Shown here one piece after another: positions 1-64,000 of a stretch of 64,000 nt of DNA. Origin of the DNA: an uncultured bacterium (lineage in GTDB: Bacteria > Bacillota > Clostridia > Lachnospirales > Lachnospiraceae); NCBI GenBank assembly GCA_947381965.1, contig CANCXX010000017.1, positions 19,436 to 83,435 of the forward strand. Direction: 5' to 3'. Every line of letters begins with the position of its first letter. Within the stretch, counting starts at the first letter, position 1. The notes beneath the pieces were generated by a model that saw only the letters and a program-made list of their open reading frames with translations, made no database searches and had not been told where the DNA came from. The translations under genes and the position numbers were made by a program.

Positions 1-13
1 AAGGAGACAGGTG

Positions 14-685
14 ATGACATTTAATGACATTTTCAAATCGGGATTTTTGGAGAACATTGGCAGTGTAAGTGTTTTGGACATGGCGATGGCGTTAATTCTT
101 GCCTTGGGGCTGGGAGTGTTTATTTTTTATGTTTATAAAAAGACATTTTCCGGCGTTATGTATTCATCCAGCTTTGGGGTGACGCTGATTGCCCTTACAA
201 TGATTACAACAGTGGTGATTCTGGCAGTAACTTCCAATGTGGTGCTTTCTCTTGGCATGGTAGGCGCTTTATCCATTGTGCGGTTTCGTACTGCGATTAA
301 AGAACCGCTGGATATTGCCTTTTTATTCTGGTCCATTGCGGCAGGTATTGTGCTGGCAGCGGGCCTGATTCCCCTTGCCCTTGTGGGAAGCCTTGCTATT
401 GGAGTTGTTCTTTTGGTTTTTGTCAACAGAAAACCGTATTTAAATCCATATATTGTGGTTATAAAGTGTGAAAATCATGACAGTGAGCAGCAGGCGGTGG
501 AATTTTTAAAGAGCAAAGTGCAACGCTGTGTGGTAAAGAGCAAAATGGCACAGAAGGGAAATATTGAGCTTAATATAGAGGTCCGTATGAGGGAGGACAA
601 CACGGATTTTATCAACACCCTGGCAGAAATGACGGGAATTTCCAGCGCAGTGCTGGTCAGCTACAACGGTGAATACATGGGGTAG
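14..685 (+). CDS. DUF4956 family membrane protein
   Basis: Predicted polytopic membrane protein of 223 residues. Four or five hydrophobic segments fill roughly residues 22-135 and a soluble tail of about 85 residues follows. The block GMVGALSIVRFRTAIKEP followed by a hydrophobic FLFWSIAAG stretch is what I recognise as the DUF4956 signature. The family has no established reaction. Its genes are often found next to CotH-family and VTC-type polyphosphate polymerase genes, and a CotH-family gene does follow here after about 100 bases. I chose the ATG at 14 because AAGGAG at 1-6 sits 7 bases upstream; a GTG at 11 is also open. The gene begins at the window edge, so any upstream operon partner cannot be seen. 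Confidence 0.8.
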   Translation: MTFNDIFKSGFLENIGSVSVLDMAMALILALGLGVFIFYVYKKTFSGVMYSSSFGVTLIALTMITTVVILAVTSNVVLSLGMVGALSIVRFRTAIKEPLDIAFLFWSIAAGIVLAAGLIPLALVGSLAIGVVLLVFVNRKPYLNPYIVVIKCENHDSEQQAVEFLKSKVQRCVVKSKMAQKGNIELNIEVRMREDNTDFINTLAEMTGISSAVLVSYNGEYMG

Positions 686-786
686 AACCGGACGAATACG
701 GAACTTATAACGGTAGAAGTCCATGGGATGTCCCTTGGCTGGGGCATTAGAGGGACAAATACGGCGCTTTTAATAGGAGGCTTAAG

Positions 787-2448
787 ATGTCTACGCATAA
801 AAACATAGATAAAATCTGCTGCGGGATACTTGCACTGACCATATTGTTAACACTGGCTTTTGTAAATGTGGGAAAGCTGGGAGTCGTTTCGGCAATGGCT
901 GAGGCAAGCTACGGGTCAATGCTTTTTGACACCTCCAAAGTACATACCATTGATATTGTAATGGAAGACTGGGACAGTTTTCTGGAAACCTGTGAGAATG
1001 AAGAATATGCGGCATGTTCAGTAATTATTGACAATGAAACATTTAAAAATGTGGGAATCCGGGCCAAGGGAAACACATCGCTAAGCTCTGTTGCCGCTTA
1101 CGGAAACAACCGCTACAGCTTTAAGGTTGAGTTTGACTGCTATGAAAAAGGGAAAAACTATCATGGTCTGGATAAGCTAAGCCTGAATAATATTATTCAG
1201 GATAATACATATATGAAAGATTATCTTGCATACCGGATGATGGGAGATTTTGGCGTGGCGGCGCCTCTTTGCAGCTATACCTATATCACTGTAAACGGTC
1301 AGGATTGGGGGCTGTATCTGGCAGTGGAGGGCGTGGAAGAGAGCTTTCTTGCACGAAATTATGGAAAAAACTATGGAAATCTTTATAAACCGGACAGTAT
1401 GGATATGGGCGGCGGACGTGGAAACGGCAAGGGGTTTGAACAGAAAGATATGGAAGAGTTTTTGGAAAATCAAGATCCCCATGAAAATTGGCAGGAAATG
1501 GGCACACCGCCGGAGTTTTATAAGGAAGGCGGTCCGGGCGGGCAGCCTGAGAGTTTGACGGCACCGGAAACAGAGTTTATGGACAATGGAAAGCAGGGGG
1601 AATTTCCATTTCCGGGCAGGATGCCGGGGAAGGAGGGCGGACCGGATTTTGACGGGCCTGGGGGAGGGCCTATGGGAAGTGATGACGTAGCGCTGATCTA
1701 TTCGGATGATGAATATGACAGTTACCGGAACATTTTTGAGAATGCCAAAACAGACATTACAAAGGCGGATAAAAACCGACTGATTGCTTCCCTAAAGACA
1801 TTGGGACAGGGGGAAGATATAGAAAGCGTTGTGGATGTGGACGCGGTAGTACGTTATTTTGTGGTGCATAATTTTGTCTGCAATTTTGACAGCTATACAG
1901 GCTCCATGATTCATAATTATTATTTATATGAAAAAGAAGGAATTCTATCTATGATACCCTGGGATTACAATTTAGCTTTTGGCGGCTTTGAGGCTCAGAT
2001 GGATGCGGAGGATATGGTGAACTACCCCATTGATTCTCCGGTGTCAGCAGGAGAACTGGCATCAAGACCAATGATTGCCTGGATTTTTGCCAATGAAGAA
2101 TACATGGAAATGTATCACCAGTATTTTCAGGAATTTATTGACAGCTATTTTGCCAGCGGGTATTTTGAAGAAATGATAGCCTCTGTTAGAGAAATGATTG
2201 GACCATATGTGGAAAAGGACCCTACCAGATTTTGCACTTATGAAGACTTTGAGACAGGGACAGACACATTGGAAAGATTCTGTCTGCTGCGGGCCGAAAG
2301 CATTGTCGGGCAGCTGAATGGCACAATTCCCTCTACATCGGAGGAGCAGGCAAAGGATAAGAGATCTTTTGTGGACGCTTCCGGAATTTTGCTTTCCGAA
2401 ATGGGAAGCATGGGGCGCGGAATGATGGGGAAAAGGAAAGGCGGTTAA
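787..2448 (+). CDS. CotH kinase family protein, membrane-anchored or secreted
   Basis: Protein of 553 residues with an N-terminal hydrophobic segment (about residues 12-36) that could be a signal peptide or anchor. The body has the CotH pattern: an early segment with IRAKGNTS, YSFKVEF and KLSLNN, and the catalytic-type motif IPWDYNLAFGG near residue 390. CotH proteins are atypical protein kinases, first known from Bacillus spore coats, but many non-spore members are exported and of unknown substrate. Residues about 215-305 form a Gly/Pro/Met-rich low-complexity insert that probably is a disordered linker. The start has a strong AGGAGG. It is the second gene after DUF4956. The role in this organism is not shown by the sequence. 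Confidence 0.85.
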   Translation: MSTHKNIDKICCGILALTILLTLAFVNVGKLGVVSAMAEASYGSMLFDTSKVHTIDIVMEDWDSFLETCENEEYAACSVIIDNETFKNVGIRAKGNTSLSSVAAYGNNRYSFKVEFDCYEKGKNYHGLDKLSLNNIIQDNTYMKDYLAYRMMGDFGVAAPLCSYTYITVNGQDWGLYLAVEGVEESFLARNYGKNYGNLYKPDSMDMGGGRGNGKGFEQKDMEEFLENQDPHENWQEMGTPPEFYKEGGPGGQPESLTAPETEFMDNGKQGEFPFPGRMPGKEGGPDFDGPGGGPMGSDDVALIYSDDEYDSYRNIFENAKTDITKADKNRLIASLKTLGQGEDIESVVDVDAVVRYFVVHNFVCNFDSYTGSMIHNYYLYEKEGILSMIPWDYNLAFGGFEAQMDAEDMVNYPIDSPVSAGELASRPMIAWIFANEEYMEMYHQYFQEFIDSYFASGYFEEMIASVREMIGPYVEKDPTRFCTYEDFETGTDTLERFCLLRAESIVGQLNGTIPSTSEEQAKDKRSFVDASGILLSEMGSMGRGMMGKRKGG

Positions 2449-2553
2449 TTGTTTTGGACGGGGGATTTTCCCTGTATGGACCAAAAGTTGCGGTTGTATC
2501 TGGCACCCTTTTGTGTTAAAATATTAACAATAAAGAACAAATGGGGTGAAGGT

Positions 2554-4485
2554 ATGGGACAATTAAATAAAGGGTTGGTTTACACTGACGAAAAGTGTGC
2601 CGGATGTAACAGGTGTATTTCTGTTTGCCCGGTTGTGCAGGCAAACAGAGCGGTAACGGAAAATAATGAAAACAAAGTGCTGGTTGATGGGGAAGCATGT
2701 GTGCAGTGCGGCGCCTGTATGGATGTATGCCACCATAAGGCAAGATGTTACAGAGACGATACGGATCGGTTTTTTGACGACCTGAAAAGGGGGGAGAAAA
2801 TCAGCCTTTTGGTTGCGCCTGCCTTTATTGCCAATTATCCGGGCCAGTATAAGCAGGTTTTGGGATATCTGAAAAGCCTGGGGGTTCGCCATATTATCAG
2901 CGTCAGCTTTGGAGCCGATATTACCACCTGGGGATATTTGAATTATATTACAGAGCATCATTTTCAGGGAGGAATTTCCCAGCCCTGTCCGGCGATTGTG
3001 GACTACATAGAAAAATACATACCGGAGCTGGTTCCCAAGCTGGTGCCGGTTCACAGTCCTTTAATGTGCGGGGCAATATATGTAAAAAAATATATGAATC
3101 TTACAGACAAGCTTGCATTTATCAGCCCTTGTATCGCCAAGAAATCTGAAATAGAACGGCCCCAGAACAAGGGATATGTTTCTTATAATGTAACTTTTGA
3201 TCATTTGATGCAAAAACTAAAAGGGGTAAATCTGTCCGGGTATCATGCCGCAGATGAGATTGAATATGGGCTTGGCAGCCTGTATCCCCAGCCGGGAGGC
3301 CTTCGGGAAAATGTGGAGCATTTTCTTGGAAAAGAGGTTATGGTGCGGCAGATAGAAGGGGAAGCGCATGCTTATGCGTTTTTAAAGGCATATGCGGAAC
3401 GGGTAAAAAGAGGAAAATCTCTTCCGTTTATGGTAGATGCTCTAAACTGCGGAGGCGGCTGTATTTACGGAACTGCCACAGACCCGGCCAATGAATATAA
3501 TGAGGATATTCTTTTTGAAATACATAAACAGCGCACTGCCCAGCGGAAGGGAAAAAATAAAAAGAAAAATCCATGGGACCGGAGTGCCAACTATGCCGCG
3601 CGGCTGAAACGCTTTAACGAGCAGTTTAAGGATTTGAAACTGGAAGACTTTATCTGTACCTATACAGCAAAAGACAACAGGGTAAAACCGGTTCCGGCCA
3701 GCAAAATTGAAGAAGTGTTCCGCTCCATGGATAAAAGGACTGAGGAAGAAAAAAATATTAACTGTGGAGCCTGCGGCTATGGCACCTGTCGGGAAATGGC
3801 GGAGGCAATTGCGGGAGGATACAATAAAGTGGAAAATTGTATCCATCATGTAAAGAAACAGCTGGAAATTGAAAAAGAATCTATAAATGAGATGACAAGA
3901 CAGCTCCGTGAAAGACAGGAGGCCAAGGAAATAAAGTATCAGGAAATTCTTACGGAATTTGAACAGATACAAATAGCCATAAGCGAACTGGCAAAGGGCA
4001 ATCAGGAATGTGCGAAGGATTCTACGGAGATGGCAGGCGCAGTAGCGGGGATGGCGGATTTCAGCAGTCTGCTGAAGGAGTCAGTGGAGAATGTGACAGG
4101 ATCGGTGCAGGGATATGACGAAATCAACGAGGATATCATAAAGATTTCCAACCAGACAGGTATGCTGGCCCTGAATGCAGGAATTGAGGCAGCGCGGACA
4201 GGAGAGGCGGGCAGAGGTTTTATTGTAATTGCCAATCAGATACGCAATTTATCGGAGCAGACCAAGGGAACCATTGCGGACGGCAAGAGGCAGAGCGACA
4301 GCATTATCCCTGCCATGGAAGAGCTGAATAAGGAGACAGAGCGTTTCCTTGAAAATGTGGAAAATATCAATGACAGAATTACCAATCTGGCGGCAGGCAG
4401 TGAGGAGATAGCGGCTAAGGCGGGAGAAATAGAAGTTCTGGTAGACAAGATACTTGAACAGATGGAGGATGTAATAAAAGAATAA
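2554..4485 (+). CDS. Soluble [FeFe]-hydrogenase-like sensor fused to a chemoreceptor signalling domain
   Basis: A 643-residue protein with no membrane segment and four parts. Residues 10-62 form a two-cluster ferredoxin (Cys 15/18/21/25 and 49/52/55/59). Residues about 75-320 resemble the C-terminal H-cluster domain of [FeFe]-hydrogenase, with QPCPAI near 144, SPCIAKKSE near 191 and LNCGGGCIYG near 298. Residues about 400-440 form a small Fe-S domain (CGACGYGTC). The C-terminal part is a coiled coil with a methyl-accepting hairpin tip (QTGMLALNAGIEAARTGE, about 535). The first H-cluster loop has one Cys where catalytic enzymes have two adjacent ones, as in sensory hydrogenases. The likely role is cytoplasmic H2 or redox sensing that feeds CheA. 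A longer reading frame opens upstream, but ATG 2554 follows GGGGTG and starts the conserved domain. It lies just before the flagellar operon. Confidence 0.85.
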   Translation: MGQLNKGLVYTDEKCAGCNRCISVCPVVQANRAVTENNENKVLVDGEACVQCGACMDVCHHKARCYRDDTDRFFDDLKRGEKISLLVAPAFIANYPGQYKQVLGYLKSLGVRHIISVSFGADITTWGYLNYITEHHFQGGISQPCPAIVDYIEKYIPELVPKLVPVHSPLMCGAIYVKKYMNLTDKLAFISPCIAKKSEIERPQNKGYVSYNVTFDHLMQKLKGVNLSGYHAADEIEYGLGSLYPQPGGLRENVEHFLGKEVMVRQIEGEAHAYAFLKAYAERVKRGKSLPFMVDALNCGGGCIYGTATDPANEYNEDILFEIHKQRTAQRKGKNKKKNPWDRSANYAARLKRFNEQFKDLKLEDFICTYTAKDNRVKPVPASKIEEVFRSMDKRTEEEKNINCGACGYGTCREMAEAIAGGYNKVENCIHHVKKQLEIEKESINEMTRQLRERQEAKEIKYQEILTEFEQIQIAISELAKGNQECAKDSTEMAGAVAGMADFSSLLKESVENVTGSVQGYDEINEDIIKISNQTGMLALNAGIEAARTGEAGRGFIVIANQIRNLSEQTKGTIADGKRQSDSIIPAMEELNKETERFLENVENINDRITNLAAGSEEIAAKAGEIEVLVDKILEQMEDVIKE

Positions 4486-4497
4486 AACTGTTTTCAG

Positions 4498-4538
4498 GAT
4501 GCGGCGCCCTTATCTGCTTTGGCACCGCATCTTTTTTT
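4498..4538 (+). terminator. Rho-independent terminator
   Basis: Stem of about 11 pairs with one mismatch (GATGCGGCGCC with GGCACCGCATC, 12-base loop) followed by seven T. It ends transcription of the hydrogenase-sensor gene and separates it from the flgM operon. Confidence 0.85.
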
Positions 4539-4550
4539 CAAACACGCCCT
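4536..4550. repeat. Copy of the TTTCAAACACGCTCT repeat end (one mismatch)
   Basis: TTTCAAACACGCCCT here matches, with one difference, the terminal inverted repeat of the element at 62690-62865 and the lone end at 59436-59450. It lies between the terminator and the flgM promoter, and its last base is the first base of the -35 box. It may be what remains of an old insertion. Confidence 0.45.
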
Positions 4551-4576
4551 AAAGTCTTTACAAAAATATCCGATAC
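4550..4576 (+). promoter_or_regulatory. SigD (sigma-28) promoter of the flgM operon
   Basis: TAAA at 4550-4553, a spacer of exactly 15 bases, then TCCGATAC at 4569-4576. The known consensus is TAAA-N15-GCCGATAA. The same pattern with the same spacing occurs before flaG, fliC and the glycan island. Confidence 0.9.
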
Positions 4577-4650
4577 ATTTAGTGAAGTGAAATGCAGATA
4601 TAAATATATGGATATAATAATGAGGAAGATCCACGGAAGGAGGAATCCCA

Positions 4651-4926
4651 ATGCGTATAGAGGCTTATTCACAGGTACAAAAGGTTTATGAGGCAAAGAA
4701 AGCAGTAAAGACACAGGCGAGAGGAAATGCAGGCGCTTCCGACAAGCTGCTGATTTCGGGCATCGGCAGGGACATTCAGGTTGCAAAGCAGGCATTAGCA
4801 GGCGCCGGTGACATCAGGGAGGATGTGACCGCTTCCATCAAATCAAGGATTCAGTCCGGGACTTATGATGTAAGCGCAGAAAGCTTTGCCGATAAATTAT
4901 TACAAAAATTTGAAGAAATGAGGTAA
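4651..4926 (+). CDS. flgM: Negative regulator of flagellin synthesis FlgM (anti-sigma-28)
   Basis: A 91-residue protein with the family's usual size and C-terminal half (residues about 50-90: VTASIKSRIQSGTYDV, then FADKLLQKF). FlgM binds sigma-28 until the hook-basal body is complete and is then exported or otherwise removed. AAGGAGG lies 8 bases before the ATG. It is the first gene behind the SigD promoter at 4550, so it limits its own promoter, the standard arrangement. flgN follows after 5 bases. Confidence 0.93.
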   Translation: MRIEAYSQVQKVYEAKKAVKTQARGNAGASDKLLISGIGRDIQVAKQALAGAGDIREDVTASIKSRIQSGTYDVSAESFADKLLQKFEEMR

Positions 4927-4931
4927 TCCCA

Positions 4932-5450
4932 GTGGCAAGTTTAATGGAAAACCTGATTGAAGTACTAGACTTGGAAAGCCAGGAATACGAGAACTTGCTG
5001 GGATTATCAATGGAGAAAACGCCGGTTATCGTATCCGGCGATTTGGATCAATTAGCAAAAATCACGGATGAAGAACAAATCGTTGTCGGTAAAATCAACC
5101 GTCTGGAACAAAGAAGACAGGAAGTATTTAAAGATGTCGCCAACGTAATCAACAAGGATGTTAACACGCTGATGATCACCGACCTGGTGGATATGTTAAG
5201 CACCAGGCCTCAGGAGCAGCAGAAACTGGCCAGAGTGCATGATATGCTTGGAACTGTCGTGCGCAAAGTAATGAGAGTAAACGAGCAGAACCGGCTTTTG
5301 ATACAAAATGCACTGGAAATGGTAGAGTTTGATATGAATGTGCTGCAGTCCATGAAAACCGCTCCTGAAACAGCAAATTACAACAAAGGGGCATACACCG
5401 CCGGAACTTCCATGGGAGTAGACCAGAGCGGGTTTGATGCAAAACAGTAA
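4932..5450 (+). CDS. flgN: FlgN family export chaperone
   Basis: A 172-residue, mostly helical protein. In the family FlgN binds the C termini of FlgK and FlgL in the cytoplasm and delivers them to the flagellar export gate; both substrates are encoded immediately downstream in duplicate. The sequence is heptad-rich (residues about 1-135: VLDLESQEYENLLGLSMEK, then RLEQRRQEVFK). Its disordered tail is rich in Gly and Thr. GTG 4932 is taken as the start because GAGG inside the flgM stop region sits 8 bases upstream; an in-frame ATG at 4944 is possible. Confidence 0.88.
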   Translation: MASLMENLIEVLDLESQEYENLLGLSMEKTPVIVSGDLDQLAKITDEEQIVVGKINRLEQRRQEVFKDVANVINKDVNTLMITDLVDMLSTRPQEQQKLARVHDMLGTVVRKVMRVNEQNRLLIQNALEMVEFDMNVLQSMKTAPETANYNKGAYTAGTSMGVDQSGFDAKQ

Positions 5451-5475
5451 TCCTTGGAAAGATTGAGGTGACATT

Positions 5476-7164
5476 ATGTCTTTATTTGGTAGTTTATATT
5501 TAGGTGTCAGTGGTCTTCAGACCAGCCAGAACGCACTGAATACCACGGCGCATAACATGTCTAACATTGACACAATCGGATATACCAGGCAGCAGGTACA
5601 GCAGGGTACCCGTGTATACAATACATTGTCTACCAGTGCGGCTGCCAATGCGTATATACAGACCGGACTTGGTGTCAGCTATATTCAGGTGAAACATATC
5701 AGAGATTATTTCCTTGATAAAAATTACCGCCGGGAGGCAGGCCGGAGTGCATTTTACGGAGTGTCTGCAACAGCGCTTGAAGAAGTGCAGGACCTGTATC
5801 AGGAGCTTGAGGGCAAGTCTTTTTCCAAGTCAATTGAAAATCTCTGGACTGCGGTGCAGGAGCTTGCAAAAGACCCAGGAGGTGCGGTAAACCAGGGGGT
5901 ATTTGTACAGCGCTGTAATGAATTCTTAACCCGCGGGCAGGCAATATATGCAGGACTTTGCGATTATCAGGATAATTTAAATTATCAGATTAAACAGCAG
6001 GTAGACACCATGAACGCTTACGGAAAGCGGATTATGGAGCTGAATCAGGAAATTATGAAAATAGAGGGCGGCGGTATTGAGAAGGCCAACGATCTAAGGG
6101 ATGAAAGAGATCTTCTGGTAGATGAACTGGCATCAATGGCGTCTCTGGAGTTAAAAACAGATGTAAACGGCAATTATCTGATTTATTTGGAAGGCACAGA
6201 CTTTGTCAAAGCACAGTCTTTCAATAAAATTGGACTGGATGCGGATGTAAAGACAGGATTCTTTACTCCCTACTGGGAACAGCTTGAAAAGCGTGATGCG
6301 GACGGAAACTTAAATCAGGGCGCCAAGCTCTACAAGATGAATCAGATTATCTCCACAGACAGAAATACAGATATTGGCTCCTTAAAATCCATGCTCTATG
6401 CAAGAGGGGATAAAAGAGCCACTTATGAAGACCTTGCACTGGAACCGCCTACCCATCCGGGAGCAGGCGCTACACAGGATGAATTAGACGAATACAATGC
6501 CAAATTGCAAGAGTACAACACCAAAGAGCATTATAATAAAGTGGTTTCCCAGTCGGTTATCATGCACCAGCAGGCCCAGTTTGACCAGCTGATACATGGT
6601 ATAGTGATGGCAGTCAACAAGGTACTGGCTGATGCGGCAAACAACGCCACAGCGCTTGACCCCAATTCAACTTATATGAGAGATCCGGCCACTGGAAACC
6701 CTTATACCATATTTAACACACAGACAGGGGACACCAAACCGGAAGCGTTTACAGTTGAGAATCTTATTATCAATGGGAAAATTAAGGAAGCGCCCACCCT
6801 TCTTGGCTTTAAAAAGGACGATGACAAGATTGACCAGGAAACAGCAGACGCCCTTAAAAAGATTTTTGAAGACGAAAGCCTTCAGTTAAATCCGAATGTG
6901 AAAACCAAAACAACATTCATAGATTATTACAGCGATCTGGTATCTCAGGTGGCTAACAGCGGTTCGGTTATGAGGACTATCAGCGAAAATCAGGAAATGA
7001 CCGTGGATAATATAGCGGCGGCAAGGGAACAGATTATCGGCGTTTCTTCAGACGAGGAACTTAGCAATATGATTATGTTCCAGAATGCTTATAATGCGTC
7101 CAGCCGTTACATTAATGTAATCAGTGAACTGATGGAACATGTTATCAATACATTGGGAAGATAA
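5476..7164 (+). CDS. flgK: Flagellar hook-associated protein FlgK (copy 1)
   Basis: A 562-residue hook-filament junction protein. The N terminus (GVSGLQTSQNALNTTAHNMS, then IDTIGYTRQQV) and the C terminus (MIMFQNAYNASSRYINVI) are the paired D0 helices shared by axial flagellar proteins. FlgK is exported with FlgN and forms the first junction ring on the hook. The start has GAGGTGA 6 bases upstream. Residues about 270-480 are the variable outer region. It is followed after 17 bases by a second, clearly diverged FlgK. Confidence 0.93.
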   Translation: MSLFGSLYLGVSGLQTSQNALNTTAHNMSNIDTIGYTRQQVQQGTRVYNTLSTSAAANAYIQTGLGVSYIQVKHIRDYFLDKNYRREAGRSAFYGVSATALEEVQDLYQELEGKSFSKSIENLWTAVQELAKDPGGAVNQGVFVQRCNEFLTRGQAIYAGLCDYQDNLNYQIKQQVDTMNAYGKRIMELNQEIMKIEGGGIEKANDLRDERDLLVDELASMASLELKTDVNGNYLIYLEGTDFVKAQSFNKIGLDADVKTGFFTPYWEQLEKRDADGNLNQGAKLYKMNQIISTDRNTDIGSLKSMLYARGDKRATYEDLALEPPTHPGAGATQDELDEYNAKLQEYNTKEHYNKVVSQSVIMHQQAQFDQLIHGIVMAVNKVLADAANNATALDPNSTYMRDPATGNPYTIFNTQTGDTKPEAFTVENLIINGKIKEAPTLLGFKKDDDKIDQETADALKKIFEDESLQLNPNVKTKTTFIDYYSDLVSQVANSGSVMRTISENQEMTVDNIAAAREQIIGVSSDEELSNMIMFQNAYNASSRYINVISELMEHVINTLGR

Positions 7165-7181
7165 GAAAGGACTGAAAACAG

Positions 7182-9029
7182 ATGCCGTCACAATTTTTTG
7201 GATTATATATTGCGGGTTCGGGGCTTCGGGCTTCCAATGCCGCTTTAAATACAACAGCAAACAATATATCAAATGCCCAGACCATCGGTTACAGCCGTCA
7301 GCAGGTGACCCAGCAGGCCAATCCAGCTCTGCGTACCTTCACAACTTACGGGTGTGCCGGCGCCGGTGTGGATACCATTGCCATTGAGCGTATCAGAGAC
7401 AGCTTTTATGACAGAAAGTACTGGGACAATAACACCAGGTATGGTGAGTTTACCGTTAAGCAGTATTATACACAGACCTTGGAAGACTATTTTGACGATG
7501 ACACTACCAGCGGATTTAATGCGATTTTTAATAAATTCAGCGCTGCGCTGCAGTCAGTGACCACCAATTCCAGCAGTACGGAAACCAAGGCCCAGTTTAT
7601 TGCATCCGCCAAGTCAATGACAGATTATTTTAACAATATGTATGGAAATCTTCAGGAGCTGCAAAAGGATATTAACCTGGAAATCAAACAGTGTGTGGAT
7701 CAGATTAATTCCATAGCCCAGAAAATAGCAACCCTGGATAAGCAGATTAATGTAATTGAATTATCCGGCGCCAAGGCAAATGAGCTTCGCGACCAGAGGG
7801 ATCTTCTGATTGATGAACTGTCAGAGGTGGTGGATGTGGAAGTAACGGAAATGCCCATCCGCGATAAGCTTTATCCGGATATGGAAACCGGAGCGCACCG
7901 ATATCTGGTCCGCATTGCAGGGGGACAGGTGCTGGTAGACGGAAACGAATATAAAACTCTGGAGTGCACTGCCAGAGATAAAAGCGAAAAAGTAAACCAG
8001 TCAGATGCCGACGGTCTTTATCAGGTGAAATGGAATAATGGAAACGAATTCAGCCTGATTAACGCTTCCCTGGGCGGCAAACTGAAAGGCCTGATGAATC
8101 TTCGGGACGGTAATAACGGCGCAAACTTTACCGGTGAAATTATTGGCGTTGACACTGCAACAGGCCAGGTAACGATTAAAGTTACGGAAGAATATCTGAA
8201 GGAAATGGCTCAGTGTACTCTTTCGGCATCGGGAGGAACCATCAGCCTTGGAAACAGAACTTTTTATTATAAAGGTCTGGATAATAACGGATGGCAGTTT
8301 ACCCCGCCGGACACATACACCTTTGCAATTGACACCAGTCGTCCCGGAGCCACCCTTGACGCAAGCCTGATGGGTAAAAGCGCTAAAACAGAGGCGGCCA
8401 TTAAGTATCAGGGAATTCCTTATTATATGGAGCAGATGAACGAATGGATTCGCGGCTTTTCCCAGAAAGTGAATGAGATATTCACAAATGGAATCGACGC
8501 CAACGGCGATGCAGGGTGTATCTTTTTTACCGGATTTAGGGGCGATGGCACGGAGCTTACGGAAAATGACTTGAATGGAACCAAAGGATACTATGAGATA
8601 ACAGCGGGGAACTTTGCCATCAATACAGAGCTGCTGCTTAATGCAGACCGGTTAGGCACCCGGACAAATGTGGATCCTCCCCTTGATGATGAACAGGTGG
8701 GTGTGGAAGAGTGCGGACAGATTAAGGAGCTGATAAAGCTTCTCACGGATAAAGAAATGTTCAGCTTCCGTAATGGAACTGCCGGACAGCTGCTTGATAT
8801 GATTTTGTCGGATACTGCTTTAAATGCCAGCGATGCCAATACTTTTTGTGACACCTACAGTGCGCTGCAGGTCAGCATTGACAACCAGAGAAGCTCCATA
8901 TCAGGGGTGGACGAGGACGAGGAAGCGGTAAGTCTTGTGAAGTTTCAAAATTCCTATACACTGGCATCCAAGATGATACAAACACTAACAGAAGTTTATG
9001 ACCAGCTGATACTCCGTACAGGCGTCTAA
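7182..9029 (+). CDS. flgK: Second FlgK-type hook-associated protein
   Basis: A 615-residue paralogue. The N terminus (LYIAGSGLRASNAALNTTAN, then AQTIGYSRQQV) and C terminus (LVKFQNSYTLASKMIQTLTE) again are FlgK D0 helices, but the middle differs strongly from copy 1. Most genomes have a single flgK. Possible roles are a second junction ring, an alternative junction for a different flagellin, or a divergent cap-proximal adaptor. The sequence alone cannot tell. The RBS (GAAAGGA) is weaker than that of copy 1. Same operon, no promoter or terminator seen between the copies. Confidence 0.88.
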   Translation: MPSQFFGLYIAGSGLRASNAALNTTANNISNAQTIGYSRQQVTQQANPALRTFTTYGCAGAGVDTIAIERIRDSFYDRKYWDNNTRYGEFTVKQYYTQTLEDYFDDDTTSGFNAIFNKFSAALQSVTTNSSSTETKAQFIASAKSMTDYFNNMYGNLQELQKDINLEIKQCVDQINSIAQKIATLDKQINVIELSGAKANELRDQRDLLIDELSEVVDVEVTEMPIRDKLYPDMETGAHRYLVRIAGGQVLVDGNEYKTLECTARDKSEKVNQSDADGLYQVKWNNGNEFSLINASLGGKLKGLMNLRDGNNGANFTGEIIGVDTATGQVTIKVTEEYLKEMAQCTLSASGGTISLGNRTFYYKGLDNNGWQFTPPDTYTFAIDTSRPGATLDASLMGKSAKTEAAIKYQGIPYYMEQMNEWIRGFSQKVNEIFTNGIDANGDAGCIFFTGFRGDGTELTENDLNGTKGYYEITAGNFAINTELLLNADRLGTRTNVDPPLDDEQVGVEECGQIKELIKLLTDKEMFSFRNGTAGQLLDMILSDTALNASDANTFCDTYSALQVSIDNQRSSISGVDEDEEAVSLVKFQNSYTLASKMIQTLTEVYDQLILRTGV

Positions 9030-9173
9030 ATTTTAAAAGATACGGCCGTCTGACAGAATACGGGTTTTAAAATACAGATAAAAAAATTTGGAATAAAACA
9101 ATTATCCGCTTTGGATGTGAAAATTTTTGATACGATATTGCATACAGGTCTTTGACAGGCAGGAGGTAAAGAC

Positions 9174-10712
9174 ATGAGAATGACCAACAAGATTATGCAG
9201 AATAATTCTCTGTATAATATAAATAATAATAAGATAATGCAGGATAAATTAAGCACCCAGATGTCCACCCAAAAGAAAATTACAAGGCCATCGGATGACC
9301 CGGTTATTGCTATCCGCGCCCTGCGTCTTAGAACCAGTGTTTCGGAGTTGGTGCAGTACCATGAAAAGAATGCCAAGGATGCGGAAAGCTGGCTGAACGT
9401 AACAGACAAATCACTGGATACAGTAGCAGCAGTTCTTACCGATTTAAGTAAAAAGGCAAATACAGGAGCCAATAAGGAATATGGCGTTGATAATCTGAAA
9501 ATTATATTAGAGCAGATGAAGTCCCTGCGGGATGAATTCTACGCTACCGGAAACGTTGACTATGCGGGAAGATATATTTTTACCGGCTTCCGAACAGACA
9601 CCCCTTTATCCTTTAATGAAAAGGTGGAAGAAAAGGTAGGATTCCCCAATTATAAAATTACGGAACAAAAAACACTTCAGGATTTTGATTCTATTAATTA
9701 TACGAATATTGGGGGATTAGCCGGACTGAACAAGGATAATTATAACGATCCCAATTATGACCTTACAAATGTAAATGAGCAGAATATAAAAAACGGGGAC
9801 ATTCACAGACTGCGCCTGTCCTATGATAATCTGTCCGACGCGGCAAACCTGAAGATGGAAGTAAATGGAACCCAGATTCCTGTCACAACAGCAAAGCTGT
9901 CAGACATTCCGGATCCCTATACCCAGATGATTAACGGAGGGACCACAGCCCTTTATCTTCCTGAAACAGGAGAAGTGCTGATACCGGATGGGGTATACCA
10001 GAATCTGGAAGCCCAGGAGGCGGCCAATCCGGGGATGGAAATCCGTTTCACCTACGAAAAGAACCAGTGGAAAAACGGGGATCTCAGGCCAGAGCATTAT
10101 TTTGCATGTACCGCTACGGATGCAGATGGAAATAAAGTGAATTACAATCAGGAATATTTGAATGGACAGGGAAATTCCCAGAACATAGAGTATGATGTGG
10201 GATATAACCAGAAAATTCAGGTCAATACCAAGGCGGACGAAGTATTTACCCATGGTCTTGACAGAGATATAGAAGATTTGGAGCGTGCCATCAGCGACCT
10301 GGAAAGAATTGACGCAGTCAAAACGGATATGGATAATGTTTTAAAAGGGCTGCAGGAAGGCACGAAAGAATACGAGAGAGTGCAGAAGCAGTACGAGGCG
10401 GCGGAAAAGGCATACAGCTATATCAGGGAAAATGTGCATGATATGTTTCAGGCAACCATTAGTAAGTCCCAGGGCTATCTGGATGACACAAACAAGGCCG
10501 TTACTGACAACGGAACCAGAGGCCAGCGTCTTGACCTTGTCACCAACCGTCTGTCAGAACAGAAAACAACCTTTAAGACCCTGCAGTCAGAAAATGAAGA
10601 TGCAGACATTGCAGAGGTGGCAATTCAGCTTACAGCCTCAGAGCTTACCTATAATGCGGCTCTTATGGCCACAAGCAAAATTATGCAGACATCTTTGATG
10701 AATTATATTTAA
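9174..10712 (+). CDS. flgL: Flagellar hook-associated protein FlgL (copy 1)
   Basis: A 512-residue junction protein, longer than the roughly 300 residues of typical FlgL. The N terminus has MRMTNKIMQNNSLYNINNNK and the FlgL/flagellin-type STQKKITRPSDDPVIAIRAL. The C terminus has AEVAIQLTASELTYNAALMA. FlgL sits between FlgK and the first flagellin. AGGAGGT lies 7 bases upstream. The 144-base gap after flgK copy 2 shows no clear promoter. The ends of this gene are nearly the same, at protein and DNA level, as those of the next flgL, which indicates a fairly recent tandem duplication. Confidence 0.92.
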   Translation: MRMTNKIMQNNSLYNINNNKIMQDKLSTQMSTQKKITRPSDDPVIAIRALRLRTSVSELVQYHEKNAKDAESWLNVTDKSLDTVAAVLTDLSKKANTGANKEYGVDNLKIILEQMKSLRDEFYATGNVDYAGRYIFTGFRTDTPLSFNEKVEEKVGFPNYKITEQKTLQDFDSINYTNIGGLAGLNKDNYNDPNYDLTNVNEQNIKNGDIHRLRLSYDNLSDAANLKMEVNGTQIPVTTAKLSDIPDPYTQMINGGTTALYLPETGEVLIPDGVYQNLEAQEAANPGMEIRFTYEKNQWKNGDLRPEHYFACTATDADGNKVNYNQEYLNGQGNSQNIEYDVGYNQKIQVNTKADEVFTHGLDRDIEDLERAISDLERIDAVKTDMDNVLKGLQEGTKEYERVQKQYEAAEKAYSYIRENVHDMFQATISKSQGYLDDTNKAVTDNGTRGQRLDLVTNRLSEQKTTFKTLQSENEDADIAEVAIQLTASELTYNAALMATSKIMQTSLMNYI

Positions 10713-10723
10713 AAATATACAAC

Positions 10724-10758
10724 AGGAAGTTTGAAAAATAACGGTTTTCAAACTTCCT
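10724..10758. other. Perfect 14-bp hairpin between the two flgL genes
   Basis: AGGAAGTTTGAAAA (10724-10737) and its exact reverse complement (10745-10758) with a 7-base loop. No T tract follows on the plus strand, so it is not a typical terminator in the operon direction. It may stabilise the 3' end of the upstream message or be a processing site. Confidence 0.6.
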
Positions 10759-10785
10759 ATTGGCGCATATAACGGGGGAATAAAA

Positions 10786-12873
10786 ATGAGAATGACAAAT
10801 AAAATTATGCAGAACAATTCTCTGTATAATATTAATAATAATAAAGTGATGCAGGATAAACTCAGCACTCAGATGTCTACTCAGAAAAAAATTACAAGGC
10901 CGTCTGACGACCCGGTTATTGCTATCCGCGCCCTACGTCTTAGAACCAGTGTGTCCGAACTGGTACAGTACCATGAAAAGAATGCGAAAGATGCGGAGAG
11001 CTGGCTGAATGTAACAGATAAATCTATGGATACGGTAACAGCGGTTCTTACGGATTTTATCAAAAAGGCAAATACAGGAGCCAATAAAGAATACGGTGTT
11101 GACAATTTAAAAATTATCCTGGAGCAGATGAAATCTTTGCGGGATGAATTTTATGCCACCGGAAATGTGGATTATGCAGGAAGATATATTTTTACAGGTT
11201 ATCGAACAGACACCCCCTTATCCTTTAATGAAAAGGTGGAGGAACAGCCTGCCGGATATCCAAAGTATGAGATTACGGAACAGAACACCCTAGCGGATTT
11301 TGATACCATTAATTATACCAATACCGGCGGCCTGCCGGGACTGAATAAAGATAATTACGATGATCCCAAGTATGATCCTTACGATACATCCAAAAACATG
11401 ACGGAGCAGGATGTGACCAATGGGGATATCTATAGGATGCGGCTGGCATATGACAATTTGATGGGATCTTATTCTTTGCAGGATATCACAAATGCTCTGC
11501 CTGGTGAGGTGATAATGACATCAAGCGGATATTTGTCAGAACTATACACAGACGATAATGGCAATACCCATGCCGGGGCGGAACTTGACTTCAGAGCTTT
11601 GGATAATCCCCCTAATAGTATACAGGATTTAGACGGAACCGGATTTTTTACTACATGCTGTACTTGTAATATGTATTACAGCATCCGCTTTACTTCTGAT
11701 TCAGCGTCAGCAGGACTGGAGGTAAATGGAAACAGCTTTACCTATAATATAGATATTAGTGGCGCATCTGATTCCACGGAGCTTATGAACCGCATTATTA
11801 ATGCAACAAATAACGGACATCCCAACAACCATTATACACAGCTTCAGATAAAAGACGGGAAATTGCAGGTATATGACAACAGGAATTATGATCCCACAGC
11901 TGCCAGCAATCCAATTAACCCTCATGACGGAGATTTTGGATCCGGCCCGGTTCCAGTTCCGGCGCCATCGGCATCTTTATCTATTAAGCTTCCGGATGGC
12001 ACAAAATTATCAACCGCATCAACTGTTTCACTGGCAGACGATCCTTATGGCCGGGCGCTTGCAGCAGAAAATCTAAGCCTTACAGACCCTGGAGCCATAA
12101 TATTTGTCCCGGAAACAGGAGAGGTATTGTTTGGAAAGAACGCTTATCAGGAATTAGAGAAGCAGGCAGGCACAGGAGGGGGAGAAATTCAGTTTTCCTA
12201 TGCAAAGAATCAGTGGAGCAACAGCGACCTTCGTCCCGAACATTATTTTGCATGTAAAGCCACCACATCAGATGAGGCAGGCAATGAAAAAACAGTCAAT
12301 TATAATCAGGAGTATCTTAGAACCGGAAAGCAGAACAACCAGAAAATAGAATATGATGTGGGATACAACCAGAAAATTCAGGTAAATACCAATGCGGATG
12401 AAGTCTTTACTCATGGGCTTGACAGGGATGTGGAGGATTTGGAGCGCGCTATCAGCGATCTGGAAAGAATAGATGCCACCAAAACCGATTTGGAAACGGT
12501 TTTAAAGGGACTTCAGGAAGGCACTGCGGAATATGCCAAGGTACAAAAACAGTATGAAACAGCAGAAAAAGCATACAGCTATATCAGGGAAAATGTACAT
12601 AAGATGTTTGAACAGGCAATTTCCAGAAGTCAGAAATATTTGGACGATTCCAATGAGGCAATTACCGATAATGGAACCAGAGGCCAGCGCCTTGATCTTG
12701 TAAGCAACCGTCTGGCGGAGCAGAAAACCACTTTTAAAACCCTGCAGTCAGAAAATGAAGACGCGGACATTGCGGAAGTTGCCATTCAGCTCACTGCATC
12801 GGAGCTTACCTACAATGCAGCGCTTATGGCCACAAGCAAAATTATGCAGACTTCCCTGATGAACTATATTTAA
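10786..12873 (+). CDS. flgL: FlgL (copy 2) carrying an inserted cysteine-rich domain
   Basis: A 695-residue FlgL paralogue. Residues 1-150 and about 470-695 are nearly identical to copy 1. Between them, about residues 265-368 hold an insert absent from copy 1, containing DLDGTGFFTTCCTCNMYYSI, a NHYTQLQIKDGKL strand and STELMNRIINAT. A homologous insert is found in the flagellin at 54277-55626 on the other strand. The export system and assembly site should be those of FlgL. The insert probably projects from the junction surface. Three cysteines packed as C-C-x-C suggest a metal site or disulfide, which I cannot decide. RBS GGGGGAA. Confidence 0.9.
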   Translation: MRMTNKIMQNNSLYNINNNKVMQDKLSTQMSTQKKITRPSDDPVIAIRALRLRTSVSELVQYHEKNAKDAESWLNVTDKSMDTVTAVLTDFIKKANTGANKEYGVDNLKIILEQMKSLRDEFYATGNVDYAGRYIFTGYRTDTPLSFNEKVEEQPAGYPKYEITEQNTLADFDTINYTNTGGLPGLNKDNYDDPKYDPYDTSKNMTEQDVTNGDIYRMRLAYDNLMGSYSLQDITNALPGEVIMTSSGYLSELYTDDNGNTHAGAELDFRALDNPPNSIQDLDGTGFFTTCCTCNMYYSIRFTSDSASAGLEVNGNSFTYNIDISGASDSTELMNRIINATNNGHPNNHYTQLQIKDGKLQVYDNRNYDPTAASNPINPHDGDFGSGPVPVPAPSASLSIKLPDGTKLSTASTVSLADDPYGRALAAENLSLTDPGAIIFVPETGEVLFGKNAYQELEKQAGTGGGEIQFSYAKNQWSNSDLRPEHYFACKATTSDEAGNEKTVNYNQEYLRTGKQNNQKIEYDVGYNQKIQVNTNADEVFTHGLDRDVEDLERAISDLERIDATKTDLETVLKGLQEGTAEYAKVQKQYETAEKAYSYIRENVHKMFEQAISRSQKYLDDSNEAITDNGTRGQRLDLVSNRLAEQKTTFKTLQSENEDADIAEVAIQLTASELTYNAALMATSKIMQTSLMNYI

Positions 12874-12909
12874 CAAATGTGCAGCGGCAATGCACAGATA
12901 GGAGCATAT

Positions 12910-13365
12910 ATGAAAATTAATACTAAAATTTTTGGAGAAATAGAAATTATAGACGATAAAATCATACATTTTCCATCCGGGATTATAGGGTTTCCGGAAT
13001 TAACGGATTTTGCCCTTGTACATGACGAGGAAAAAGGGATTGACTCCATTCACTGGCTGCAGTCCATACAGGAACCTGCTTTTGCAATGCCGGTTATGAA
13101 CCCATTGCTGGTAAAGCCGGATTACAACCCGGAAGTAGAGGACGAACTGTTAAAACCCATAGGGAAACTGGACCCTGAAGAAGTACTGGTAATGGTGACA
13201 GTTACGATTCCAGGGGATATAAAGAAAATGAGCGTGAATCTGAAAGGTCCTATCATAATTAATGGAGCAGAAAAGAAAGCTTGTCAGGTGATTGTGGATG
13301 GGGAAGGATATGCGGTTAAGTTTCCGATATATGATATTTTAAATGCAAAGAAAGCAGGTGAGTAA
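12910..13365 (+). CDS. fliW: Flagellar assembly factor FliW
   Basis: A 151-residue protein with the FliW features FGEIEI, IHFPSGIIGFPEL near residue 20, and a C-terminal PIIIN motif. FliW binds either flagellin or CsrA. When flagellin accumulates FliW is sequestered, CsrA is freed, and flagellin translation is repressed. A longer frame opens at 12877, but ATG 12910 has AGGAG 6 bases upstream and begins at the conserved MKINTKIFG. It abuts csrA: the stop codon is directly followed by the csrA ATG, so the two are translationally coupled. Confidence 0.94.
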   Translation: MKINTKIFGEIEIIDDKIIHFPSGIIGFPELTDFALVHDEEKGIDSIHWLQSIQEPAFAMPVMNPLLVKPDYNPEVEDELLKPIGKLDPEEVLVMVTVTIPGDIKKMSVNLKGPIIINGAEKKACQVIVDGEGYAVKFPIYDILNAKKAGE

Positions 13366-13584
13366 ATGTTAGCTTTATCCAGAAAGAAAAATGAGGCCCT
13401 TATAATAAATAATAATATTGAAATTACGGTACTGGAGATTAAGGGAGAACAGGTAAAGCTGGGCATCAGCGCACCAAAGGAAGTTCCTGTATACCGGAAG
13501 GAAGTTTATGAACAGATACAGGAGGTAAATAAGGAAGCCGCCAATATGGACGGACTGGAAGCGTTAAAGCATCTGCTGGGATAA
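13366..13584 (+). CDS. csrA: Translational regulator CsrA
   Basis: A 72-residue RNA-binding protein of normal length (LALSRKKNEALIINNNIEIT, then VKLGISAPKEVPVYRKEV). CsrA dimers bind GGA motifs near ribosome sites; the flagellin leader is the classic target in Firmicutes. It is the last gene of the flgM operon and is directly followed by a terminator. Possible targets seen in this window are the fliC leader (GGA at 18293 and in the AAGGAGGA ribosome site) and the leader before the glycan island. Confidence 0.95.
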   Translation: MLALSRKKNEALIINNNIEITVLEIKGEQVKLGISAPKEVPVYRKEVYEQIQEVNKEAANMDGLEALKHLLG

Positions 13585-13603
13585 ATGAAGAGAAAATGAA
13601 TTA

Positions 13604-13632
13604 AAAAGACTGTGTCAGGCGCACAGTCTTTT
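13604..13632 (+). terminator. Rho-independent terminator after csrA
   Basis: AAAAGACTGTG and CACAGTCTTTT form an 11-bp stem with a 7-base loop and end in TTTT. It closes the flgM-csrA operon. Confidence 0.85.
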
Positions 13633-13690
13633 GCTGGTAAATAGGATAAAATACAATCTTTCAGTATCAGCATATTTTTCTATTTTCCTA

Positions 13691-13717
13691 TAAATTTTTG
13701 AAATCTTTTTCCGATAT
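13691..13717 (+). promoter_or_regulatory. SigD promoter of the flaG-fliD-fliS operon
   Basis: TAAA at 13691, spacer of 15, TCCGATAT at 13710-13717. The flaG start lies about 75 bases downstream. Confidence 0.9.
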
Positions 13718-13793
13718 ATATTTAGAAGACAGGAAAACTCTAAAGTTTTTTATTTTGTACCAAATAAAAATACATCACACGGAGGTGATTAAA

Positions 13794-14246
13794 ATGGCAA
13801 TCGAACCATTAAGCAGCGCTATGACTTATCAGGTACAGAATACCCCACAGGCGAAACCTGTGCCGAAACAGTCGGTAGAGAACATGGATGTTGCTACGCC
13901 GGAGCAGAACAACGTATACGACGCCACAACTGTGAAAGTCGCAGAAACAGAGCACAAGGACGAGAATGGAGGAAGTCAGGGGAATGCTGATAAAAACACG
14001 GCAAAAGAACAGCAGACCCAGCAGGCCAGCAACGATCAGGTTAAAAAGGCCGTGGAAACCCTGAACAAAAATCTGACTCATTCTGAAGCGATATTCGGAA
14101 TCCATGAAGCTACCAACCGGGTTACAATCAAAATTGTTGATAAGGAAACCAAGGAAGTACTAAAAGAGATTCCGCCTGAAAAGACCCTTGATATGATTGC
14201 AAAAGCATGGGAGCTTGCAGGTATCTTGGTGGATGAGAAAAGATAG
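13794..14246 (+). CDS. flaG: FlaG family protein
   Basis: A 150-residue protein. The N-terminal 70 residues are polar and low-complexity. The C-terminal domain (HSEAIFGIHEATNRVTIKIV, then EIPPEKTLDMIAKAWEL) is the FlaG fold. FlaG is linked to filament length or filament stability in several bacteria but its mechanism is unsettled. The ATG has a perfect GGAGGTGAT 3-4 bases upstream; a longer frame from 13698 would include the promoter and is rejected. fliD follows after 11 bases. Confidence 0.9.
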   Translation: MAIEPLSSAMTYQVQNTPQAKPVPKQSVENMDVATPEQNNVYDATTVKVAETEHKDENGGSQGNADKNTAKEQQTQQASNDQVKKAVETLNKNLTHSEAIFGIHEATNRVTIKIVDKETKEVLKEIPPEKTLDMIAKAWELAGILVDEKR

Positions 14247-14257
14247 GAGGTAGAATT

Positions 14258-15841
14258 ATGCCAATGCGTGTAACCGGAATGTTTTCCGGACTTGATACGG
14301 AAAGTATTATCCAGGAATTGGTATCTGCAAAGCAGCAAAAAGTGGATAATGCGAAAAAAGACCAGACAAAATTACAATGGAAACAGGATGCCTGGAAGAG
14401 CCTTAATACAAAACTTAAAAATTTCCAGAGCAAATATGTTAACAACATGCGCTGGTCCAGCGCTTATACCAAAAAGACAACAAAGGTATCCAACAGCAGC
14501 GCTGTAAGCGTGATTACTGGTGAAAAGGCAGTAAACGGCGTTCAGTCTTTAAAAATCAAACAGCTTGCAAAGAGAGGATATCTGACTGGGACAGAGGTAA
14601 AGAAGGCGGACGGTAAAACCGGAAACGTGGATGCCCTTACCAAAATGGAAGACCTTGTTTCCGATGCGGATTTGCAGAGCATGATTGGTGAAAAGATAAC
14701 CTTTACATCAGGTTCAAAGACAGCAGAAGTTGAAATCAAGGCCGATACAACAATTTCTGATGTTTTGAATGCAGCAAAAAAGGTAGGGTTAAATGCCAAT
14801 TTTGATGAAAAGCAGAAGAGACTTTTTATCAGCTCTCCGGAGTCCGGAACAGCAAATGATTTTAAGATAACTTCAACTGATACAGTGAATGCTGGTACAG
14901 CCAGTCAAAGTTCCAAGGCGCTTGCGGCCTTTGGAATTGATGCTGTTGATTTAAAGGACGGACAGACGCCGCCTGAGGGAAAAGCTACCAAGGTAGTAGC
15001 GCAGGATGCCGAAATTGAATTAAATGGCGCCAAGTTTACCAGCGACACCAATGTTTTTGAAATAAACGGACTTACCTTTACGGCGCTTGCTCCTACAGGG
15101 AACGAGGAAGTTACGGTATCCACCGAGACAGATACAGATGGCATCTATGATATGATTAAGGGATTCCTGAAGGAATACAATGAGCTGATCATTGAAATGG
15201 ATACATTGTATAATGCAGATTCTTCCAAGGGCTATGAGCCTCTTACCAGCGAAGAAAAGCAGGCAATGGCTGAAAGCGAGATAGAAGAGTGGGAGAAGAA
15301 AATAAAAGATTCCCTTCTTCGGAAAGACGAAAATCTTTCTTCCATAAGGTCTTCGCTTAGAGGAGTTATGGCGGACGGCATTGAAATCGGCGGTAAGACC
15401 ATGTACCTGTTTGATTTTGGTATTAACAACCCAGGCTATTTCAATGCGGATGAAAATGAAAGAAATGCTTTTCATATTGACGGTGATCCGGATGATGCAA
15501 CAACTTCAGGAAATGCGGATAAGCTCCGCTCTCTGATAGCAAGTGAACCGGATACGGTTATCAGCTTCTTTTCACAGCTGTCCCAGAAGCTTTATACCAA
15601 GATGAACGATATGTCCAAGTCGGTTGATGGATACCGCAGTTTTGGCAGCTTCTACGATGACAAGAAGATGAAGACCGATTATGACGGTTATGAGAGCAAG
15701 ATTAAGGATTTGGAAAAGAAACTGCAGGAATACGAAGATAAATGGTATAAGAAGTTCAGCGCAATGGAAACTGCAATGGCTAAGATGCAGTCCAACGCCA
15801 ATGCGATTACCGGTTTACTAGGAGGAGGAGGAACTACGTAA
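14258..15841 (+). CDS. fliD: Filament cap protein FliD
   Basis: A 527-residue cap protein of usual length. The N terminus has RVTGMFSGLDTESIIQELV and the C terminus is a long coiled coil (KIKDLEKKLQEYEDKWYKKF, then AMETAMAKMQSNANAITGLL). FliD sits at the growing filament tip and folds incoming flagellin. AGGAGGTAG lies before the ATG. fliS begins 1 base after the stop, consistent with translational coupling. Confidence 0.95.
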   Translation: MPMRVTGMFSGLDTESIIQELVSAKQQKVDNAKKDQTKLQWKQDAWKSLNTKLKNFQSKYVNNMRWSSAYTKKTTKVSNSSAVSVITGEKAVNGVQSLKIKQLAKRGYLTGTEVKKADGKTGNVDALTKMEDLVSDADLQSMIGEKITFTSGSKTAEVEIKADTTISDVLNAAKKVGLNANFDEKQKRLFISSPESGTANDFKITSTDTVNAGTASQSSKALAAFGIDAVDLKDGQTPPEGKATKVVAQDAEIELNGAKFTSDTNVFEINGLTFTALAPTGNEEVTVSTETDTDGIYDMIKGFLKEYNELIIEMDTLYNADSSKGYEPLTSEEKQAMAESEIEEWEKKIKDSLLRKDENLSSIRSSLRGVMADGIEIGGKTMYLFDFGINNPGYFNADENERNAFHIDGDPDDATTSGNADKLRSLIASEPDTVISFFSQLSQKLYTKMNDMSKSVDGYRSFGSFYDDKKMKTDYDGYESKIKDLEKKLQEYEDKWYKKFSAMETAMAKMQSNANAITGLLGGGGTT

Positions 15842-15842
15842 T

Positions 15843-16232
15843 ATGGCTTTACCCAATGCTTTTGCCCAGTATAATAACAGTAAAATTCTGACGGCGACAC
15901 CCGCCGAGTTAACGCTTATGCTCTATGAAGGCGCAATCAAATTCTGCAATATTGCAATAGTGGCGATTGAACATAAAGAGATTGCCAAGGCGCATACCAA
16001 TATCATCAAGACAGAACGTATTATTGACCAGTTCCGGGCTACGCTGGATATGAAATATCCGGTAGCCAAGGACTTTGACAGGGTGTACGAATATTTGCAG
16101 GGCAGGCTTCTGCAGGCAAATCTGAAAAAGGATGCTGAAATTCTGAAGGAAGTCTGTGGACATATCAGATCTATGCGTGACACCTGGAAGGAAGTTATGC
16201 GAATTAATAAAGTAGGCGGCAGCAATATGTAA
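15843..16232 (+). CDS. fliS: Flagellin export chaperone FliS
   Basis: A 129-residue four-helix chaperone (AQYNNSKILTATPAELTLML, then HIIKTERII-like helix and FDRVYEYLQGRLLQANLKKD). FliS binds the flagellin C terminus in the cytoplasm and prevents early polymerisation. GGAGGAGG inside the end of fliD serves as ribosome site. The window encodes three flagellins of different size, all with the conserved C-terminal helix that FliS would recognise. Confidence 0.94.
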   Translation: MALPNAFAQYNNSKILTATPAELTLMLYEGAIKFCNIAIVAIEHKEIAKAHTNIIKTERIIDQFRATLDMKYPVAKDFDRVYEYLQGRLLQANLKKDAEILKEVCGHIRSMRDTWKEVMRINKVGGSNM

Positions 16233-16264
16233 GCCTGAAAATGGCGGAAAGGCATGGTATATTT

Positions 16265-16741
16265 ATGATGAGCGGTTACCTCAGTATATTGGAGGACAGC
16301 CTGAAAAAGAAAAGGGAAATTCTGTGCCGAATACAGGACATTAATCAGTCCCAGTGTGCTCTTTTTAAGGATGGCGGTCTGGATATGGAGCAATATGACA
16401 GTTACGTGGACGAAAAGGATGTCTGTATAAAACAACTGGATGACCTTGATGAAGGCTTTGAAGCTTTATATGAAAAAATCAGGCAGGAACTGCTTCAAAA
16501 TAAGGAGTTGTATGCAGACCAGATTAGAAGCATCCAGAAACTGATTGAAGAAATCACAGATAAGAGTGTTTCTATTCAGGCCCAGGAAAGCCGGAACAGG
16601 GATATGATTACTGCTTATTTTAGTAAGGAAAGGCAGACATTGGGAGAGAGACGTAAATCCTCCAAGGCGGTTTACGGCTATTACCAGAGTATTGGAAAGG
16701 CCGTGGAAGAAGAAGTACGTATTATGGACTTAAAAAAATAA
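16265..16741 (+). CDS. FliT-like flagellar chaperone (probable)
   Basis: About 158 residues, almost entirely helical and charged, placed directly after fliS where Firmicutes usually carry fliT. No sharp motif lets me assign it with certainty, and FlgN-like chaperones look similar. FliT binds FliD and guides it to export. The start is uncertain: ATG 16241 has no good ribosome site, while ATG 16265 or 16268 has GGAAAGG about 12-15 bases upstream. A terminator follows. Confidence 0.65.
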   Translation: MMSGYLSILEDSLKKKREILCRIQDINQSQCALFKDGGLDMEQYDSYVDEKDVCIKQLDDLDEGFEALYEKIRQELLQNKELYADQIRSIQKLIEEITDKSVSIQAQESRNRDMITAYFSKERQTLGERRKSSKAVYGYYQSIGKAVEEEVRIMDLKK

Positions 16742-16752
16742 ATAATAAACAG

Positions 16753-16781
16753 GACCCCGTCAGCTTGCTGCGGGGTCTTTT
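16753..16781 (+). terminator. Rho-independent terminator of the flaG operon
   Basis: GACCCCG and CGGGGTC with an inner CAG/CTG pair and a TTTT tail. Confidence 0.85.
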
Positions 16782-16856
16782 AAATCACAGGGCGTATAAG
16801 GTAATTAGCGGCGCTGCTTCTATACCCTGTGCGGCACAGAGAGGAAGCGTTTTTCC

Positions 16857-18047
16857 TTATTTGACTTCAGGAAATAAGAGCTGCATCATCTGGCAGATGC
16901 GGTGTACATAAGTGTGCTGTGCTTTTACCTTTTGAAATCCATTATTGGCAATTTCGCACCTGATATCCTCATGGGAAAGATAATAGGAAATCTTCTCCTT
17001 AAGCTCGCCTATGGACTCATAACAGTCTAATTCTTGTCCGATTGTAAAATATTCGGGTATTTCACTTTGGTAGTTGGATAATAGAAAGCCTCCACAGCCA
17101 AGCACATCCCAAATGCGCTGGGACAGGCCGCTTTGAATGGGACGCATGGTAATATTCAGATTAATTTTACTATAGTAAAAGACCTTTGGCATTTCCACAT
17201 GAGTGGACACACCTCCCCTGTACCGGATACCTGGGACATTGTTCAGGTCTGAAGTATCAGTCCGTGTATACAGATTTACCGGAAAATATTCGCCCAATTC
17301 TTTAAGGGTGCGGATTCGTTCCAGATAGGAAGCCTGCATCCCAAGATAATAATTGGCTGTGGTGTAAGCAGCAGTATCGGAAAAACTGTCTTCCAGCTGG
17401 TAAAAGTCAGGATCAGCGCCGCGGATTGCATTAATTAAAGAATCAGGCACAGCCTCTTCCAGAAAAAAGAATCCGGGAACCTTCAACTGTGCTTCAACCA
17501 TTCCGCTAATAAGCCCCATGTGGTAAGAATCCAGTGTCAGATGAGCAAGTGGGGACTTTTCTTTATATAAGGAACCAACAAAAGAAATATCACAGGAAAA
17601 CCGTTGTCTGTCCTCCTGGGAGGGGTGGGAAAGGGTCTGTTCCCATCTTTCCGTATTGACAGCCAGGGGAAGATAAAAGATGTTGTCAGGGTTTTCCGGG
17701 TAAAATCTTTGAAACTGCATATAATCAAACAGAAAAATACGGTTATATTTATTTCTTATAGATACAGAAAACAACTCCAAAACAGGGCAGTCCACGCTTA
17801 AGGATACATACAGAATATGCAGCCTTTCGCAGATTTCGGATATATAAGGGAAAAAATTAACGCTGAATACAAAAGCAGTCTGGTGAGTCAAAATAAGTTC
17901 GCTTAAATGCCTGATACGGTCTTTCGGGGCAATGGACTTTGTCCGGATTTCTGAGGTATCCTCAATGACATTGATGCCGCAGAAGCGGAAAGCCTCCAAA
18001 ATATCAGGTTCACAGATGCTCCCATAGCGGTGAAAAATAATTTCCAT
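16857..18047 (-). CDS. CgeB-like glycosyltransferase (DUF3880 plus GT1 C-terminal domain)
   Basis: A 396-residue cytosolic GT-B-type transferase. The N-terminal half resembles DUF3880 and the C-terminal half the glycosyltransferase group-1-like domain of CgeB, with FYYSKINLNITMRPIQSGL and WDVLGCGGFLLSNYQSE around residues 305-345. It is paralogous along its length to the protein at 53033-54217. Both lie beside a flagellin gene, so flagellin or its glycan is the probable acceptor; donor sugar is unknown. ATG 18047 has AGGAGGTTCTG upstream on the minus strand, better than the longer frame from 18086. It is transcribed divergently from fliC. Confidence 0.82.
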   Translation of the reverse strand: MEIIFHRYGSICEPDILEAFRFCGINVIEDTSEIRTKSIAPKDRIRHLSELILTHQTAFVFSVNFFPYISEICERLHILYVSLSVDCPVLELFSVSIRNKYNRIFLFDYMQFQRFYPENPDNIFYLPLAVNTERWEQTLSHPSQEDRQRFSCDISFVGSLYKEKSPLAHLTLDSYHMGLISGMVEAQLKVPGFFFLEEAVPDSLINAIRGADPDFYQLEDSFSDTAAYTTANYYLGMQASYLERIRTLKELGEYFPVNLYTRTDTSDLNNVPGIRYRGGVSTHVEMPKVFYYSKINLNITMRPIQSGLSQRIWDVLGCGGFLLSNYQSEIPEYFTIGQELDCYESIGELKEKISYYLSHEDIRCEIANNGFQKVKAQHTYVHRICQMMQLLFPEVK

Positions 18048-18140
18048 AAACAGAACCTCCTGTATTAAATATGACCTTATCAGCATATCACAGACAGAAA
18101 AAAAACCAAAGAAAAAAACAAAAAAATTTCAAATCAGGTA

Positions 18141-18167
18141 TAAAGTATTGTAAAAAGCCTCCGATAT
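18141..18167 (+). promoter_or_regulatory. SigD promoter of fliC
   Basis: TAAA at 18141, spacer of 15, TCCGATAT at 18160-18167. Confidence 0.92.
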
Positions 18168-18174
18168 ATTATAC

Positions 18175-18325
18175 AAGTAAAGGGAAGAGAAATTATTACT
18201 CTTCATAAATTACTTAAAAAGAAAATTCGCAGTTGTTTTTGGGTGCGTACGAACTCAAAAATAAAATTGCACAAAAACCAAAACGTGCGCAGGGAAGCGG
18301 CGTTAAATTCAAGGAGGAATATATT
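18175..18325 (+). promoter_or_regulatory. Long fliC leader with hairpin and GGA motifs (possible CsrA target)
   Basis: The untranslated leader is about 150 bases. GTTTTT-GG-GTGC (18235-18246) pairs with GCAC-AAAAAC (18269-18278). GGA motifs occur at 18293 and within AAGGAGGA (18311-18318), which is also the ribosome site. In Bacillus, CsrA blocks hag translation by binding such a pair of sites; here this is an inference from layout plus the presence of fliW-csrA. Confidence 0.45.
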
Positions 18326-19240
18326 ATGGTAGTACAACACAATCTTACAGCAATGAACTCTAACAGAATGTTAGGCGTAAACACAAGCTCACAGGCAAAG
18401 ACAACAGAGAAGTTATCCTCTGGCTACAAGATCAACCGTGCAGCTGACGATGCGGCAGGTCTTTCCATTTCAGAAAAAATGAGAAGACAGATTAGAGGTC
18501 TTACACAGGCTTCTGCAAATGCACAGGATGGTATCTCCTGCGTACAGACAGCTGAAGGCGCTCTCAATGAAGTTCATGATATGTTACAGCGTATGAATGA
18601 ACTGGCAGTTAAGGGTGAAACCGGAACACTGGCATCTGTTGACCGTTCTTACATCCAGGCTGAAATTAAACAGCTGATGACAGAAATCGACCGTGTAGCT
18701 TCTACAACTACATTTAATGAGCAGAACCTGTTAGATGGTACCTTCACAGGAAAAGGTCTTCAGGTTGGCGCAGAAGCAGGTCAGCACATTAACGTTACTA
18801 TTGAAGCTATGAGCATGACAGGACTGGTTGCAAAAGCTGATAAGGCAAATGGTGGAAAAGGCGCTATTTCCGGTTCTACTACAGTTAAAGACAATCAGGC
18901 AGTTGTTGATAAGTTCAAAGGCTATAAGGCTGATACTGAATCAACCTATGCTAAATCTACAGATTTCGCAAGCTTGAATGCTTTCGTTAAGAGCGCATTA
19001 CAGACAGTTTCCCAGCAGCGTTCCGACCTTGGTGCTGTTCAGAACCGTCTTGAGCACACAATTGCTAACTTGGATAACGTAGTTGAGAACACCACAGCAG
19101 CTGAATCCAGAATCCGTGATACAGATATGGCTACAACAATGGTTAAGTATGCTAACAATAACATTCTTGCTCAGGCAGGTCAGGCTATGTTGGCACAGGC
19201 TAACCAGGTTAACCAGGGTGTACTTTCCTTACTTGGCTAA
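18326..19240 (+). CDS. fliC: Flagellin, short form (probable major filament subunit)
   Basis: A 304-residue flagellin consisting of the conserved D0/D1 ends (VVQHNLTAMNSNRMLGV, RAADDAAGLSISEKMRRQIR; C terminus NILAQAGQAMLAQANQVNQG) and a short central part of only about 60 residues. It is the least decorated of the three flagellins here. Codon choice is more uniform than in neighbours (many CTT, GCA, ACA), in line with high expression. The strong SigD promoter, long leader and AAGGAGG all point to the major filament. The true start is ATG 18326; a frame from 18233 would run through the leader. The likely glycosylation sites are Ser/Thr in the central part, not identifiable by eye. Confidence 0.95.
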   Translation: MVVQHNLTAMNSNRMLGVNTSSQAKTTEKLSSGYKINRAADDAAGLSISEKMRRQIRGLTQASANAQDGISCVQTAEGALNEVHDMLQRMNELAVKGETGTLASVDRSYIQAEIKQLMTEIDRVASTTTFNEQNLLDGTFTGKGLQVGAEAGQHINVTIEAMSMTGLVAKADKANGGKGAISGSTTVKDNQAVVDKFKGYKADTESTYAKSTDFASLNAFVKSALQTVSQQRSDLGAVQNRLEHTIANLDNVVENTTAAESRIRDTDMATTMVKYANNNILAQAGQAMLAQANQVNQGVLSLLG

Positions 19241-19275
19241 TTGGCGTAAGGCATTGCATAATAAGAAAACTACCG

Positions 19276-19304
19276 AAAAGGGATTGGTTTACCAATCCCT
19301 TTTT
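19276..19304 (+). terminator. Terminator of fliC
   Basis: A perfect 12-bp stem (AAAAGGGATTGG with CCAATCCCTTTT) with a 4-base loop and a T tail. Confidence 0.9.
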
Positions 19305-19334
19305 ACTTTGGTAATAAGCTTTCAGAGAAAAACT

Positions 19335-19368
19335 AAAAAAGGAAGGTTATCACATGGAATAACCTTCC
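19335..19368 (-). terminator. Terminator of the GT2-TPR genes
   Basis: GGAAGGTTAT (19341-19350) and ATAACCTTCC (19359-19368) form a 10-bp stem. Read on the minus strand it is followed by six T, so it ends the convergent glycosyltransferase operon. Confidence 0.85.
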
Positions 19369-19381
19369 TTTCAGACAGGTT

Positions 19382-20449
19382 TTAAATAGGCTCACCTAAA
19401 GCGTCCAGCTCCTTCAGTGCAGGAGCATAGTTTCCACAAAGCCGGAAGTATTTTACAGCCATTTCATTTTCTCCGGCCTGTTTTAGAATGCATCCGATTT
19501 TGTAATTAGGAAGAAAGCTATTTGCGCCAGGGAGACGTGAGGTGTCAAAGGCCGCAGCCTTCAAGAACTCGTCCAGCGCATCTTCATACAATCCATTTTC
19601 CAGATAAATCAATCCCATGACATACACAAAGTCAGCAGTAGTGGCAAATACATCATATTTATCACGCAGAGCAAGCGCTTTTTCCTTCTGACGTGTTTCA
19701 ATCAGGGAATATGCGTATTCCACTGCCATAACGTTTATATAATTAAGTTGAGGATTTAAATCAAATTCAAATACCCTTTCATAAAAGAAGCATGCCTTTG
19801 GATAATCATTTATATTGTAATAAGTTCTCCCAATCTGAAAATAAACATATGGATTGTCAGGCTCCTTTTCCAGCTGTGAAAACAACATTTTCAGATTACG
19901 CTGTACCTTTTCATAACGCTCCCTGTCGGACATGCAGTATCCATCATGACCGATAACCGTCTTGAGAAGAAAGCTTTCAAACTCAAATGCGTGTTTCGGA
20001 GTCAGCTGCTCATGAATCATGCCTGTATAATGGTACATTTTGCGGGAAAAGAACCTTTCTGTACGGTCGGTATACATAACGGGGTCTTCGGGCGTATTGG
20101 TAATGTTTTGTCTCTTTACGGTTCCCACAGCGTTGGAAAGATTTTTGCGGAAGTAATCCAATTCTTCCAAATCAATTGACTCAATCCATTCATCACAGTC
20201 TATCATAAAAATCCAGTTATTGGAGGCCATCCGCAGAGAGTAATTTCTTGCTGCACTAAAGTCATTTGTCCATGCAAAATCATATATGCAGTCAGTATAC
20301 TTTGATGCAATCACCTTTGTCATATCTGTGGAACCGGTATCTACCACTACAATTTCAAATCCATAGGGGGCAAGGGAAGACAGGCAGCGGTCAATGCGGC
20401 TTTCCTCATCTTTAGCAATAATACACACGGAAATTGGTATTTTGGACAT
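19382..20449 (-). CDS. Glycosyltransferase family 2 with C-terminal TPR-like repeats (copy 1)
   Basis: A 355-residue protein. Residues about 5-220 are a GT2 (GT-A) domain with ISVCIIAKDEESRIDRCL, VVDTGSTDMT, NDFSAARNYSL and the metal-binding type FMIDCDEWIE. The rest is TPR-like helices (PDNPYVYFQIGRTYYNINDY). This architecture resembles SunS-type protein glycosyltransferases, which modify peptides directly, so flagellin is a plausible acceptor. It is second in a two-gene minus-strand operon that converges on fliC. The start is ATG 20449 with a GAGGAG-like site; the frame open from 20596 overlaps the upstream gene and is rejected. Confidence 0.87.
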   Translation of the reverse strand: MSKIPISVCIIAKDEESRIDRCLSSLAPYGFEIVVVDTGSTDMTKVIASKYTDCIYDFAWTNDFSAARNYSLRMASNNWIFMIDCDEWIESIDLEELDYFRKNLSNAVGTVKRQNITNTPEDPVMYTDRTERFFSRKMYHYTGMIHEQLTPKHAFEFESFLLKTVIGHDGYCMSDRERYEKVQRNLKMLFSQLEKEPDNPYVYFQIGRTYYNINDYPKACFFYERVFEFDLNPQLNYINVMAVEYAYSLIETRQKEKALALRDKYDVFATTADFVYVMGLIYLENGLYEDALDEFLKAAAFDTSRLPGANSFLPNYKIGCILKQAGENEMAVKYFRLCGNYAPALKELDALGEPI

Positions 20450-20510
20450 GGGACTCTCCTCTAAAAAAGTATTTATATGGTTAACTATAATATGGAAATT
20501 TTCGAAACGG

Positions 20511-21593
20511 TCATTTGCGTAATTTGGCAAGACGGTCCAACGCCGGTTTAAAATTTCCACATTTTCGGTAAAGGGTAACGGCAGTGTCAATATCACCTAA
20601 CACCTCATTAATACATCCCATATTAAAGGTGGGAATGAAAGTATTGGCGCCGGCCACATGAGCTTCTTCAAAGGTGGTTGCCTTTAAAAATTCTTTCATT
20701 GCCTGTACAACCTGTCCGTTTCTTAAATAAATAAGTCCCATCAGACAGACAAAATCAGCGGAAAAAGAAAATTCATCATATATATTTTGAAACTGCAGGG
20801 CCTCGTCATACCGTTCCAGATGCAGGAGTGCATAACCGTAGCCAATTACCATCATCTGTACATACTCTGCACGGGGGTCAACATCATATTCCAGACCTTT
20901 TCCATAATAATAGCAGGCTTTATTATCATCATGAAGCATATTGTAAGATTGACCTATCTGAAAATACAGATAAGGGTCATCAGGATTTTCCTCCAGCATC
21001 TTAAAAAGAAGCTCATTATTGCGTTCTGCTTTTTGAGCAAGCTGTTCTGCAGTGCCCGTATAGCCACAATGCTCTGCGGTAATGGAAAGCTCCACTCGCA
21101 TAAAGGGCTGCCCGTTTAAGGCCCTCACATGTTCGTGGATAATCGCCTCATAATGATAAAGCTTCCGGTTAAAGAAACGTTCTACCTGGTCAGTATATAT
21201 ACTGTCAGTACCATTCATCTCATAATGGTTCCGGCGGTTAATCATACCAACACAGTTGGGATATTGGGACATCATCCGGGAAAAAGTTTTTATATCTATA
21301 TCTGTTATGTATTCGTCACAGTCAAGAACCAAAATCCAGTCATAGGAAGCACAGTTTAAAGAATAGTTTCTTGCTGCACTAAAGTCGTTTACCCACTTAA
21401 AATGAAATATTTTGTCCGTGTATTTCCGGGCAATGGCAACTGTCTGATCTACAGAACCGGTATCTACAATTACGATCTCATATGGATAGTTTTGCATGTG
21501 CTTTTTGATAGATGAAAGAAAAGTATCCATATGCTTTTCTTCATTTTTGGCTATAATGCAGATGGAAATGGGGGTCATGAATTGTTCTTTCAT
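20511..21593 (-). CDS. Glycosyltransferase family 2 with C-terminal TPR-like repeats (copy 2)
   Basis: A 360-residue paralogue of the next gene, sharing ISICIIAKNEEKHMDTFLSS, VIVDTGSVDQT, NDFSAARNYSLNCAS and VLDCDEYI, followed by TPR-like helices from about residue 215. The pair probably acts in sequence on the same acceptor, first and second sugar or different sites. Start ATG 21593 has GAGAGG about 10 bases upstream; ATG 21578 is possible. The two genes are separated by 61 bases with no terminator. Confidence 0.87.
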   Translation of the reverse strand: MKEQFMTPISICIIAKNEEKHMDTFLSSIKKHMQNYPYEIVIVDTGSVDQTVAIARKYTDKIFHFKWVNDFSAARNYSLNCASYDWILVLDCDEYITDIDIKTFSRMMSQYPNCVGMINRRNHYEMNGTDSIYTDQVERFFNRKLYHYEAIIHEHVRALNGQPFMRVELSITAEHCGYTGTAEQLAQKAERNNELLFKMLEENPDDPYLYFQIGQSYNMLHDDNKACYYYGKGLEYDVDPRAEYVQMMVIGYGYALLHLERYDEALQFQNIYDEFSFSADFVCLMGLIYLRNGQVVQAMKEFLKATTFEEAHVAGANTFIPTFNMGCINEVLGDIDTAVTLYRKCGNFKPALDRLAKLRK

Positions 21594-21899
21594 TGTTTGC
21601 TTTGCCTCTCTGCCTGTTTTGACTAAAAAATTGTATTTAATAATTACAGACCTGATATGGATTAAGTATAGCATATTCTATGGCGGATTGCTATGTATAA
21701 ATAAAATTGATAAGCCACAAGATTTAATTTTCATTGACTTTAAAATTCAAAAAATTATGGTTTTGATCAAAAGAATGTAAAATACAATATTATTTGCCAA
21801 TGATACAAATTTTTTGAAGAGGCATATTAAGAATATAAATACAGAGAGCTTGTATAAAGGTATAAGTACCGAAAATTTTTAACCTATATACTCTACTAA
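21594..21899. other. AT-rich intergenic region
   Basis: Very AT-rich stretch between divergent genes. It must hold the minus-strand promoter for the two GT2-TPR genes, but I see no convincing SigD or SigA match. No gene or repeat recognised. Confidence 0.4.
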
Positions 21900-21928
21900 T
21901 TGACTTTTGATGATAGATATTCTATGAT
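21900..21928 (+). promoter_or_regulatory. SigA-type promoter
   Basis: TTGACT (21900-21905), 17-base spacer, TATGAT (21923-21928). It would drive the small frame at 21955 and the phosphodiesterase gene. Confidence 0.65.
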
Positions 21929-21954
21929 ATGAAAAAGATATTTACGAAAACCAG

Positions 21955-22086
21955 ATGGGCGTTCAATTTAAAACCCTAAAAGATGAGATTAGACGCACAG
22001 AGGAAGTCATAAGGGGAGAAATTCAAGAAAACGATACGGCAATAAGAAATGAGCTCAGCAGCTTACGAGAAGAAGTTGAAAAGTGA
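21955..22086 (+). CDS. Small coiled-coil reading frame or gene remnant
   Basis: A 43-residue frame with strongly coding-like, charged heptads (TLKDEIRRTEEVIRGEIQEN, then AIRNELSSLREEVEK). There is no good ribosome site. In-frame codons continue upstream to a stop at 21925, so it may be the C-terminal remnant of a longer coiled-coil protein. Its stop codon overlaps an in-frame GTG (22083) of the next gene. Function unknown. Confidence 0.35.
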   Translation: MGVQFKTLKDEIRRTEEVIRGEIQENDTAIRNELSSLREEVEK

Positions 22087-22142
22087 TTGACAATAAGTTA
22101 AATAAATTATGTTTTATAAGTAGAGGTGATCGTGAAAAATTT

Positions 22143-24206
22143 ATGGAATATATAAAGTTAAGGATAGGATATCGTACTGCACTTTATGATGGAACATTAG
22201 TACCAGAGTCTCCAAGGCATATGGCAACAGAAAAATTTTATCATGCGATGGCAGGAAGTTGGTTGCATTTGTGCGAAAAGGAATATTTGTTTGCTCCAGC
22301 AATTTTTAGTCTGGAAAGGAATCCTGAGTATATCTATACTTACAGCTATGCAAAGGAGGAAAACTGGTCAACATATACACAGAATTTGACACCAGACTCT
22401 TATCAGTTGGAGGACTATATTTTTGAGAAAGAGTGTTATTTCAGAGTATGTGTGCGAAGGAGAGATGGCAATGAGTTGGGAGAAGATGATTCCATAAAAT
22501 CTTCAAGGCTTGTGCAATTCTATCATGAAGAGCCTGAATATCATGAAAAGACATATTTTCAGAGAGAAGTAGATAGAACGATAGAATCAATCCACAGCTA
22601 TACAACATCTAATATGATGAAATTATGTATTCTTGCAGATACTCATGTAACTATAAATGGAACCTGGCTAGATACAGTTTCAAATATTCAAAAAGTTGCA
22701 GGTAGAGTTGGATATAATGGAATTATTCATTTAGGAGATTTGACAGATGGGATGGTATCTAAAGAATTAACCACAGAATATGTAAATAACATTATTAATG
22801 ATCTGGAAAAATGTGGTGTGCCTGTATACATCACACCAGGCAACCATGATTGGAATTACTTCTACAATAATGATACATTTAGTTGGGAAGAAATGAATAA
22901 TCTATATCATATGCGGGGAGAGGGATTAGATTATTATGTGGACTTGCCATCTTATTTTGTGAGAATGATATTTCTCTCATCTTTTGAGGATAGCAGGCCA
23001 ATTCGATATGGGTATACAAGAGAACAGATTACATGGTTAAAGGAAACTTTAAATTGTGCACCGGCTGGAACAAAGTTTTTAGTTTTTTCTCATGATGCAC
23101 CGTTAGCAAAGCTTGACTACTGGAGCTTTCTGATACAGAATGGAGAAGAACTGCTTGATGTATTAGAAACATATAATGCAAAGGAAGAGTACCAGATTAT
23201 AGGTCTTTTTTATGGGCATACACATGCTGATTATATGTTTGAAGAGTGCAGCTTTCCTGTTGTGTCAGTGGGATGTGCCAAGCTGGAATATTTTATAGAT
23301 AAGAAACCGGAAAATGCAGTCATATATGAGAGAAAAGCGGGAACAGCAAGTCAGGATTTATGGGACAGCCTTCTTATTGATTTCAATAAACAAAAGTTGA
23401 AGTTAGTACGGTTTGGTGCAGGTAAGGACAGAGAAGTCTCTTTTGCTAAAAAGAAAAGCACATATAAGAAAATTATTCGACAGAAGAGAATGGGCAGGAA
23501 AACAAAAATATGGGCACACAGGGGAGCAAGTGGTCGTGCACCGGAAAATACCCTGCCTGCTTTTGAACTGGCCTGGCAGCTTGGAGCAGATGGGATTGAG
23601 CTTGACGTACAATTGACTAGGGATGGGGTACCTGTTGTAATTCATGATGAGACAGTGAATCGGGTTAGCGACAGGACAGGATGGGTGAAAGATTATGATT
23701 TTGATGAAATCAGGAAGCTGAACGTAAATAAGAATTTTTCGGCCTATGGAAAAGTAGTAATTCCTTCTCTGGAAGAAGTTTATGATTTCCTGAGAACAAC
23801 AGATTTGACAGTAAATTTGGAGCTAAAAAATAGTGTTGTATTTTATGAGCAGCTGGAAGAAAAGGTTTTACAGCTGGCTAAGGAAAAAGGCATTGCTGAT
23901 AGGATAATATATTCTTCTTTTAACCATTATTCTATGCAAAGAGTAAAAGAGTTAGAGCCAGAAGCGAAAATTGCTTTTCTTTATTCAAACGGGATATTAG
24001 ATATTGCAGAGTATGCGGAAAAATATAACGCTTTTGCAGTGCATCCTTCTATAAAAAATACTGAATATCCTGATATGCTTAGTGAATGTCAAAAAAGAGG
24101 TATTCGAGTGCATGTGTGGACGGTAAATGAGAGAAAAGACATTGACAGAATGCAGAAACTTGGGGTGGACGCAGTTATTACAAACTATGTAGAGAGATGT
24201 GTGTAA
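22143..24206 (+). CDS. Metallophosphoesterase fused to glycerophosphodiester phosphodiesterase
   Basis: A 687-residue two-enzyme fusion. After about 155 N-terminal residues comes a calcineurin-like phosphoesterase with the full metal set: ADTH (near 166), HLGDLTDG (near 197), GNHD (233-236), FSHD and GHTHAD. From about residue 450 follows a complete GDPD domain: AHRGASGRAPENT, GIELDVQLTRDG, VIHDE, NLELKN and VWTVN. No signal peptide is evident, so it acts in the cytoplasm. GDPDs cleave glycerophosphodiesters, and the MPE half could remove a phosphate or act on a CDP-alcohol. This fits the glycerol/polyol-phosphate enzymes encoded just downstream. The start is uncertain: ATG 22143 follows AGAGGTGAT at long spacing; GTG 22083 would add 20 residues. 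Confidence 0.85.
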   Translation: MEYIKLRIGYRTALYDGTLVPESPRHMATEKFYHAMAGSWLHLCEKEYLFAPAIFSLERNPEYIYTYSYAKEENWSTYTQNLTPDSYQLEDYIFEKECYFRVCVRRRDGNELGEDDSIKSSRLVQFYHEEPEYHEKTYFQREVDRTIESIHSYTTSNMMKLCILADTHVTINGTWLDTVSNIQKVAGRVGYNGIIHLGDLTDGMVSKELTTEYVNNIINDLEKCGVPVYITPGNHDWNYFYNNDTFSWEEMNNLYHMRGEGLDYYVDLPSYFVRMIFLSSFEDSRPIRYGYTREQITWLKETLNCAPAGTKFLVFSHDAPLAKLDYWSFLIQNGEELLDVLETYNAKEEYQIIGLFYGHTHADYMFEECSFPVVSVGCAKLEYFIDKKPENAVIYERKAGTASQDLWDSLLIDFNKQKLKLVRFGAGKDREVSFAKKKSTYKKIIRQKRMGRKTKIWAHRGASGRAPENTLPAFELAWQLGADGIELDVQLTRDGVPVVIHDETVNRVSDRTGWVKDYDFDEIRKLNVNKNFSAYGKVVIPSLEEVYDFLRTTDLTVNLELKNSVVFYEQLEEKVLQLAKEKGIADRIIYSSFNHYSMQRVKELEPEAKIAFLYSNGILDIAEYAEKYNAFAVHPSIKNTEYPDMLSECQKRGIRVHVWTVNERKDIDRMQKLGVDAVITNYVERCV

Positions 24207-24309
24207 AAATTGATATTTTATTTCAGCTCCAAAAAGAAGAGAAGCAATAATCTTTTAGGAAAAATAAGTGATGGTAATCTTTTCATAATAAAAATAGAGG
24301 AAGATAGGG

Positions 24310-24336
24310 TAAATTAATTATAAAATATGCCGATAC
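24310..24336 (+). promoter_or_regulatory. SigD promoter ahead of the glycan island
   Basis: TAAA (24310-24313), spacer of 15, GCCGATAC (24329-24336). The -10 matches the consensus in seven of eight bases, the best in the window. No other promoter of comparable quality was seen before the plus-strand genes up to 53019. Confidence 0.85.
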
Positions 24337-24448
24337 TATAAAATAAGTGAATTGGTTTCAGGGAAGAATCAAGGAAAGTTTCAGAATGATATTCTGGCTG
24401 AAATTTATATATTGCATGGATGCAGAAATAGAGAAGAAAATGTTTGTG

Positions 24449-24480
24449 GTCCATTGCAGAAAAATTGCAGTGGACTTTTT
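24449..24480 (+). terminator. Leader terminator-like hairpin (attenuator or sRNA 3' end)
   Basis: GTCCATTGCA and TGCAGTGGAC form a 10-bp stem with one G-T pair and a 7-base loop, directly followed by TTTTT. It lies about 110-140 bases after the SigD -10 box and about 145 bases before the first gene. The stretch between promoter and hairpin holds GGA motifs (CAGGGA, AAGGAA, TGGAT) and a small hairpin CAGAAT-GAT-ATTCTG. The remaining part of 24207-24625 shows no gene I believe. Confidence 0.65.
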
Positions 24481-24625
24481 ATTTGATAGAAAATATGTTA
24501 TTAGGGAATTACACGGTAAGTAGGGGAAAATTATTTTCTTGGCAAAGAAGAAAAGGTAGTGTATGGATTAAAAGTGTATATATCTTATTATATAATTCGC
24601 GTATTTGTGAGAAGAGGGCAGGCAA

Positions 24626-25987
24626 ATGAAAAAAGTAATTACTTATGGTACATTTGATTTGTTCCATGAAGGGCATTATAATCTGCTAAAACGAGCAAAG
24701 GAACTGGGGGATTACCTTATCGTTGGAGTTACCACAGAACACTATGATTTACAACGTGGTAAGCTGAATGTAATTGATCCTTTGCTAAAAAGAATAGATA
24801 ACGTAAAAAATTCTGGACTGGCGGATGAAATTATAATTGAAGACCATGAAGGACAGAAACAGGAAGACATTCAGAAAATGGGTGTAAGTATCTTTGTAGA
24901 AGGCTCTGACTGGGTAGGAATATTTGATTATCTAAAAGAATATTGTGAGGTAGTATATTTGGAAAGAACTCCTGATATTTCTTCTTCCATTTTACGAGCA
25001 AGCCAGTACCCGATTTTACAGTTAGGAATTATTGGAACAGGACGAATTGCGCCAAGGTTTCTAGCTGAAGCGAAATATGTCAGCGGAATTAATGCACGCG
25101 CAGTATATAATCCGCATGAGATAAGTGCTCGTAAGTTTGGAGAAAAGTATGAATTAGAATATTTTTTTGGTGACTTTGAAGAGTTTTTGCAGCATGTAGA
25201 TGTTGTTTACATTGCATCGCCACATCAGACTCATTATGAATATGCCCGGAGGTGTCTGGAAAGAGGAAGACATGTGCTTTGTGAAAAACCGCTTACTTTT
25301 ACTGTAAAGGAAGCAGAGGAACTTTATGTTCTTGCAGAGGCTAAAAAAACAATTCTGATGGAAGGCATTAAAACGGCATATTGTCCTGGTTTTATGCAGA
25401 TGATGAATATTGCAAAGAATGGAACAATAGGAGAGATTAAAGATGTAGAGGCTTGCTTTTCAAGAATTACTAACCCTAGATTAAGGGAGATGGTGGATGA
25501 AGAATATGGTGGCGCATTTCTGGAATTTGGAAGTTACACACTTCTTCCGATATTTAAGCTTTTAGGATGCCACTATGAAAGTGTTGAATTTACCGGCATA
25601 TCTGCTAGAAATGGAATAGATTTATACTCCAAGATACATTTTCGGTTTAAAAATGCGTTAGCATTGTCAAAAACAGGAATTGGTGTAAAATCAGAAGGGC
25701 AGCTTGTTATTGCTGGAACAAAGGGATATATTCTTGCGGAGTCTCCATGGTGGCTGACTAAATCCTTTGTAGTACGTTTTGAAGATCCTGCTAAAGTTGA
25801 ACAATATTCTCCTAAATTTTTAGGGGATGGGTTAAGATATGAAATTGCTGATTTTGTATCCAGAATAAACGGAAATGAAAAGAACTCATATTTTTTAACA
25901 AAAGAAGAATCCATTGCTATGGCAGGTGTGGTGGAAAGATTTATGGAGAGCAGGAAAGAAAAAGTATTTTGTTGGGGTAATATGTGA
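24626..25987 (+). CDS. TagD-like cytidylyltransferase fused to a Gfo/Idh/MocA-type oxidoreductase
   Basis: A 453-residue fusion. Residues 1-130 are a nucleotidyltransferase of the glycerol-3-phosphate cytidylyltransferase type, with YGTFDLFHEGH (the HxGH nucleotide site at 14-17) and a DISSSILR end motif. Residues about 131-453 are an NAD(P)-dependent dehydrogenase with LGIIGTGRIAPRF and the catalytic EKPL near 219. The pair would make CDP-polyol from a polyol phosphate and oxidise or reduce the sugar part, so one polypeptide may convert a keto-sugar phosphate into a CDP-alditol, similar in logic to TarJ/TarI of ribitol teichoic acid. First gene after the SigD promoter. The next gene overlaps its stop codon. 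Confidence 0.85.
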   Translation: MKKVITYGTFDLFHEGHYNLLKRAKELGDYLIVGVTTEHYDLQRGKLNVIDPLLKRIDNVKNSGLADEIIIEDHEGQKQEDIQKMGVSIFVEGSDWVGIFDYLKEYCEVVYLERTPDISSSILRASQYPILQLGIIGTGRIAPRFLAEAKYVSGINARAVYNPHEISARKFGEKYELEYFFGDFEEFLQHVDVVYIASPHQTHYEYARRCLERGRHVLCEKPLTFTVKEAEELYVLAEAKKTILMEGIKTAYCPGFMQMMNIAKNGTIGEIKDVEACFSRITNPRLREMVDEEYGGAFLEFGSYTLLPIFKLLGCHYESVEFTGISARNGIDLYSKIHFRFKNALALSKTGIGVKSEGQLVIAGTKGYILAESPWWLTKSFVVRFEDPAKVEQYSPKFLGDGLRYEIADFVSRINGNEKNSYFLTKEESIAMAGVVERFMESRKEKVFCWGNM

Positions 25988-28488
25988 TGAAAAAAAAAGA
26001 TAAAGAGCAGATATTGGAACTATTGGACACGTTAGAAGAGGCTGGAAAAGTATTAGCTTCTATGATGCTTGATACCATAGATAACGAACTAGAAGAGATC
26101 CTGTCTCAAATGCAGACAGCAGCTATTTCTATTGGCAGCAGAATTGAAGAGGTGGAGGGAGAAGGCACAGCGGCTGTTAAGTTTTTAGAAGAATATTGTG
26201 AGATACTCTGGCAGATTACACAGGAGAGCGAATGGAATATAAAAGTTCAAAAAGTAAATCAACTATCTGGACTAATTACTTTGGAGAAAAAGGCAGTTAC
26301 TGATACTCATCAAACTTACGATGTGGTGTTTCTTCCATACAAAGTAAGTATGTGGGACTGCATGGAAACCGTATGGAAGGCAGCGCAAGACGACCCGGAT
26401 TGTAATGTATATGTAATTCCAATTCCTTACTTTGATTTAAATCAGGACGGAACAAGAAGAGAAATACATTATGAGGCTGATTTAATGCCAGAATATGTGC
26501 CTGTTACATCCTTTCAAGAATATAATCTTAAACAGCAACACCCGGATATTATATATATACATAATCCATATGATGAATATAACAAAGTTACCAGTGTACA
26601 TCCTGATTTTTATAGTTCTGCAATTAAAGAGTATACGGAAAAACTAGTTTATATACCTTATTTTATTACAAGCGGTAGAATGCCTGAAACACATAGTTAT
26701 TTGCCTGCTTATGTTTATGCAGATAAAATTATTCTGCAAAATAAGAATATGATTATGGATATTGATGAATCAATTCCAAAAGAAAAGTTTTTACCAATCG
26801 GCTCGCCCAAAACAGAACGTCTCATATGGATGGAGCTGAATAAAGAGCAAGTCAAAATTCCAGTTGAATGGAAGAAAAGCGCAAAGGGGAAAAAGGTAGT
26901 TTTATATAATATTAGCATAAGCGGACTTTTAAAGGATAAGGAAAAAGTACTGGATAAAATGGAAGAAGTATTTTTTCAGGCTTCCTTACAAAATGATATT
27001 GTACTTTTATTTCGTCCACATCCATTACTGGAAGCAACCTTGGATTCTATGTGTAAGGAGCAGGCAGGGCGTTACAAGAAACTGGTGAAATATTTTAAAA
27101 AACATAATATAGGGATACTTGATAAAACACCGGATCCTGATATGGCAGTAGTTTTTTCAGATGCTTATATAGGAGAAATCAGTTCTTCTCTTGCGGACAT
27201 GTTTGGAGTGCTTAATAAGCCGAGACTTTTTTTAAATAGTGGAAAGTATTATCAGTTAACATCGGATGAATTAAGGTCAGAAAGAATATATGATTTATAC
27301 AGAGACGGCGATGATTTATGGTTTGTTACGAATAATTATCAACTTTTATGTAAGATGAATTTAAAAGATGAAAAGGTTTATGTGGTGGCAGAAGTACCAG
27401 AGATTCATATAGGAGAAAACTGCAGATATATAAGTGTTGTCAAATATGAAAATAAGTTAATTTTAACACCATATCGTGCAGAAGCATTGTGCATTTTTGA
27501 TATGACCACGGAGTGCTTTGAAAAACAATATTTTAAAGATGAGTATGCGGACATAAATTTTGGAAGGGCATTTTTGTGGAAACATTATTTGTTTCTTATA
27601 CCCATGTGTTATTCTGCAATAGTAAGATATGATATTAAAGAACGTACGTTCGAATATTATTATCAATGTGTTAAAGATGTGTTTGAACAGAGCAAAAAAG
27701 GACAACAGGATACGGCTGATTTTTGGGCGGCATGTAATTATGGGGAGGAAATATATATTGGCACTAAAAACACAAATGTAGTACTCCGGTTTAATATGGA
27801 CACATGTCATCACTCTATTTATAAAGTTGGAAAAGAAACAAATTCATATAGAGGTATAACAGTGGATAAGGAATACTGCTGGCTGATATTATGTGACCGT
27901 CCCAATGTAGTAAGGTGGAGCCGGACAACCGGAGAAGTAAAGGAGTTTACCAATTTTCCTAAAGGATTTAAAGCAGGTATCGTCCCCTTTAGAGATATTG
28001 TAGATTTTCAAGATGAGCTTTATTTAATTCCGATTTACGCCAGTCATATTTGTAAATTGGATAAGGCAACGGGCGAAATTTCTTTTGCAGATTTTCCGTT
28101 GTCATATATTGAAGAAACATATTTATCTGAGTTTTATGAACGAAAAAAAGAAAAATATGATTTTGCAAAAAGAATATCTGACAGGGAGATGGTGGTATTG
28201 TCTCTTTATGACGACAGCTTGCTTATACTGGATGTGGATAAGAAATTTTGTCGGAAAATCCCGGTGCGAATCGAGGGACTTTTAGCATGGGTGGAACGAA
28301 AGAGATTTCGGAATTTAGGAATAATTAATGAGAGCTCAAATTGGCCTATTTCAAAATACCTGGAATATGTGGCAAACAATTTATTTAACCAAAAGAAAAG
28401 GCGTGGAACAATGGAATTTGTTTTAGAAAAGAATTTACACACTGGAAGAAAAGTACACTTAGAAATTAAAAAATTGGTATCGTCTTAA
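25987..28488 (+). CDS. CDP-glycerol glycerophosphotransferase-like protein with C-terminal beta-propeller-like region
   Basis: An 833-residue protein. Residues about 1-100 are helical. Residues about 110-425 resemble the TagB/TagF polyol-phosphate transferase fold, ending in FRPHPLL (near 339) and the nucleotide-site pattern SDAYIGEISSSLADMFGV followed by NKPRLFL. Residues about 430-790 are a run of beta-strand repeats (DDLWFVTNNYQLLCKMNL, then GEEIYIGTKNTNVVLRFNM, then DELYLIPIYASHICKLDK), probably a propeller. The likely reaction is transfer of a polyol phosphate from CDP-polyol onto a glycan. The propeller is unusual for this family and may bind acceptor. GTG 25984 or ATG 25987 can start it; ATG overlaps the stop of the upstream gene by one base. 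Confidence 0.75.
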   Translation: MKKKDKEQILELLDTLEEAGKVLASMMLDTIDNELEEILSQMQTAAISIGSRIEEVEGEGTAAVKFLEEYCEILWQITQESEWNIKVQKVNQLSGLITLEKKAVTDTHQTYDVVFLPYKVSMWDCMETVWKAAQDDPDCNVYVIPIPYFDLNQDGTRREIHYEADLMPEYVPVTSFQEYNLKQQHPDIIYIHNPYDEYNKVTSVHPDFYSSAIKEYTEKLVYIPYFITSGRMPETHSYLPAYVYADKIILQNKNMIMDIDESIPKEKFLPIGSPKTERLIWMELNKEQVKIPVEWKKSAKGKKVVLYNISISGLLKDKEKVLDKMEEVFFQASLQNDIVLLFRPHPLLEATLDSMCKEQAGRYKKLVKYFKKHNIGILDKTPDPDMAVVFSDAYIGEISSSLADMFGVLNKPRLFLNSGKYYQLTSDELRSERIYDLYRDGDDLWFVTNNYQLLCKMNLKDEKVYVVAEVPEIHIGENCRYISVVKYENKLILTPYRAEALCIFDMTTECFEKQYFKDEYADINFGRAFLWKHYLFLIPMCYSAIVRYDIKERTFEYYYQCVKDVFEQSKKGQQDTADFWAACNYGEEIYIGTKNTNVVLRFNMDTCHHSIYKVGKETNSYRGITVDKEYCWLILCDRPNVVRWSRTTGEVKEFTNFPKGFKAGIVPFRDIVDFQDELYLIPIYASHICKLDKATGEISFADFPLSYIEETYLSEFYERKKEKYDFAKRISDREMVVLSLYDDSLLILDVDKKFCRKIPVRIEGLLAWVERKRFRNLGIINESSNWPISKYLEYVANNLFNQKKRRGTMEFVLEKNLHTGRKVHLEIKKLVSS

Positions 28489-28553
28489 AAATGGAGTGAT
28501 AAATGTTTTGGAAAAGCAGATATATAGAAAATTAAAAGGATAAGGGAATAACA

Positions 28554-29387
28554 GTGAAAACTGAGTATAATCGCTATTATTTATCAGATGAAGAGTTAAG
28601 ACAGGTACAGGAAATCCAAAAAGAGCTGATTCAGGAGGTAAAACGAATTTGCAGGAAACACAGTATTCATTTTTGTATGGTAGGGGGAACAATGTTGGGA
28701 GCGGTTCGCCACAAAGGATATATACCTTGGGATGACGATGCGGATATTGGCTTTTTGAGGACTGAATATGAGAAATTTCGAAAGGTATGTAAAACGGAGT
28801 TAAATCATGAAAAGTACTATATGCAGGATTTACGGGATACAGAAGGATATCGTTGGGGATATGGAAAACTTCGAAGAAAAAACACTGAATTTATAAGATT
28901 AAACCAGGAGTTTATGCCATATGAGCAGGGAATATCCATTGACCTTATGCCCTTTGATAATGTCCCTGGCCACTGGCTGTTAAAAAGGATTCATTTTGTA
29001 CGCTGTTTTTTGTTTCGTAAGTTATTTTGGTCAGAAGTGGGAAGCAGAGTTGAAAAAAATATATGGATGCGGAGCATCTATAAAATAATGAGGCTGGTAC
29101 CAATGAAAACGGTAATAAAAAAGTATCAGAAATTTATTGATTATGGGTGCGGAAAGAAAACCCAACTGGTTCGTATTCTGACATTTCCAACGCCAAAAGG
29201 AGTATATGGGTATGAAAGGAAATGGTATACCCGTTTGAAAAAATATCAGTTTGAGGACATTGAACTTCCAGGGGCAAAGGATTATGATGGTTATCTTCAA
29301 GTAAAGTATGGAAACTACATGGAACTTCCGCCGGAAGAAAAGCGTAAGGTACATCCTATTTCTAAATTGAAATTGCCTAAGGGGTGA
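28554..29387 (+). CDS. LicD family phosphotransferase
   Basis: A 277-residue protein with the LicD nucleotidyltransferase-fold core: MVGGTMLGAVRHKGYIPWDD (near 43-62), then DADIG, and IDLMPFDN near 128. LicD enzymes transfer phosphocholine from CDP-choline, and the related fukutin family transfers ribitol phosphate from CDP-ribitol. Given the three CDP-forming modules in this island, a polyol-phosphate transfer is as likely as phosphocholine. Start is GTG 28554 with AAGGGAA upstream. A second LicD domain lies in the large fusion at 48419. Confidence 0.88.
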   Translation: MKTEYNRYYLSDEELRQVQEIQKELIQEVKRICRKHSIHFCMVGGTMLGAVRHKGYIPWDDDADIGFLRTEYEKFRKVCKTELNHEKYYMQDLRDTEGYRWGYGKLRRKNTEFIRLNQEFMPYEQGISIDLMPFDNVPGHWLLKRIHFVRCFLFRKLFWSEVGSRVEKNIWMRSIYKIMRLVPMKTVIKKYQKFIDYGCGKKTQLVRILTFPTPKGVYGYERKWYTRLKKYQFEDIELPGAKDYDGYLQVKYGNYMELPPEEKRKVHPISKLKLPKG

Positions 29388-29391
29388 GAAC

Positions 29392-29829
29392 GTGGAAACA
29401 AAAAAGAAGTATAAAATTGGTTACACAGATGGAGTATATGATTTATTTCATGTTGGACATTTAAACATGATTCAGGAAGCAAAACGGAATTGCGAATACT
29501 TAATAGTAGGGGTACACGGAGATGCTGTAGTGGAAAAGTATAAACAACACAGGCCAATTATCAATGAGAATGACAGAAAGAAAATTATTGAATCCATTAA
29601 GGGAGTCGATCGTGCAGAAATCAACAGGTATAGAGATAAACTGAAGTTATGGAAATTGTATCATTTTGATGTCATTTTTATTGGTGATGACTGGAAGGGA
29701 ACAGATCGGTGGAATCAGTTTGAGAAAATGCTGGCCCCAATAAATGTGGATGTTGTGTATATACCATATACAAAAGGAATATCTACAACGGAAATTCGCG
29801 AGAAAATCATGGACGGAGACTATAAATGA
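29392..29829 (+). CDS. Glycerol-3-phosphate cytidylyltransferase-like enzyme (TagD family)
   Basis: A stand-alone 145-residue cytidylyltransferase of usual TagD length with YTDGVYDLFHVGHLN (HVGH site) and the C-terminal YTKGISTTEIREKI motif. It should activate a polyol phosphate such as glycerol 3-phosphate with CTP. GTG start with GGGGTGAGAA upstream, 4 bases after the LicD gene, which is its likely partner. It overlaps the next gene by four bases (ATGA). Confidence 0.88.
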   Translation: METKKKYKIGYTDGVYDLFHVGHLNMIQEAKRNCEYLIVGVHGDAVVEKYKQHRPIINENDRKKIIESIKGVDRAEINRYRDKLKLWKLYHFDVIFIGDDWKGTDRWNQFEKMLAPINVDVVYIPYTKGISTTEIREKIMDGDYK

Positions 29830-30866
29830 AGCAAAGAATGAGAATTGCAATTACAATGGGAGATCCGGCTGGCGTTGGACCTGAAGTTATTGTAAAGGCA
29901 TTAAGTCATGCGGAAATATACCAAAAATGTATTCCGGTAGTAATAGGAGATTTGGCAGTTATGGAGGATGCTGTCCGCTTCTGTAATCTGCCAGTTGCAT
30001 TGTGTCAATTATCAGACGTGAGAGAAGCAAAAGGGGAATTTGGAAGTATAGATTTGATTAATATGAATCAAATTCACCCTGATGGATGGGAGTATAAAAA
30101 AAGTTGTGCAGAATGTGGAGAGGCATCCTTTCAATATGTCATATATGGGATTAAAGAGGCTATAAAAGGAAAAGTACAGGCTGTGGTAACGGCTCCCATT
30201 AATAAAGAATCAATAAACATGGCGGGACATAATTACAGTGGACATACGGAAATTTTTGCAGAGTATACAGGGACAAAGAATTTTGCCATGTTGCTTGCCA
30301 GTAAGACATTGCATGTTATTCATGTAACCACTCATTGTTCATTAAGGGAAGCATGTGATAGGATAAAAAAAGACAGGGTCTTAAATGTTATCAGGCTTGC
30401 CCAGAAGGGGATGTCTCAGCTGGGATACAAGAACCCTAAGATTGGAGTTGCAGGCTTAAATCCTCATTGTTCTGAAAATGGCCTTTTTGGGACAGAAGAA
30501 GAGAGGGAAATATTACCGGCAATAGAGGAAGCAAAAAAAGAGGGAATCAATGTCGTAGGGCCAGAATCACCAGACACTGTTTTTGTAAAATGCCAGGCTG
30601 GGCAATATGATATTGTGGTAGCCATGTATCATGATCAGGGACATATTCCGTTAAAGCTTAGTGGTTTTAAGTATGATTTACAAAAAGACAGATATGAATC
30701 TGTAAGTGGCATTAATTGTACAATAGGGTTGCCAATTGTCAGAACGTCAGTGGATCATGGCACTGCTTTTGGCAAGGCAGGAGAAGGCAGGGCAAATGAA
30801 GAAAGTATGATGGATGCAATTTTTGCGGGAGTAGAGATGGCGGAAAACAGGAGTAAAGAAGAATGA
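29826..30866 (+). CDS. PdxA-family NAD-dependent phospho-hydroxyacid dehydrogenase
   Basis: A 346-residue enzyme with the PdxA pattern: ITMGDPAGVGPEV at the start, TAPINKESI, HNYSGHTEI, AMYHDQGHIP and GLPIVRTSVDHGTAF. These contain the metal-binding His and Asp residues. True PdxA oxidises 4-phosphohydroxy-threonine in vitamin B6 synthesis; PdxA2-type relatives oxidise threonate or erythronate phosphates. Its place among CDP-polyol genes, with ATGA overlaps on both sides, argues that it makes a sugar-acid or amino-ketone precursor for the glycan and not B6. The substrate is unknown. Confidence 0.85.
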   Translation: MKQRMRIAITMGDPAGVGPEVIVKALSHAEIYQKCIPVVIGDLAVMEDAVRFCNLPVALCQLSDVREAKGEFGSIDLINMNQIHPDGWEYKKSCAECGEASFQYVIYGIKEAIKGKVQAVVTAPINKESINMAGHNYSGHTEIFAEYTGTKNFAMLLASKTLHVIHVTTHCSLREACDRIKKDRVLNVIRLAQKGMSQLGYKNPKIGVAGLNPHCSENGLFGTEEEREILPAIEEAKKEGINVVGPESPDTVFVKCQAGQYDIVVAMYHDQGHIPLKLSGFKYDLQKDRYESVSGINCTIGLPIVRTSVDHGTAFGKAGEGRANEESMMDAIFAGVEMAENRSKEE

Positions 30867-32056
30867 GTCATACGATTAGTTTCAGTAATCAAACATACAT
30901 AAAAAATGAACCAATCATTATTTATGGTGCAAGTGTATATGGTGAACTGGCTTATGTATCATTAAAACAAATGGGATGGATTCCTGATTTTTATTGTGAC
31001 AAATCCCGAAAAAGAAAAGAGTATTTTGGAACAAAGGTAATCAGTCCGGAAGAACTTGAAGGCTTTAAGGAATCAAATATTATTATAGCTTCTGCGGATT
31101 TTTTTTATGAAATAAAAAAAGAACTGGAAGAAAGAGGCTGCAGTAATTTATTTGATATGACAGAAATGCTGAAGATGGATATTCACAAGGAACAGCTTTC
31201 AAATCGTGCACGTGAAATGTACGATAATAAACAAAATTATATGAATATTGTTCAAAACCAATTAGAAGACAGACTGATTTTTAACAGGATACAGTATGTT
31301 GTTTCAGAACGGTGTACCCTAAAATGTAAGGACTGTTCTCACCTGATGCAGTATTATCAAAGGCCGGAAGATATAGACTTATGTGGGTACAAACCAGCTT
31401 TTGACCGATTACTGGACCAAGTAGATTGTATTGCAGAATTAAGAATTTTGGGCGGTGAGCCATTTATGAATAAAAACATGGATCAGTTGATTTGCTGGTA
31501 TCATGAAAGCAGTAAAATTCAAAATATTTCAGTTTATACAAATGGAACAATTATACCTTGTGAAGCTATTTTAATGTCTCTTCAAAAAGACAAGGTAAAA
31601 GTGCATATTTCCAATTATAAGATTAACGAAGATAAAATAAAAAAGCTTATAGAGGTATTTGAAGGATATCAGATCCGGTATTTTCTTAGAGAATATGATT
31701 CATGGCAGGATGCTGGTGGGGTAGAGCTTCGGAATTATTCAGTGGAACAGAAAAAGGAGGTTTTTTCGTCCTGTTTTGAGAGGAATGGATTCACTTTTTT
31801 AAAAGGAAGACTCTATAGGTGCCCAAGGGAAGCCCATGCAATGAATTTAAAGGCTATGCCTGATGTACGAGAAGACTATGTGGACTTTATGTATGAGGAT
31901 GCAATAAAAGAAGATTGGAAACAGCAGTTGAAAAAACTGCAGAATCGTTCCTGGCTGGAAGGATGTAATTATTGTGGGGGACCGGACAACCATGTACAAA
32001 GTATTCCAGCAGCGAGGCAGATTTCACAACCAGTCGAATATAGGCCACTATATTAA
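30863..32056 (+). CDS. Radical SAM enzyme with N-terminal Rossmann-like module
   Basis: A 397-residue protein. Residues about 15-100 form the island's recurrent Rossmann-like module (IIIYGASVYGELAY). The radical SAM domain follows with Cys 151, 155 and 158 (CTLKCKDC) and the GGEPF motif near 197. The C-terminal part has further cysteines (SSCF, RCPRE, GCNYCGG), enough for an auxiliary cluster of SPASM type. Likely a sugar or polyol modifying enzyme (dehydration, epimerisation or oxidation). The genes on both sides are a PdxA-like dehydrogenase and an aminotransferase, which suggests a three-step branch. The reaction is not predictable. Confidence 0.82.
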   Translation: MSHTISFSNQTYIKNEPIIIYGASVYGELAYVSLKQMGWIPDFYCDKSRKRKEYFGTKVISPEELEGFKESNIIIASADFFYEIKKELEERGCSNLFDMTEMLKMDIHKEQLSNRAREMYDNKQNYMNIVQNQLEDRLIFNRIQYVVSERCTLKCKDCSHLMQYYQRPEDIDLCGYKPAFDRLLDQVDCIAELRILGGEPFMNKNMDQLICWYHESSKIQNISVYTNGTIIPCEAILMSLQKDKVKVHISNYKINEDKIKKLIEVFEGYQIRYFLREYDSWQDAGGVELRNYSVEQKKEVFSSCFERNGFTFLKGRLYRCPREAHAMNLKAMPDVREDYVDFMYEDAIKEDWKQQLKKLQNRSWLEGCNYCGGPDNHVQSIPAARQISQPVEYRPLY

Positions 32057-32082
32057 GAAATACAGGCGGAAACGAGGACGAA

Positions 32083-33288
32083 ATGGAATATCGGTTTAGA
32101 AGTGAAGTTCGTAATGCTAAGAAAGCAGCGATGGGAGAAATGTATAATTTGGCAAAAGAAAATTTAAAGTCGGGAGATAAGCTGATCAATTTTGCCAGTG
32201 GTCATCCTTCTACAGAAGTGTTTCAGGACAAAATGATAAAAAAATATATGAATTTAGCCATGGAGGAAGCGGATAAGGAGCTATTCCAGTATGGGGCACA
32301 TGCAGGATATGCACCGCTTAGAAAATCCTTTACCGAGTTTATAAACCGGAAAGGAAATGTTGTAAAGCAGAAGGATGATTTAATTATCACTTATGGCGCT
32401 GTTGAAGCAATTTTTCTTACTGCTTCCGCTTTATTAGCAGCTGGAGATAAAGTGATAGTGGAAATACCATCATATGTAAATGCAATTAAGTCGTTCAAGA
32501 TTTTGGGCGGAGATGTTATAGGCGTAAATATGGACAGTGATGGTGTGAATCTGGATGAACTGGAAAAAGCAATGAGACATGGGGCAAAACTTTATTATAC
32601 AATTCCGAATTTTGGTAATCCGTCGGGAGTTACAATGTCATATCAAAAACGCAGGGAGGTATATGATTTGGCAGTAAAGCATCAGGTGTTGATTCTTGAG
32701 GATAATTCTTATGGCGATTTGCGTTACCGTAATCAGCGTATTCCAAATATAAAGGAATTTGATACTGAAGGGGTGGTTGTATATGTAGGGTCTATGTCCA
32801 AGCTTATTGCTCCGGCAATGAGAGTAGGATTCATGGCGGCAGACAAAGAATTTATTAATCGGATTATACCTATTAAAGCAGTAAGTACAAACGGTGTAAC
32901 GAGTATTATACAATATGCGATATGGAAAATGTTTGAAGAAAATGATATGTATGTCCAGATACAAAAAATATGTGATGTATATGCAAAAAAGTTGTTTTTA
33001 ATGGAAGAAAGCATGAAACAATATTTTCCCAAATCTGTAAAATTTTCATCACCTGATGGTGGAATGTATATCTGGGCTACATTGCCGAAAGGTTCTGATG
33101 TTCAAAAGTTCTGCAGGGAATCAGCAACTAGACTTCATATACCAATTACGCCAGGAAATGGATTTTGTGTTAAAGAGGATGAAAAATGTACAAGTATGCG
33201 GTTTAATTTTGTAAAAGAAAGTATGGAGGATATTGCGTATGGAATAGAGAAAGTAGGAGATTTGATGAAAGAGCATTTAACTAATTAG
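32083..33288 (+). CDS. PLP-dependent class I/II aminotransferase
   Basis: A 401-residue fold-type I aminotransferase. Internal lysine is K240 in VYVGSMSKLIAPAMRVGF; other signs are the TIPNFGNPSGVTMS block (about 173-186) and ILEDNSYGD (about 204-212). It resembles the aminoadipate/valine-type subgroup, not the DegT sugar aminotransferases that usually act in glycan loci. It may aminate the keto product of the dehydrogenase upstream. GAGG precedes the ATG. Full length, no oddities. Confidence 0.87.
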   Translation: MEYRFRSEVRNAKKAAMGEMYNLAKENLKSGDKLINFASGHPSTEVFQDKMIKKYMNLAMEEADKELFQYGAHAGYAPLRKSFTEFINRKGNVVKQKDDLIITYGAVEAIFLTASALLAAGDKVIVEIPSYVNAIKSFKILGGDVIGVNMDSDGVNLDELEKAMRHGAKLYYTIPNFGNPSGVTMSYQKRREVYDLAVKHQVLILEDNSYGDLRYRNQRIPNIKEFDTEGVVVYVGSMSKLIAPAMRVGFMAADKEFINRIIPIKAVSTNGVTSIIQYAIWKMFEENDMYVQIQKICDVYAKKLFLMEESMKQYFPKSVKFSSPDGGMYIWATLPKGSDVQKFCRESATRLHIPITPGNGFCVKEDEKCTSMRFNFVKESMEDIAYGIEKVGDLMKEHLTN

Positions 33289-33342
33289 TTTGTCTGTATG
33301 GAACCAAAAGTATCAGGTTATTTTTGAAGGGAGATATGGTAT

Positions 33343-34368
33343 ATGTTGTCAATATTAAACGAGTTCCGCGAGAGTCTGGACAATATTATGAATCAGGCAA
33401 TACATAACAGAGTTGTTTTATATGGGTATGAGAGCTACACAGGTAGATTTATTAAGTGGTATGCAGAATACTATCATAGTATAAAAATTGACTATCTTGT
33501 GTCAACGGATGTGAGCAGAAGTGGGAAATATGATTTGGAGGTTTTTCGTCCTTCTTTATTTAATTTTAATTATAAAGATGTAAGTCAGGCAATTGTATGG
33601 GTTGCAGAGCCAATGACGCAGGCTTTGTGCAGCAAGCTGGAAGCCAAAGGGTATATTAAAGAAAAAACATACTTTGATTTATATGAGGTAATATATGGTT
33701 CTGATACTTATGGAGTAAACGAGGGGCATATGGATATATTCAGGAAGAGAAAGGAAGGCAAAAGGGATATTCAGTTTCTTGAGTGGCTGGAGTGGAAGTA
33801 TGGTTGTAATTTTGTGACGCATATTCCACCTAATCAGTTAGAGGTTGTAAAAGGTGGGGGAGGATATACTGTTTCCACACAAAAAGAGATTTTTCCAATT
33901 CTGGACCATTGTCACTGTATTCCACAGGAGGAGGATGCAATATTTGATTATGGGTGTGGGAAAGGAGGTACAATTGTTTCCTTTTTAGATTACGGCTTTA
34001 AAAAAGCCGGTGGAATAGAGTATGAACCAAAGATATATGAAGTTTTGAGAGAAAATATAGGTAAGCTGGGATTAGAAAAGCAGACGGAGCTATTGTATGG
34101 TGATGCAGGGGAACTGACAGAACAGATTGACGGATATAACTGGTTTTTCTTTTTTACATTATTTGATGCTCATATTTTTGAAACATGTATTAAGGCTATA
34201 TGTGACAGTTATCATAGAAATAATAGAAAAATCCATATCATTAGTATTGCAGTAGTATCTGAATATAAATATATAGAGCAGACAGGTTTGTTTCGTTTGA
34301 CAAATCAGTTTACAGTGGATACACGGTCAAGAGTTGTTAATATATATGAAAGTTATATATGCAAATAA
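33343..34368 (+). CDS. SAM-dependent methyltransferase with N-terminal Rossmann-like module
   Basis: A 341-residue protein. Residues about 22-115 match the recurrent small module in layout (RVVLYGYESYTGRFI; here the second Gly pattern is degenerate). The class I methyltransferase core begins near residue 198 (AIFDYGCGKGGTIVSFLDYG), with a GDAGEL acidic motif near 255. It probably methylates a sugar of the flagellar glycan. AAGGGAGA lies before the ATG. Substrate unknown. Confidence 0.75.
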   Translation: MLSILNEFRESLDNIMNQAIHNRVVLYGYESYTGRFIKWYAEYYHSIKIDYLVSTDVSRSGKYDLEVFRPSLFNFNYKDVSQAIVWVAEPMTQALCSKLEAKGYIKEKTYFDLYEVIYGSDTYGVNEGHMDIFRKRKEGKRDIQFLEWLEWKYGCNFVTHIPPNQLEVVKGGGGYTVSTQKEIFPILDHCHCIPQEEDAIFDYGCGKGGTIVSFLDYGFKKAGGIEYEPKIYEVLRENIGKLGLEKQTELLYGDAGELTEQIDGYNWFFFFTLFDAHIFETCIKAICDSYHRNNRKIHIISIAVVSEYKYIEQTGLFRLTNQFTVDTRSRVVNIYESYICK

Positions 34369-34427
34369 CTTTGCGGAGCAGTGTCTGTAATCTATAAACA
34401 GATACCGGGTACAGATTTGGAGGTTTT

Positions 34428-35630
34428 ATGGATGATTTAATTAGTGTGATTGTTCCCATATATCATGTGGAACAATATTTAGAGCAATGTATTCAAAGTA
34501 TACGCAATCAGACCTACAAAAATTTGGAAATTATATTGGTTGATGACGGCTCAGATGACCAATGCCCTCAAATATGTGATAAACATGCAAGAGAAGATAA
34601 GCGTATTAAAGTAATCCATAAGAAAAATGCAGGACAGGATTCGGCCAGAAAAATGGGAATGTCAATTGCATCCGGGAATTATATAGGGTATGTGGATGGA
34701 GATGACTGGATAGAACCTGTTATGTATGAAAAGCTATTGGACTATGCTCACCAATATGAGGTGGATGTTGTAGAATCAGGGGCCATAGAGTTTTGGGGGA
34801 AAATAGAAAAAAACCGGACTTCATACTTACCGGAGGGGTGTTATAAGGGAAGGAACTTTATAGAGAAGGTGGAACCTCAAATTTTATATGCAGGTGTATT
34901 TTTCCAGCATGGAGTCTCTCCGTATCTATGGTCTAAACTTTTTTTAAAAGAAAGAATAATGAAATATCAGATGATAGAGGATTTAACCAATATTGTTCAT
35001 AATGATACCATGGTAACAATTCCCTGTATAGCTGAATCCAAAAGTATATATATATCATATGACTGCTATTACCATTACAGGGTGAGAATAAATTCTTCAA
35101 AAAGAAAATGCAGGTCAAATGAAGTGGGAAATTTGATGGAATGTTATCCACAGTTTTATGAAAGATTCCGTAAAACAATATTATGCTTAGAAAACGATAA
35201 ACAAATAAAATATTATACAATGTACTGGCTGCTTTATCGGGCTCCTGAAATATTTGACGACCCTTGTAAGGAAGATATTTTAATGCCTTTTGGCGGGGTT
35301 AGTAAAAATGCAAAAATTATTTTGTATGGGGCGGGGTCGGCAGGTATTCACCTTGGAAATTATATTCGGAGTATAGAAGGAAGCAATATTGTATGTTGGG
35401 TGGATCATAATTATAATGATTTGCAAAAAAATTTGGAGGTAAAAAATCCCAGGGAAATTATTAATTATGAGTATGATTATATTATTATTTCTATTCTAAG
35501 GGAAAGTGCTGTTAAGGGGGCCAGGAGCAATCTGACAGATTTAGGAGTACCGGAAGAAAAAATCCGCTGGATTGAACAAAGGTACATAGATAATCCGGAA
35601 TTATTATTAAGTAAGATAGTTAATGTTTAA
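34428..35630 (+). CDS. GT2 glycosyltransferase with C-terminal Rossmann-like module (1 of 5)
   Basis: A 400-residue protein. Residues 1-about 220 are a GT-A family 2 domain (ISVIVPIYHVEQYLEQCI, LVDDGSDD, YVDGDDWIE). From about residue 290 comes the recurrent module (IILYGAGSAGIHLGNYI, then WVDHNYND, then YDYIIISI). The GT2 part transfers a sugar from a nucleotide-sugar; the module is not part of known GT2 catalysis. Good ribosome site TTGGAGG. It is closely related to the next gene, so the pair may have arisen by duplication. Confidence 0.85.
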   Translation: MDDLISVIVPIYHVEQYLEQCIQSIRNQTYKNLEIILVDDGSDDQCPQICDKHAREDKRIKVIHKKNAGQDSARKMGMSIASGNYIGYVDGDDWIEPVMYEKLLDYAHQYEVDVVESGAIEFWGKIEKNRTSYLPEGCYKGRNFIEKVEPQILYAGVFFQHGVSPYLWSKLFLKERIMKYQMIEDLTNIVHNDTMVTIPCIAESKSIYISYDCYYHYRVRINSSKRKCRSNEVGNLMECYPQFYERFRKTILCLENDKQIKYYTMYWLLYRAPEIFDDPCKEDILMPFGGVSKNAKIILYGAGSAGIHLGNYIRSIEGSNIVCWVDHNYNDLQKNLEVKNPREIINYEYDYIIISILRESAVKGARSNLTDLGVPEEKIRWIEQRYIDNPELLLSKIVNV

Positions 35631-35658
35631 AAGTTAGGAAAGCAATGAGGGTAATGTA

Positions 35659-36855
35659 TTGATAAAAGTATCAGTTATAGTTCCTGTGTATAATATAAAA
35701 GACTGCCTGGAAAAGTGTATACAGAGTATTCAGAGACAGACATATGGAAATATAGAAATATTGTTAGTTAACGATGGGTCTACAGACGGGTCTGATATTA
35801 TATGCAGAAAGTATGCCCGGATTGACAGAAGAGTAGAAGTAATTGATAAAGAAAATGGAGGACTGGTATCGGCGAGAAAAGCTGGTATTTCCCGTGCAGA
35901 AGGGGATTATATTTTAAATGTTGACGGAGATGACTGGATAGAAGACATAATGATAGAATCATTAGTTTTAAAAGCAGAACAGACGAACGCAGACATAGTA
36001 ACTTCTGGATATTATCAGGAATCTTTAAAAAACATTGCTAAAGTAACAGATTCCATAGAGGAGGGTATTTATTATACAGATGAGGAAAAAAATTATTTTT
36101 ATCAGCGCATGATTTTTAACGGAAAAGTTGAAAGAAAAGGGATAATGCAGTCTATTTGTACTAAGTTAATAAGGGCCAGTCTGTTCAGAGAAGTATATTT
36201 GCGTGAAAGTGAATATATTGTTCTTGGCGAAGACACAGCATCGTTGTATAGCTGCTGTGTTCAGGCTGATAAAATTATGGTTACACATGATGCCTATTAC
36301 CATTATGTGAAACGCTTAAGCTCTATTACCCATACAAAGGATAAATTTTTTTTGCGGAATGTAAATGAAGTGTATTTATTCATGAGCTATTTTTTTGAGA
36401 AAAGTAAATATAAAAAAGTGCTGTGTGAACAGCTTGATTTACTGATCATGCAGTACTGTTTGTGGGGAATTAATTATATGTTTGATATGACCCCCAAAAT
36501 ATTAATGCCATATTATAATTTTCCGGCGGAAGGATTTTTAAATGGAAAAAAAATAATTATATATGGAGCGGGAAAAGTTGGGCAGTCATATTATAAGCAA
36601 TTTCAGGCAGATACAAGCTGTAAAGTTGCAGGGTGGGTGGATCAGAGGTTTGAGCATTATAGAGAGAAAGGATATCCGGTAAACTCCATAGAGATAGTAG
36701 GCAAATTGGAGTATGATTACATAATTTTGGCATTTAAATATAAAGATATGGCAGAACAGGTAAAGGAATTACTGATATCAGAGTATGGGATATATGAATC
36801 AAAGTTTATCTGGAAGGAGCCGTTTAGTGTTTTAGACAAATACTGGATGGAATAG
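35659..36855 (+). CDS. GT2 glycosyltransferase with C-terminal Rossmann-like module (2 of 5)
   Basis: A 398-residue paralogue of the gene upstream: VSVIVPVYNIKDCLEKCIQS, LVNDGSTDGS, NVDGDDWIED, then the module IIIYGAGKVGQSYYKQF with WVDQRFE and YDYIILAFKY from about residue 296. The initiation codon is TTG at 35659, decided by GAGGGT 7 bases upstream; the nearby ATG is out of frame. Acceptor and donor unknown. Confidence 0.84.
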   Translation: MIKVSVIVPVYNIKDCLEKCIQSIQRQTYGNIEILLVNDGSTDGSDIICRKYARIDRRVEVIDKENGGLVSARKAGISRAEGDYILNVDGDDWIEDIMIESLVLKAEQTNADIVTSGYYQESLKNIAKVTDSIEEGIYYTDEEKNYFYQRMIFNGKVERKGIMQSICTKLIRASLFREVYLRESEYIVLGEDTASLYSCCVQADKIMVTHDAYYHYVKRLSSITHTKDKFFLRNVNEVYLFMSYFFEKSKYKKVLCEQLDLLIMQYCLWGINYMFDMTPKILMPYYNFPAEGFLNGKKIIIYGAGKVGQSYYKQFQADTSCKVAGWVDQRFEHYREKGYPVNSIEIVGKLEYDYIILAFKYKDMAEQVKELLISEYGIYESKFIWKEPFSVLDKYWME

Positions 36856-36891
36856 CCGGAGAAGAATGAGACAGAAGGAGATATTAAATTA

Positions 36892-38469
36892 ATGGGAAAA
36901 ATTAATTTGCTGGATTGTACATTGAGAGATGGCGGTTATTGCAACCAGTGGAAGTTTGGATGGAAGAATATAAGGAAAATTATTATGGGGTTAGAGGAGT
37001 CTGGGGCAGAGATAATAGAATGTGGATTTTTAAATGAAAAAGTCCAATATGATGCAGACAGTACCAGATTTCCCAAACTGGAACAGGCAGAAAAGTTTAT
37101 TACCCAGCATAAAAGAAATACAAAGTATGTATGTATGGTGAATTACGGTGACCTTGATATTGACACGCTGCCTGTATATGAAAACGGAATAATTGATGGA
37201 ATCAGGGTTGCGTTCCATAAAGAAAACGTAAACGAGGCGCTGAAACTTTGCAGACAGATTAACGAGAGGGGGTATAAGGTATATATTCAGCCAATGGTGG
37301 TGCTTGATTATACAGATGAGGAGTTTTTATCATTGTTACATAGGGCGAATGAGATTCATCCATATGCCTTTTACATTGTTGATAGCTTTGGCATTATGAA
37401 GAAAAAGGAACTAATCCGAATTTACTATATGACAGAACACAATTTGGATAATGATATTTGTATTGGATTTCATTCTCATAACAACACCCAGCTTAGTTAT
37501 TCAAATGCACAAGAACTTTTAGAACTTCGTGGAAACAGGGACATTATCATAGACTGTAGTATTTTTGGGATGGGAAGAGGTGCAGGAAATCTTAATACAG
37601 AATTATTTGCGCAGTATTTAAATGATAATTATAACAAGAACTATGCAATTAATCCGCTTTTGATTATATATGATGAAATACTTTCAATGTTTTACAATAA
37701 GAAAAGCTGGGGATATTCTCTGGATAATTATCTCTCAGCTACTTATAACTGTCATCCAAATTATGCAGCATTTCTTGATGAAAAGAATACACTATCAATT
37801 GGTGATATGGATAAAATATTCCAGATGCTGGATAACAGCAGAAAAAATACATTTGACAGGAATTATATTGAGCAGCTATATCAGCAGTATATGGGGCAAA
37901 ACAGAGTATGGCAGGAGAGTATAGAGGAATTTAAAAAAATTTTACAAAAACGAAGAATTTTAATTATAGCTCCTGGTAAAAGCAGCAGCCTGGAAAAGGA
38001 GAAAATTAAAGATTACATACAGGCGAATAATTGTATTGTCATCAGTATCAATGCCGAATATCCGTATTATGATGCTGACTATGTATTTGTGAGCAACATA
38101 AGAAGATATAAGCAAATAGATAAGAAACTTTTGCCCAAAATGATAGTGACTTCAAATATATTGTCGGACAAATCATATTTAGTAATTGATTATGACAGAT
38201 ATGTGAATTCGTATGAGGCTGTGAAAGATAATGCCATTCTTATGCTCCTTAAGTATCTGGAGAGTGAAGGGGTGAAGTCAGTGGCTATTGCAGGGCTTGA
38301 TGGATATTCTCACGACTTAAACGATAACTATGCAGATGAAGGTATGATAATTAAAACCAGCAGCGAGATTTTTGATAAGAGAAATTGCGGAATTAATGAT
38401 TTTATAAAAGAAATATCCAGTAAAATACAGCTTCAATTTGTTACAAGTACAAAGTATATAAAGTTATAA
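36892..38469 (+). CDS. HMGL-like (DmpG-type) aldolase with C-terminal extension
   Basis: A 525-residue protein. Residues about 3-340 are a DRE-TIM-type barrel of the HMG-CoA lyase/4-hydroxy-2-oxovalerate aldolase family: LLDCTLRDGGY at 6-16 supplies the catalytic Arg and Asp, and FHSHNN near 192 the metal ligands. Residues about 355-525 are a separate alpha/beta domain (ILIIAPGKSSSLEKEKI, YVFVSNIRRYK, VAIAGLDGYSHD) reminiscent of the MptE/DUF115 fold. Such aldolases join or split pyruvate-type units. Here it could make a 2-keto-3-deoxy sugar acid for the NeuA-like enzyme encoded at 43823. That link is inference. Confidence 0.8.
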   Translation: MGKINLLDCTLRDGGYCNQWKFGWKNIRKIIMGLEESGAEIIECGFLNEKVQYDADSTRFPKLEQAEKFITQHKRNTKYVCMVNYGDLDIDTLPVYENGIIDGIRVAFHKENVNEALKLCRQINERGYKVYIQPMVVLDYTDEEFLSLLHRANEIHPYAFYIVDSFGIMKKKELIRIYYMTEHNLDNDICIGFHSHNNTQLSYSNAQELLELRGNRDIIIDCSIFGMGRGAGNLNTELFAQYLNDNYNKNYAINPLLIIYDEILSMFYNKKSWGYSLDNYLSATYNCHPNYAAFLDEKNTLSIGDMDKIFQMLDNSRKNTFDRNYIEQLYQQYMGQNRVWQESIEEFKKILQKRRILIIAPGKSSSLEKEKIKDYIQANNCIVISINAEYPYYDADYVFVSNIRRYKQIDKKLLPKMIVTSNILSDKSYLVIDYDRYVNSYEAVKDNAILMLLKYLESEGVKSVAIAGLDGYSHDLNDNYADEGMIIKTSSEIFDKRNCGINDFIKEISSKIQLQFVTSTKYIKL

Positions 38470-38487
38470 AAAGGTAAAGAGGAAGCC

Positions 38488-39720
38488 ATGAGTGACGCTA
38501 TAAAAATTTCAGTAATAATTCCAGTATATAATGTTGAGGAATATTTAGAAGCCTGTTTAGACAGCGTTATCTGCCAAACATTTACCGATATTGAAGTAAT
38601 ATGTGTGGATGATAAGTCTACAGATACTTCACTTGATATTATTAATAAGTACAGTCAAAGAGACAAAAGAGTAAAATGTATACAAAATAAACAAAATCAT
38701 GGGCTTTCCTTTACAAGAAATGTTGGGATAAAAGCTGCAAAAGGAGAATATATTTTCTTTTTAGATTCTGATGATGAGATAGTAAAAGATGCGCTGGAAA
38801 AACTATATAAAATAGCAAATGCAAAAAACTATCAGATGGTGTTTTTTGATTTTGTAAATTTGTATGAATCTGAACAACTGGAAAATAGTTTATCATATCG
38901 GGATAAGGACAGGAGGGGATTGGAGGGGGAGAGCTCAGGAAGGGAATTATTTATTAAATGCGTTGAAAATAGCGATATGCAGCCACAAGCATGGTTAAAG
39001 CTGTACAACCGTGATTTTATTATTAAAAAGGGATTGTTTTTTCATGAAGGAATATTGCATGAAGATATACCTTATGCTGTAAAATCAATGTTTCAGGCAG
39101 ATAATGTTTTTTTTACGGGGGATAAATTATATAAATGGTACCATAGAGAGAAATCCATTACAACAGCGAAAACATCAATTGCTCATATTCAGGGAAGAAT
39201 AAAAGGGATTGTTGAAATAATAGAATTTATGGATGAAATTAAAATATCTAAAAGAGAACAACTGGCAGTCGAAAAATATTTGAAGCTTATCGTATCTTCT
39301 GCAAAAGAAAAAATAAAGGAGTTAGAAAGCCTTGACTCTTTATTTGAAAATGAAATGAAGTATAAGCTATTTTCAAATTTATTTGTGAACCAAAGAAGAG
39401 AGATGAAAATAAGCGATACCCAAAGAGAACGCATCGTTAATAGCAAGCAAATTTTTATCTATGGAGCAGGCAGGATAGCTCAGAGATTTATGGAAGAGGT
39501 CAGGTCCTGGGACTTGGAAATATGCGGAGTTATTGTGTCGCAGAGGCATGGGCAATCATTTTTTTATGGATATAAGGTAAATGAAGTAGACGAAGTTCCT
39601 GATGATGTGAAAAAGCATATGGTTGTAGTTGCAGTATCAACGATGTATCACAATGAAATTGATGGTACTTTAAAAAAATTAGGATTTACCAATATTGAAT
39701 ATATTGAGATGGGAGCATAG
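38488..39720 (+). CDS. GT2 glycosyltransferase with C-terminal Rossmann-like module (3 of 5)
   Basis: A 410-residue protein with ISVIIPVYNVEEYLEACLDS, VDDKSTDTS, FFLDSDDEI and a later HEDIPYAVKSMF block, then the recurrent module from about residue 319 (IFIYGAGRIAQRFMEEV, VVVAVSTMYH). It belongs to the GT2 subgroup with a D-D-K/C nucleotide motif shared with the gene at 42520. AGAGGAAG precedes the ATG. Its end overlaps the ribosome site of the next gene. Confidence 0.85.
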   Translation: MSDAIKISVIIPVYNVEEYLEACLDSVICQTFTDIEVICVDDKSTDTSLDIINKYSQRDKRVKCIQNKQNHGLSFTRNVGIKAAKGEYIFFLDSDDEIVKDALEKLYKIANAKNYQMVFFDFVNLYESEQLENSLSYRDKDRRGLEGESSGRELFIKCVENSDMQPQAWLKLYNRDFIIKKGLFFHEGILHEDIPYAVKSMFQADNVFFTGDKLYKWYHREKSITTAKTSIAHIQGRIKGIVEIIEFMDEIKISKREQLAVEKYLKLIVSSAKEKIKELESLDSLFENEMKYKLFSNLFVNQRREMKISDTQRERIVNSKQIFIYGAGRIAQRFMEEVRSWDLEICGVIVSQRHGQSFFYGYKVNEVDEVPDDVKKHMVVVAVSTMYHNEIDGTLKKLGFTNIEYIEMGA

Positions 39721-39727
39721 AAAAGGC

Positions 39728-41011
39728 ATGAAGTATATTATATGGGGTTCGGGAATAAGAGGGCAGCGTGTACTGCATTTACTGGGGAGGGAAAGAGTAG
39801 ATGCCTTTATAGATTTGGATGGTGACAAAGCAGGAAAACAATGTGAAGGAGTGATGATATATGATGCAGAAATAGTGGGGGAAAAATTTAAGGATTGTAT
39901 ATATGTTATTACTCCATGGGGGTATGAAGAAGAAATCATAAAATTTTTAAGAAACCGGGGCATAAACAGATATATTAAAATGGGGGACTTGCAGGGAAAT
40001 ATTACAAAAGATAATTTTTTGAAGGGATACACATGGGATATACCCAGAGATAAATGTGCGTTATATGGTATTGATTTGTATAATATTTTACTCTATGAAT
40101 ACTTGAAAAAAAATGTTGTCAAGGATGTTTTTTTGATTCCAGGTGAGGAGGCAATGGTGGAATTAATAGAAATAATTTCAGAGGAATATTCTGTTATATC
40201 CAAAGAAAATGTGCCTTCTGGAATTAAAATAATCGTACCGTCTGTACAATATAAGAAATTGTCAGGAGATTTTGACAATGTAGAATGTCTTACATCCATT
40301 TTGAAAAGAGGTATGCCTGTATACAATGAAGAGCTTTCTAAGTTTAAAGATATACATAGGGGTAAAAGATGTTTTATTGTGGCGACAGGACCAAGTTTAA
40401 GGATTGAAGATCTTGAAAAACTAGAGGAAAATAAAGAAATTACATTTAGTATGAACAGGATATACAATTTGTTTGTAAAAACTAAATGGAGACCAGATTA
40501 TTATGTGATTCAGGATTATAAGGCAATAGAAGATTTATCAGATGAAATTGCAAATTTAAATCTTCCATATAAGTTTGTATCTTACAGACCTGAGTCATAT
40601 TGGAATAACCCAATAGCAAAAGAAAGTTCTATTAGGTTTAAACTGATTTCAGAAAAATATAAGGAAGAAATGCCTAATTTTTCCAGTAATATTGCAAGAG
40701 GGATTTTTGAAGGCTATACAGTAACATATGCTTGTCTGCAAATTGCAGTATATATGGGATTTAAAGAAATATATTTAATTGGAGTGGATTTTAATTATAG
40801 TGCCGATGTGTATTCAGACCAAAATCACTTTCCAGGTTATCAGAGCAAAAACAAGCCTGTACGATTAAATGAAGTCCGGCCGGATCTGGTAGCGCTTGCA
40901 TACCAAAAAGCCAGATTATATGGAGAAAAGCATGGAACAAAAATATATAATGCAACAAGAGGCGGAAAACTGGAGATATTCCCAAGGGCAGAGTTTGACA
41001 GTTTGTTCTGA
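39728..41011 (+). CDS. Maf/MptE-like DUF115 protein with N-terminal Rossmann-like module
   Basis: A 427-residue protein. Residues 1-95 are the recurrent module (YIIWGSGIRGQRVLHLL, FIDLDGDK, YVITPWGY). Residues about 205-425 match the DUF115/6-hydroxymethylpterin-diphosphokinase-like fold: CFIVATGPSL near 218, FSMNRIY, and IYLIGVDFNYSAD near 352. The same domain is the catalytic part of Maf motility accessory factors, which attach nonulosonic acids to flagellin in Campylobacter, Clostridium and others. An NeuA-like CMP-sugar synthetase is encoded 2.8 kb downstream, so a role as the glycan-to-flagellin transferase is plausible. It is shorter than classic Maf. Start ATG 39728, not the frame open from 39695. 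Confidence 0.75.
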   Translation: MKYIIWGSGIRGQRVLHLLGRERVDAFIDLDGDKAGKQCEGVMIYDAEIVGEKFKDCIYVITPWGYEEEIIKFLRNRGINRYIKMGDLQGNITKDNFLKGYTWDIPRDKCALYGIDLYNILLYEYLKKNVVKDVFLIPGEEAMVELIEIISEEYSVISKENVPSGIKIIVPSVQYKKLSGDFDNVECLTSILKRGMPVYNEELSKFKDIHRGKRCFIVATGPSLRIEDLEKLEENKEITFSMNRIYNLFVKTKWRPDYYVIQDYKAIEDLSDEIANLNLPYKFVSYRPESYWNNPIAKESSIRFKLISEKYKEEMPNFSSNIARGIFEGYTVTYACLQIAVYMGFKEIYLIGVDFNYSADVYSDQNHFPGYQSKNKPVRLNEVRPDLVALAYQKARLYGEKHGTKIYNATRGGKLEIFPRAEFDSLF

Positions 41012-41044
41012 TGGTTTGATATATACGCATAAGGGGGGATAAAT

Positions 41045-42418
41045 GTGACAAAATTTTCGATTATAGTTCCGGTATATAATGTTGAAAATTATTTGGAAGA
41101 GTGTCTGAACAGTATAATTAGTCAGACATACAGAAACATTGAAATTATATGTATAGATGATGGAGCTACAGATAATTCAGGAAATATTTTGGATAAATAC
41201 GCTTTAGCTGATAATCGTATTAGTGTTTTTCATGAAAGAAATGGCGGATATGGACATGCTGTAAATAAGGGACTGGAGAAAGCAACAGGTGAGTACATTG
41301 GTATTGTGGAAAGCGATGATTATATTGCGCCTGATATGTTTCATAAATTTGCCAGGGATATAGAAACATTTAATAATGAAGTGGATGTGGTAAAGTATTC
41401 ATATACACGTCTTAGCAAAGATGAAAAGAATCATAGGAAGTTATTTGAAGAATGTATGTGCGAAAAAGTCATTTCTCCCAAGGAATATATGGATTTATTT
41501 CGGGTTCAGTGTTCGGTATGGTCTGCAGTATATAGAAAACAATTTTTAACAGATAATCATATAATTTTTTTGGAAACGCCAGGGGCATCCTTTCAGGATA
41601 TGGCTTTTTCATTTAAAGTTTTCTGCAGGGCTAAAAATATAGTTTTAAGTAATGACAGTATATATTTTTATCGTACAAATAATGTTGAATCGTCTGTCCA
41701 TTCCAGTCAGAAGGCGTTATGCGTATGTGATGAAATTAGGGAAATAGATGCTTATATATCAAGGTTAAATGTAGCTTCCTCCTTTGTAATCAATGCAAGA
41801 TATATATTTATGTATCAATCCTATTGGTGGAATTATTATAGAATTTATGGTGGTATGCGTTATGTTTTTTGGCTGGAAATGGTAAAGGAAATGAAGGCAA
41901 TGGTATCCGATCCTTATTTGGATAATAAATACTTTACGACAAAAGAGTGGGATAGAATTCAAAGAATTTTATCAGATCCAGAGAAATACTATAATAAAGA
42001 AAATCCTTACTTTAAAACATTTTTTAATGAAGAGCCATTGAATGAATATACAATAAAAGAACACATTTATAAAGAGGGGTTGATACAGTACTTTAACGCG
42101 AACCATCGGTTTATGATTTATGGTGCAGGAGTGTATGGCAAAAAGGTTTTAGAGTTTATGAAGAAAAATAATTGTGAAGAAAAGCTGACAGGTTTTATTG
42201 TCACAGATAGAACAAATTTGCCAGGGGCTATTGAAGGGATACCTTTATACGAAATTTGCGAACTGCCGGATTCTGCTTTAGATATTACCATTATTGTAGC
42301 AGTAAAATCAGAAAATCAGTTAGAGATATTACGTATATTAAAAAAGAGCGGGATTAAAAAAGTAATCAGAGTTGATACTGTTTTTATCAGTATGATGAAA
42401 GAAATTAACCGGATGTGA
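41045..42418 (+). CDS. GT2 glycosyltransferase with C-terminal Rossmann-like module (4 of 5)
   Basis: A 457-residue protein with FSIIVPVYNVENYLEECLNS, IDDGATDNSG, NGGYGHAVNKGL, VESDDYI, a 130-residue helical middle, and the recurrent module from about residue 354 (FMIYGAGVYGKKVLEFM, IVTDRTNLPG, TIIVAVKSEN). GTG start preceded by AAGGGGGG. The NGGYGHAVNKGL loop is typical of a GT2 subgroup distinct from its four neighbours, so it probably uses another donor or acceptor. Confidence 0.85.
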   Translation: MTKFSIIVPVYNVENYLEECLNSIISQTYRNIEIICIDDGATDNSGNILDKYALADNRISVFHERNGGYGHAVNKGLEKATGEYIGIVESDDYIAPDMFHKFARDIETFNNEVDVVKYSYTRLSKDEKNHRKLFEECMCEKVISPKEYMDLFRVQCSVWSAVYRKQFLTDNHIIFLETPGASFQDMAFSFKVFCRAKNIVLSNDSIYFYRTNNVESSVHSSQKALCVCDEIREIDAYISRLNVASSFVINARYIFMYQSYWWNYYRIYGGMRYVFWLEMVKEMKAMVSDPYLDNKYFTTKEWDRIQRILSDPEKYYNKENPYFKTFFNEEPLNEYTIKEHIYKEGLIQYFNANHRFMIYGAGVYGKKVLEFMKKNNCEEKLTGFIVTDRTNLPGAIEGIPLYEICELPDSALDITIIVAVKSENQLEILRILKKSGIKKVIRVDTVFISMMKEINRM

Positions 42419-42519
42419 AAGCTTGAGGGAAAGTTTCTGGGTTATAAATAGATACAGTTTTGCAGAATGGGAACAGTGTATTTTTGAGATAGAATAAAGC
42501 AATATGGAGAGATGAAATA

Positions 42520-43788
42520 ATGGATAAAGGTAATGATAAGATAAAGATATCTATTATTATTCCTGTATATAATGTAGAAAATTACCTTGACCAGTGTCTA
42601 AGCAGTATATGCAGTCAGTATAAAGAAGGTGTACAGATTATTTGTATTGATGATTGTTCAATGGATAAATCATCAGATATATTATTGAAATGGAAAAACA
42701 AGTGTTCAGGAATTGAAATACACCGTAATAGTAAAAACAGTGGACTTGCATATACGAGAAATATTGGAATATCCCACGCACAAGGGGAATATTTAATGTT
42801 TGTTGATTCTGATGATTATGTTGCTGAAAATGCAATAGAACTTTTGTATAGAAAGGCAAAGGAGAGCAATTCTGACATTCTGGTTTTTAGTGTAAAAATG
42901 TTTGCAGATAAAAATTATGATGAAAGTTTTAAGGCGGATTTAAGAATTAGAAAATCAGAATATGATTGCCAAAAGGGAATTTATGTAATGTCGGAAATGA
43001 TTCGGACAGGGAGGATGTTTGGCGCTGTTTGGACCGCATTATACCGCCTGGAATATATTAAAGATAATCATATTAAATTTATTCCAGGAATAATACATGA
43101 AGATATTCCATTTTTTTTTAAATCTATGTTAGAGGCAGACCGAGTCCGTGGAATAGTTGATACAGGCTATTATTATCGTCAGCGAAAATCCTCTATTTTA
43201 CATAAAGTCAATAATAATAAACTTTTGGAGGGTCTTTTTGCCGGATATACAGATATGATAAACAACTGGTTTCTTTTTAATCAAACAAGAAATATAGATT
43301 CGGCTATTGTTGAAAATGTAAATGAATATTTGGATAAAATGCTGATGCTTATAAAACGCAGATTTTTATATTCACATCTTTTGGGGGAAGAAATAAATCC
43401 GGTGGTCAGTAATTTTGTTTATAATGTATTGAAAGGAAAAGGGGAAAAAGATAGTTTCCCGGCAACAATCTTTAATAATATGAAGATAGCAGTTTATGGA
43501 GCCGGAAAACATGCGAGAGAGGCAATTATCTTCTTAAAAAAAGATGGCGCATTAATAGAAAAAATATATGTAACTGATAAAACAGACAATCCGGATAGCA
43601 TTATGGACATAGAAGTATGCGAGTTTTCTAAAGACAATATAACAGAGGATTTATTAATTGTAATTGCAGTTAAAAATTTTAATGATATTGTCAAACTATT
43701 GAAAGCGAATGGAATAAATTATTATGTAGAGTACAGAAAAAGTGTAATCAATTACCGTGAATTTATATATCACTGTGAAGATAATTAA
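42520..43788 (+). CDS. GT2 glycosyltransferase with C-terminal Rossmann-like module (5 of 5)
   Basis: A 422-residue protein with ISIIIPVYNVENYLDQCLSS, IDDCSMDKSS, FVDSDDYVAE, HEDIPFFFKSML and the recurrent module from about residue 320 (IAVYGAGKHAREAIIFL, VTDKTDNPDS, LLIVIAVKN). The IVTDRTNLPG/YVTDKTDNPD segment is shared with the module of the gene upstream, pointing to related modules on unrelated GT2 subtypes. GGAGAG precedes the ATG. Confidence 0.85.
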   Translation: MDKGNDKIKISIIIPVYNVENYLDQCLSSICSQYKEGVQIICIDDCSMDKSSDILLKWKNKCSGIEIHRNSKNSGLAYTRNIGISHAQGEYLMFVDSDDYVAENAIELLYRKAKESNSDILVFSVKMFADKNYDESFKADLRIRKSEYDCQKGIYVMSEMIRTGRMFGAVWTALYRLEYIKDNHIKFIPGIIHEDIPFFFKSMLEADRVRGIVDTGYYYRQRKSSILHKVNNNKLLEGLFAGYTDMINNWFLFNQTRNIDSAIVENVNEYLDKMLMLIKRRFLYSHLLGEEINPVVSNFVYNVLKGKGEKDSFPATIFNNMKIAVYGAGKHAREAIIFLKKDGALIEKIYVTDKTDNPDSIMDIEVCEFSKDNITEDLLIVIAVKNFNDIVKLLKANGINYYVEYRKSVINYREFIYHCEDN

Positions 43789-43822
43789 AGGACGGTTCAG
43801 AAGAACGTTATAAGGAGTTAAT

Positions 43823-44488
43823 ATGAAGATAGTTGCCGTAGTGCCAATGAAACTGAACAACAAAAGACTGCCAAATAAGAATATTAAAAAGTTTACAAAG
43901 GGAAACCCTTTGTGCTGGTATATTCTTTCCACGCTATTAAAGGTAAAGTATATTGATGAAGTATATGTTTATTGCAGTAATGAGATGATTTGCCAGTATA
44001 TTCCAAATGAAGTGAAGTATTTGAAAAGAAGCGAAAACTTAGATCTGGATGAGACATCTATGAATGAAGTATTGGAAGCGTTTGCAAATGAGATATATGC
44101 GGATGTATATGTTATGACCCATACAACTGCACCATTTGTAAAGGCGGGATCTATACAAAAAGGAATAGAAGCCGTTTTGTATAATGGCTATGATTCTGCG
44201 TTTGCAGCAAAGAAATTGCAGGATTTTATGTGGAAAGACGGAGTACCTTTAAATTATGACTTAAATAATATTCCACGTACACAGGATCTTCCTGTGCTAT
44301 ATCAGGAAACAAGTGGGTTCTATATATATGGCATTGATACTATCAGGGAACAAAAAAGGAGGATAGGAAATAATCCATATATTGTTGAAGTGGGAGAAAT
44401 AGAGAGCTGTGATATAGATGAGGGCGAAGATTTTATTATAGCAGATGCTGTCTATAATTTTTTATTCAGAGAGGGAAGTGTAGAATGA
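43823..44488 (+). CDS. NeuA-like CMP-sugar (acylneuraminate/KDO-type) cytidylyltransferase
   Basis: A 221-residue enzyme: VVPMKLNNKRLPNKNIKKF at the start (nucleotide-binding P-x-K/R-x-x-S/K-x-R-x-x-x-K loop), MTHTTAPF near 100, and a QETSGFYIY block near 160. The family forms CMP-activated 2-keto-3-deoxy sugar acids such as neuraminate, legionaminate, pseudaminate and KDO. No NeuB, NeuC or Pse/Leg synthesis genes are in the window, so the keto-acid must come from elsewhere in the genome or from a different route. ATGA overlap with the next gene. Confidence 0.85.
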   Translation: MKIVAVVPMKLNNKRLPNKNIKKFTKGNPLCWYILSTLLKVKYIDEVYVYCSNEMICQYIPNEVKYLKRSENLDLDETSMNEVLEAFANEIYADVYVMTHTTAPFVKAGSIQKGIEAVLYNGYDSAFAAKKLQDFMWKDGVPLNYDLNNIPRTQDLPVLYQETSGFYIYGIDTIREQKRRIGNNPYIVEVGEIESCDIDEGEDFIIADAVYNFLFREGSVE

Positions 44489-45999
44489 GCAGGGAAAAGA
44501 TAGTGGTATATGGAACAGGTATAGATGGAGAAAGGTTTTATTATAAATACAGGGAAACTTATGAAATTGTATTTTATGTTGATAAAACAGGCAACAGAAA
44601 GTTTCATGGACTGCAGGTGTACGCGCTAAGTGAGGTGATGGAAAAAATAAAAAAATATTTCATAGTAGTTGCAACTGACAGAACAGAATATAACGAGCTC
44701 AAAAAGCAATGGAGTGGAGAAACTTTTTCTGAATTTAAAAACTATGTGTGGATGCAGGATTTAGGTAAGAAAATTGCCATACTTTATGGAAACTGTCATA
44801 TGGATGTGCTGGAAAAATATCTTATAAATAATCCGTATTTTTATTCTGAATATATAATAAAAAGGAAGCTTGTAAATTATACGTTAGTAAATGAACCTTC
44901 TGACGAAGAAATGTCAGTATGCGACTTGTTATTGTGTCAGGACATACGTGAAGGGAATGAACTTGGCGTCCTTTCTGCCGATGAACTGATCAAAAAAACT
45001 TCTCCTAAATGTATTAGCATAAAAATTGTAAACTTGCATGGATATAATTTATTTTTTCCCCAAATGGACAGAAAATTAAATAATATAACAGGTAAGAGGA
45101 ATTATCTGGTACATAAACATATGAACCATAATGCTATAAACATTTCTGCTGACAGTGATAAATATAAGCAAATATCACTTTTAGTCAAACAGATTTGTAC
45201 TTTGGATTATAGAATAGAAAACTTATCGCAACAGGGTGCTTCTGTGGAAGATATAGTGGATGAAATTCAAAATGGCGCTCCTTACAGTAAAGAAGATATT
45301 TTACATATTTTTAATAGTGGGATGGAAAGAATAAAGGAACGGGAGAAGCGCTGTGATATTAAAATTTCTGATTATATTGAAAATAATTATAGAAGTAAGC
45401 AGCTTTTTTACGATCCTAATCATCCAACAGAAGAGCTTTTGGCGGAAGTTGGGCGTAGAGTTTTGCTGTTGCTTCATATGGAATGTTATGAAATAAATCC
45501 TCTTCCCAAAATGATAAATGCAAGGGAAAATTTTATTTATGGATGTGTGAAAAAGGCATTGGGAATTGAATATGATATGAAATTTATAAGATTTGGATGT
45601 GTAAACAGTTCTTTGTCAAATAAGGCGATTGAACTGGAGACATTTGTCAGTGATTATATTACTTGGTTTACAGGAGGAAAAGATAAGGTACATTTGGAGT
45701 ATGATAATATAATAGGATATGGTGTTGGACAATATTATGAGGAAATTAAGAGCGTTTTTAGGGAAAAGGTAAAAATAAATTATTTGTGTGATGCGAGATG
45801 GAGAGAAGGCGGTGGGGAGTATGATGGAATAGAGATTATTCCGACTGAAAAAATAAGAGATTTATCAAATGCTCTGGTAATAATTTTTTCGGGAAATCCC
45901 CAGAATTTTGCGTCCATATGCAGTATATGTAACGATTTGCAAGTGGACTATGTACATGCAGATATGCTTTTGGAGTCGGTAGTTCTGCCGCAGGGGTAA
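44485..45999 (+). CDS. WcbI-like polysaccharide enzyme flanked by two Rossmann-like modules
   Basis: A 504-residue three-part protein. Residues 1-95 are a recurrent module (KIVVYGTGIDGERFYYKY). Residues about 97-390 resemble WcbI-type capsule proteins (IAILYGNCHMDVLEKYL; then LFYDPNHPTEELLAE near 310), a fold related to SGNH-like acyltransferases and esterases. From about residue 405 comes a second module (IIGYGVGQYYEEIKSV, YLCDARW, IIFSGNPQN). This second copy is much closer to the N-terminal module of the acyltransferase at 51349 than to the first copy, which points to exchange of modules inside the island. Possible role: acylation or sulfation-like modification of a glycan. Confidence 0.7.
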   Translation: MSREKIVVYGTGIDGERFYYKYRETYEIVFYVDKTGNRKFHGLQVYALSEVMEKIKKYFIVVATDRTEYNELKKQWSGETFSEFKNYVWMQDLGKKIAILYGNCHMDVLEKYLINNPYFYSEYIIKRKLVNYTLVNEPSDEEMSVCDLLLCQDIREGNELGVLSADELIKKTSPKCISIKIVNLHGYNLFFPQMDRKLNNITGKRNYLVHKHMNHNAINISADSDKYKQISLLVKQICTLDYRIENLSQQGASVEDIVDEIQNGAPYSKEDILHIFNSGMERIKEREKRCDIKISDYIENNYRSKQLFYDPNHPTEELLAEVGRRVLLLLHMECYEINPLPKMINARENFIYGCVKKALGIEYDMKFIRFGCVNSSLSNKAIELETFVSDYITWFTGGKDKVHLEYDNIIGYGVGQYYEEIKSVFREKVKINYLCDARWREGGGEYDGIEIIPTEKIRDLSNALVIIFSGNPQNFASICSICNDLQVDYVHADMLLESVVLPQG

Positions 46000-46027
46000 C
46001 GCTTGTACACTTAAAATGAGGAATGGT

Positions 46028-48346
46028 ATGGTAAGTTTTGATATTTTTGATACTTTGATTACAAGAACGACTGCTAATCCGTGCGGAATATTTGCAATTA
46101 TGCAGCATGTATTGAATACGGATGAATCATATAGAGATATTTCAGCCCACATACGTGCAAATTTTTATACACTTCGAATTCATGCTGAAGAGCTTGCACG
46201 CTACAATAATATGGCAAAGGGAGAAGAAGAAGTAACCTTAAAAGAGATATATAAGGCGCTTGCCATGTCAGGAGGGCTTACAGCAGAAGTAACTGAAAGA
46301 CTGTTGTTGTTGGAGTGTAGAATAGAACAGGAAAATATCCTTCCAATTAAAAGAAATATAGATCTGCTTAAAGAAAAAATTAAATCAAAGGAACGGGTAG
46401 TGTTGATTTCGGATATGTACCTGCCATTAAATGTGATAACTGGTATACTGGAAAGTATTGATGATATATTTAAAAATATTACTGTCTATGTTTCATCTGA
46501 ATTGAGGGTAAGAAAAACATCTGGAGAAATTTACAAAAAGATTAAAGAAATTGAAAACATCGAATATTTTCAATGGACACACTATGGTAATGACTTGCAA
46601 CAGGATGTTATAAAAGCAGAAATGCTTGGAATTCGTGCAATTCATTTGAAATGGCAGGGGCTGACCTGCTATGAGGAGAAGTTTACAGAAGTTTTTTCTT
46701 CAAATGTAAGCTTTCAATTAATGGCTGGATTAGCCAGATATGCAAGGGAGGCAGCAGGGAATGAAGTCTCATACCAGATTGGAGCATCAATCTGTGGTCC
46801 ATTATTATATGAATATGCAGACTGGATAATAAGGGAAAGTGTAAGAAAAGGAATAAAACGTTTATATTTTATTGCACGTGATGGGTATTTAGTAAAAGTG
46901 GCTGCTGATAAAATAATTACGGCTGGAAGAATGGATATTGAGACAAAGTATATTTATGGGTCCCGAAAAGCATGGAGAATGTGTTCTTTGACTTTTGAGG
47001 ATTTTAATCTTGTTCAGATGCTGCGGTGGTCGTATGTTCATAAAATTCAAACGCCAAAAGATCTGGCTGATGTTCTTGAAATAGATTATGGGAAGATTTT
47101 GCCATTTTTGCCCCATGCCTGTAAGAATGAAAATACAGAATTATCGCAGCAGGCTCTGCATATACTTGCGCAAAGGCTGGAGCAGAATTTGGAGTTTAGA
47201 AAGATATTTCTGCAAAATCAAAAGGAAAAGAGAAAGCTTGCATGTAAGTATATTCAACAGGAAGTAGATATTTCTGATGAAAATTTTGCGTTTGTTGATG
47301 TGTCGGGAGGTGGCTTGACGCAGGGGTGCTTAAGAAGAATTATGTCTGATTTTTATAAAAAACCTATTCAGACATTTTTCTTTAAACTGGATAGAGTTGA
47401 TCTTGTCAAAAATTGTATTTTCTATGTATTTTTTCCAAGTGCAATAAAAAATAATCTGGTGATAGAAATGATATGCAGAGCGCCTCATGGACAGACGATA
47501 GGATATACAAGTGAGAATGGAAGGATTATACCATCCCTGGATTACTTTGAAAACAAAAAGCTGATGGAGCAGGGATTTGTTCAGATGCAGTTGGGAATGG
47601 AAAAATATGTAGAGTACATGCTTATGGCTGGCAGTTACAGGAATTTACAGGATTCGCTTGGCATAGTAGAAAAATATTTGATTTATGTTGCCGAAACGCC
47701 AGATAAGGATGTTTTAGAGTATTTTGCCAGCTTTCCTAATAATGAAAGCGGAAGAGAGCATGAGGTAACAGAATATGCTCCTAAGCTAAGTAAAGAAGAT
47801 ATTTTAAACATATTTGTAAGAAGAATGCCAGGAGAACACATAAGCAGCTGCTACACAGGTACAGACATTGAGTACTCTGTTTTAAGATGTAGTGAAGAAG
47901 AAAGAACGCTTATTGACAGGTGTAAAAGAGAATTTAATGCTGGATGGGCAAAGCATGAGCGTGCGGAAAAAATTCGAACGGAAAATATTGAAATACAAAA
48001 ATATGGAAAGGCAGCATATTATCCATGTGAATTGCTGGAGAAGGACATTATTTTGTATGGAGCAGGTAAGTTGGGAAAGCGTTTGTATAAAAAAATACTG
48101 GACACAGGAAAAAGTAGCATTGTCAGATGGGTTGATAAAAATGCAGGGAACGCTTCCTGTCCTGATAATGTGGAGACACCAGATTTGCTTATGGAAACCC
48201 AATATGATCAAATAGTAATTGCAGTAATAAATCTTGATATGGCGGAACAGATAAGACAAGAACTGGTAAAATTGGGAATATCAGAAGAAGTGATATTCTG
48301 GGTACAGGCGTATGGAAAAAAATATGTAAAAATAAAGTGGGAGTGA
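46028..48346 (+). CDS. HAD-family protein with C-terminal Rossmann-like module
   Basis: About 772 residues. The N-terminal 220 are a HAD hydrolase with VSFDIFDTLITRT (the nucleophile-acid pair DxFDT), LISDMYLP (motif II) and YGNDLQQDVIKAEMLGI (motif IV). Residues about 225-660 are a conserved but uncharacterised region (CGPLLYEYADWIIRES, FIARDGYLVKVAADK, FVDVSGGGLTQG). Residues about 670-770 are the recurrent module (IILYGAGKLGKRLYKKI, WVDKNAG, IVIAVINLD). Proteins of this layout occur in glycan clusters and may be sugar phosphatases. The start at 46028 has GAGGA 5 bases upstream; ATG 46016 lies 12 bases earlier without a good site. Confidence 0.75.
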   Translation: MVSFDIFDTLITRTTANPCGIFAIMQHVLNTDESYRDISAHIRANFYTLRIHAEELARYNNMAKGEEEVTLKEIYKALAMSGGLTAEVTERLLLLECRIEQENILPIKRNIDLLKEKIKSKERVVLISDMYLPLNVITGILESIDDIFKNITVYVSSELRVRKTSGEIYKKIKEIENIEYFQWTHYGNDLQQDVIKAEMLGIRAIHLKWQGLTCYEEKFTEVFSSNVSFQLMAGLARYAREAAGNEVSYQIGASICGPLLYEYADWIIRESVRKGIKRLYFIARDGYLVKVAADKIITAGRMDIETKYIYGSRKAWRMCSLTFEDFNLVQMLRWSYVHKIQTPKDLADVLEIDYGKILPFLPHACKNENTELSQQALHILAQRLEQNLEFRKIFLQNQKEKRKLACKYIQQEVDISDENFAFVDVSGGGLTQGCLRRIMSDFYKKPIQTFFFKLDRVDLVKNCIFYVFFPSAIKNNLVIEMICRAPHGQTIGYTSENGRIIPSLDYFENKKLMEQGFVQMQLGMEKYVEYMLMAGSYRNLQDSLGIVEKYLIYVAETPDKDVLEYFASFPNNESGREHEVTEYAPKLSKEDILNIFVRRMPGEHISSCYTGTDIEYSVLRCSEEERTLIDRCKREFNAGWAKHERAEKIRTENIEIQKYGKAAYYPCELLEKDIILYGAGKLGKRLYKKILDTGKSSIVRWVDKNAGNASCPDNVETPDLLMETQYDQIVIAVINLDMAEQIRQELVKLGISEEVIFWVQAYGKKYVKIKWE

Positions 48347-48418
48347 GACGAGATAAGTTGGAAAACTCACTATTGATGCAGTACCGCAAGCCTTGCTTGC
48401 GATATGTGGGGTATAAGT

Positions 48419-51292
48419 ATGGCAGTTTTACATAAAGAATATTTTGATGGAAAATCATTATCTCCATCTGCAATAGATCAGACAATTTTGGACTACATGG
48501 AAACTTCCTGTAAGGAATATTATGATGAAGAGATTTCTGATGACGGACGCTTTCAAGTGTGGATGCAGCTATCCAGTTTAAGGACAGGATTATTTAGCTG
48601 GTATGATTTTAGGAAGAATGCAGAGGTACTGGAAATTGGCGCTGGCTTTGGTGCGCTGACAGGAATTTTGTGCGAAAAATGTGGTCATGTGTGGGCTACG
48701 GAGAAGCTATGGCATCGGGCAGCGGCAATTGCGAGCCGTTGGGAAAAGAAAAAAAATTTGGATGTTTATGCTGGAGAATGGTCAAAGATGAACTTCGGAA
48801 GAAAGTTTGATTATGTCATTTTGACAGGCATTCTGGAAAAGGCCTGTAATGGTGTGGCAGATAGGAGACAATATATAGATTATATAAAGAATGTATTAAA
48901 GTTATTAAAGAAAGATGGTATTTTGCTTGTTGCAGTGGAAAACCGTCTGGGACTTAAATATTTTTGCGGAGCGAAAGGAACTTATAGCAGGAAAGCCTTT
49001 GAAGGAATCAATGGCTATCCGAATGGGGGACGGGGATATACCTTTAGCAGACAAGAGCTTAACAATATTATAAAAGAAGCCGGATTTTCCCAACTTAAAT
49101 TTTATTATCCCCTGCCGGATTATAAACTGCCACAGATGATTTATACAGATGAATATTTGCCGGAAAGGAATTTAAAGGAACGTCTGATCCCCTATTATAC
49201 AGATAAAAACTCTCTGATTGTTATGGAAATTGATTTGTATGATGATGTAATAGAAAATGGTGCATTTCCTTTTTTTGCTAATTCATTTTTGGCGGAATGC
49301 GGAAAAGAGGAAGACATGAACACAGCAGTATATGCCGCGGTGTCAACTGACAGAGGAATGGAAAGAGGGTGTGCGACAGTCATCTATCAGGAAAATAAGG
49401 TTTGTAAGAGGGCGTTATTTAGGGAAGGAATTAAAAATCTTAAATTAATGTGCCATAATCTGGAGGACTTAAAAACACACAAAATACCAGTGGTAGATTA
49501 TCAGTGGAATGGAACAGATATATCTATGCCGTATGTGCCTTATCCTATGTTGTCAAATTATTTAAAATTGCTTATAGCAGCAGATACAGAACGATTTATA
49601 AAAATTCTGGACCAGCTCTATGCACTTATTCTGCATTCATCAAATCAGATACATGGCAGAAATAAATTGGCAGAGTGGTTGTGTGAACAGTCAGAAAATG
49701 AAGAAGAAAAGGAAATTATCAGAATGCTGGATTGGGGACCTGTTTTGGAGAAGGTTTATATTGAGCTGATTCCGTTAAATTGTTTTTATGATCCGGAAAA
49801 GGGAGCATTTCTATTTTTTGACCAGGAGTTTGTTAGGGAAGAATATCCAGCCAAGTACACGTTATTCCGTGCAATTCACTATATTTACTGCTTTACCCCT
49901 AACGCGGGAAAATATCTTTCTCAGAAGAAGCTTTATGAGAGATATGGGATGGAGAGACTGTGGAATTATTTTGTAAAGGAAGAACATCGGTTTCTGGACG
50001 AGATTAGAAATCATAGAAAGTATGGTCAGTTTTACCTATGGGCAGGGATAGATAAAAAAGCCGTTTATAAAAACGCAGATAAGCTACAGTCAGAAGAGGA
50101 GAGGATTGCTGAATATAAGATTTCTGACAAGATGAAGAGAACTTGGAAGGTAGAGCTGGCTATGTTGGATGAAGTGGAGAGAATCTGCCGAAAATATAAG
50201 CTTACTTATTTTCTTGTCCATGGAAGTCTTTTGGGGGCACTGCGTCATAAAGGCTTTATTCCCTGGGATGATGATTTGGATATTGCTATGCCGAGAAAGG
50301 ATTATGACCAGTTTCTTCAGATTGCAGAGAGTGAATTAAAAGAGCCATTATCGCTGCATACTCCCAAAACAGAAGAGGATATGTTCTGGGGGGGATATGC
50401 GAGGATGCGCAATGGCATTACCACAGGGATGGAAGTCAGGTTTTTGGGACGTAAAGGAAATCTGGGAATCTGGATTGATATTCTGCCATTGGATATTTGC
50501 CCAATGGATGAGAGCAAATTTGAAAAGAAACAGAGGAGAATCCGTCATTGCCATCGGTTGATTAATGCAAAAATTAATAAAAAGACCCCTGTAAAAATTG
50601 GAGATATAAAAAAGATTAATTGGAACTGCTATAAGCTGATGGCGAAGTTTTATAGTCATGAAAAAATTTGTCACATGCTGGATGATGCAATGCAGATGTA
50701 TGATGGGGAAGATTCTGAAGACGTAGCTTTTTTTACCAGTTCTTATGGACATAGAAGGTTGTCTGCCAAGGACTTTATGGGAACAAAGCTGCTGGAATTT
50801 GAGCATCGAAAGGTGCCTGTACCTGCAGGATATGAAAACTATTTATTTATGACAATGGGAAAAGATTATTTAAAATATCCACCGGAGGAAGAACGAAAAC
50901 CAAAGCATAAGGGAATTTTTGACCCGGAGAGAACATATAAGGAGTATACAGACATCTTATGTGGAAAGTTTGATAATGTGAAAGGAAAACAAATTATACT
51001 TTTTGGCTCTGGAAAAATGTTTGAAGACTATATGCAGAAATTTGGCAGAAAATACCGTCCTTCGTTTCTGGTTGATAATGATGAAACTAAATGGGGAAGA
51101 CAAAGGATGGGAATTGATATCAAAAAACCGGAAGCCATTTTTGATGTTTCAGAAGATAATCGGAGATTGATTATCTGTAGCTTCTATTATAGGGAGATTA
51201 TTCAACAGCTTGAGCAGCTGGGAATACATGAATATAAAGTTTATGTCCAGAGGATTGATTGGATTCTCAAAACGGAAGAAGAGAGAAAATAA
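48419..51292 (+). CDS. Methyltransferase-LicD-Rossmann multidomain protein
   Basis: The largest protein in the window, 957 residues. Residues about 20-290 are a SAM methyltransferase (VLEIGAGFGALTGILCEKCG near 70, VAVENRLGLKYF near 175). Residues about 300-560 are a region with kinase-like hints (FFDQEFVREEYP) that I cannot identify. Residues about 580-830 are a LicD domain (GSLLGALRHKGFIPWDDD near 602, IDILPLD near 687). The last 100 residues are the recurrent module (IILFGSGKMFEDYMQKF, FLVDNDETKWG). It probably both methylates and adds a CDP-linked group to the same glycan. Start ATG 48419 follows TGGGGT; ATG 48404 is possible. Confidence 0.8.
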   Translation: MAVLHKEYFDGKSLSPSAIDQTILDYMETSCKEYYDEEISDDGRFQVWMQLSSLRTGLFSWYDFRKNAEVLEIGAGFGALTGILCEKCGHVWATEKLWHRAAAIASRWEKKKNLDVYAGEWSKMNFGRKFDYVILTGILEKACNGVADRRQYIDYIKNVLKLLKKDGILLVAVENRLGLKYFCGAKGTYSRKAFEGINGYPNGGRGYTFSRQELNNIIKEAGFSQLKFYYPLPDYKLPQMIYTDEYLPERNLKERLIPYYTDKNSLIVMEIDLYDDVIENGAFPFFANSFLAECGKEEDMNTAVYAAVSTDRGMERGCATVIYQENKVCKRALFREGIKNLKLMCHNLEDLKTHKIPVVDYQWNGTDISMPYVPYPMLSNYLKLLIAADTERFIKILDQLYALILHSSNQIHGRNKLAEWLCEQSENEEEKEIIRMLDWGPVLEKVYIELIPLNCFYDPEKGAFLFFDQEFVREEYPAKYTLFRAIHYIYCFTPNAGKYLSQKKLYERYGMERLWNYFVKEEHRFLDEIRNHRKYGQFYLWAGIDKKAVYKNADKLQSEEERIAEYKISDKMKRTWKVELAMLDEVERICRKYKLTYFLVHGSLLGALRHKGFIPWDDDLDIAMPRKDYDQFLQIAESELKEPLSLHTPKTEEDMFWGGYARMRNGITTGMEVRFLGRKGNLGIWIDILPLDICPMDESKFEKKQRRIRHCHRLINAKINKKTPVKIGDIKKINWNCYKLMAKFYSHEKICHMLDDAMQMYDGEDSEDVAFFTSSYGHRRLSAKDFMGTKLLEFEHRKVPVPAGYENYLFMTMGKDYLKYPPEEERKPKHKGIFDPERTYKEYTDILCGKFDNVKGKQIILFGSGKMFEDYMQKFGRKYRPSFLVDNDETKWGRQRMGIDIKKPEAIFDVSEDNRRLIICSFYYREIIQQLEQLGIHEYKVYVQRIDWILKTEEERK

Positions 51293-51348
51293 ATTATAAG
51301 TGGTTACTTTCAGAAAAAATTATCTGGAGGCAGGAAAGGTGAAGAAAA

Positions 51349-52260
51349 ATGGAGTTATCCAGGTATCAATACATAGTAGGATATGGAATCGGACAATATT
51401 ATGATTATATAAAAACAAAAATTTCATCAGAAATTCATTTGGATTATCTGTGTGATATGAAATGGAAGCAGATAGGAAGGGAGTATGATGGCGTAGAGGT
51501 GATATCACCAGATAAATTGAGGACACTGGAAAATGTATTTGTTATCATTTTTTCTGGTAATCCGAGAAATTATCAGTCAATAAGCAATATGATGAAAACA
51601 ATAAATCTTCCTTTCGCTCATATTAATCAGATAATCCGGTTAGAGTATTCTATTTCAGGGAAAAGATTGAAAGAAACAGGGAAGAGTGTTTATTGCGACA
51701 GCAATGGAAACAGAATTGAATTTGCCAGGGACATTGAGGATACGGTAGAAATAAATTTTCAGGGGGAAAATAACCTGATTAAAATAGGGAAAGGTGTAAG
51801 TGTGGGAAGACTGAGCATCTACTGTGGAAACTCGTCCATATGCAGTATTGGTGAAGGAACGATAATTGAGGGGGCAACAATTTATGCGACAAATGGAGAG
51901 GTAATAATCGGAAAGGATTGTCTGTTTTCTCATCAGGTTGTTATAAGAAATCATGATTCCCATCATATTTTTGACCGAAATACAGGCAGAAGAATAAATG
52001 GATCGGGAAATATAAACATTGGAAATCATGTATGGATGGGATACGGGGCAACCGTACTTGGAAATGCCGCAATTGGAGATAACAGCATAGTAGGAACAAT
52101 GGCTGTCACATCATCATCCTTTCCAAGGGAAGTAGTTGTGGCAGGAAATCCAGCAAGAATTATTAGGAAAAATGTATGCTGGTCAAAAGATAATACAAAT
52201 TTCTATGACAGGAAATCTTTAGATGCGTGTCTGGCACAAGAAGCATATCAATATTTTTAG
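51349..52260 (+). CDS. Hexapeptide-repeat acyltransferase with N-terminal Rossmann-like module
   Basis: A 303-residue protein. Residues 1-95 are a recurrent module (YIVGYGIGQYYDYIKTKI, YLCDMKW, VIIFSGNPRN). Residues about 125-290 are a left-handed beta helix acyltransferase: IGKGVSVGRLSIY, VIIGKDCLFSHQVVIRNHD, IGNHVWMGYGATVLGNAAIG and VVAGNPARIIRKN, with NHDSHH as probable catalytic His region. The same module-plus-LbH order occurs in PglD-type acetyltransferases, where the module binds the UDP-sugar acceptor, but the helix here is of the CatB/WbbJ type. Likely O- or N-acetylation of a glycan sugar. Confidence 0.82.
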   Translation: MELSRYQYIVGYGIGQYYDYIKTKISSEIHLDYLCDMKWKQIGREYDGVEVISPDKLRTLENVFVIIFSGNPRNYQSISNMMKTINLPFAHINQIIRLEYSISGKRLKETGKSVYCDSNGNRIEFARDIEDTVEINFQGENNLIKIGKGVSVGRLSIYCGNSSICSIGEGTIIEGATIYATNGEVIIGKDCLFSHQVVIRNHDSHHIFDRNTGRRINGSGNINIGNHVWMGYGATVLGNAAIGDNSIVGTMAVTSSSFPREVVVAGNPARIIRKNVCWSKDNTNFYDRKSLDACLAQEAYQYF

Positions 52261-52302
52261 ATACATAAAACCTTTTATCAAGAGATAAGGAGTATGTGAG
52301 AA

Positions 52303-53019
52303 ATGCAGTCAAAGAAATACAAAAAAGGATATGTTCCGGGGGTATATGATTTATTTCATGTTGGGCACCTGAATTTAATACATGGAGCAAAAGCGCAAAG
52401 CGAATACTTATTGGCAGGTGTCCTGTCAGATGAATTAGTGGTGCATTTTAAGGGGAAAAAACCATACATTCCATTTGAAGAGAGAATAGCGATTGTAGAA
52501 GCGCTTAGAGAAGTAAATGAGGTCGTAAGGGTGGACTTTTCCAATACAGTCAAAATGGATGCGTGGAAATTATATCATTTTGATGCCTACTTTTCCGGAG
52601 ATGATCATGGCAATGAGTGGGACAAGGAGAAGAAAGCATTGCAGAAAGTTGGTTCAGATATTGTGTTCCTTCCTTACACCAAAAGTACAAGCTCAACTAT
52701 GATCAAGGAGAAAATACAGAAAGAAAACAAAAGAAAACGGCTTTATTTATTTGGAGCAGGGCGAGTTGGACAAAGGATACGAAAGGATTTGGAAATAAGT
52801 ACTGAGAAGAATAAATGGGAGGTTGTAGGTTTTCTGGATAACTCCCCCCAAAAGCATTTGACCCGTGTTTTGGGGGTTCCAGTATATAAACCGGAGGATT
52901 TAAAGACTTTGGAAGCAGAAGGGGATTTTGCTATTTTTATTACAATGAAGGATGAAAATGCCCCTATAGAGCAAATACAAATGCTTGGGGTTGGGGACAA
53001 TGTAATAAACCGAGTTTAA
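52303..53019 (+). CDS. TagD-like cytidylyltransferase with C-terminal Rossmann-like module
   Basis: A 238-residue protein. Residues 1-140 are a cytidylyltransferase (GVYDLFHVGHLN at 12-23, YTKSTSSTMIKEKI near 125), similar to the stand-alone gene at 29392. Residues about 145-238 are the recurrent module (LYLFGAGRVGQRIRKDL, GFLDNSPQK, FAIFITMKD). It is the third CDP-forming module of the island, each with a different partner domain. Last plus-strand gene; the convergent glycosyltransferase gene ends 13 bases away and no terminator is seen between them. Confidence 0.86.
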   Translation: MQSKKYKKGYVPGVYDLFHVGHLNLIHGAKAQSEYLLAGVLSDELVVHFKGKKPYIPFEERIAIVEALREVNEVVRVDFSNTVKMDAWKLYHFDAYFSGDDHGNEWDKEKKALQKVGSDIVFLPYTKSTSSTMIKEKIQKENKRKRLYLFGAGRVGQRIRKDLEISTEKNKWEVVGFLDNSPQKHLTRVLGVPVYKPEDLKTLEAEGDFAIFITMKDENAPIEQIQMLGVGDNVINRV

Positions 53020-53032
53020 AGCTTATTTAAAA

Positions 53033-54217
53033 TTATTCAATTCTATCAGGGGAGATAACCCCAATCATCTCCCCCACCCTGTCCATATATGTATTACAGG
53101 AAGCCGTCTTTTCAAATCCGTTCCGTGCGATTTCTTCTCTTTCTTTCTCATGTTCCAGATAATAATCAATTTTCCCAATTAAATCTTCCTTACTTTCAAA
53201 GTAGACAAAATCTTCCCCAGCCGCGTAGCAGTCGTTAAAATCCGCCTGGTAATTTGTCATTAAAAATCCGCCGGAACCCATGATTTCAAAGGCCCGGAGA
53301 GGAATGCCGCTTTTGATGCTCCGAAGGCTGATATTCAGGTTGATTTTTGCAGATTTAAACACATAGGGAGCCAGTTGGTAATAGTCTACGCTGCCATGAT
53401 TGACACAGCCCGGCAGCGTCAGCTTTTCATCGGGTGTATACAGGTCGCAGGAATAGCGGCTGCCAACGGTGCCAAGGAGCTCCCGCCGTTCCATGGCGGT
53501 AAGTTTCCGGTTAATAACATATTGGGCATAAAGATATTCCACGCTTTCCACGCCGTCATCATTTGGCTGCATGGGGAGTGCTTTTAGCAGGTCGCTGACA
53601 ATATCCGGCGTTAAAAGTTCCTGGATAAAATTGCAGCCATAAACGCTCATCTGGGCAGTCATAATGCCTTCCAGATAACCTTTGGTGTAAGGGGATAGGT
53701 TTTTCATCCGGTCAAAGAACTGATGTTTTTCCGTATACAAAGACCCAACAAATGCAATGTCTGTCTGGTTCTGCCATTTGGTGCCACGGATTAGGGAAAA
53801 ATCTGTCATGGCGGAAAGCCGTTTTGTGTTTGCAGCAAGGGGCAGGTAGTGGATGGTGGAAATACCGGCCTGGTGAAATTCCATCCAGGTTTCTTTGTCA
53901 AATACAAAGATGTAGTTTCCGGGGTAAATAACGGTATAGGAATAAAGCAGCACATAGGGACTGTCATAAACCCAGGAAACATAGCGCATATCTGCCTGAC
54001 GGCAGGCAAGGGAGATAATTGGAAAGTAATTAAAGGTAAAAACAAAATCAGGGGAAAAGTCATTGATTTCCCTGACAAGCTGTTTTTCAATGACGCTGTC
54101 CCGGCGCAGCTCTTTCTTGGCAAAGGGAACGGATTTTACGGAATGTCCCAATGTCTGAAAGGCTGCTGTAATATCTTCATTTCCAAAGCTTTTCCATTCA
54201 AAAATAAGTATTTTCAT
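53033..54217 (-). CDS. CgeB-like glycosyltransferase (DUF3880 plus GT1 C-terminal domain)
   Basis: A 394-residue paralogue of the protein at 16857-18047. Shared features are FVGSLYTEKHQFF, FKSAKINLNISLRSIKSGIP and FEIMGSGGFLMTNYQADF. It lies 59 bases downstream of the 449-residue flagellin in the same direction with no terminator, so the two are very probably co-transcribed and the flagellin its acceptor. Base composition is that of the flagellar flanks, not of the AT-rich island. The ribosome site is weak (GGAA). Confidence 0.83.
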   Translation of the reverse strand: MKILIFEWKSFGNEDITAAFQTLGHSVKSVPFAKKELRRDSVIEKQLVREINDFSPDFVFTFNYFPIISLACRQADMRYVSWVYDSPYVLLYSYTVIYPGNYIFVFDKETWMEFHQAGISTIHYLPLAANTKRLSAMTDFSLIRGTKWQNQTDIAFVGSLYTEKHQFFDRMKNLSPYTKGYLEGIMTAQMSVYGCNFIQELLTPDIVSDLLKALPMQPNDDGVESVEYLYAQYVINRKLTAMERRELLGTVGSRYSCDLYTPDEKLTLPGCVNHGSVDYYQLAPYVFKSAKINLNISLRSIKSGIPLRAFEIMGSGGFLMTNYQADFNDCYAAGEDFVYFESKEDLIGKIDYYLEHEKEREEIARNGFEKTASCNTYMDRVGEMIGVISPDRIE

Positions 54218-54276
54218 AGTATTTCCATTTCTGTCTGCGGCAGATTTATTTGTATATGAAACATTGTAATGTCTCT

Positions 54277-55626
54277 TTATCCAAGCAGGCTGAGCACGCC
54301 CTGATTGATTTGGTTGGCCTGTGTCAGCATGGCTTGTCCGGCCTGCATCAGGATATTGTCATTGGCGTACTGGACCATAAGTTTTGCCATATCGGTGTCA
54401 CGGATGGCAGATTCAGAGGCCAGTGTATTTTCAACAATATTATCCAGATTTCTTATGGTGTGTTCCAGCCGGTTCTGATAAGCACCCATGCGGCTCCGCT
54501 CTTGGCTGACATAGCTGATGCTTTCCTTAAACAGAGTGATGCCGTCGGAAGCGTTGTCTATGGTGCTGGCATCCACACTGTCAATTCCAAGAGAGAGGCA
54601 GGAGATTGAGGGAAGGTCCACAGACAGATGCTGTCCCGCTTCTGCGCCTATCTGCAGTTCAATGGTAGTAGGTCCCTGGAGTTTGGCGGCGTCATTTTTT
54701 GAGTGGGCAACACCGGGGCCAAATTTTCCTGCGGTAGGCTGGATTTGGGTAATGGGCCTGTCATCATAGATTAAAAGTTTGCCATTGTTTTTTTCAAAGT
54801 GTGTGTAATGGTTTTGGGGATTGCCGTTACTGGTGGCGGCAATTATGCGGTCCATAAGCTCCGTGGAGTCTTTGACGCCAGTTATATTTACATTGTATAT
54901 GTAATGGTTTCCGCTTGTCTCTTCTCCCTTAGCAGATGTATCTGTGGTAAATTTAATGCTGTAGTGATTGCTACAGGTACAGCAGGTGGTGTAAAAACCG
55001 CTGTCATCAAGGTCCTTCAGCCGGGCTGGGTTTTTATCAAGCGCAGTAAAGTCTAGTATAGCTGCAGCATGGTCTACAGGATTGGCCGGGTCGGTGTTAT
55101 CTGTGTAGGTTTCCGACAAATGTTTGCTTGACAGAGCGCTGCCTTTTACCCATGCAGGCATTTTGCCGGACACTATTACATCGTTGCCCATATCTTCGAA
55201 AGGAACATCTTTTCCTTTTAAGATTTGGATTTCGTTAAAGGTGGTTCGGTCGGAAATGCCGTCAATTTCAGTTTTCAGCTGTGAAATTTCCTGCTGGATA
55301 TATTCGCGTTCCGTATCGGAAAGGGTCCCGTTTGCTGCTTTGATGCAGAGTTCGCTGCCCCGGTGGAGCATATCATGCACTTCCGCCATGGCGCCGTCCG
55401 CTGTCTGAACCATGGAAATACCATCTTGTGCATTCAAAGATGCCTGGGTCAGCCCACGGATTTGCCGTCTCATCTTTTCGGAAATGGAAAGGCCGGCTGC
55501 ATCATCTGCCGCCCGGTTGATGCGGTAGCCGCTGGATAATTTTTCGGTAACTTTTTGCAGACGTTTGGTTACGATACCCTGCATACGCATGGCATTCATG
55601 GCAACCAGATTATGAGATATTTCCAT
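54277..55626 (-). CDS. Flagellin with cysteine-rich insert (449 residues)
   Basis: Flagellin ends are intact: ISHNLVAMNAMRMQGI, RAADDAAGLSISEKMRRQIR, and C-terminal NILMQAGQAMLTQANQINQG. The central region is larger than in fliC. Residues about 188-288 hold a domain homologous to the insert of FlgL copy 2 (DLDDSGFYTTCCTCSNHYSI, DSTELMDRIIAAT, NHYTHFEKNNGKL). This probably is a surface-exposed D2 domain. No HExxH motif is present, so it is not a flagellinolysin. Start ATG 55626 has GGGAGGAG; the frame from 55770 is rejected. No clear SigD or SigA promoter was found upstream. Confidence 0.93.
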   Translation of the reverse strand: MEISHNLVAMNAMRMQGIVTKRLQKVTEKLSSGYRINRAADDAAGLSISEKMRRQIRGLTQASLNAQDGISMVQTADGAMAEVHDMLHRGSELCIKAANGTLSDTEREYIQQEISQLKTEIDGISDRTTFNEIQILKGKDVPFEDMGNDVIVSGKMPAWVKGSALSSKHLSETYTDNTDPANPVDHAAAILDFTALDKNPARLKDLDDSGFYTTCCTCSNHYSIKFTTDTSAKGEETSGNHYIYNVNITGVKDSTELMDRIIAATSNGNPQNHYTHFEKNNGKLLIYDDRPITQIQPTAGKFGPGVAHSKNDAAKLQGPTTIELQIGAEAGQHLSVDLPSISCLSLGIDSVDASTIDNASDGITLFKESISYVSQERSRMGAYQNRLEHTIRNLDNIVENTLASESAIRDTDMAKLMVQYANDNILMQAGQAMLTQANQINQGVLSLLG

Positions 55627-55933
55627 AAAAATTCTCCTCCCTGAGAAACTTATTGTACAAATCCTTTTGCTAATTAGAACATTTTTATCCCGATTTAAGT
55701 TACAACAGAGCTGTGTGTTGCGGGGATTAATGTGAATATAATATATTTCGGTAATTATAGAGAAAAACATTACAGGAGAAAATGTATTTTTAAACTGGGA
55801 TGATGCAACTATGATGCAAAAATGATGCAGTTTTGATGGGGATACACTGTAAAATTATTATGGCAAATATCAAATACATTTGCTGTTTATATCTGCGTTC
55901 CGCCTTTGGGCGTGGATGGAAATGGGGGTTATT
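55627..55933. promoter_or_regulatory. Divergent control region with three phased TGATGCA repeats
   Basis: TGATGCA occurs at 55801-55807, 55812-55818 and 55823-55829, a period of exactly 11 bases, so all copies face the same side of the helix. The array lies between a flagellin gene (minus) and a membrane-protein gene (plus). The remaining bases show no gene. Confidence 0.45.
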
Positions 55934-56893
55934 ATGGACGAAAGAGAAACGGGGCAGGAATTTGGAAATGGGAAGGAAAAAGGCAGGTGGAAAAGGGCAG
56001 CGTTGATAGCCGTCATACTTTTGCTTATCGCCGCAGGCTGTGTGGCTTATATTATTTTGTATCTCCTTCCGGACAAAGGATATGAGGATTACACATTGCA
56101 GATAGAGCAGTATTATGTAGAGTATTCGGAGGAGTATGATTATTGGGATGTTCTTACTGTAGAGTATCCGCATCTTACAGGTATAGAGGAAGAGGTGCAG
56201 GAGCAGGTAAACAGTCTGATGTATGAGGCTGCTATGGACAGGGTGAATTATTGGCATCTTTCTCCCAGTGACCAGGTGAAGGAGTTTCAGGCGGAAAATT
56301 TTTCTATTTTTTGCAGCGATGTGATCTGTGATGTCCCTTTTCACAGTCAGTATCTTGTAAGTATCCATCTGGACGAGGCGTATTCTGCAGGGAATCCAAT
56401 CTGGATGACCAATATGACGGAGCGGGCGCTTACGGTGGATTTGATGACAGGACAGGCTTATGGGCTTTCGGATATTTTTGAGATTAACAGTGATTTTGTG
56501 AAGCTGTGGGACCAGTGCTACAGCAAGGAAGCCGGGGAAGAAGAAGGGGATGATGAGATGCTTGACATAATGCTTTCCTGGTTTTTGGGAGAGGACGAGG
56601 AGATAAACGCGTATTATCAGTGCAGGTCTAACTTTTATGTGACGGAGGATAAGAACTTTGTCATAGGTATTTCGCTGGATCCGGTGCTGGAGGCAGCCAT
56701 TACTTCAAAGCCTGTCTACAGAGGGCTTTATGTGGAGATAGACGCAGAAGAGCTGGAACCTTACAGAAGGGAAAGCGGGTTTTGGGAAAAGTATGAAAAG
56801 TCAGAGCAGGCAGGGGAAGTTCTGCCTTGTAAGGACAGGCAGGAAAATATCTGGCTGGGGGAGGATGCAAGTGTATGGAATTGGAAGTATTAA
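55934..56893 (+). CDS. Single-pass membrane protein of unknown function
   Basis: A 319-residue protein. A charged N terminus of about 20 residues precedes one hydrophobic helix (about 21-46: ALIAVILLLIAAGCVAYIIL), and about 270 acidic extracellular residues follow. The beginning of the outer part (VLTVEYPHLTGIEEEVQEQV) and the later FEINSDFVKLW resemble DUF3298/RsiV-like proteins, but I am not sure. Start ATG 55934 follows GGGGGTT. It overlaps the LysM gene by 19 bases, so the two are one operon. Confidence 0.6.
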   Translation: MDERETGQEFGNGKEKGRWKRAALIAVILLLIAAGCVAYIILYLLPDKGYEDYTLQIEQYYVEYSEEYDYWDVLTVEYPHLTGIEEEVQEQVNSLMYEAAMDRVNYWHLSPSDQVKEFQAENFSIFCSDVICDVPFHSQYLVSIHLDEAYSAGNPIWMTNMTERALTVDLMTGQAYGLSDIFEINSDFVKLWDQCYSKEAGEEEGDDEMLDIMLSWFLGEDEEINAYYQCRSNFYVTEDKNFVIGISLDPVLEAAITSKPVYRGLYVEIDAEELEPYRRESGFWEKYEKSEQAGEVLPCKDRQENIWLGEDASVWNWKY

Positions 56894-57912
56894 AGCGGAT
56901 ATTGTCTGTTTGGGGCAGTGTTTTATTATCGGTATTGTGGATGCCTGTCTGTGCGCAGGCACAGGATTCTGTCTATCCCATGATTTACGGAAGGGTCCCG
57001 GAGGGAGATGAGCCGGTGATGGAATTAAGTGAGGCGGAAGAAGTGTATACGGTGCTCCCAGGCGATAGTTTATGGAGCATTGCGGAGAAATTTTGGGGGG
57101 ATGGCAGCAGGTATGAAGAGATTATTTTTATCAACCAGGAAGTGATGCAGTCGCCGGATTTGATTTATCCGGGGATGGATTTAAAGATGGCAGGAAAAGG
57201 GTATATTGTCAGGGAAGAAGCGCGTTATGGGGGAGTTCAGATGGGAAAATATTCGCTGGATACGCCTTATGGATGGACTCTTGGCACGCTTTCATCGGGG
57301 GATGCTTTTTCAAATTTTGCACTGTCAGGTCAGGGGATACGAAAAGTCGCCTGCCTGATACAGGATAAAAAGAAAGAAAGCGCGGAAAGTGTGGAGAATT
57401 GGGAGGAATGTGCCCACAGGATAGAACAATATGCCTGGGAAAACTACGGGGATCAGGTGTCGGATTTGGTATTTTCCCATTATCTTATGGGGGAAGAAGA
57501 GCTTGTTCTGTATTCTTTTACTTATCAGATGAAATTGGATGGGACTTTGCTGGGAAGTGTAAGGGCCTGTGCGGGGATGAAGCTGACAGAGCATATTCAG
57601 GCGGAGTTTATAGGGTTTGCGCGTAATTATGATATTGAGGGATGTGTCCGTTACATAACGGCCAGCTTTGAAGAACATTCTGATGGAGAGGATTTGGAAA
57701 AGTTTACGGTCAATGACTCCAATATGATGATTGCGCCGGAAACGGAATGGGAAATAGGCGGCATGGTTAATTCCTTTGCCTGGGTGGATGAATTTTTTTC
57801 CTCTCTGGTACAGGAAGCGGCAGGGAGCCGGCCGGAATCGGAAGAGACAGATAAAAAACAGGAGCTGATTGAGAGAATGAGCAGAAGGGCAGGGCGCAGA
57901 ACCGGAGAGTAA
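56875..57912 (+). CDS. Secreted LysM-domain protein
   Basis: A 345-residue exported protein. A signal peptide ends near residue 30 (VCAQAQ). One LysM domain spans about 57-105 (YTVLPGDSLWSIAEKFWG, then NQEVMQSPDLIYPGMDL), which binds peptidoglycan. The rest is unrecognised; it contains no catalytic motif I know. The C terminus is basic (RRAGRRTGE). With the upstream membrane protein it may form an envelope complex. A terminator follows. Confidence 0.82.
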   Translation: MELEVLKRILSVWGSVLLSVLWMPVCAQAQDSVYPMIYGRVPEGDEPVMELSEAEEVYTVLPGDSLWSIAEKFWGDGSRYEEIIFINQEVMQSPDLIYPGMDLKMAGKGYIVREEARYGGVQMGKYSLDTPYGWTLGTLSSGDAFSNFALSGQGIRKVACLIQDKKKESAESVENWEECAHRIEQYAWENYGDQVSDLVFSHYLMGEEELVLYSFTYQMKLDGTLLGSVRACAGMKLTEHIQAEFIGFARNYDIEGCVRYITASFEEHSDGEDLEKFTVNDSNMMIAPETEWEIGGMVNSFAWVDEFFSSLVQEAAGSRPESEETDKKQELIERMSRRAGRRTGE

Positions 57913-57941
57913 CAATGCAGACAAGATAAATAGTTAAATGG

Positions 57942-57975
57942 AAAACCCAAAGCCATAAAGCGGCTTTGGGTTTTT
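57942..57975. terminator. Bidirectional terminator
   Basis: AAAACCCAAAGCC and GGCTTTGGGTTTT form a 13-bp stem with a 7-base loop. A T run follows on the plus strand and the A run serves the convergent minus gene. Confidence 0.88.
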
Positions 57976-57983
57976 GATGGAAA

Positions 57984-58577
57984 TTATGAATCTGTTTCAA
58001 TGCCGGCGTCTTTAGCCATTTTGTCAAATCCTTCAAGCACAGCGTCATAGGTCTGTTTGGAAATCTCAGGAAGTTCTCCGCCCCAGGTCTTTTCTGCCTG
58101 CTTGTAGCCTTTAAGGAATGCAGAGCGCATCTTTTCAATCTTGCTGGGATCTCCGCCTGTTAAAGCGGTAGCAAAATCAAGAATACGCTGGGATGTCTGA
58201 GAAACGCCCCAGTATCCGTCTTCTGCAATGTCCTTCTGTGCCTGTGCTTTGGTAGCAGCATCCACGGTAAAGTCACCTTTTGCTAAAATGCTCCAGATGT
58301 CGTTTGCTTTTCCATAAGTCTGTCCCTGTTTAACCAGCATCTTTTCAACAAGGCTCTTTAACTGAGATGTTCTTGCATCCGCGTCCGCCTGCATTCTGGC
58401 AACTTTATTCATGTCAGGCTTATAGGTCTTTGTGGTGGAAGCCGCAGATGAAGATTCATACACGGCACCGGCGGTTTCTTTGGCTGTGTCAGCATTTACT
58501 TCGGTTTTGGTGCTCTTGTTCTGTGCAGCATAGGTACTGTATACATCACTGGCACTTGTAACTCCGTTTACGCTCAT
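57984..58577 (-). CDS. Conserved protein of unknown function under a SigD-like promoter
   Basis: A 197-residue soluble protein. Residues 1-55 are polar Ser/Thr/Ala-rich and without signal peptide. Residues about 85-190 form a helical domain with YWGVSQTSQRILDFATALTG, PSKIEKMRSAFLKGYKQAEK and GGELPEISKQTYDAVLEGF. I recall similar sequences as DUF5610 or as database entries called hydrogenase-4 component G, but with low certainty. The N terminus (VNGVTSASDVYSTYAAQNKS) is like flagellar export substrates. AAGGAGGGTGAT precedes the ATG. Confidence 0.7.
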   Translation of the reverse strand: MSVNGVTSASDVYSTYAAQNKSTKTEVNADTAKETAGAVYESSSAASTTKTYKPDMNKVARMQADADARTSQLKSLVEKMLVKQGQTYGKANDIWSILAKGDFTVDAATKAQAQKDIAEDGYWGVSQTSQRILDFATALTGGDPSKIEKMRSAFLKGYKQAEKTWGGELPEISKQTYDAVLEGFDKMAKDAGIETDS

Positions 58578-58611
58578 AATATCACCCTCCTTGGTTAGTG
58601 TTCTGATAATT

Positions 58612-58638
58612 TTATCGGCTTATTATATGTAAAATATT
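58612..58638 (-). promoter_or_regulatory. SigD-like promoter of the unknown protein
   Basis: On the minus strand GCCGATAA is an exact -10 match (58619-58612). The -35 is weaker (AATA at spacing 15, or TAAT at 16). About 35 bases upstream of the start codon. Confidence 0.7.
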
Positions 58639-58801
58639 AGCAAGGCAGAAAAATTCAGGATAAAATGTACTGAAATGTTCAGAAATTGTCCTAAACAGCA
58701 TCTGCCAGGTTAACTTAACTCAAGCATATCATATTCCGCATAGTTTGCAAAGCAGGTAAATTCTTAAAAAATAAAAATCATAAATCTTTTGATGAAAGGT
58801 A

Positions 58802-58832
58802 TTGACTTGGAGTTTACTCCAGCATTTATACT
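58802..58832 (+). promoter_or_regulatory. MerR-type promoter with 19-bp spacer and operator
   Basis: TTGACT (58802-58807), a 19-base spacer containing the dyad GGAGTTTACTCC, then TATACT (58827-58832). The over-long spacer with a central dyad is the hallmark of promoters activated by MerR proteins. Confidence 0.88.
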
Positions 58833-58891
58833 ACTATAGTAAATGACAAATAAATTTGCCGTTTATTATAGTATCTTTAAAGGAGCGCCCA

Positions 58892-59266
58892 ATGAGAATT
58901 AAAGATGTATGCGAAAAATATGGTATTTCGCCGGACACACTCCGTTATTATGAAAAGGCCGGAGCGATACCAGAGGTACACCGCACGGAAGGAGGGAGGC
59001 GTGATTATAAGGAGACGGACTTAGGCTGGGTGGAAAATGCAATTTGTATGAGAAGCGCAGGACTTTCTATGGAGGCAATTGCGGAATATGTAAGACTTTA
59101 CCAGTCAGGGGATGAAACCATTCCCGCAAGACTGCAGCTGCTTACAGACCAGAGGGAGGAAATCTTAAAGCAGAAGGAGCTGCTGGAAGCGACTCTTAAG
59201 AAACTGGACTATAAAATTTTTTGCTATGAGCGGGCAGTAAAAACCGGAAAACTTAAATTTGATTAA
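58892..59266 (+). CDS. MerR family transcriptional regulator
   Basis: A 124-residue regulator with the winged helix at the N terminus (IKDVCEKYGISPDTLRYYEK, GGRRDYKETD) and a coiled-coil dimer helix (about 85-118). There is no cysteine pattern for metal binding; the effector is unknown. Start ATG 58892 with AGGAG. It probably regulates itself and the aldo/keto reductase gene 200 bases downstream, an arrangement like AdhR-type redox or aldehyde sensors. Confidence 0.92.
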   Translation: MRIKDVCEKYGISPDTLRYYEKAGAIPEVHRTEGGRRDYKETDLGWVENAICMRSAGLSMEAIAEYVRLYQSGDETIPARLQLLTDQREEILKQKELLEATLKKLDYKIFCYERAVKTGKLKFD

Positions 59267-59435
59267 GCCGGCCAGGTAAATTCAGGTTCATGGCCTGCAG
59301 AAGTCAAAAAACCTGCAGCAGACTGACGGGACATTTTGTAACGGAGCCGCAGGGGAGATCTTGGCGGCATTTGTCAAATGGATGTTTGGAACCCGCCTGA
59401 CTCATTGCTCGCGAAAATAATACATATTAGAGCTG

Positions 59436-59450
59436 TTTCAAACACGCTCT
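59436..59450. repeat. Single end of the TTTCAAACACGCTCT repeat
   Basis: TTTCAAACACGCTCT, identical to the right end of the element at 62690-62865. No matching left end was found between 59267 and 59436, so this is a solo or decayed copy just before the ribosome site of the reductase gene. Confidence 0.55.
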
Positions 59451-59469
59451 GGGAAAGGAGACATTTTAC

Positions 59470-60603
59470 ATGATTTACAAGAAATTTCAGGACATAAATT
59501 TATCAGCGCTTGGATTGGGGGCAATGCGGCTTCCTACTGTGGGAGGAGATGATTCCCGGATTGATGAGGAAGCGGTCATGGAAATGGTGGATTACGCCAT
59601 GAAACAGGGAGTCAATTATTATGACACTGCATGGGGGTATCATGGAGAAAATTCGGAAACAGTAATGGGTAAGGCGCTTTCACGGTATCCAAGGGAACAG
59701 TTTTATCTTGCCACCAAGTTTCCGGGCTATGATTTGTCCAATATGGGAAAGACGGAGGAGATTTTTGAAAAGCAGCTGGAAAAATGTCAGGTTTCGGCGT
59801 TTGACTTTTATCTGTTCCATAATGTATGTGAAATGAACATTGAACAGTATCTGGATGACGAAAAGTATGGCACCTTTACTTATCTGATGAAACAGAAGGA
59901 AAACGGGCGTATCCGTCATTTGGGATTTTCCGCCCATGGCAGTTATGATGTGATGAAGCGTTTTCTGGAGACCTATGGAAAAGAGATGGAATTTTGCCAG
60001 ATTCAGCTTAACTGGATCGACTGGACATTTCAGGATGCAAAGGCGAAGATGGAGCTTTTAAAGGAATACAATATTCCGGTGTGGGTGATGGAGCCTTTGC
60101 GGGGCGGAATGCTGGCGAAGCTGTCAGAGGAAAATGAAGCGAAATTAAAGGCAATACGTCCTGGGGAAGGGATTCCGGCGTGGGCCTTCCGCTTTTTGCA
60201 GACATTCCCGGAAGTGAAGGTGACCCTTTCCGGTATGTCAAATCTTGAACAGCTCAAAGACAATATCCGTACCTTTGAAGAGGAAAAGCCTTTAAGCGAA
60301 AAGGAAATGGAAGGGCTGCAGGAAGTGGCGGCGGATATGACAGGCAGAATTGCGCTGCCCTGTACGGCTTGTCGTTATTGTACATCCCATTGCCCGAAAG
60401 GACTGGATATTCCGGGGCTTTTGGCCCTTTACAATGAACATGCGTTTACTGGTGGCGGCTTTATTGCTCCTATGGCGCTTATGGCAGTGCCGGAAGAGAA
60501 GAAACCTTCGGCGTGTATTGGATGCCGGAGCTGTGAAAAAGTCTGTCCCCAGCAGATTAGAATTTCAGAGGCGATGGCTGATTTTGTTTCAAAGCTGGGA
60601 TAA
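59470..60603 (+). CDS. Aldo/keto reductase with C-terminal 4Fe-4S ferredoxin domain
   Basis: A 377-residue enzyme. Residues 1-280 are an AKR barrel (SALGLGAMRLP, NYYDTAWGYHGENSE with the catalytic Asp and Tyr, FYLATKFPG, HNVCEMN). The C-terminal part binds two clusters (CTACRYCTSHCPKG near 298 and CIGCRSCEKVCPQ near 345). Clostridia commonly carry this fused type; electron transfer may come from ferredoxin. GGAAAGGAG precedes the ATG. Controlled with or by the MerR gene upstream. Confidence 0.92.
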   Translation: MIYKKFQDINLSALGLGAMRLPTVGGDDSRIDEEAVMEMVDYAMKQGVNYYDTAWGYHGENSETVMGKALSRYPREQFYLATKFPGYDLSNMGKTEEIFEKQLEKCQVSAFDFYLFHNVCEMNIEQYLDDEKYGTFTYLMKQKENGRIRHLGFSAHGSYDVMKRFLETYGKEMEFCQIQLNWIDWTFQDAKAKMELLKEYNIPVWVMEPLRGGMLAKLSEENEAKLKAIRPGEGIPAWAFRFLQTFPEVKVTLSGMSNLEQLKDNIRTFEEEKPLSEKEMEGLQEVAADMTGRIALPCTACRYCTSHCPKGLDIPGLLALYNEHAFTGGGFIAPMALMAVPEEKKPSACIGCRSCEKVCPQQIRISEAMADFVSKLG

Positions 60604-60619
60604 AAATTCAGGTAGAAAG

Positions 60620-60655
60620 AAAAGCCAGTGCGTGTGGGTGCGTACTGGTTTTTTT
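60620..60655 (+). terminator. Rho-independent terminator
   Basis: AAAGCCAGT and ACTGGTTTT pair (one G-T) across a 14-base loop and run into seven T. Confidence 0.75.
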
Positions 60656-60765
60656 GACCCCTATGGGAAGCGAGCCAGGCAGCAGGGGAATTTGATTCCT
60701 TGCCGAAGTGTGTCCGAAACTATCTGTATGCGGGCGCTATGGCGGAAGAAAATAGAAAAATGATA

Positions 60766-60793
60766 TTGAGTTTTTAGTGAAGAGGTTTATAAT
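60766..60793 (+). promoter_or_regulatory. SigA-type promoter of the third flagellin
   Basis: TTGAGT (60766-60771), 16-base spacer, TATAAT (60788-60793). No SigD pattern was found before this flagellin, unlike fliC. Confidence 0.7.
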
Positions 60794-60895
60794 AAAACAG
60801 AGAGATAATATAGAAAATTATATTCCAGTTGTGGCAGGTACGTGTAAAGTCCATAAATGGACATCATATGGGGAAATTTTGAGGGAGGAAAGAAC

Positions 60896-62641
60896 ATGAT
60901 TATACAACATAATCTAACAGCGTTAAATGCACAAAGAGCATACGGGATTGTCACAAAAAGAAAAGCAAAAACAACAGAAAAGCTTGCATCTGGTTATAGG
61001 ATTAATCGTTCGGCGGATGATGCGGCAGGCCTTTCCATTTCTGAAAAAATGCGCAGGCAGATCAGGGGATTGTCTAAGGGCGTTGAAAATGCAAAGGAGG
61101 GAATTTCTTTATGTCAGGTGGCAGATGGTGCGTTAAATGAAGTGAATGAAATGCTGCACAGGATTACGGAGCTTTCAGTTAAGGCAGCCAATGGGACCAA
61201 TTCGGAAGAAGAACGCGCTTATATTCAGAGTGAAATTCATGAGATTCTTGCGGAGATTGACAGGATAGGGGATACAACTTTTAATGAAGAGCCGATTTTT
61301 AAGGGGAATGATAAGATACTGACAAATGCGGACGGGACTCCGGCTATTAAGGGAGAAATTCCCTTTGGCGATTTCAAACTGGTAGACGTGGAGCTGGGAA
61401 AGGTTCCGTTTGCGGGGGCGCAAACCGGGGACGACTTAATGCTTAGCGCCACAGTGAAGAATCCTGACAGTGCAGCCAATGGAGAAAGCTTCAATTTAAT
61501 ATTTGGGAATGGAAGCACTTCTTACTCATCCGTAAAAGTCCAATATACGGATGCGGCAGGCGATGCACAGGAAAAAATAATAAAGATGGAAGAATTCCAA
61601 CAACAAATTCTTCCGTCAGCAGGCTCCCAAAACACGTCGTCATGGAAGAGGGAGTTAACATATTCGAACGTGGATGAAGGTCTGGAGATTAAGATTACGC
61701 AAGGAATAGACCTTTACGATGGCAAGGACGAAAAAAATTATCAAATTAAATACGAATTTGAAGATACAGGAAGTTCTTCGACAATCAACAACCTTGGATT
61801 TATGTTTCACGCCGATACAGCATATAATAATAATGATGTCTGTGAGGGATATTTCATAGATGGAGGGAACAATGCCGGTGTCAGGGTAGATACCTGTCGG
61901 GTATATGATAAAAAGAACGGTAAGCTTGATATAGACAGCTTTTCTATTGTAGATGTGGACAATGCGCTTGCGTTTACGGAGAAGATAAACTTTTCGTCCG
62001 CTGCACCTGATTCTGTATATTTAGGCTATTATTATAGCATACACGATTGGGATTATCCAAATAAAGGGGAGGTGGGACAGCCTACCGAGCGGAGAGATAT
62101 GGGATTTAGCCTTATTTGGAATGATGTGCTTTCAGGAACAGGTGAGGTTAACTTTAAATATGGAATTGCAGCAGTGGAAAAGGATAAAAATGTCAGCAAG
62201 GTTCCTATTAAAATGGATGACAGAGTCATAGGTGAGCACGATAAGGACCGTTCTGTGTGGATTCATTCCGGCTGCGAAGCAGGAGACGGTATCTGGGTAG
62301 ATATAGGCGAGATGAATACAGGAGTGCTTGGCATTAAGGATATTGATGTTTCTACAGTAGAAGGCGCTGAGGATGCCATGGGAAAGGTAAAAAAAGCCTT
62401 AAAGAATGTTACTGAAAACAGGAGCAGGATTGGCGCACAGCAAAACCGTCTGGAACACGCGATTGCAAATGAGGAAAATGTGGTTGAAAACACGACAGCG
62501 GCGGAATCCAGAATCAGGGATGCAGATATGGCTAAGGAAATGGTAAACTTTGCAAGGGATAATATACTTGATCAGGTAGGACAGGCAATGCAGGCTCAGG
62601 CAAATCAGGCAAACCAGGGAGTGCTTTCCCTGCTTCAATAA
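60896..62641 (+). CDS. Flagellin with large beta-rich insert (581 residues)
   Basis: Flagellin ends are intact: IIQHNLTALNAQRAYGI, RSADDAAGLSISEKMRRQIR, and C-terminal NILDQVGQAMQAQANQANQG. Residues about 150-475 form a long outer domain, beta-rich and aromatic (LGFMFHADTAYNNNDVCEGY, YLGYYYSIHDWDYPN, FSLIWNDVLSGTGEV), unrelated to the insert of the second flagellin. It looks like an adhesin-type beta sandwich. Two cysteines (NNDVCEGY, VDTCRVYD) could pair. GAGGGAGG precedes ATG 60896. A SigA-type promoter suggests expression outside the normal late-flagellar timing. Confidence 0.92.
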   Translation: MIIQHNLTALNAQRAYGIVTKRKAKTTEKLASGYRINRSADDAAGLSISEKMRRQIRGLSKGVENAKEGISLCQVADGALNEVNEMLHRITELSVKAANGTNSEEERAYIQSEIHEILAEIDRIGDTTFNEEPIFKGNDKILTNADGTPAIKGEIPFGDFKLVDVELGKVPFAGAQTGDDLMLSATVKNPDSAANGESFNLIFGNGSTSYSSVKVQYTDAAGDAQEKIIKMEEFQQQILPSAGSQNTSSWKRELTYSNVDEGLEIKITQGIDLYDGKDEKNYQIKYEFEDTGSSSTINNLGFMFHADTAYNNNDVCEGYFIDGGNNAGVRVDTCRVYDKKNGKLDIDSFSIVDVDNALAFTEKINFSSAAPDSVYLGYYYSIHDWDYPNKGEVGQPTERRDMGFSLIWNDVLSGTGEVNFKYGIAAVEKDKNVSKVPIKMDDRVIGEHDKDRSVWIHSGCEAGDGIWVDIGEMNTGVLGIKDIDVSTVEGAEDAMGKVKKALKNVTENRSRIGAQQNRLEHAIANEENVVENTTAAESRIRDADMAKEMVNFARDNILDQVGQAMQAQANQANQGVLSLLQ

Positions 62642-62689
62642 AATAGGGCAGCTATCTCATCAACATTAATAACCTGACGATAACCAGCC

Positions 62690-62865
62690 AGAGCGTGTTT
62701 GAAAAATGTTTCCCAGCAGATGTGCGTCACAATTTGTGGGAGATTTGTGCCAAATGAAGGGCGCATAGCGGGCTATGTAACCTGAATTTGGCGCAAATAT
62801 CGTGCAAATGTGGGGACGCGGTTTTCCGCGCGCAGATGTTGGAAATAATTTTTCAAACACGCTCT
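62690..62865. repeat. MITE-like palindromic element (176 bp)
   Basis: Bounded by AGAGCGTGTTTGAAAAAT (62690) and its near-perfect inverted copy ending CAAACACGCTCT (62865). The inside is itself an imperfect palindrome, for example ATTTGTGCCAAAT against ATTTGGCGCAAAT around a centre at about 62773, so the transcript would fold into one long hairpin. It has no coding capacity. Copies of the end occur at 4536 and 59436. I remember similar repeats in Lachnospiraceae, not verified. Confidence 0.7.
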
Positions 62866-63014
62866 AGAGCATGTTCTGGATGAAATGGAACTGTAGCAGT
62901 TTAAAGCTATTAAAGGAAAATGATACGCCGGAATTTTAAGGTCAGACGCCTGCGGCCATGACAGCATTCTGCTATCAGTGCGGTATTTGCGTTTCGGTAA
63001 ATCGCTTATGTTCA

Positions 63015-63640
63015 CTAATTAATTTGTGAGCACAGTTTGCAGAGCAGCGTTAGCTCGTCAATGCGGGTATATTTTTTGGTGACGGCAACCAGCTTGGAAG
63101 CATTGGTTGCTTCCGTGTCGGCTTTCAAGGTTTCGATTTCCTGTTTTTGCTGTTCCTGCTCGGCTTCATAACCATCTGACAGCTTGTAAAAGCGTTCGTC
63201 ATTCAGCTTTCCATTAACATTATCTTCATGATTTTACGGAACAGGCGGTCAAGCTCTTCCATGCGCTTTTCGTCCTTTTCAATCTGTTTCTGCTTTGCGG
63301 ATAATTCGTATCGGCGTTCCGCAAGGGGAGTGTCAATCTGTTGTCAGATAAATACCCTTTCAAATTGCTGTAAATAGGACAGGAAATGCTGCAGCTGTTT
63401 TAACACCAACTGGTATAAAATGTCCTCTCTGATATAATGCTGTGTGCAGATGCCGCTTCCTCGTCCACAAGCCAACGTGTTTTATCGTCTGGATTCTGCA
63501 AATATCCGTAGGGCGGCGCTCCTAAATGCTCGCCTGCAATCCCTTTCGCTTTCTTGACTTCCTTTACTTTTTTGCTCGTGCTTTTTGGTGTTAAAAAGGT
63601 TGGTAAAGGCAGCAAATTCATTGCTCTCAAGGCTGCCCGT
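63015..63640 (-). pseudogene. Decayed large serine recombinase (C-terminal part)
   Basis: Read on the minus strand, matching pieces follow each other in different frames: SNEFAAFTNLFN, then STSKKVKEVKKAKGIAGEHL and PPYGYLQNPDDKTRWLVDEE, then a jump to HYIREDILYQLVLKQLQHFL and a DUF4368-like end (KLNDERFYKLSDGYEAEQEQ, VTKKYTRIDELT). The catalytic N-terminal domain is absent, and the zinc-ribbon part between the second and third pieces is deleted. At least three frameshifts or stops. This is a Tn4451/TnpX-type recombinase, now inactive. Confidence 0.75.
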
Positions 63641-63647
63641 GTCCACA

Positions 63648-63770
63648 TTAGGAGAACACGTCAAAGAAGTCCTGCATATCTTCATTCGGCACGGCCTTTT
63701 CTGGATTTTCCAAATAATCAATGAGGTCTTTCAGCCGCCCTTTGATATGCCATAAGCTCATTGTTGCCAT
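63648..63770 (-). pseudogene. Truncated relaxase, N-terminal 40 residues
   Basis: A 40-residue frame (MATMSLWHIKGRLKDLIDYL, then ENPEKAVPNEDMQDFFDVFS). The start is what I recognise as the N terminus of MobA/MobL-type relaxases in clostridial conjugative elements. It is cut off by a stop and runs directly into the recombinase remnant, so a deletion joined the two. Confidence 0.6.
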
Positions 63771-63771
63771 A

Positions 63772-63909
63772 TCAGACCGCCCCCTGTTTTGTTAATTTTT
63801 CCACGTCAAAACTCTGCGGAGATGTGAAAGTCTGTTGTAATTCTAAAATAAAATCCTCAATCTCCTTACAAATTTCAGCGGCGGTCAGCCTTATCCGTCG
63901 GCTGACAGT
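63772..63909 (-). pseudogene. Unidentified fragment upstream of the relaxase remnant
   Basis: A frame of about 45 residues ends at 63772 (RLTAAEICKEIEDFILELQQ, then TFTSPQSFDVEKLTKQGAV). It precedes the relaxase start by one base, as mobilisation accessory genes do, but I could not match it to MobC. No start codon seen. Confidence 0.35.
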
Positions 63910-63953
63910 TTATTCTTCCATCTATGTTCTTATTTAATTTTCAACCTTCAAGA

Positions 63954-64000
63954 TTACTTCCTGCGTTTCTTAAATTTCTCCTTTGCATACTCATAGGCTT
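63954..64000 (-). CDS. Possible C-terminal end of a gene running off the window
   Basis: The last 14 codons read AYEYAKEKFKKRRK and stop at 63954. A basic tail of this kind fits an element-encoded protein, but too little is visible to identify it or to be sure it is coding. Confidence 0.25.
   Translation of the reverse strand, partial: AYEYAKEKFKKRRK

Follow-up and report, generated by a model that had tools for sequence, protein, structure and literature searches.

A PglD_N-like accessory module shared by unrelated glycan enzymes of a proposed flagellin-glycosylation island

It is an old suspicion that the enzymes of bacterial glycan pathways work in multi-enzyme assemblies, yet sequence rarely reveals a common part by which the members of such an assembly could be recognised. 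The window analysed here, a stretch of 64,000 nucleotides from an uncultured Lachnospiraceae bacterium, raises the question of why enzymes of unrelated folds, encoded in one gene run, carry the same small module in either orientation. The run sits between flagellin genes, at 18233 on one side and at 54277 (- strand) and 60857 on the other, and contains the following features.

28554..53019, + strand: run of 19 genes in one direction, gaps of at most 101 bp, low G+C
28554..29829, + strand: LicD protein (277 aa) and cytidylyltransferase (145 aa), in-window relatives without the module
30902..31186, + strand: module A, N-terminal in the radical SAM protein 30863-32056 (E = 3.2e-16)
33403..33687, + strand: module B, N-terminal in the methyltransferase 33343-34368 (E = 2.3e-5)
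35304..35588, + strand: module C, C-terminal in the GT2 protein 34428-35630 (E = 1.8e-14)
36541..36813, + strand: module D, C-terminal in the GT2 protein 35659-36855 (E = 8.5e-17)
39439..39708, + strand: module E, C-terminal in the GT2 protein 38488-39720 (E = 1.1e-14)
39719..39979, + strand: module F, N-terminal in the MptE-like/DUF115 protein 39728-41011, mechanical start 39695 (E = 2.1e-16)
42101..42370, + strand: module G, C-terminal in the GT2 protein 41045-42418 (E = 1.8e-15)
43474..43755, + strand: module H, C-terminal in the GT2 protein 42520-43788 (E = 2.2e-11)
44491..44787, + strand: module I, N-terminal in the WcbI protein 44485-45999 (E = 9e-14)
45697..45945, + strand: module J, C-terminal in the same WcbI protein 44485-45999 (E = 3.9e-8)
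48041..48310, + strand: module K, C-terminal in the HAD-like protein 46016-48346 (E = 7.1e-14)
50981..51247, + strand: module L, C-terminal in the methyltransferase-LicD protein 48404-51292, its methyltransferase part below the Pfam cut-off (E = 9.5e-19)
51364..51648, + strand: module M, N-terminal in the hexapeptide acyltransferase 51349-52260 (E = 4.4e-10)
52723..53001, + strand: module N, C-terminal in the cytidylyltransferase 52303-53019 (E = 1.2e-15)

The module is a Rossmann-like domain of approximately 90 residues, and a sequence-only reading of the window had counted about fourteen copies of it. This count was borne out: a profile built on 218 modules of relatives and of other contigs in the same genome, with none from the window, recovered exactly these 14 of 14 (E = 9.5e-19 to 2.3e-5; search space 1558 sequences), and the next-best window match had E = 6.9. 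Since the 218 modules had been gathered via a window-copy profile, the test is sequence-independent, not blind. None of 779 shuffled ORFs was matched at E <= 10, and the window-free search with these shuffled controls rules out a chance motif. A candidate fifteenth copy inside the 39728 protein was not significant (E = 17). We found that 40 of the 91 window module pairs score above the 99% mark set by 2000 shuffled pairs, so that the other 51, taken one by one, do not reveal the relation; the homology of all window copies is nonetheless well supported. Module B, with a degenerate Gly loop and Asp, is the most divergent copy, and modules J and M are identical at 39 of 86 residues (45%). No window copy is claimed by any Pfam family at its cut-off.

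All ORFs named in the sequence-only reading are present, with starts that differ from the mechanical ORF starts in three cases (39695/39728, 46016/46028 and 48404/48419). Its partner list agrees with ours: GT2 (five proteins), radical SAM, methyltransferase, MptE-like/DUF115, WcbI, HAD, LicD, hexapeptide acyltransferase and CTP_transf_like, where the radical SAM and methyltransferase assignments both lie below the Pfam cut-off and the HAD assignment comes only from NCBIfam matches below cut-off.

We propose that 28554..53019 is a flagellin-glycosylation island. Its glycan genes lie in a flagellar locus with flagellin genes on both flanks, the arrangement that marks such islands, and in 7 of the 9 module-rich members of the genus the island is at most 17 kb from a flagellin gene. 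The flagellin glycosylation islands of Geobacillus hold glycan genes, Maf genes and FkbM-type methyltransferase genes between flagellin flanks (PMC5109656), and the present run resembles them in this. The words 'Rossmann' and 'fused' do not occur in the main text of that paper, and the passages of it examined describe no shared module (PMC5109656). Likewise, no shared module across such glycan enzymes was described in the titles and abstracts covered by a literature search. The enzymes bearing the module would build and modify a single surface glycan, which for this island is probably the flagellin glycan.

We found 252 modules, N-terminal, C-terminal or internal, in 49 stretches of 18 genomes, all selected for having module matches. 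Over the window and its relatives the partners belong to about 20 Pfam-level enzyme families, an approximate figure, since each tally was limited to its 25 commonest families, some of which share proteins and several of which are related methyltransferases. The same add-on thus sits on many other glycan enzymes in related bacteria, a scale beyond that of the earlier reading. At most 12 candidates were scored per genome in the relatives, where many single matches look, by frame length, like Rex or PglD-type proteins; at least 2 of the 252 modules (L073:9055 and L090:3645) belong to PglD/NeuD-type acetyltransferases by sequence, the L090 protein being the PF17836 match G001:C13. The 35 module-rich stretches contain 232 genes with the module and 130 without, a ratio that describes module-rich stretches, not genomes, because the regions were picked for module matches. 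The 232 are of any length and include a single duplicated piece of a gene (L083/L084). For the 130, an ORF was counted only if it lay between module genes on the same strand and reached 100 aa, and at least one of them (L071:1532) has a degenerate copy by eye. The simple ORF caller may miss genes, as with a stand-alone module gene of genome G007 that is absent from its list. Labelling approximately two-thirds of the genes in such stretches, and missing from most precursor enzymes, the module could help to assign uncharacterised genes to a glycan pathway.

We asked whether the module is an ordinary catalytic part of its partners. Module-less homologues of several partner enzymes exist, by sequence comparison, and this makes it well supported that the module is accessory; in these sequence-based tests neither the objection that it is an ordinary catalytic part nor that of unrelated folds among the modules was upheld. 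A module-less homologue occurs in 18 of 80 partner groups, although some of the 18 arise where a fetched stretch ends (groups 4, 29, 71 and probably 15) or have a copy degenerate by eye, and the 80 include short, split and truncated proteins. Among 86 HAD homologues, taken from the 80 top-ranking loci out of 541 confirmed and with some module-less ORFs cut by contig ends, 79 lack the module, 5 carry it C-terminally and 2 N-terminally. Together, the 18 groups and the HAD set rule out a part needed by each partner family. The module also co-occurs by island: other module genes are present at the locus for 7 of 7 module-bearing HAD homologues and for 2 of 79 module-less ones (Fisher p = 7e-9, taking related loci as independent). 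Module-less members of partner families co-occur in the same islands.

The module prefers assembly steps. None of 40 genes in sugar-nucleotide-precursor clusters carries it (Fisher p = 2e-20, or 6e-14 with CTP_transf_like counted as precursor, again taking related loci as independent). The precursor classes were assigned by a Pfam scan of a single member per cluster, once the clusters with no module-bearing relatives had been seen. No module was found in the epimerase, DegT, NeuB and NTP-transferase clusters; unlike these precursor enzymes, CTP_transf_like cytidylyltransferases do carry it.

Among the profiles compared, a set outside which Rex lay, PglD_N is the nearest family by sequence, and the earlier suggestion of a likeness to the N-terminal domain of PglD-type enzymes proved real in profile-profile comparison. 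A 53-row profile (53 of 60 references from 82 passing the filter; the 7 dropped looked, by impression, truncated or PglD-like) aligned with PglD_N over its whole length at 96.8% (hhalign, columns 6-96 to 2-97), and the 14 window copies did so at 95.0%. With the 53-row profile, the DUFs of large phosphoglycosyl transferases (PGTs) from these genomes reached 84.9%, epimerases 39.4% over 31 columns only and GFO/IDH 1.4%. This last score, and a GFO/IDH protein at 24626 of the window whose NAD-type Rossmann part is unmatched by the module profile, rule out an ordinary NAD Rossmann domain. Against the PF17836 gathering score of 23.4 bits, the best window copy scored 19.5, below the cut-off, and one module in the relative G014 passes it. 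The N-terminal placement in PglD/NeuD resembles that in the window acyltransferase, and domain length is the same by profile alignment. To our knowledge, PglD_N occurs only on acetyltransferases, whereas the present module is found on approximately 20 enzyme families.

The link to the PGT DUF (PF13727), which like the module stands beside glycan-assembly catalytic domains, is weak. In a PDB search the 53-row profile matched residues 148-237 of WbaP at 3e-5, ranking it behind 3nkl, Rex (second, 7e-9), a designed TIM barrel (5.7e-6) and also a dinucleotide reductase (9.4e-6). WbaP was absent from the PDB matches at E <= 1 when the profile consisted of just the 14 window copies, and the DUF comparison then gave 25.8%. 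None of the scanned window proteins matched CoA_binding_3 (PF13727) at E <= 1, and the window's own genome has three true PF13727 proteins separate from the module.

Turning to the residues of the module, we found GxG retained in 216 of 253 rows (one row being a duplicate), GxGxx(G/A) in 166 and the beta-2 Asp in 192. This first Asp contacts ribose in the PglD-type enzyme Pcryo_0637, and UDP is contacted by a loop Ser and a second Asp (PMC8040287). At these last positions, matched by eye, Ser occurs in 11 of 253 rows and Asp in 4, the second Asp being variable also among PglD-type proteins of these genomes. The Gly loop is lost in some copies, such as module B and, by eye, a 145-aa protein of L217, and its loss is not associated with that of the Asp (Fisher p = 1). 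On the module tree, partner enzyme required 136 changes against 188 when shuffled and N- or C-terminal position 40 against 71. Island required 206 against 211, so that modules do not cluster by island, and the tree gives no hint of a docking code particular to an island or of within-island co-adaptation.

Our leading reading, to which we give slightly less than even chances, is that the module is a shared accessory PglD_N-like domain, with a more remote relation to the cytoplasmic DUF of WbaP and other large PGTs, that would group or gate the enzymes of assembly steps. Its recurrence across enzymes points to a shared component by which a glycan assembly line may be organised or controlled. The order of parts varies: start-of-48404, LicD and module, or cytidylyltransferase and module, in the window; elsewhere, start-of-48404, module and cytidylyltransferase (6 proteins), cytidylyltransferase, module and LicD, LicD and module, or module and LicD. 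The WbaP DUF forms a dimer interface and is stabilised by UMP, UDP and UTP, and UMP inhibits WbaP (PMC10942596); in EpsZ, the DUF has been modelled with strand augmentation and a docked regulator (PMC12802240). By analogy with the WbaP DUF, the module may self-associate and bind a nucleotide, which would keep the glycan enzymes together, adjust their activity to the pathway's nucleotide state, or both. Stand-alone module proteins, some with a hydrophobic N-terminus, occur in the relatives, and the form with this N-terminus, present in some members of the genus, may tether the assembly to the membrane; no close copy of the anchored form was found in the window's own genome. The conserved Gly loop and Asp fit a ligand more than docking.

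A handle of the PglD kind, which would grip an activated sugar or polyol by its nucleotide and present it to the catalytic domain, strikes us as doubtful. PglD_N is the best profile match among those tried, with its cut-off passed by the G014 module; the GxG and the ribose-contacting Asp are mostly retained; and Methyltransf_14 is also matched by 2 of 81 module proteins. However, the Ser and second Asp of PglD are seldom present, GT2 enzymes possess a donor site of their own, and the HAD enzyme carries the module at its N-terminus, at its C-terminus or not at all. Moreover, absence from the precursor clusters weakens a pure NDP-sugar handle. The sequence-only reading was supported in part: the modules are homologous, accessory and found in one kind of gene cluster, and the shared adaptor that it proposed, binding a common nucleotide-sugar or lipid carrier or docking the enzymes, remains hypothetical.

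We consider it improbable that each enzyme is regulated separately, with no docking, by a Rex-like sensor of NAD(H) or the nucleotide pool. The NAD(H)-binding domain of Rex shows a similar loop and beta-2 Asp pattern, and Rex ranks second in the PDB search, but a full dinucleotide fold is about twice the 90 residues of the module, the loop is lost in some copies independently of the Asp, and Rex attaches this domain to a DNA-binding domain rather than to glycan-pathway enzymes. That the module is a promiscuous domain spread by recombination between adjacent genes, serving no common function, is highly improbable: the 45% identity of J and M, with detectable DNA similarity confined to the module, speaks for such spread, and against it stand the 232 to 130 ratio, the module-less precursor clusters and the conserved motifs.

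Returning to grouping or gating, an explicit version, which we regard as unlikely, makes the module a homotypic, nucleotide-responsive docking domain, so that transferases and decorating enzymes would dock onto one another and, in some genomes, onto an anchored stand-alone module protein, giving a reconfigurable surface or flagellin glycan line. The docking domains of polyketide synthases follow a comparable logic. One domain offers a handle for testing deletion, ligand and partners across the whole pathway.

Lastly, C2185-like_N (PF22674), under whose names a literature search returned no paper, is matched by one window module at E = 1.5e-4 (22.4 bits, not reaching the cut-off of 27) and by 8 of 191 non-GT2 module proteins, the best of which (E = 9.8e-7) may pass it; two further scored rows have 23.2 and 21.2 bits, below 27. 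Its structure 2g6t was matched in the PDB search at 1.3e-4.

The window is a flagellar region of a 4.31-Mb genome (92 contigs) and contains these flagellin genes:

18233: flagellin
54277, minus strand: flagellin
60857: flagellin

Between the flagellin genes, at 20 to 52 kb, G+C is 0.32-0.37 compared to 0.42-0.45 outside (4-kb bins). A run of 19 co-directional genes with intergenic gaps of at most 101 bp spans 28554-53019, and 13 of the 19 carry the 14 copies (A to N) of a Rossmann-like module of approximately 90 residues. The members of the run without the module are:

28554: LicD
29392: cytidylyltransferase
29826: PdxA
32083: aminotransferase
36892: HMGL-like
43823: CTP_transf_3

The C-terminal part of the HMGL-like aldolase (36892-38469) has no family assignment and resembles MptE-like/DUF115 proteins by eye only, and a relative at 4706-6328 of genome stretch L129 lacks the module.

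We found that the 14 copies are homologous, as the sequence-only reading had claimed. All 14 were recovered by a profile of 218 modules without window sequences (E 9.5e-19 to 2.3e-5), a test that is not fully blind since the 218 modules were gathered by a search begun from the window copies. The profile is specific: there were no matches among 779 shuffled ORFs, and none at domain E < 5 among 528 other ORFs of the fetched loci, which include NAD-dependent epimerases and the GFO/IDH enzyme. Apparent degenerate modules, with the glycine loop lost and scores below the profile threshold, can be made out by eye in a few of the 528, including:

L071:1532-4387
L032:13637-14896
L098:18368-19825
L076:12026-13645

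A profile from the alignment of the 14 window copies found 37 matching places in the window's genome (E ≤ 0.1). Across a 40-genome set, 24 genomes had matches at E ≤ 1e-3: the window's own, 19 of its 23 congeners in the set, and 4 of the 16 genomes that belong to other families of the order.

The module is distributed over many enzymes and islands. Among 49 stretches from 18 genomes, selected for module matches, we counted 252 distinct modules (253 before one duplicate was removed), of which at least two are PglD/NeuD-type acetyltransferases proper (L073:9055, L090:3645). A 70-residue rule places 131 modules at the N-terminus, 91 at the C-terminus and 17 internally, leaving 13 that have no large partner (n=252); a 60-residue rule gave 131, 97, 17 and 8, respectively (n=253). 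The remainders of the module proteins fall into 80 blast groups, counting singletons and short or cut proteins. For the 191 module proteins that do not belong to the GT2 group, Pfam partners include FkbM, TylF, other methyltransferases, radical SAM, CTP_transf_like, Gly_transf_sug/Caps_synth, hexapeptide, DUF4422, LicD, WbsX, WcbI, MptE-like, GT4, CDP-glycerol transferase, AP_endonuc_2, GT-D, pyruvyl transferase and DUF268, and DUF1796 is a further partner. Two neighbouring minus-strand ORFs, L033:4963-5793 and 5794-6333, read like a split form of the window's module-DUF115 protein. In a phylum sample of 398 genomes, with at most 12 candidates scored per genome, 23 genomes (the window's own included; 13 family codes by table reading) had at least five matches, while 302 had at least one, many of these Rex-looking. 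These counts indicate that module-rich genomes are patchy, yet extend beyond one genus.

Our data indicate that the module is accessory to its enzymes. We scanned the named genomes for the HAD-like enzyme and examined the 80 best-ranking of 541 confirmed loci. They contain 86 homologues, of which 79 lack the module, 5 have it at the C-terminus and 2 at the N-terminus. For this enzyme the module is therefore no ordinary catalytic part needed by stand-alone homologues, an outcome that would have spoken against the sequence-only reading. Within these 80 loci, the seven module-bearing homologues occupy six loci, each with at least one further module gene, compared to a module elsewhere in the locus for 2 of the 79 others (Fisher 7e-9, with loci treated as unrelated and some ORFs cut by contig ends). 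One of the six loci is from the spirochaete Brachyspira alvinipulli, and another (L111) is a stretch of genome G021 already in the sample. The B. alvinipulli 6-kb contig (L180) encodes two module proteins, a HAD-like protein and a relative of the radical SAM protein in the window.

Clean pairs of the same enzyme with and without the module include L036:3639 (330 aa, DUF1796) with L085:14399 (220 aa); a further such pair is L078:5398 (424 aa, in one group with an AP_endonuc_2 protein) and L101:4576 (316 aa). The order of parts also varies. The window has the start of methyltransferase-LicD protein 48404 followed by LicD and module, and cytidylyltransferase followed by module. Elsewhere we found the start of 48404, module and cytidylyltransferase (L069, L078, L079, L082:3924, L093, L101); cytidylyltransferase, module and LicD (L071:2-1039, cut at the stretch end); LicD and module (L086, and L082:8291 with the start of 48404); and module and LicD (L070, L082:10581). 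Window modules J (C-terminal on WcbI protein 44485-45999) and M (N-terminal on hexapeptide acyltransferase 51349-52260) share 39 of 86 residues, and detectable DNA similarity is confined to the module.

Over the 35 stretches that hold three or more modules, the module is present on 232 genes and absent from 130, the latter counted as ORFs of 100 aa or more that lie between module genes on the same strand. Eight clusters, holding 40 of the 130, have no relative among 251 module proteins at E ≤ 1e-4: CTP_transf_3/SIS/HAD sugar-phosphate enzymes (12), NeuB (6), epimerase (6), DegT (5), NTP transferase (5), UDP-GlcNAc 2-epimerase (2), GHMP kinase (2) and IspD-like (2), each named from one scanned member and the first also from window protein 43823. 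The 40 genes compared to the remaining 322 gave a Fisher p of 2e-20, and p is still 6e-14 when CTP_transf_like cytidylyltransferases are counted as precursor enzymes; both values are descriptive since the precursor classes were named after the clusters were seen. These cytidylyltransferases are an exception, as they also make activated precursors and eight module proteins match CTP_transf_like. Clusters with both forms are GT2, GT4, radical SAM, acyltransferase and CTP_transf_like (names partly by eye). The module thus shows a preference for enzymes that act in assembly and decoration.

On a FastTree phylogeny of the 253 modules (approximately 90 columns), partner group changed 136 times against a shuffled mean of 188 and a minimum of 79, and N/C position 40 times against 71. 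Changes of island (206 against 211) and genome (183 against 188) were near the shuffled means. Modules thus mostly travel with their own enzyme, and some have passed from one enzyme to another; islands do not hold matched module sets.

The module resembles nucleotide-binding families. Searching the PDB with a 53-row profile, the top match was 3nkl (UDP-D-quinovosamine 4-dehydrogenase, 5e-10), then Rex (7e-9), with lower matches including a designed TIM barrel (5.7e-6), tetrahydrodipicolinate reductase (9.4e-6), WbaP residues 148-237 (3e-5, below both of these), 2g6t (1.3e-4) and PglD-type VioB (0.0037). With the 14 window copies as query the best were 3nkl (5e-7), 2g6t (8e-5) and Rex (1e-4), and WbaP was absent at E ≤ 1. 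The likeness to PglD_N noticed earlier was borne out by profile-profile comparison with families drawn from the same genomes, Rex not among them: PglD_N scored 96.8% with the 53-row profile and 95.0% with the window copies alone, and the phosphoglycosyl transferase DUF (PF13727) 84.9 and 25.8%, respectively. Using the 53-row profile, epimerases reached 39.4% over 31 columns, GFO/IDH 1.4%, the GT2 catalytic part 0.2%, and the FkbM catalytic part and NeuB 0.1% each. The window's genome also has genuine PF13727 (n=3) and PglD_N (n=2) proteins separate from the modules.

The main rival explanation is that the module is a substrate handle, as in PglD, whose N-terminal family is the highest-scoring in the profile comparison. 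UDP is contacted in Pcryo_0637 and PglD by one Ser and two adjacent Asp (PMC8040287). Measured against these contacts, and with positions matched by eye, the module has a conserved counterpart for the first Asp only: the Ser is Ser in 11 of 253 module rows and the second Asp is Asp in 4 of 253. Since the second Asp varies also in PglD-type proteins of these genomes, the comparison discriminates only weakly. The first loop of the module has conserved columns of Gly (98%), Gly (87%) and Gly/Ala (54/22%), and a conserved Asp (75%) follows strand 2. Of 253 rows, 216 keep GxG and 192 keep this Asp, and their losses are not associated in these rows.

The best studied relative we found is the DUF of WbaP, which makes up the larger part of the dimer interface; UMP, UDP and UTP stabilise this DUF, and UMP inhibits WbaP (PMC10942596); strand augmentation and regulator binding were modelled for the EpsZ DUF (PMC12802240). 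By analogy with the WbaP DUF, we propose that the module would self-associate and bind nucleotide, and that such an accessory domain would group and tune assembly-step enzymes. Our data show the homology of the copies, their family resemblance, their accessory status and their distribution over enzymes and islands; self-association, a bound ligand, tethering to the membrane and an influence on enzyme activity are inferred. Searches of the accessible parts of the open-licence literature brought up no account of such a shared module.

The module also occurs as a stand-alone protein of approximately 158 aa, with a hydrophobic N-terminal segment followed by a linker and the module; over 19 residues, 8 of the 10 short proteins inspected have a mean hydropathy of 1.5-2.5. 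Among 15 genus-group genomes, five encode full-length relatives (G001, G007, G009, G010, G014), with further relatives in G021 and G022. The window's genome has weak relatives only, including a 145-aa protein on contig C25 with no such segment by eye. In the phylum sample, 2 of 398 genomes matched at 1e-10 (G397 and G377, both many-module), and neither match covered the hydrophobic segment; the G397 match is a 153-aa protein with no such segment by eye and the G377 matches lie within longer frames. The anchored form is thus so far seen only within the genus.

Nine genus-group genomes with at least seven modules (G000, G001, G002, G006, G007, G008, G009, G010, G014) were searched for flagellin and modules, and in seven of them a flagellin gene lies within 17 kb of the nearest listed module on the same contig. 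G008 has one lone module 16 kb from a flagellin gene, with neither of its module clusters near, and the G001 islands sit on contigs without a flagellin match, as does, among other islands, that on contig C8 of the window's genome. Since some islands lack a flagellin match, the module is not tied solely to flagellin glycosylation. In L129, found via the HAD scan, a flagellin-like gene adjoins a module island. Within the window, FlgL-like protein 10786-12873 (plus strand) and flagellin 54277-55770 (minus strand) have a common inserted segment (91 identities in 184 aligned residues) containing a TTCCTC-type cysteine motif. By eye, the single protein encoded at 24626-25987 joins a cytidylyltransferase-like N-terminus to a downstream GFO/IDH-type oxidoreductase, and L107:15271-19011 encodes a 1246-aa relative with 71% identity over 444 residues.
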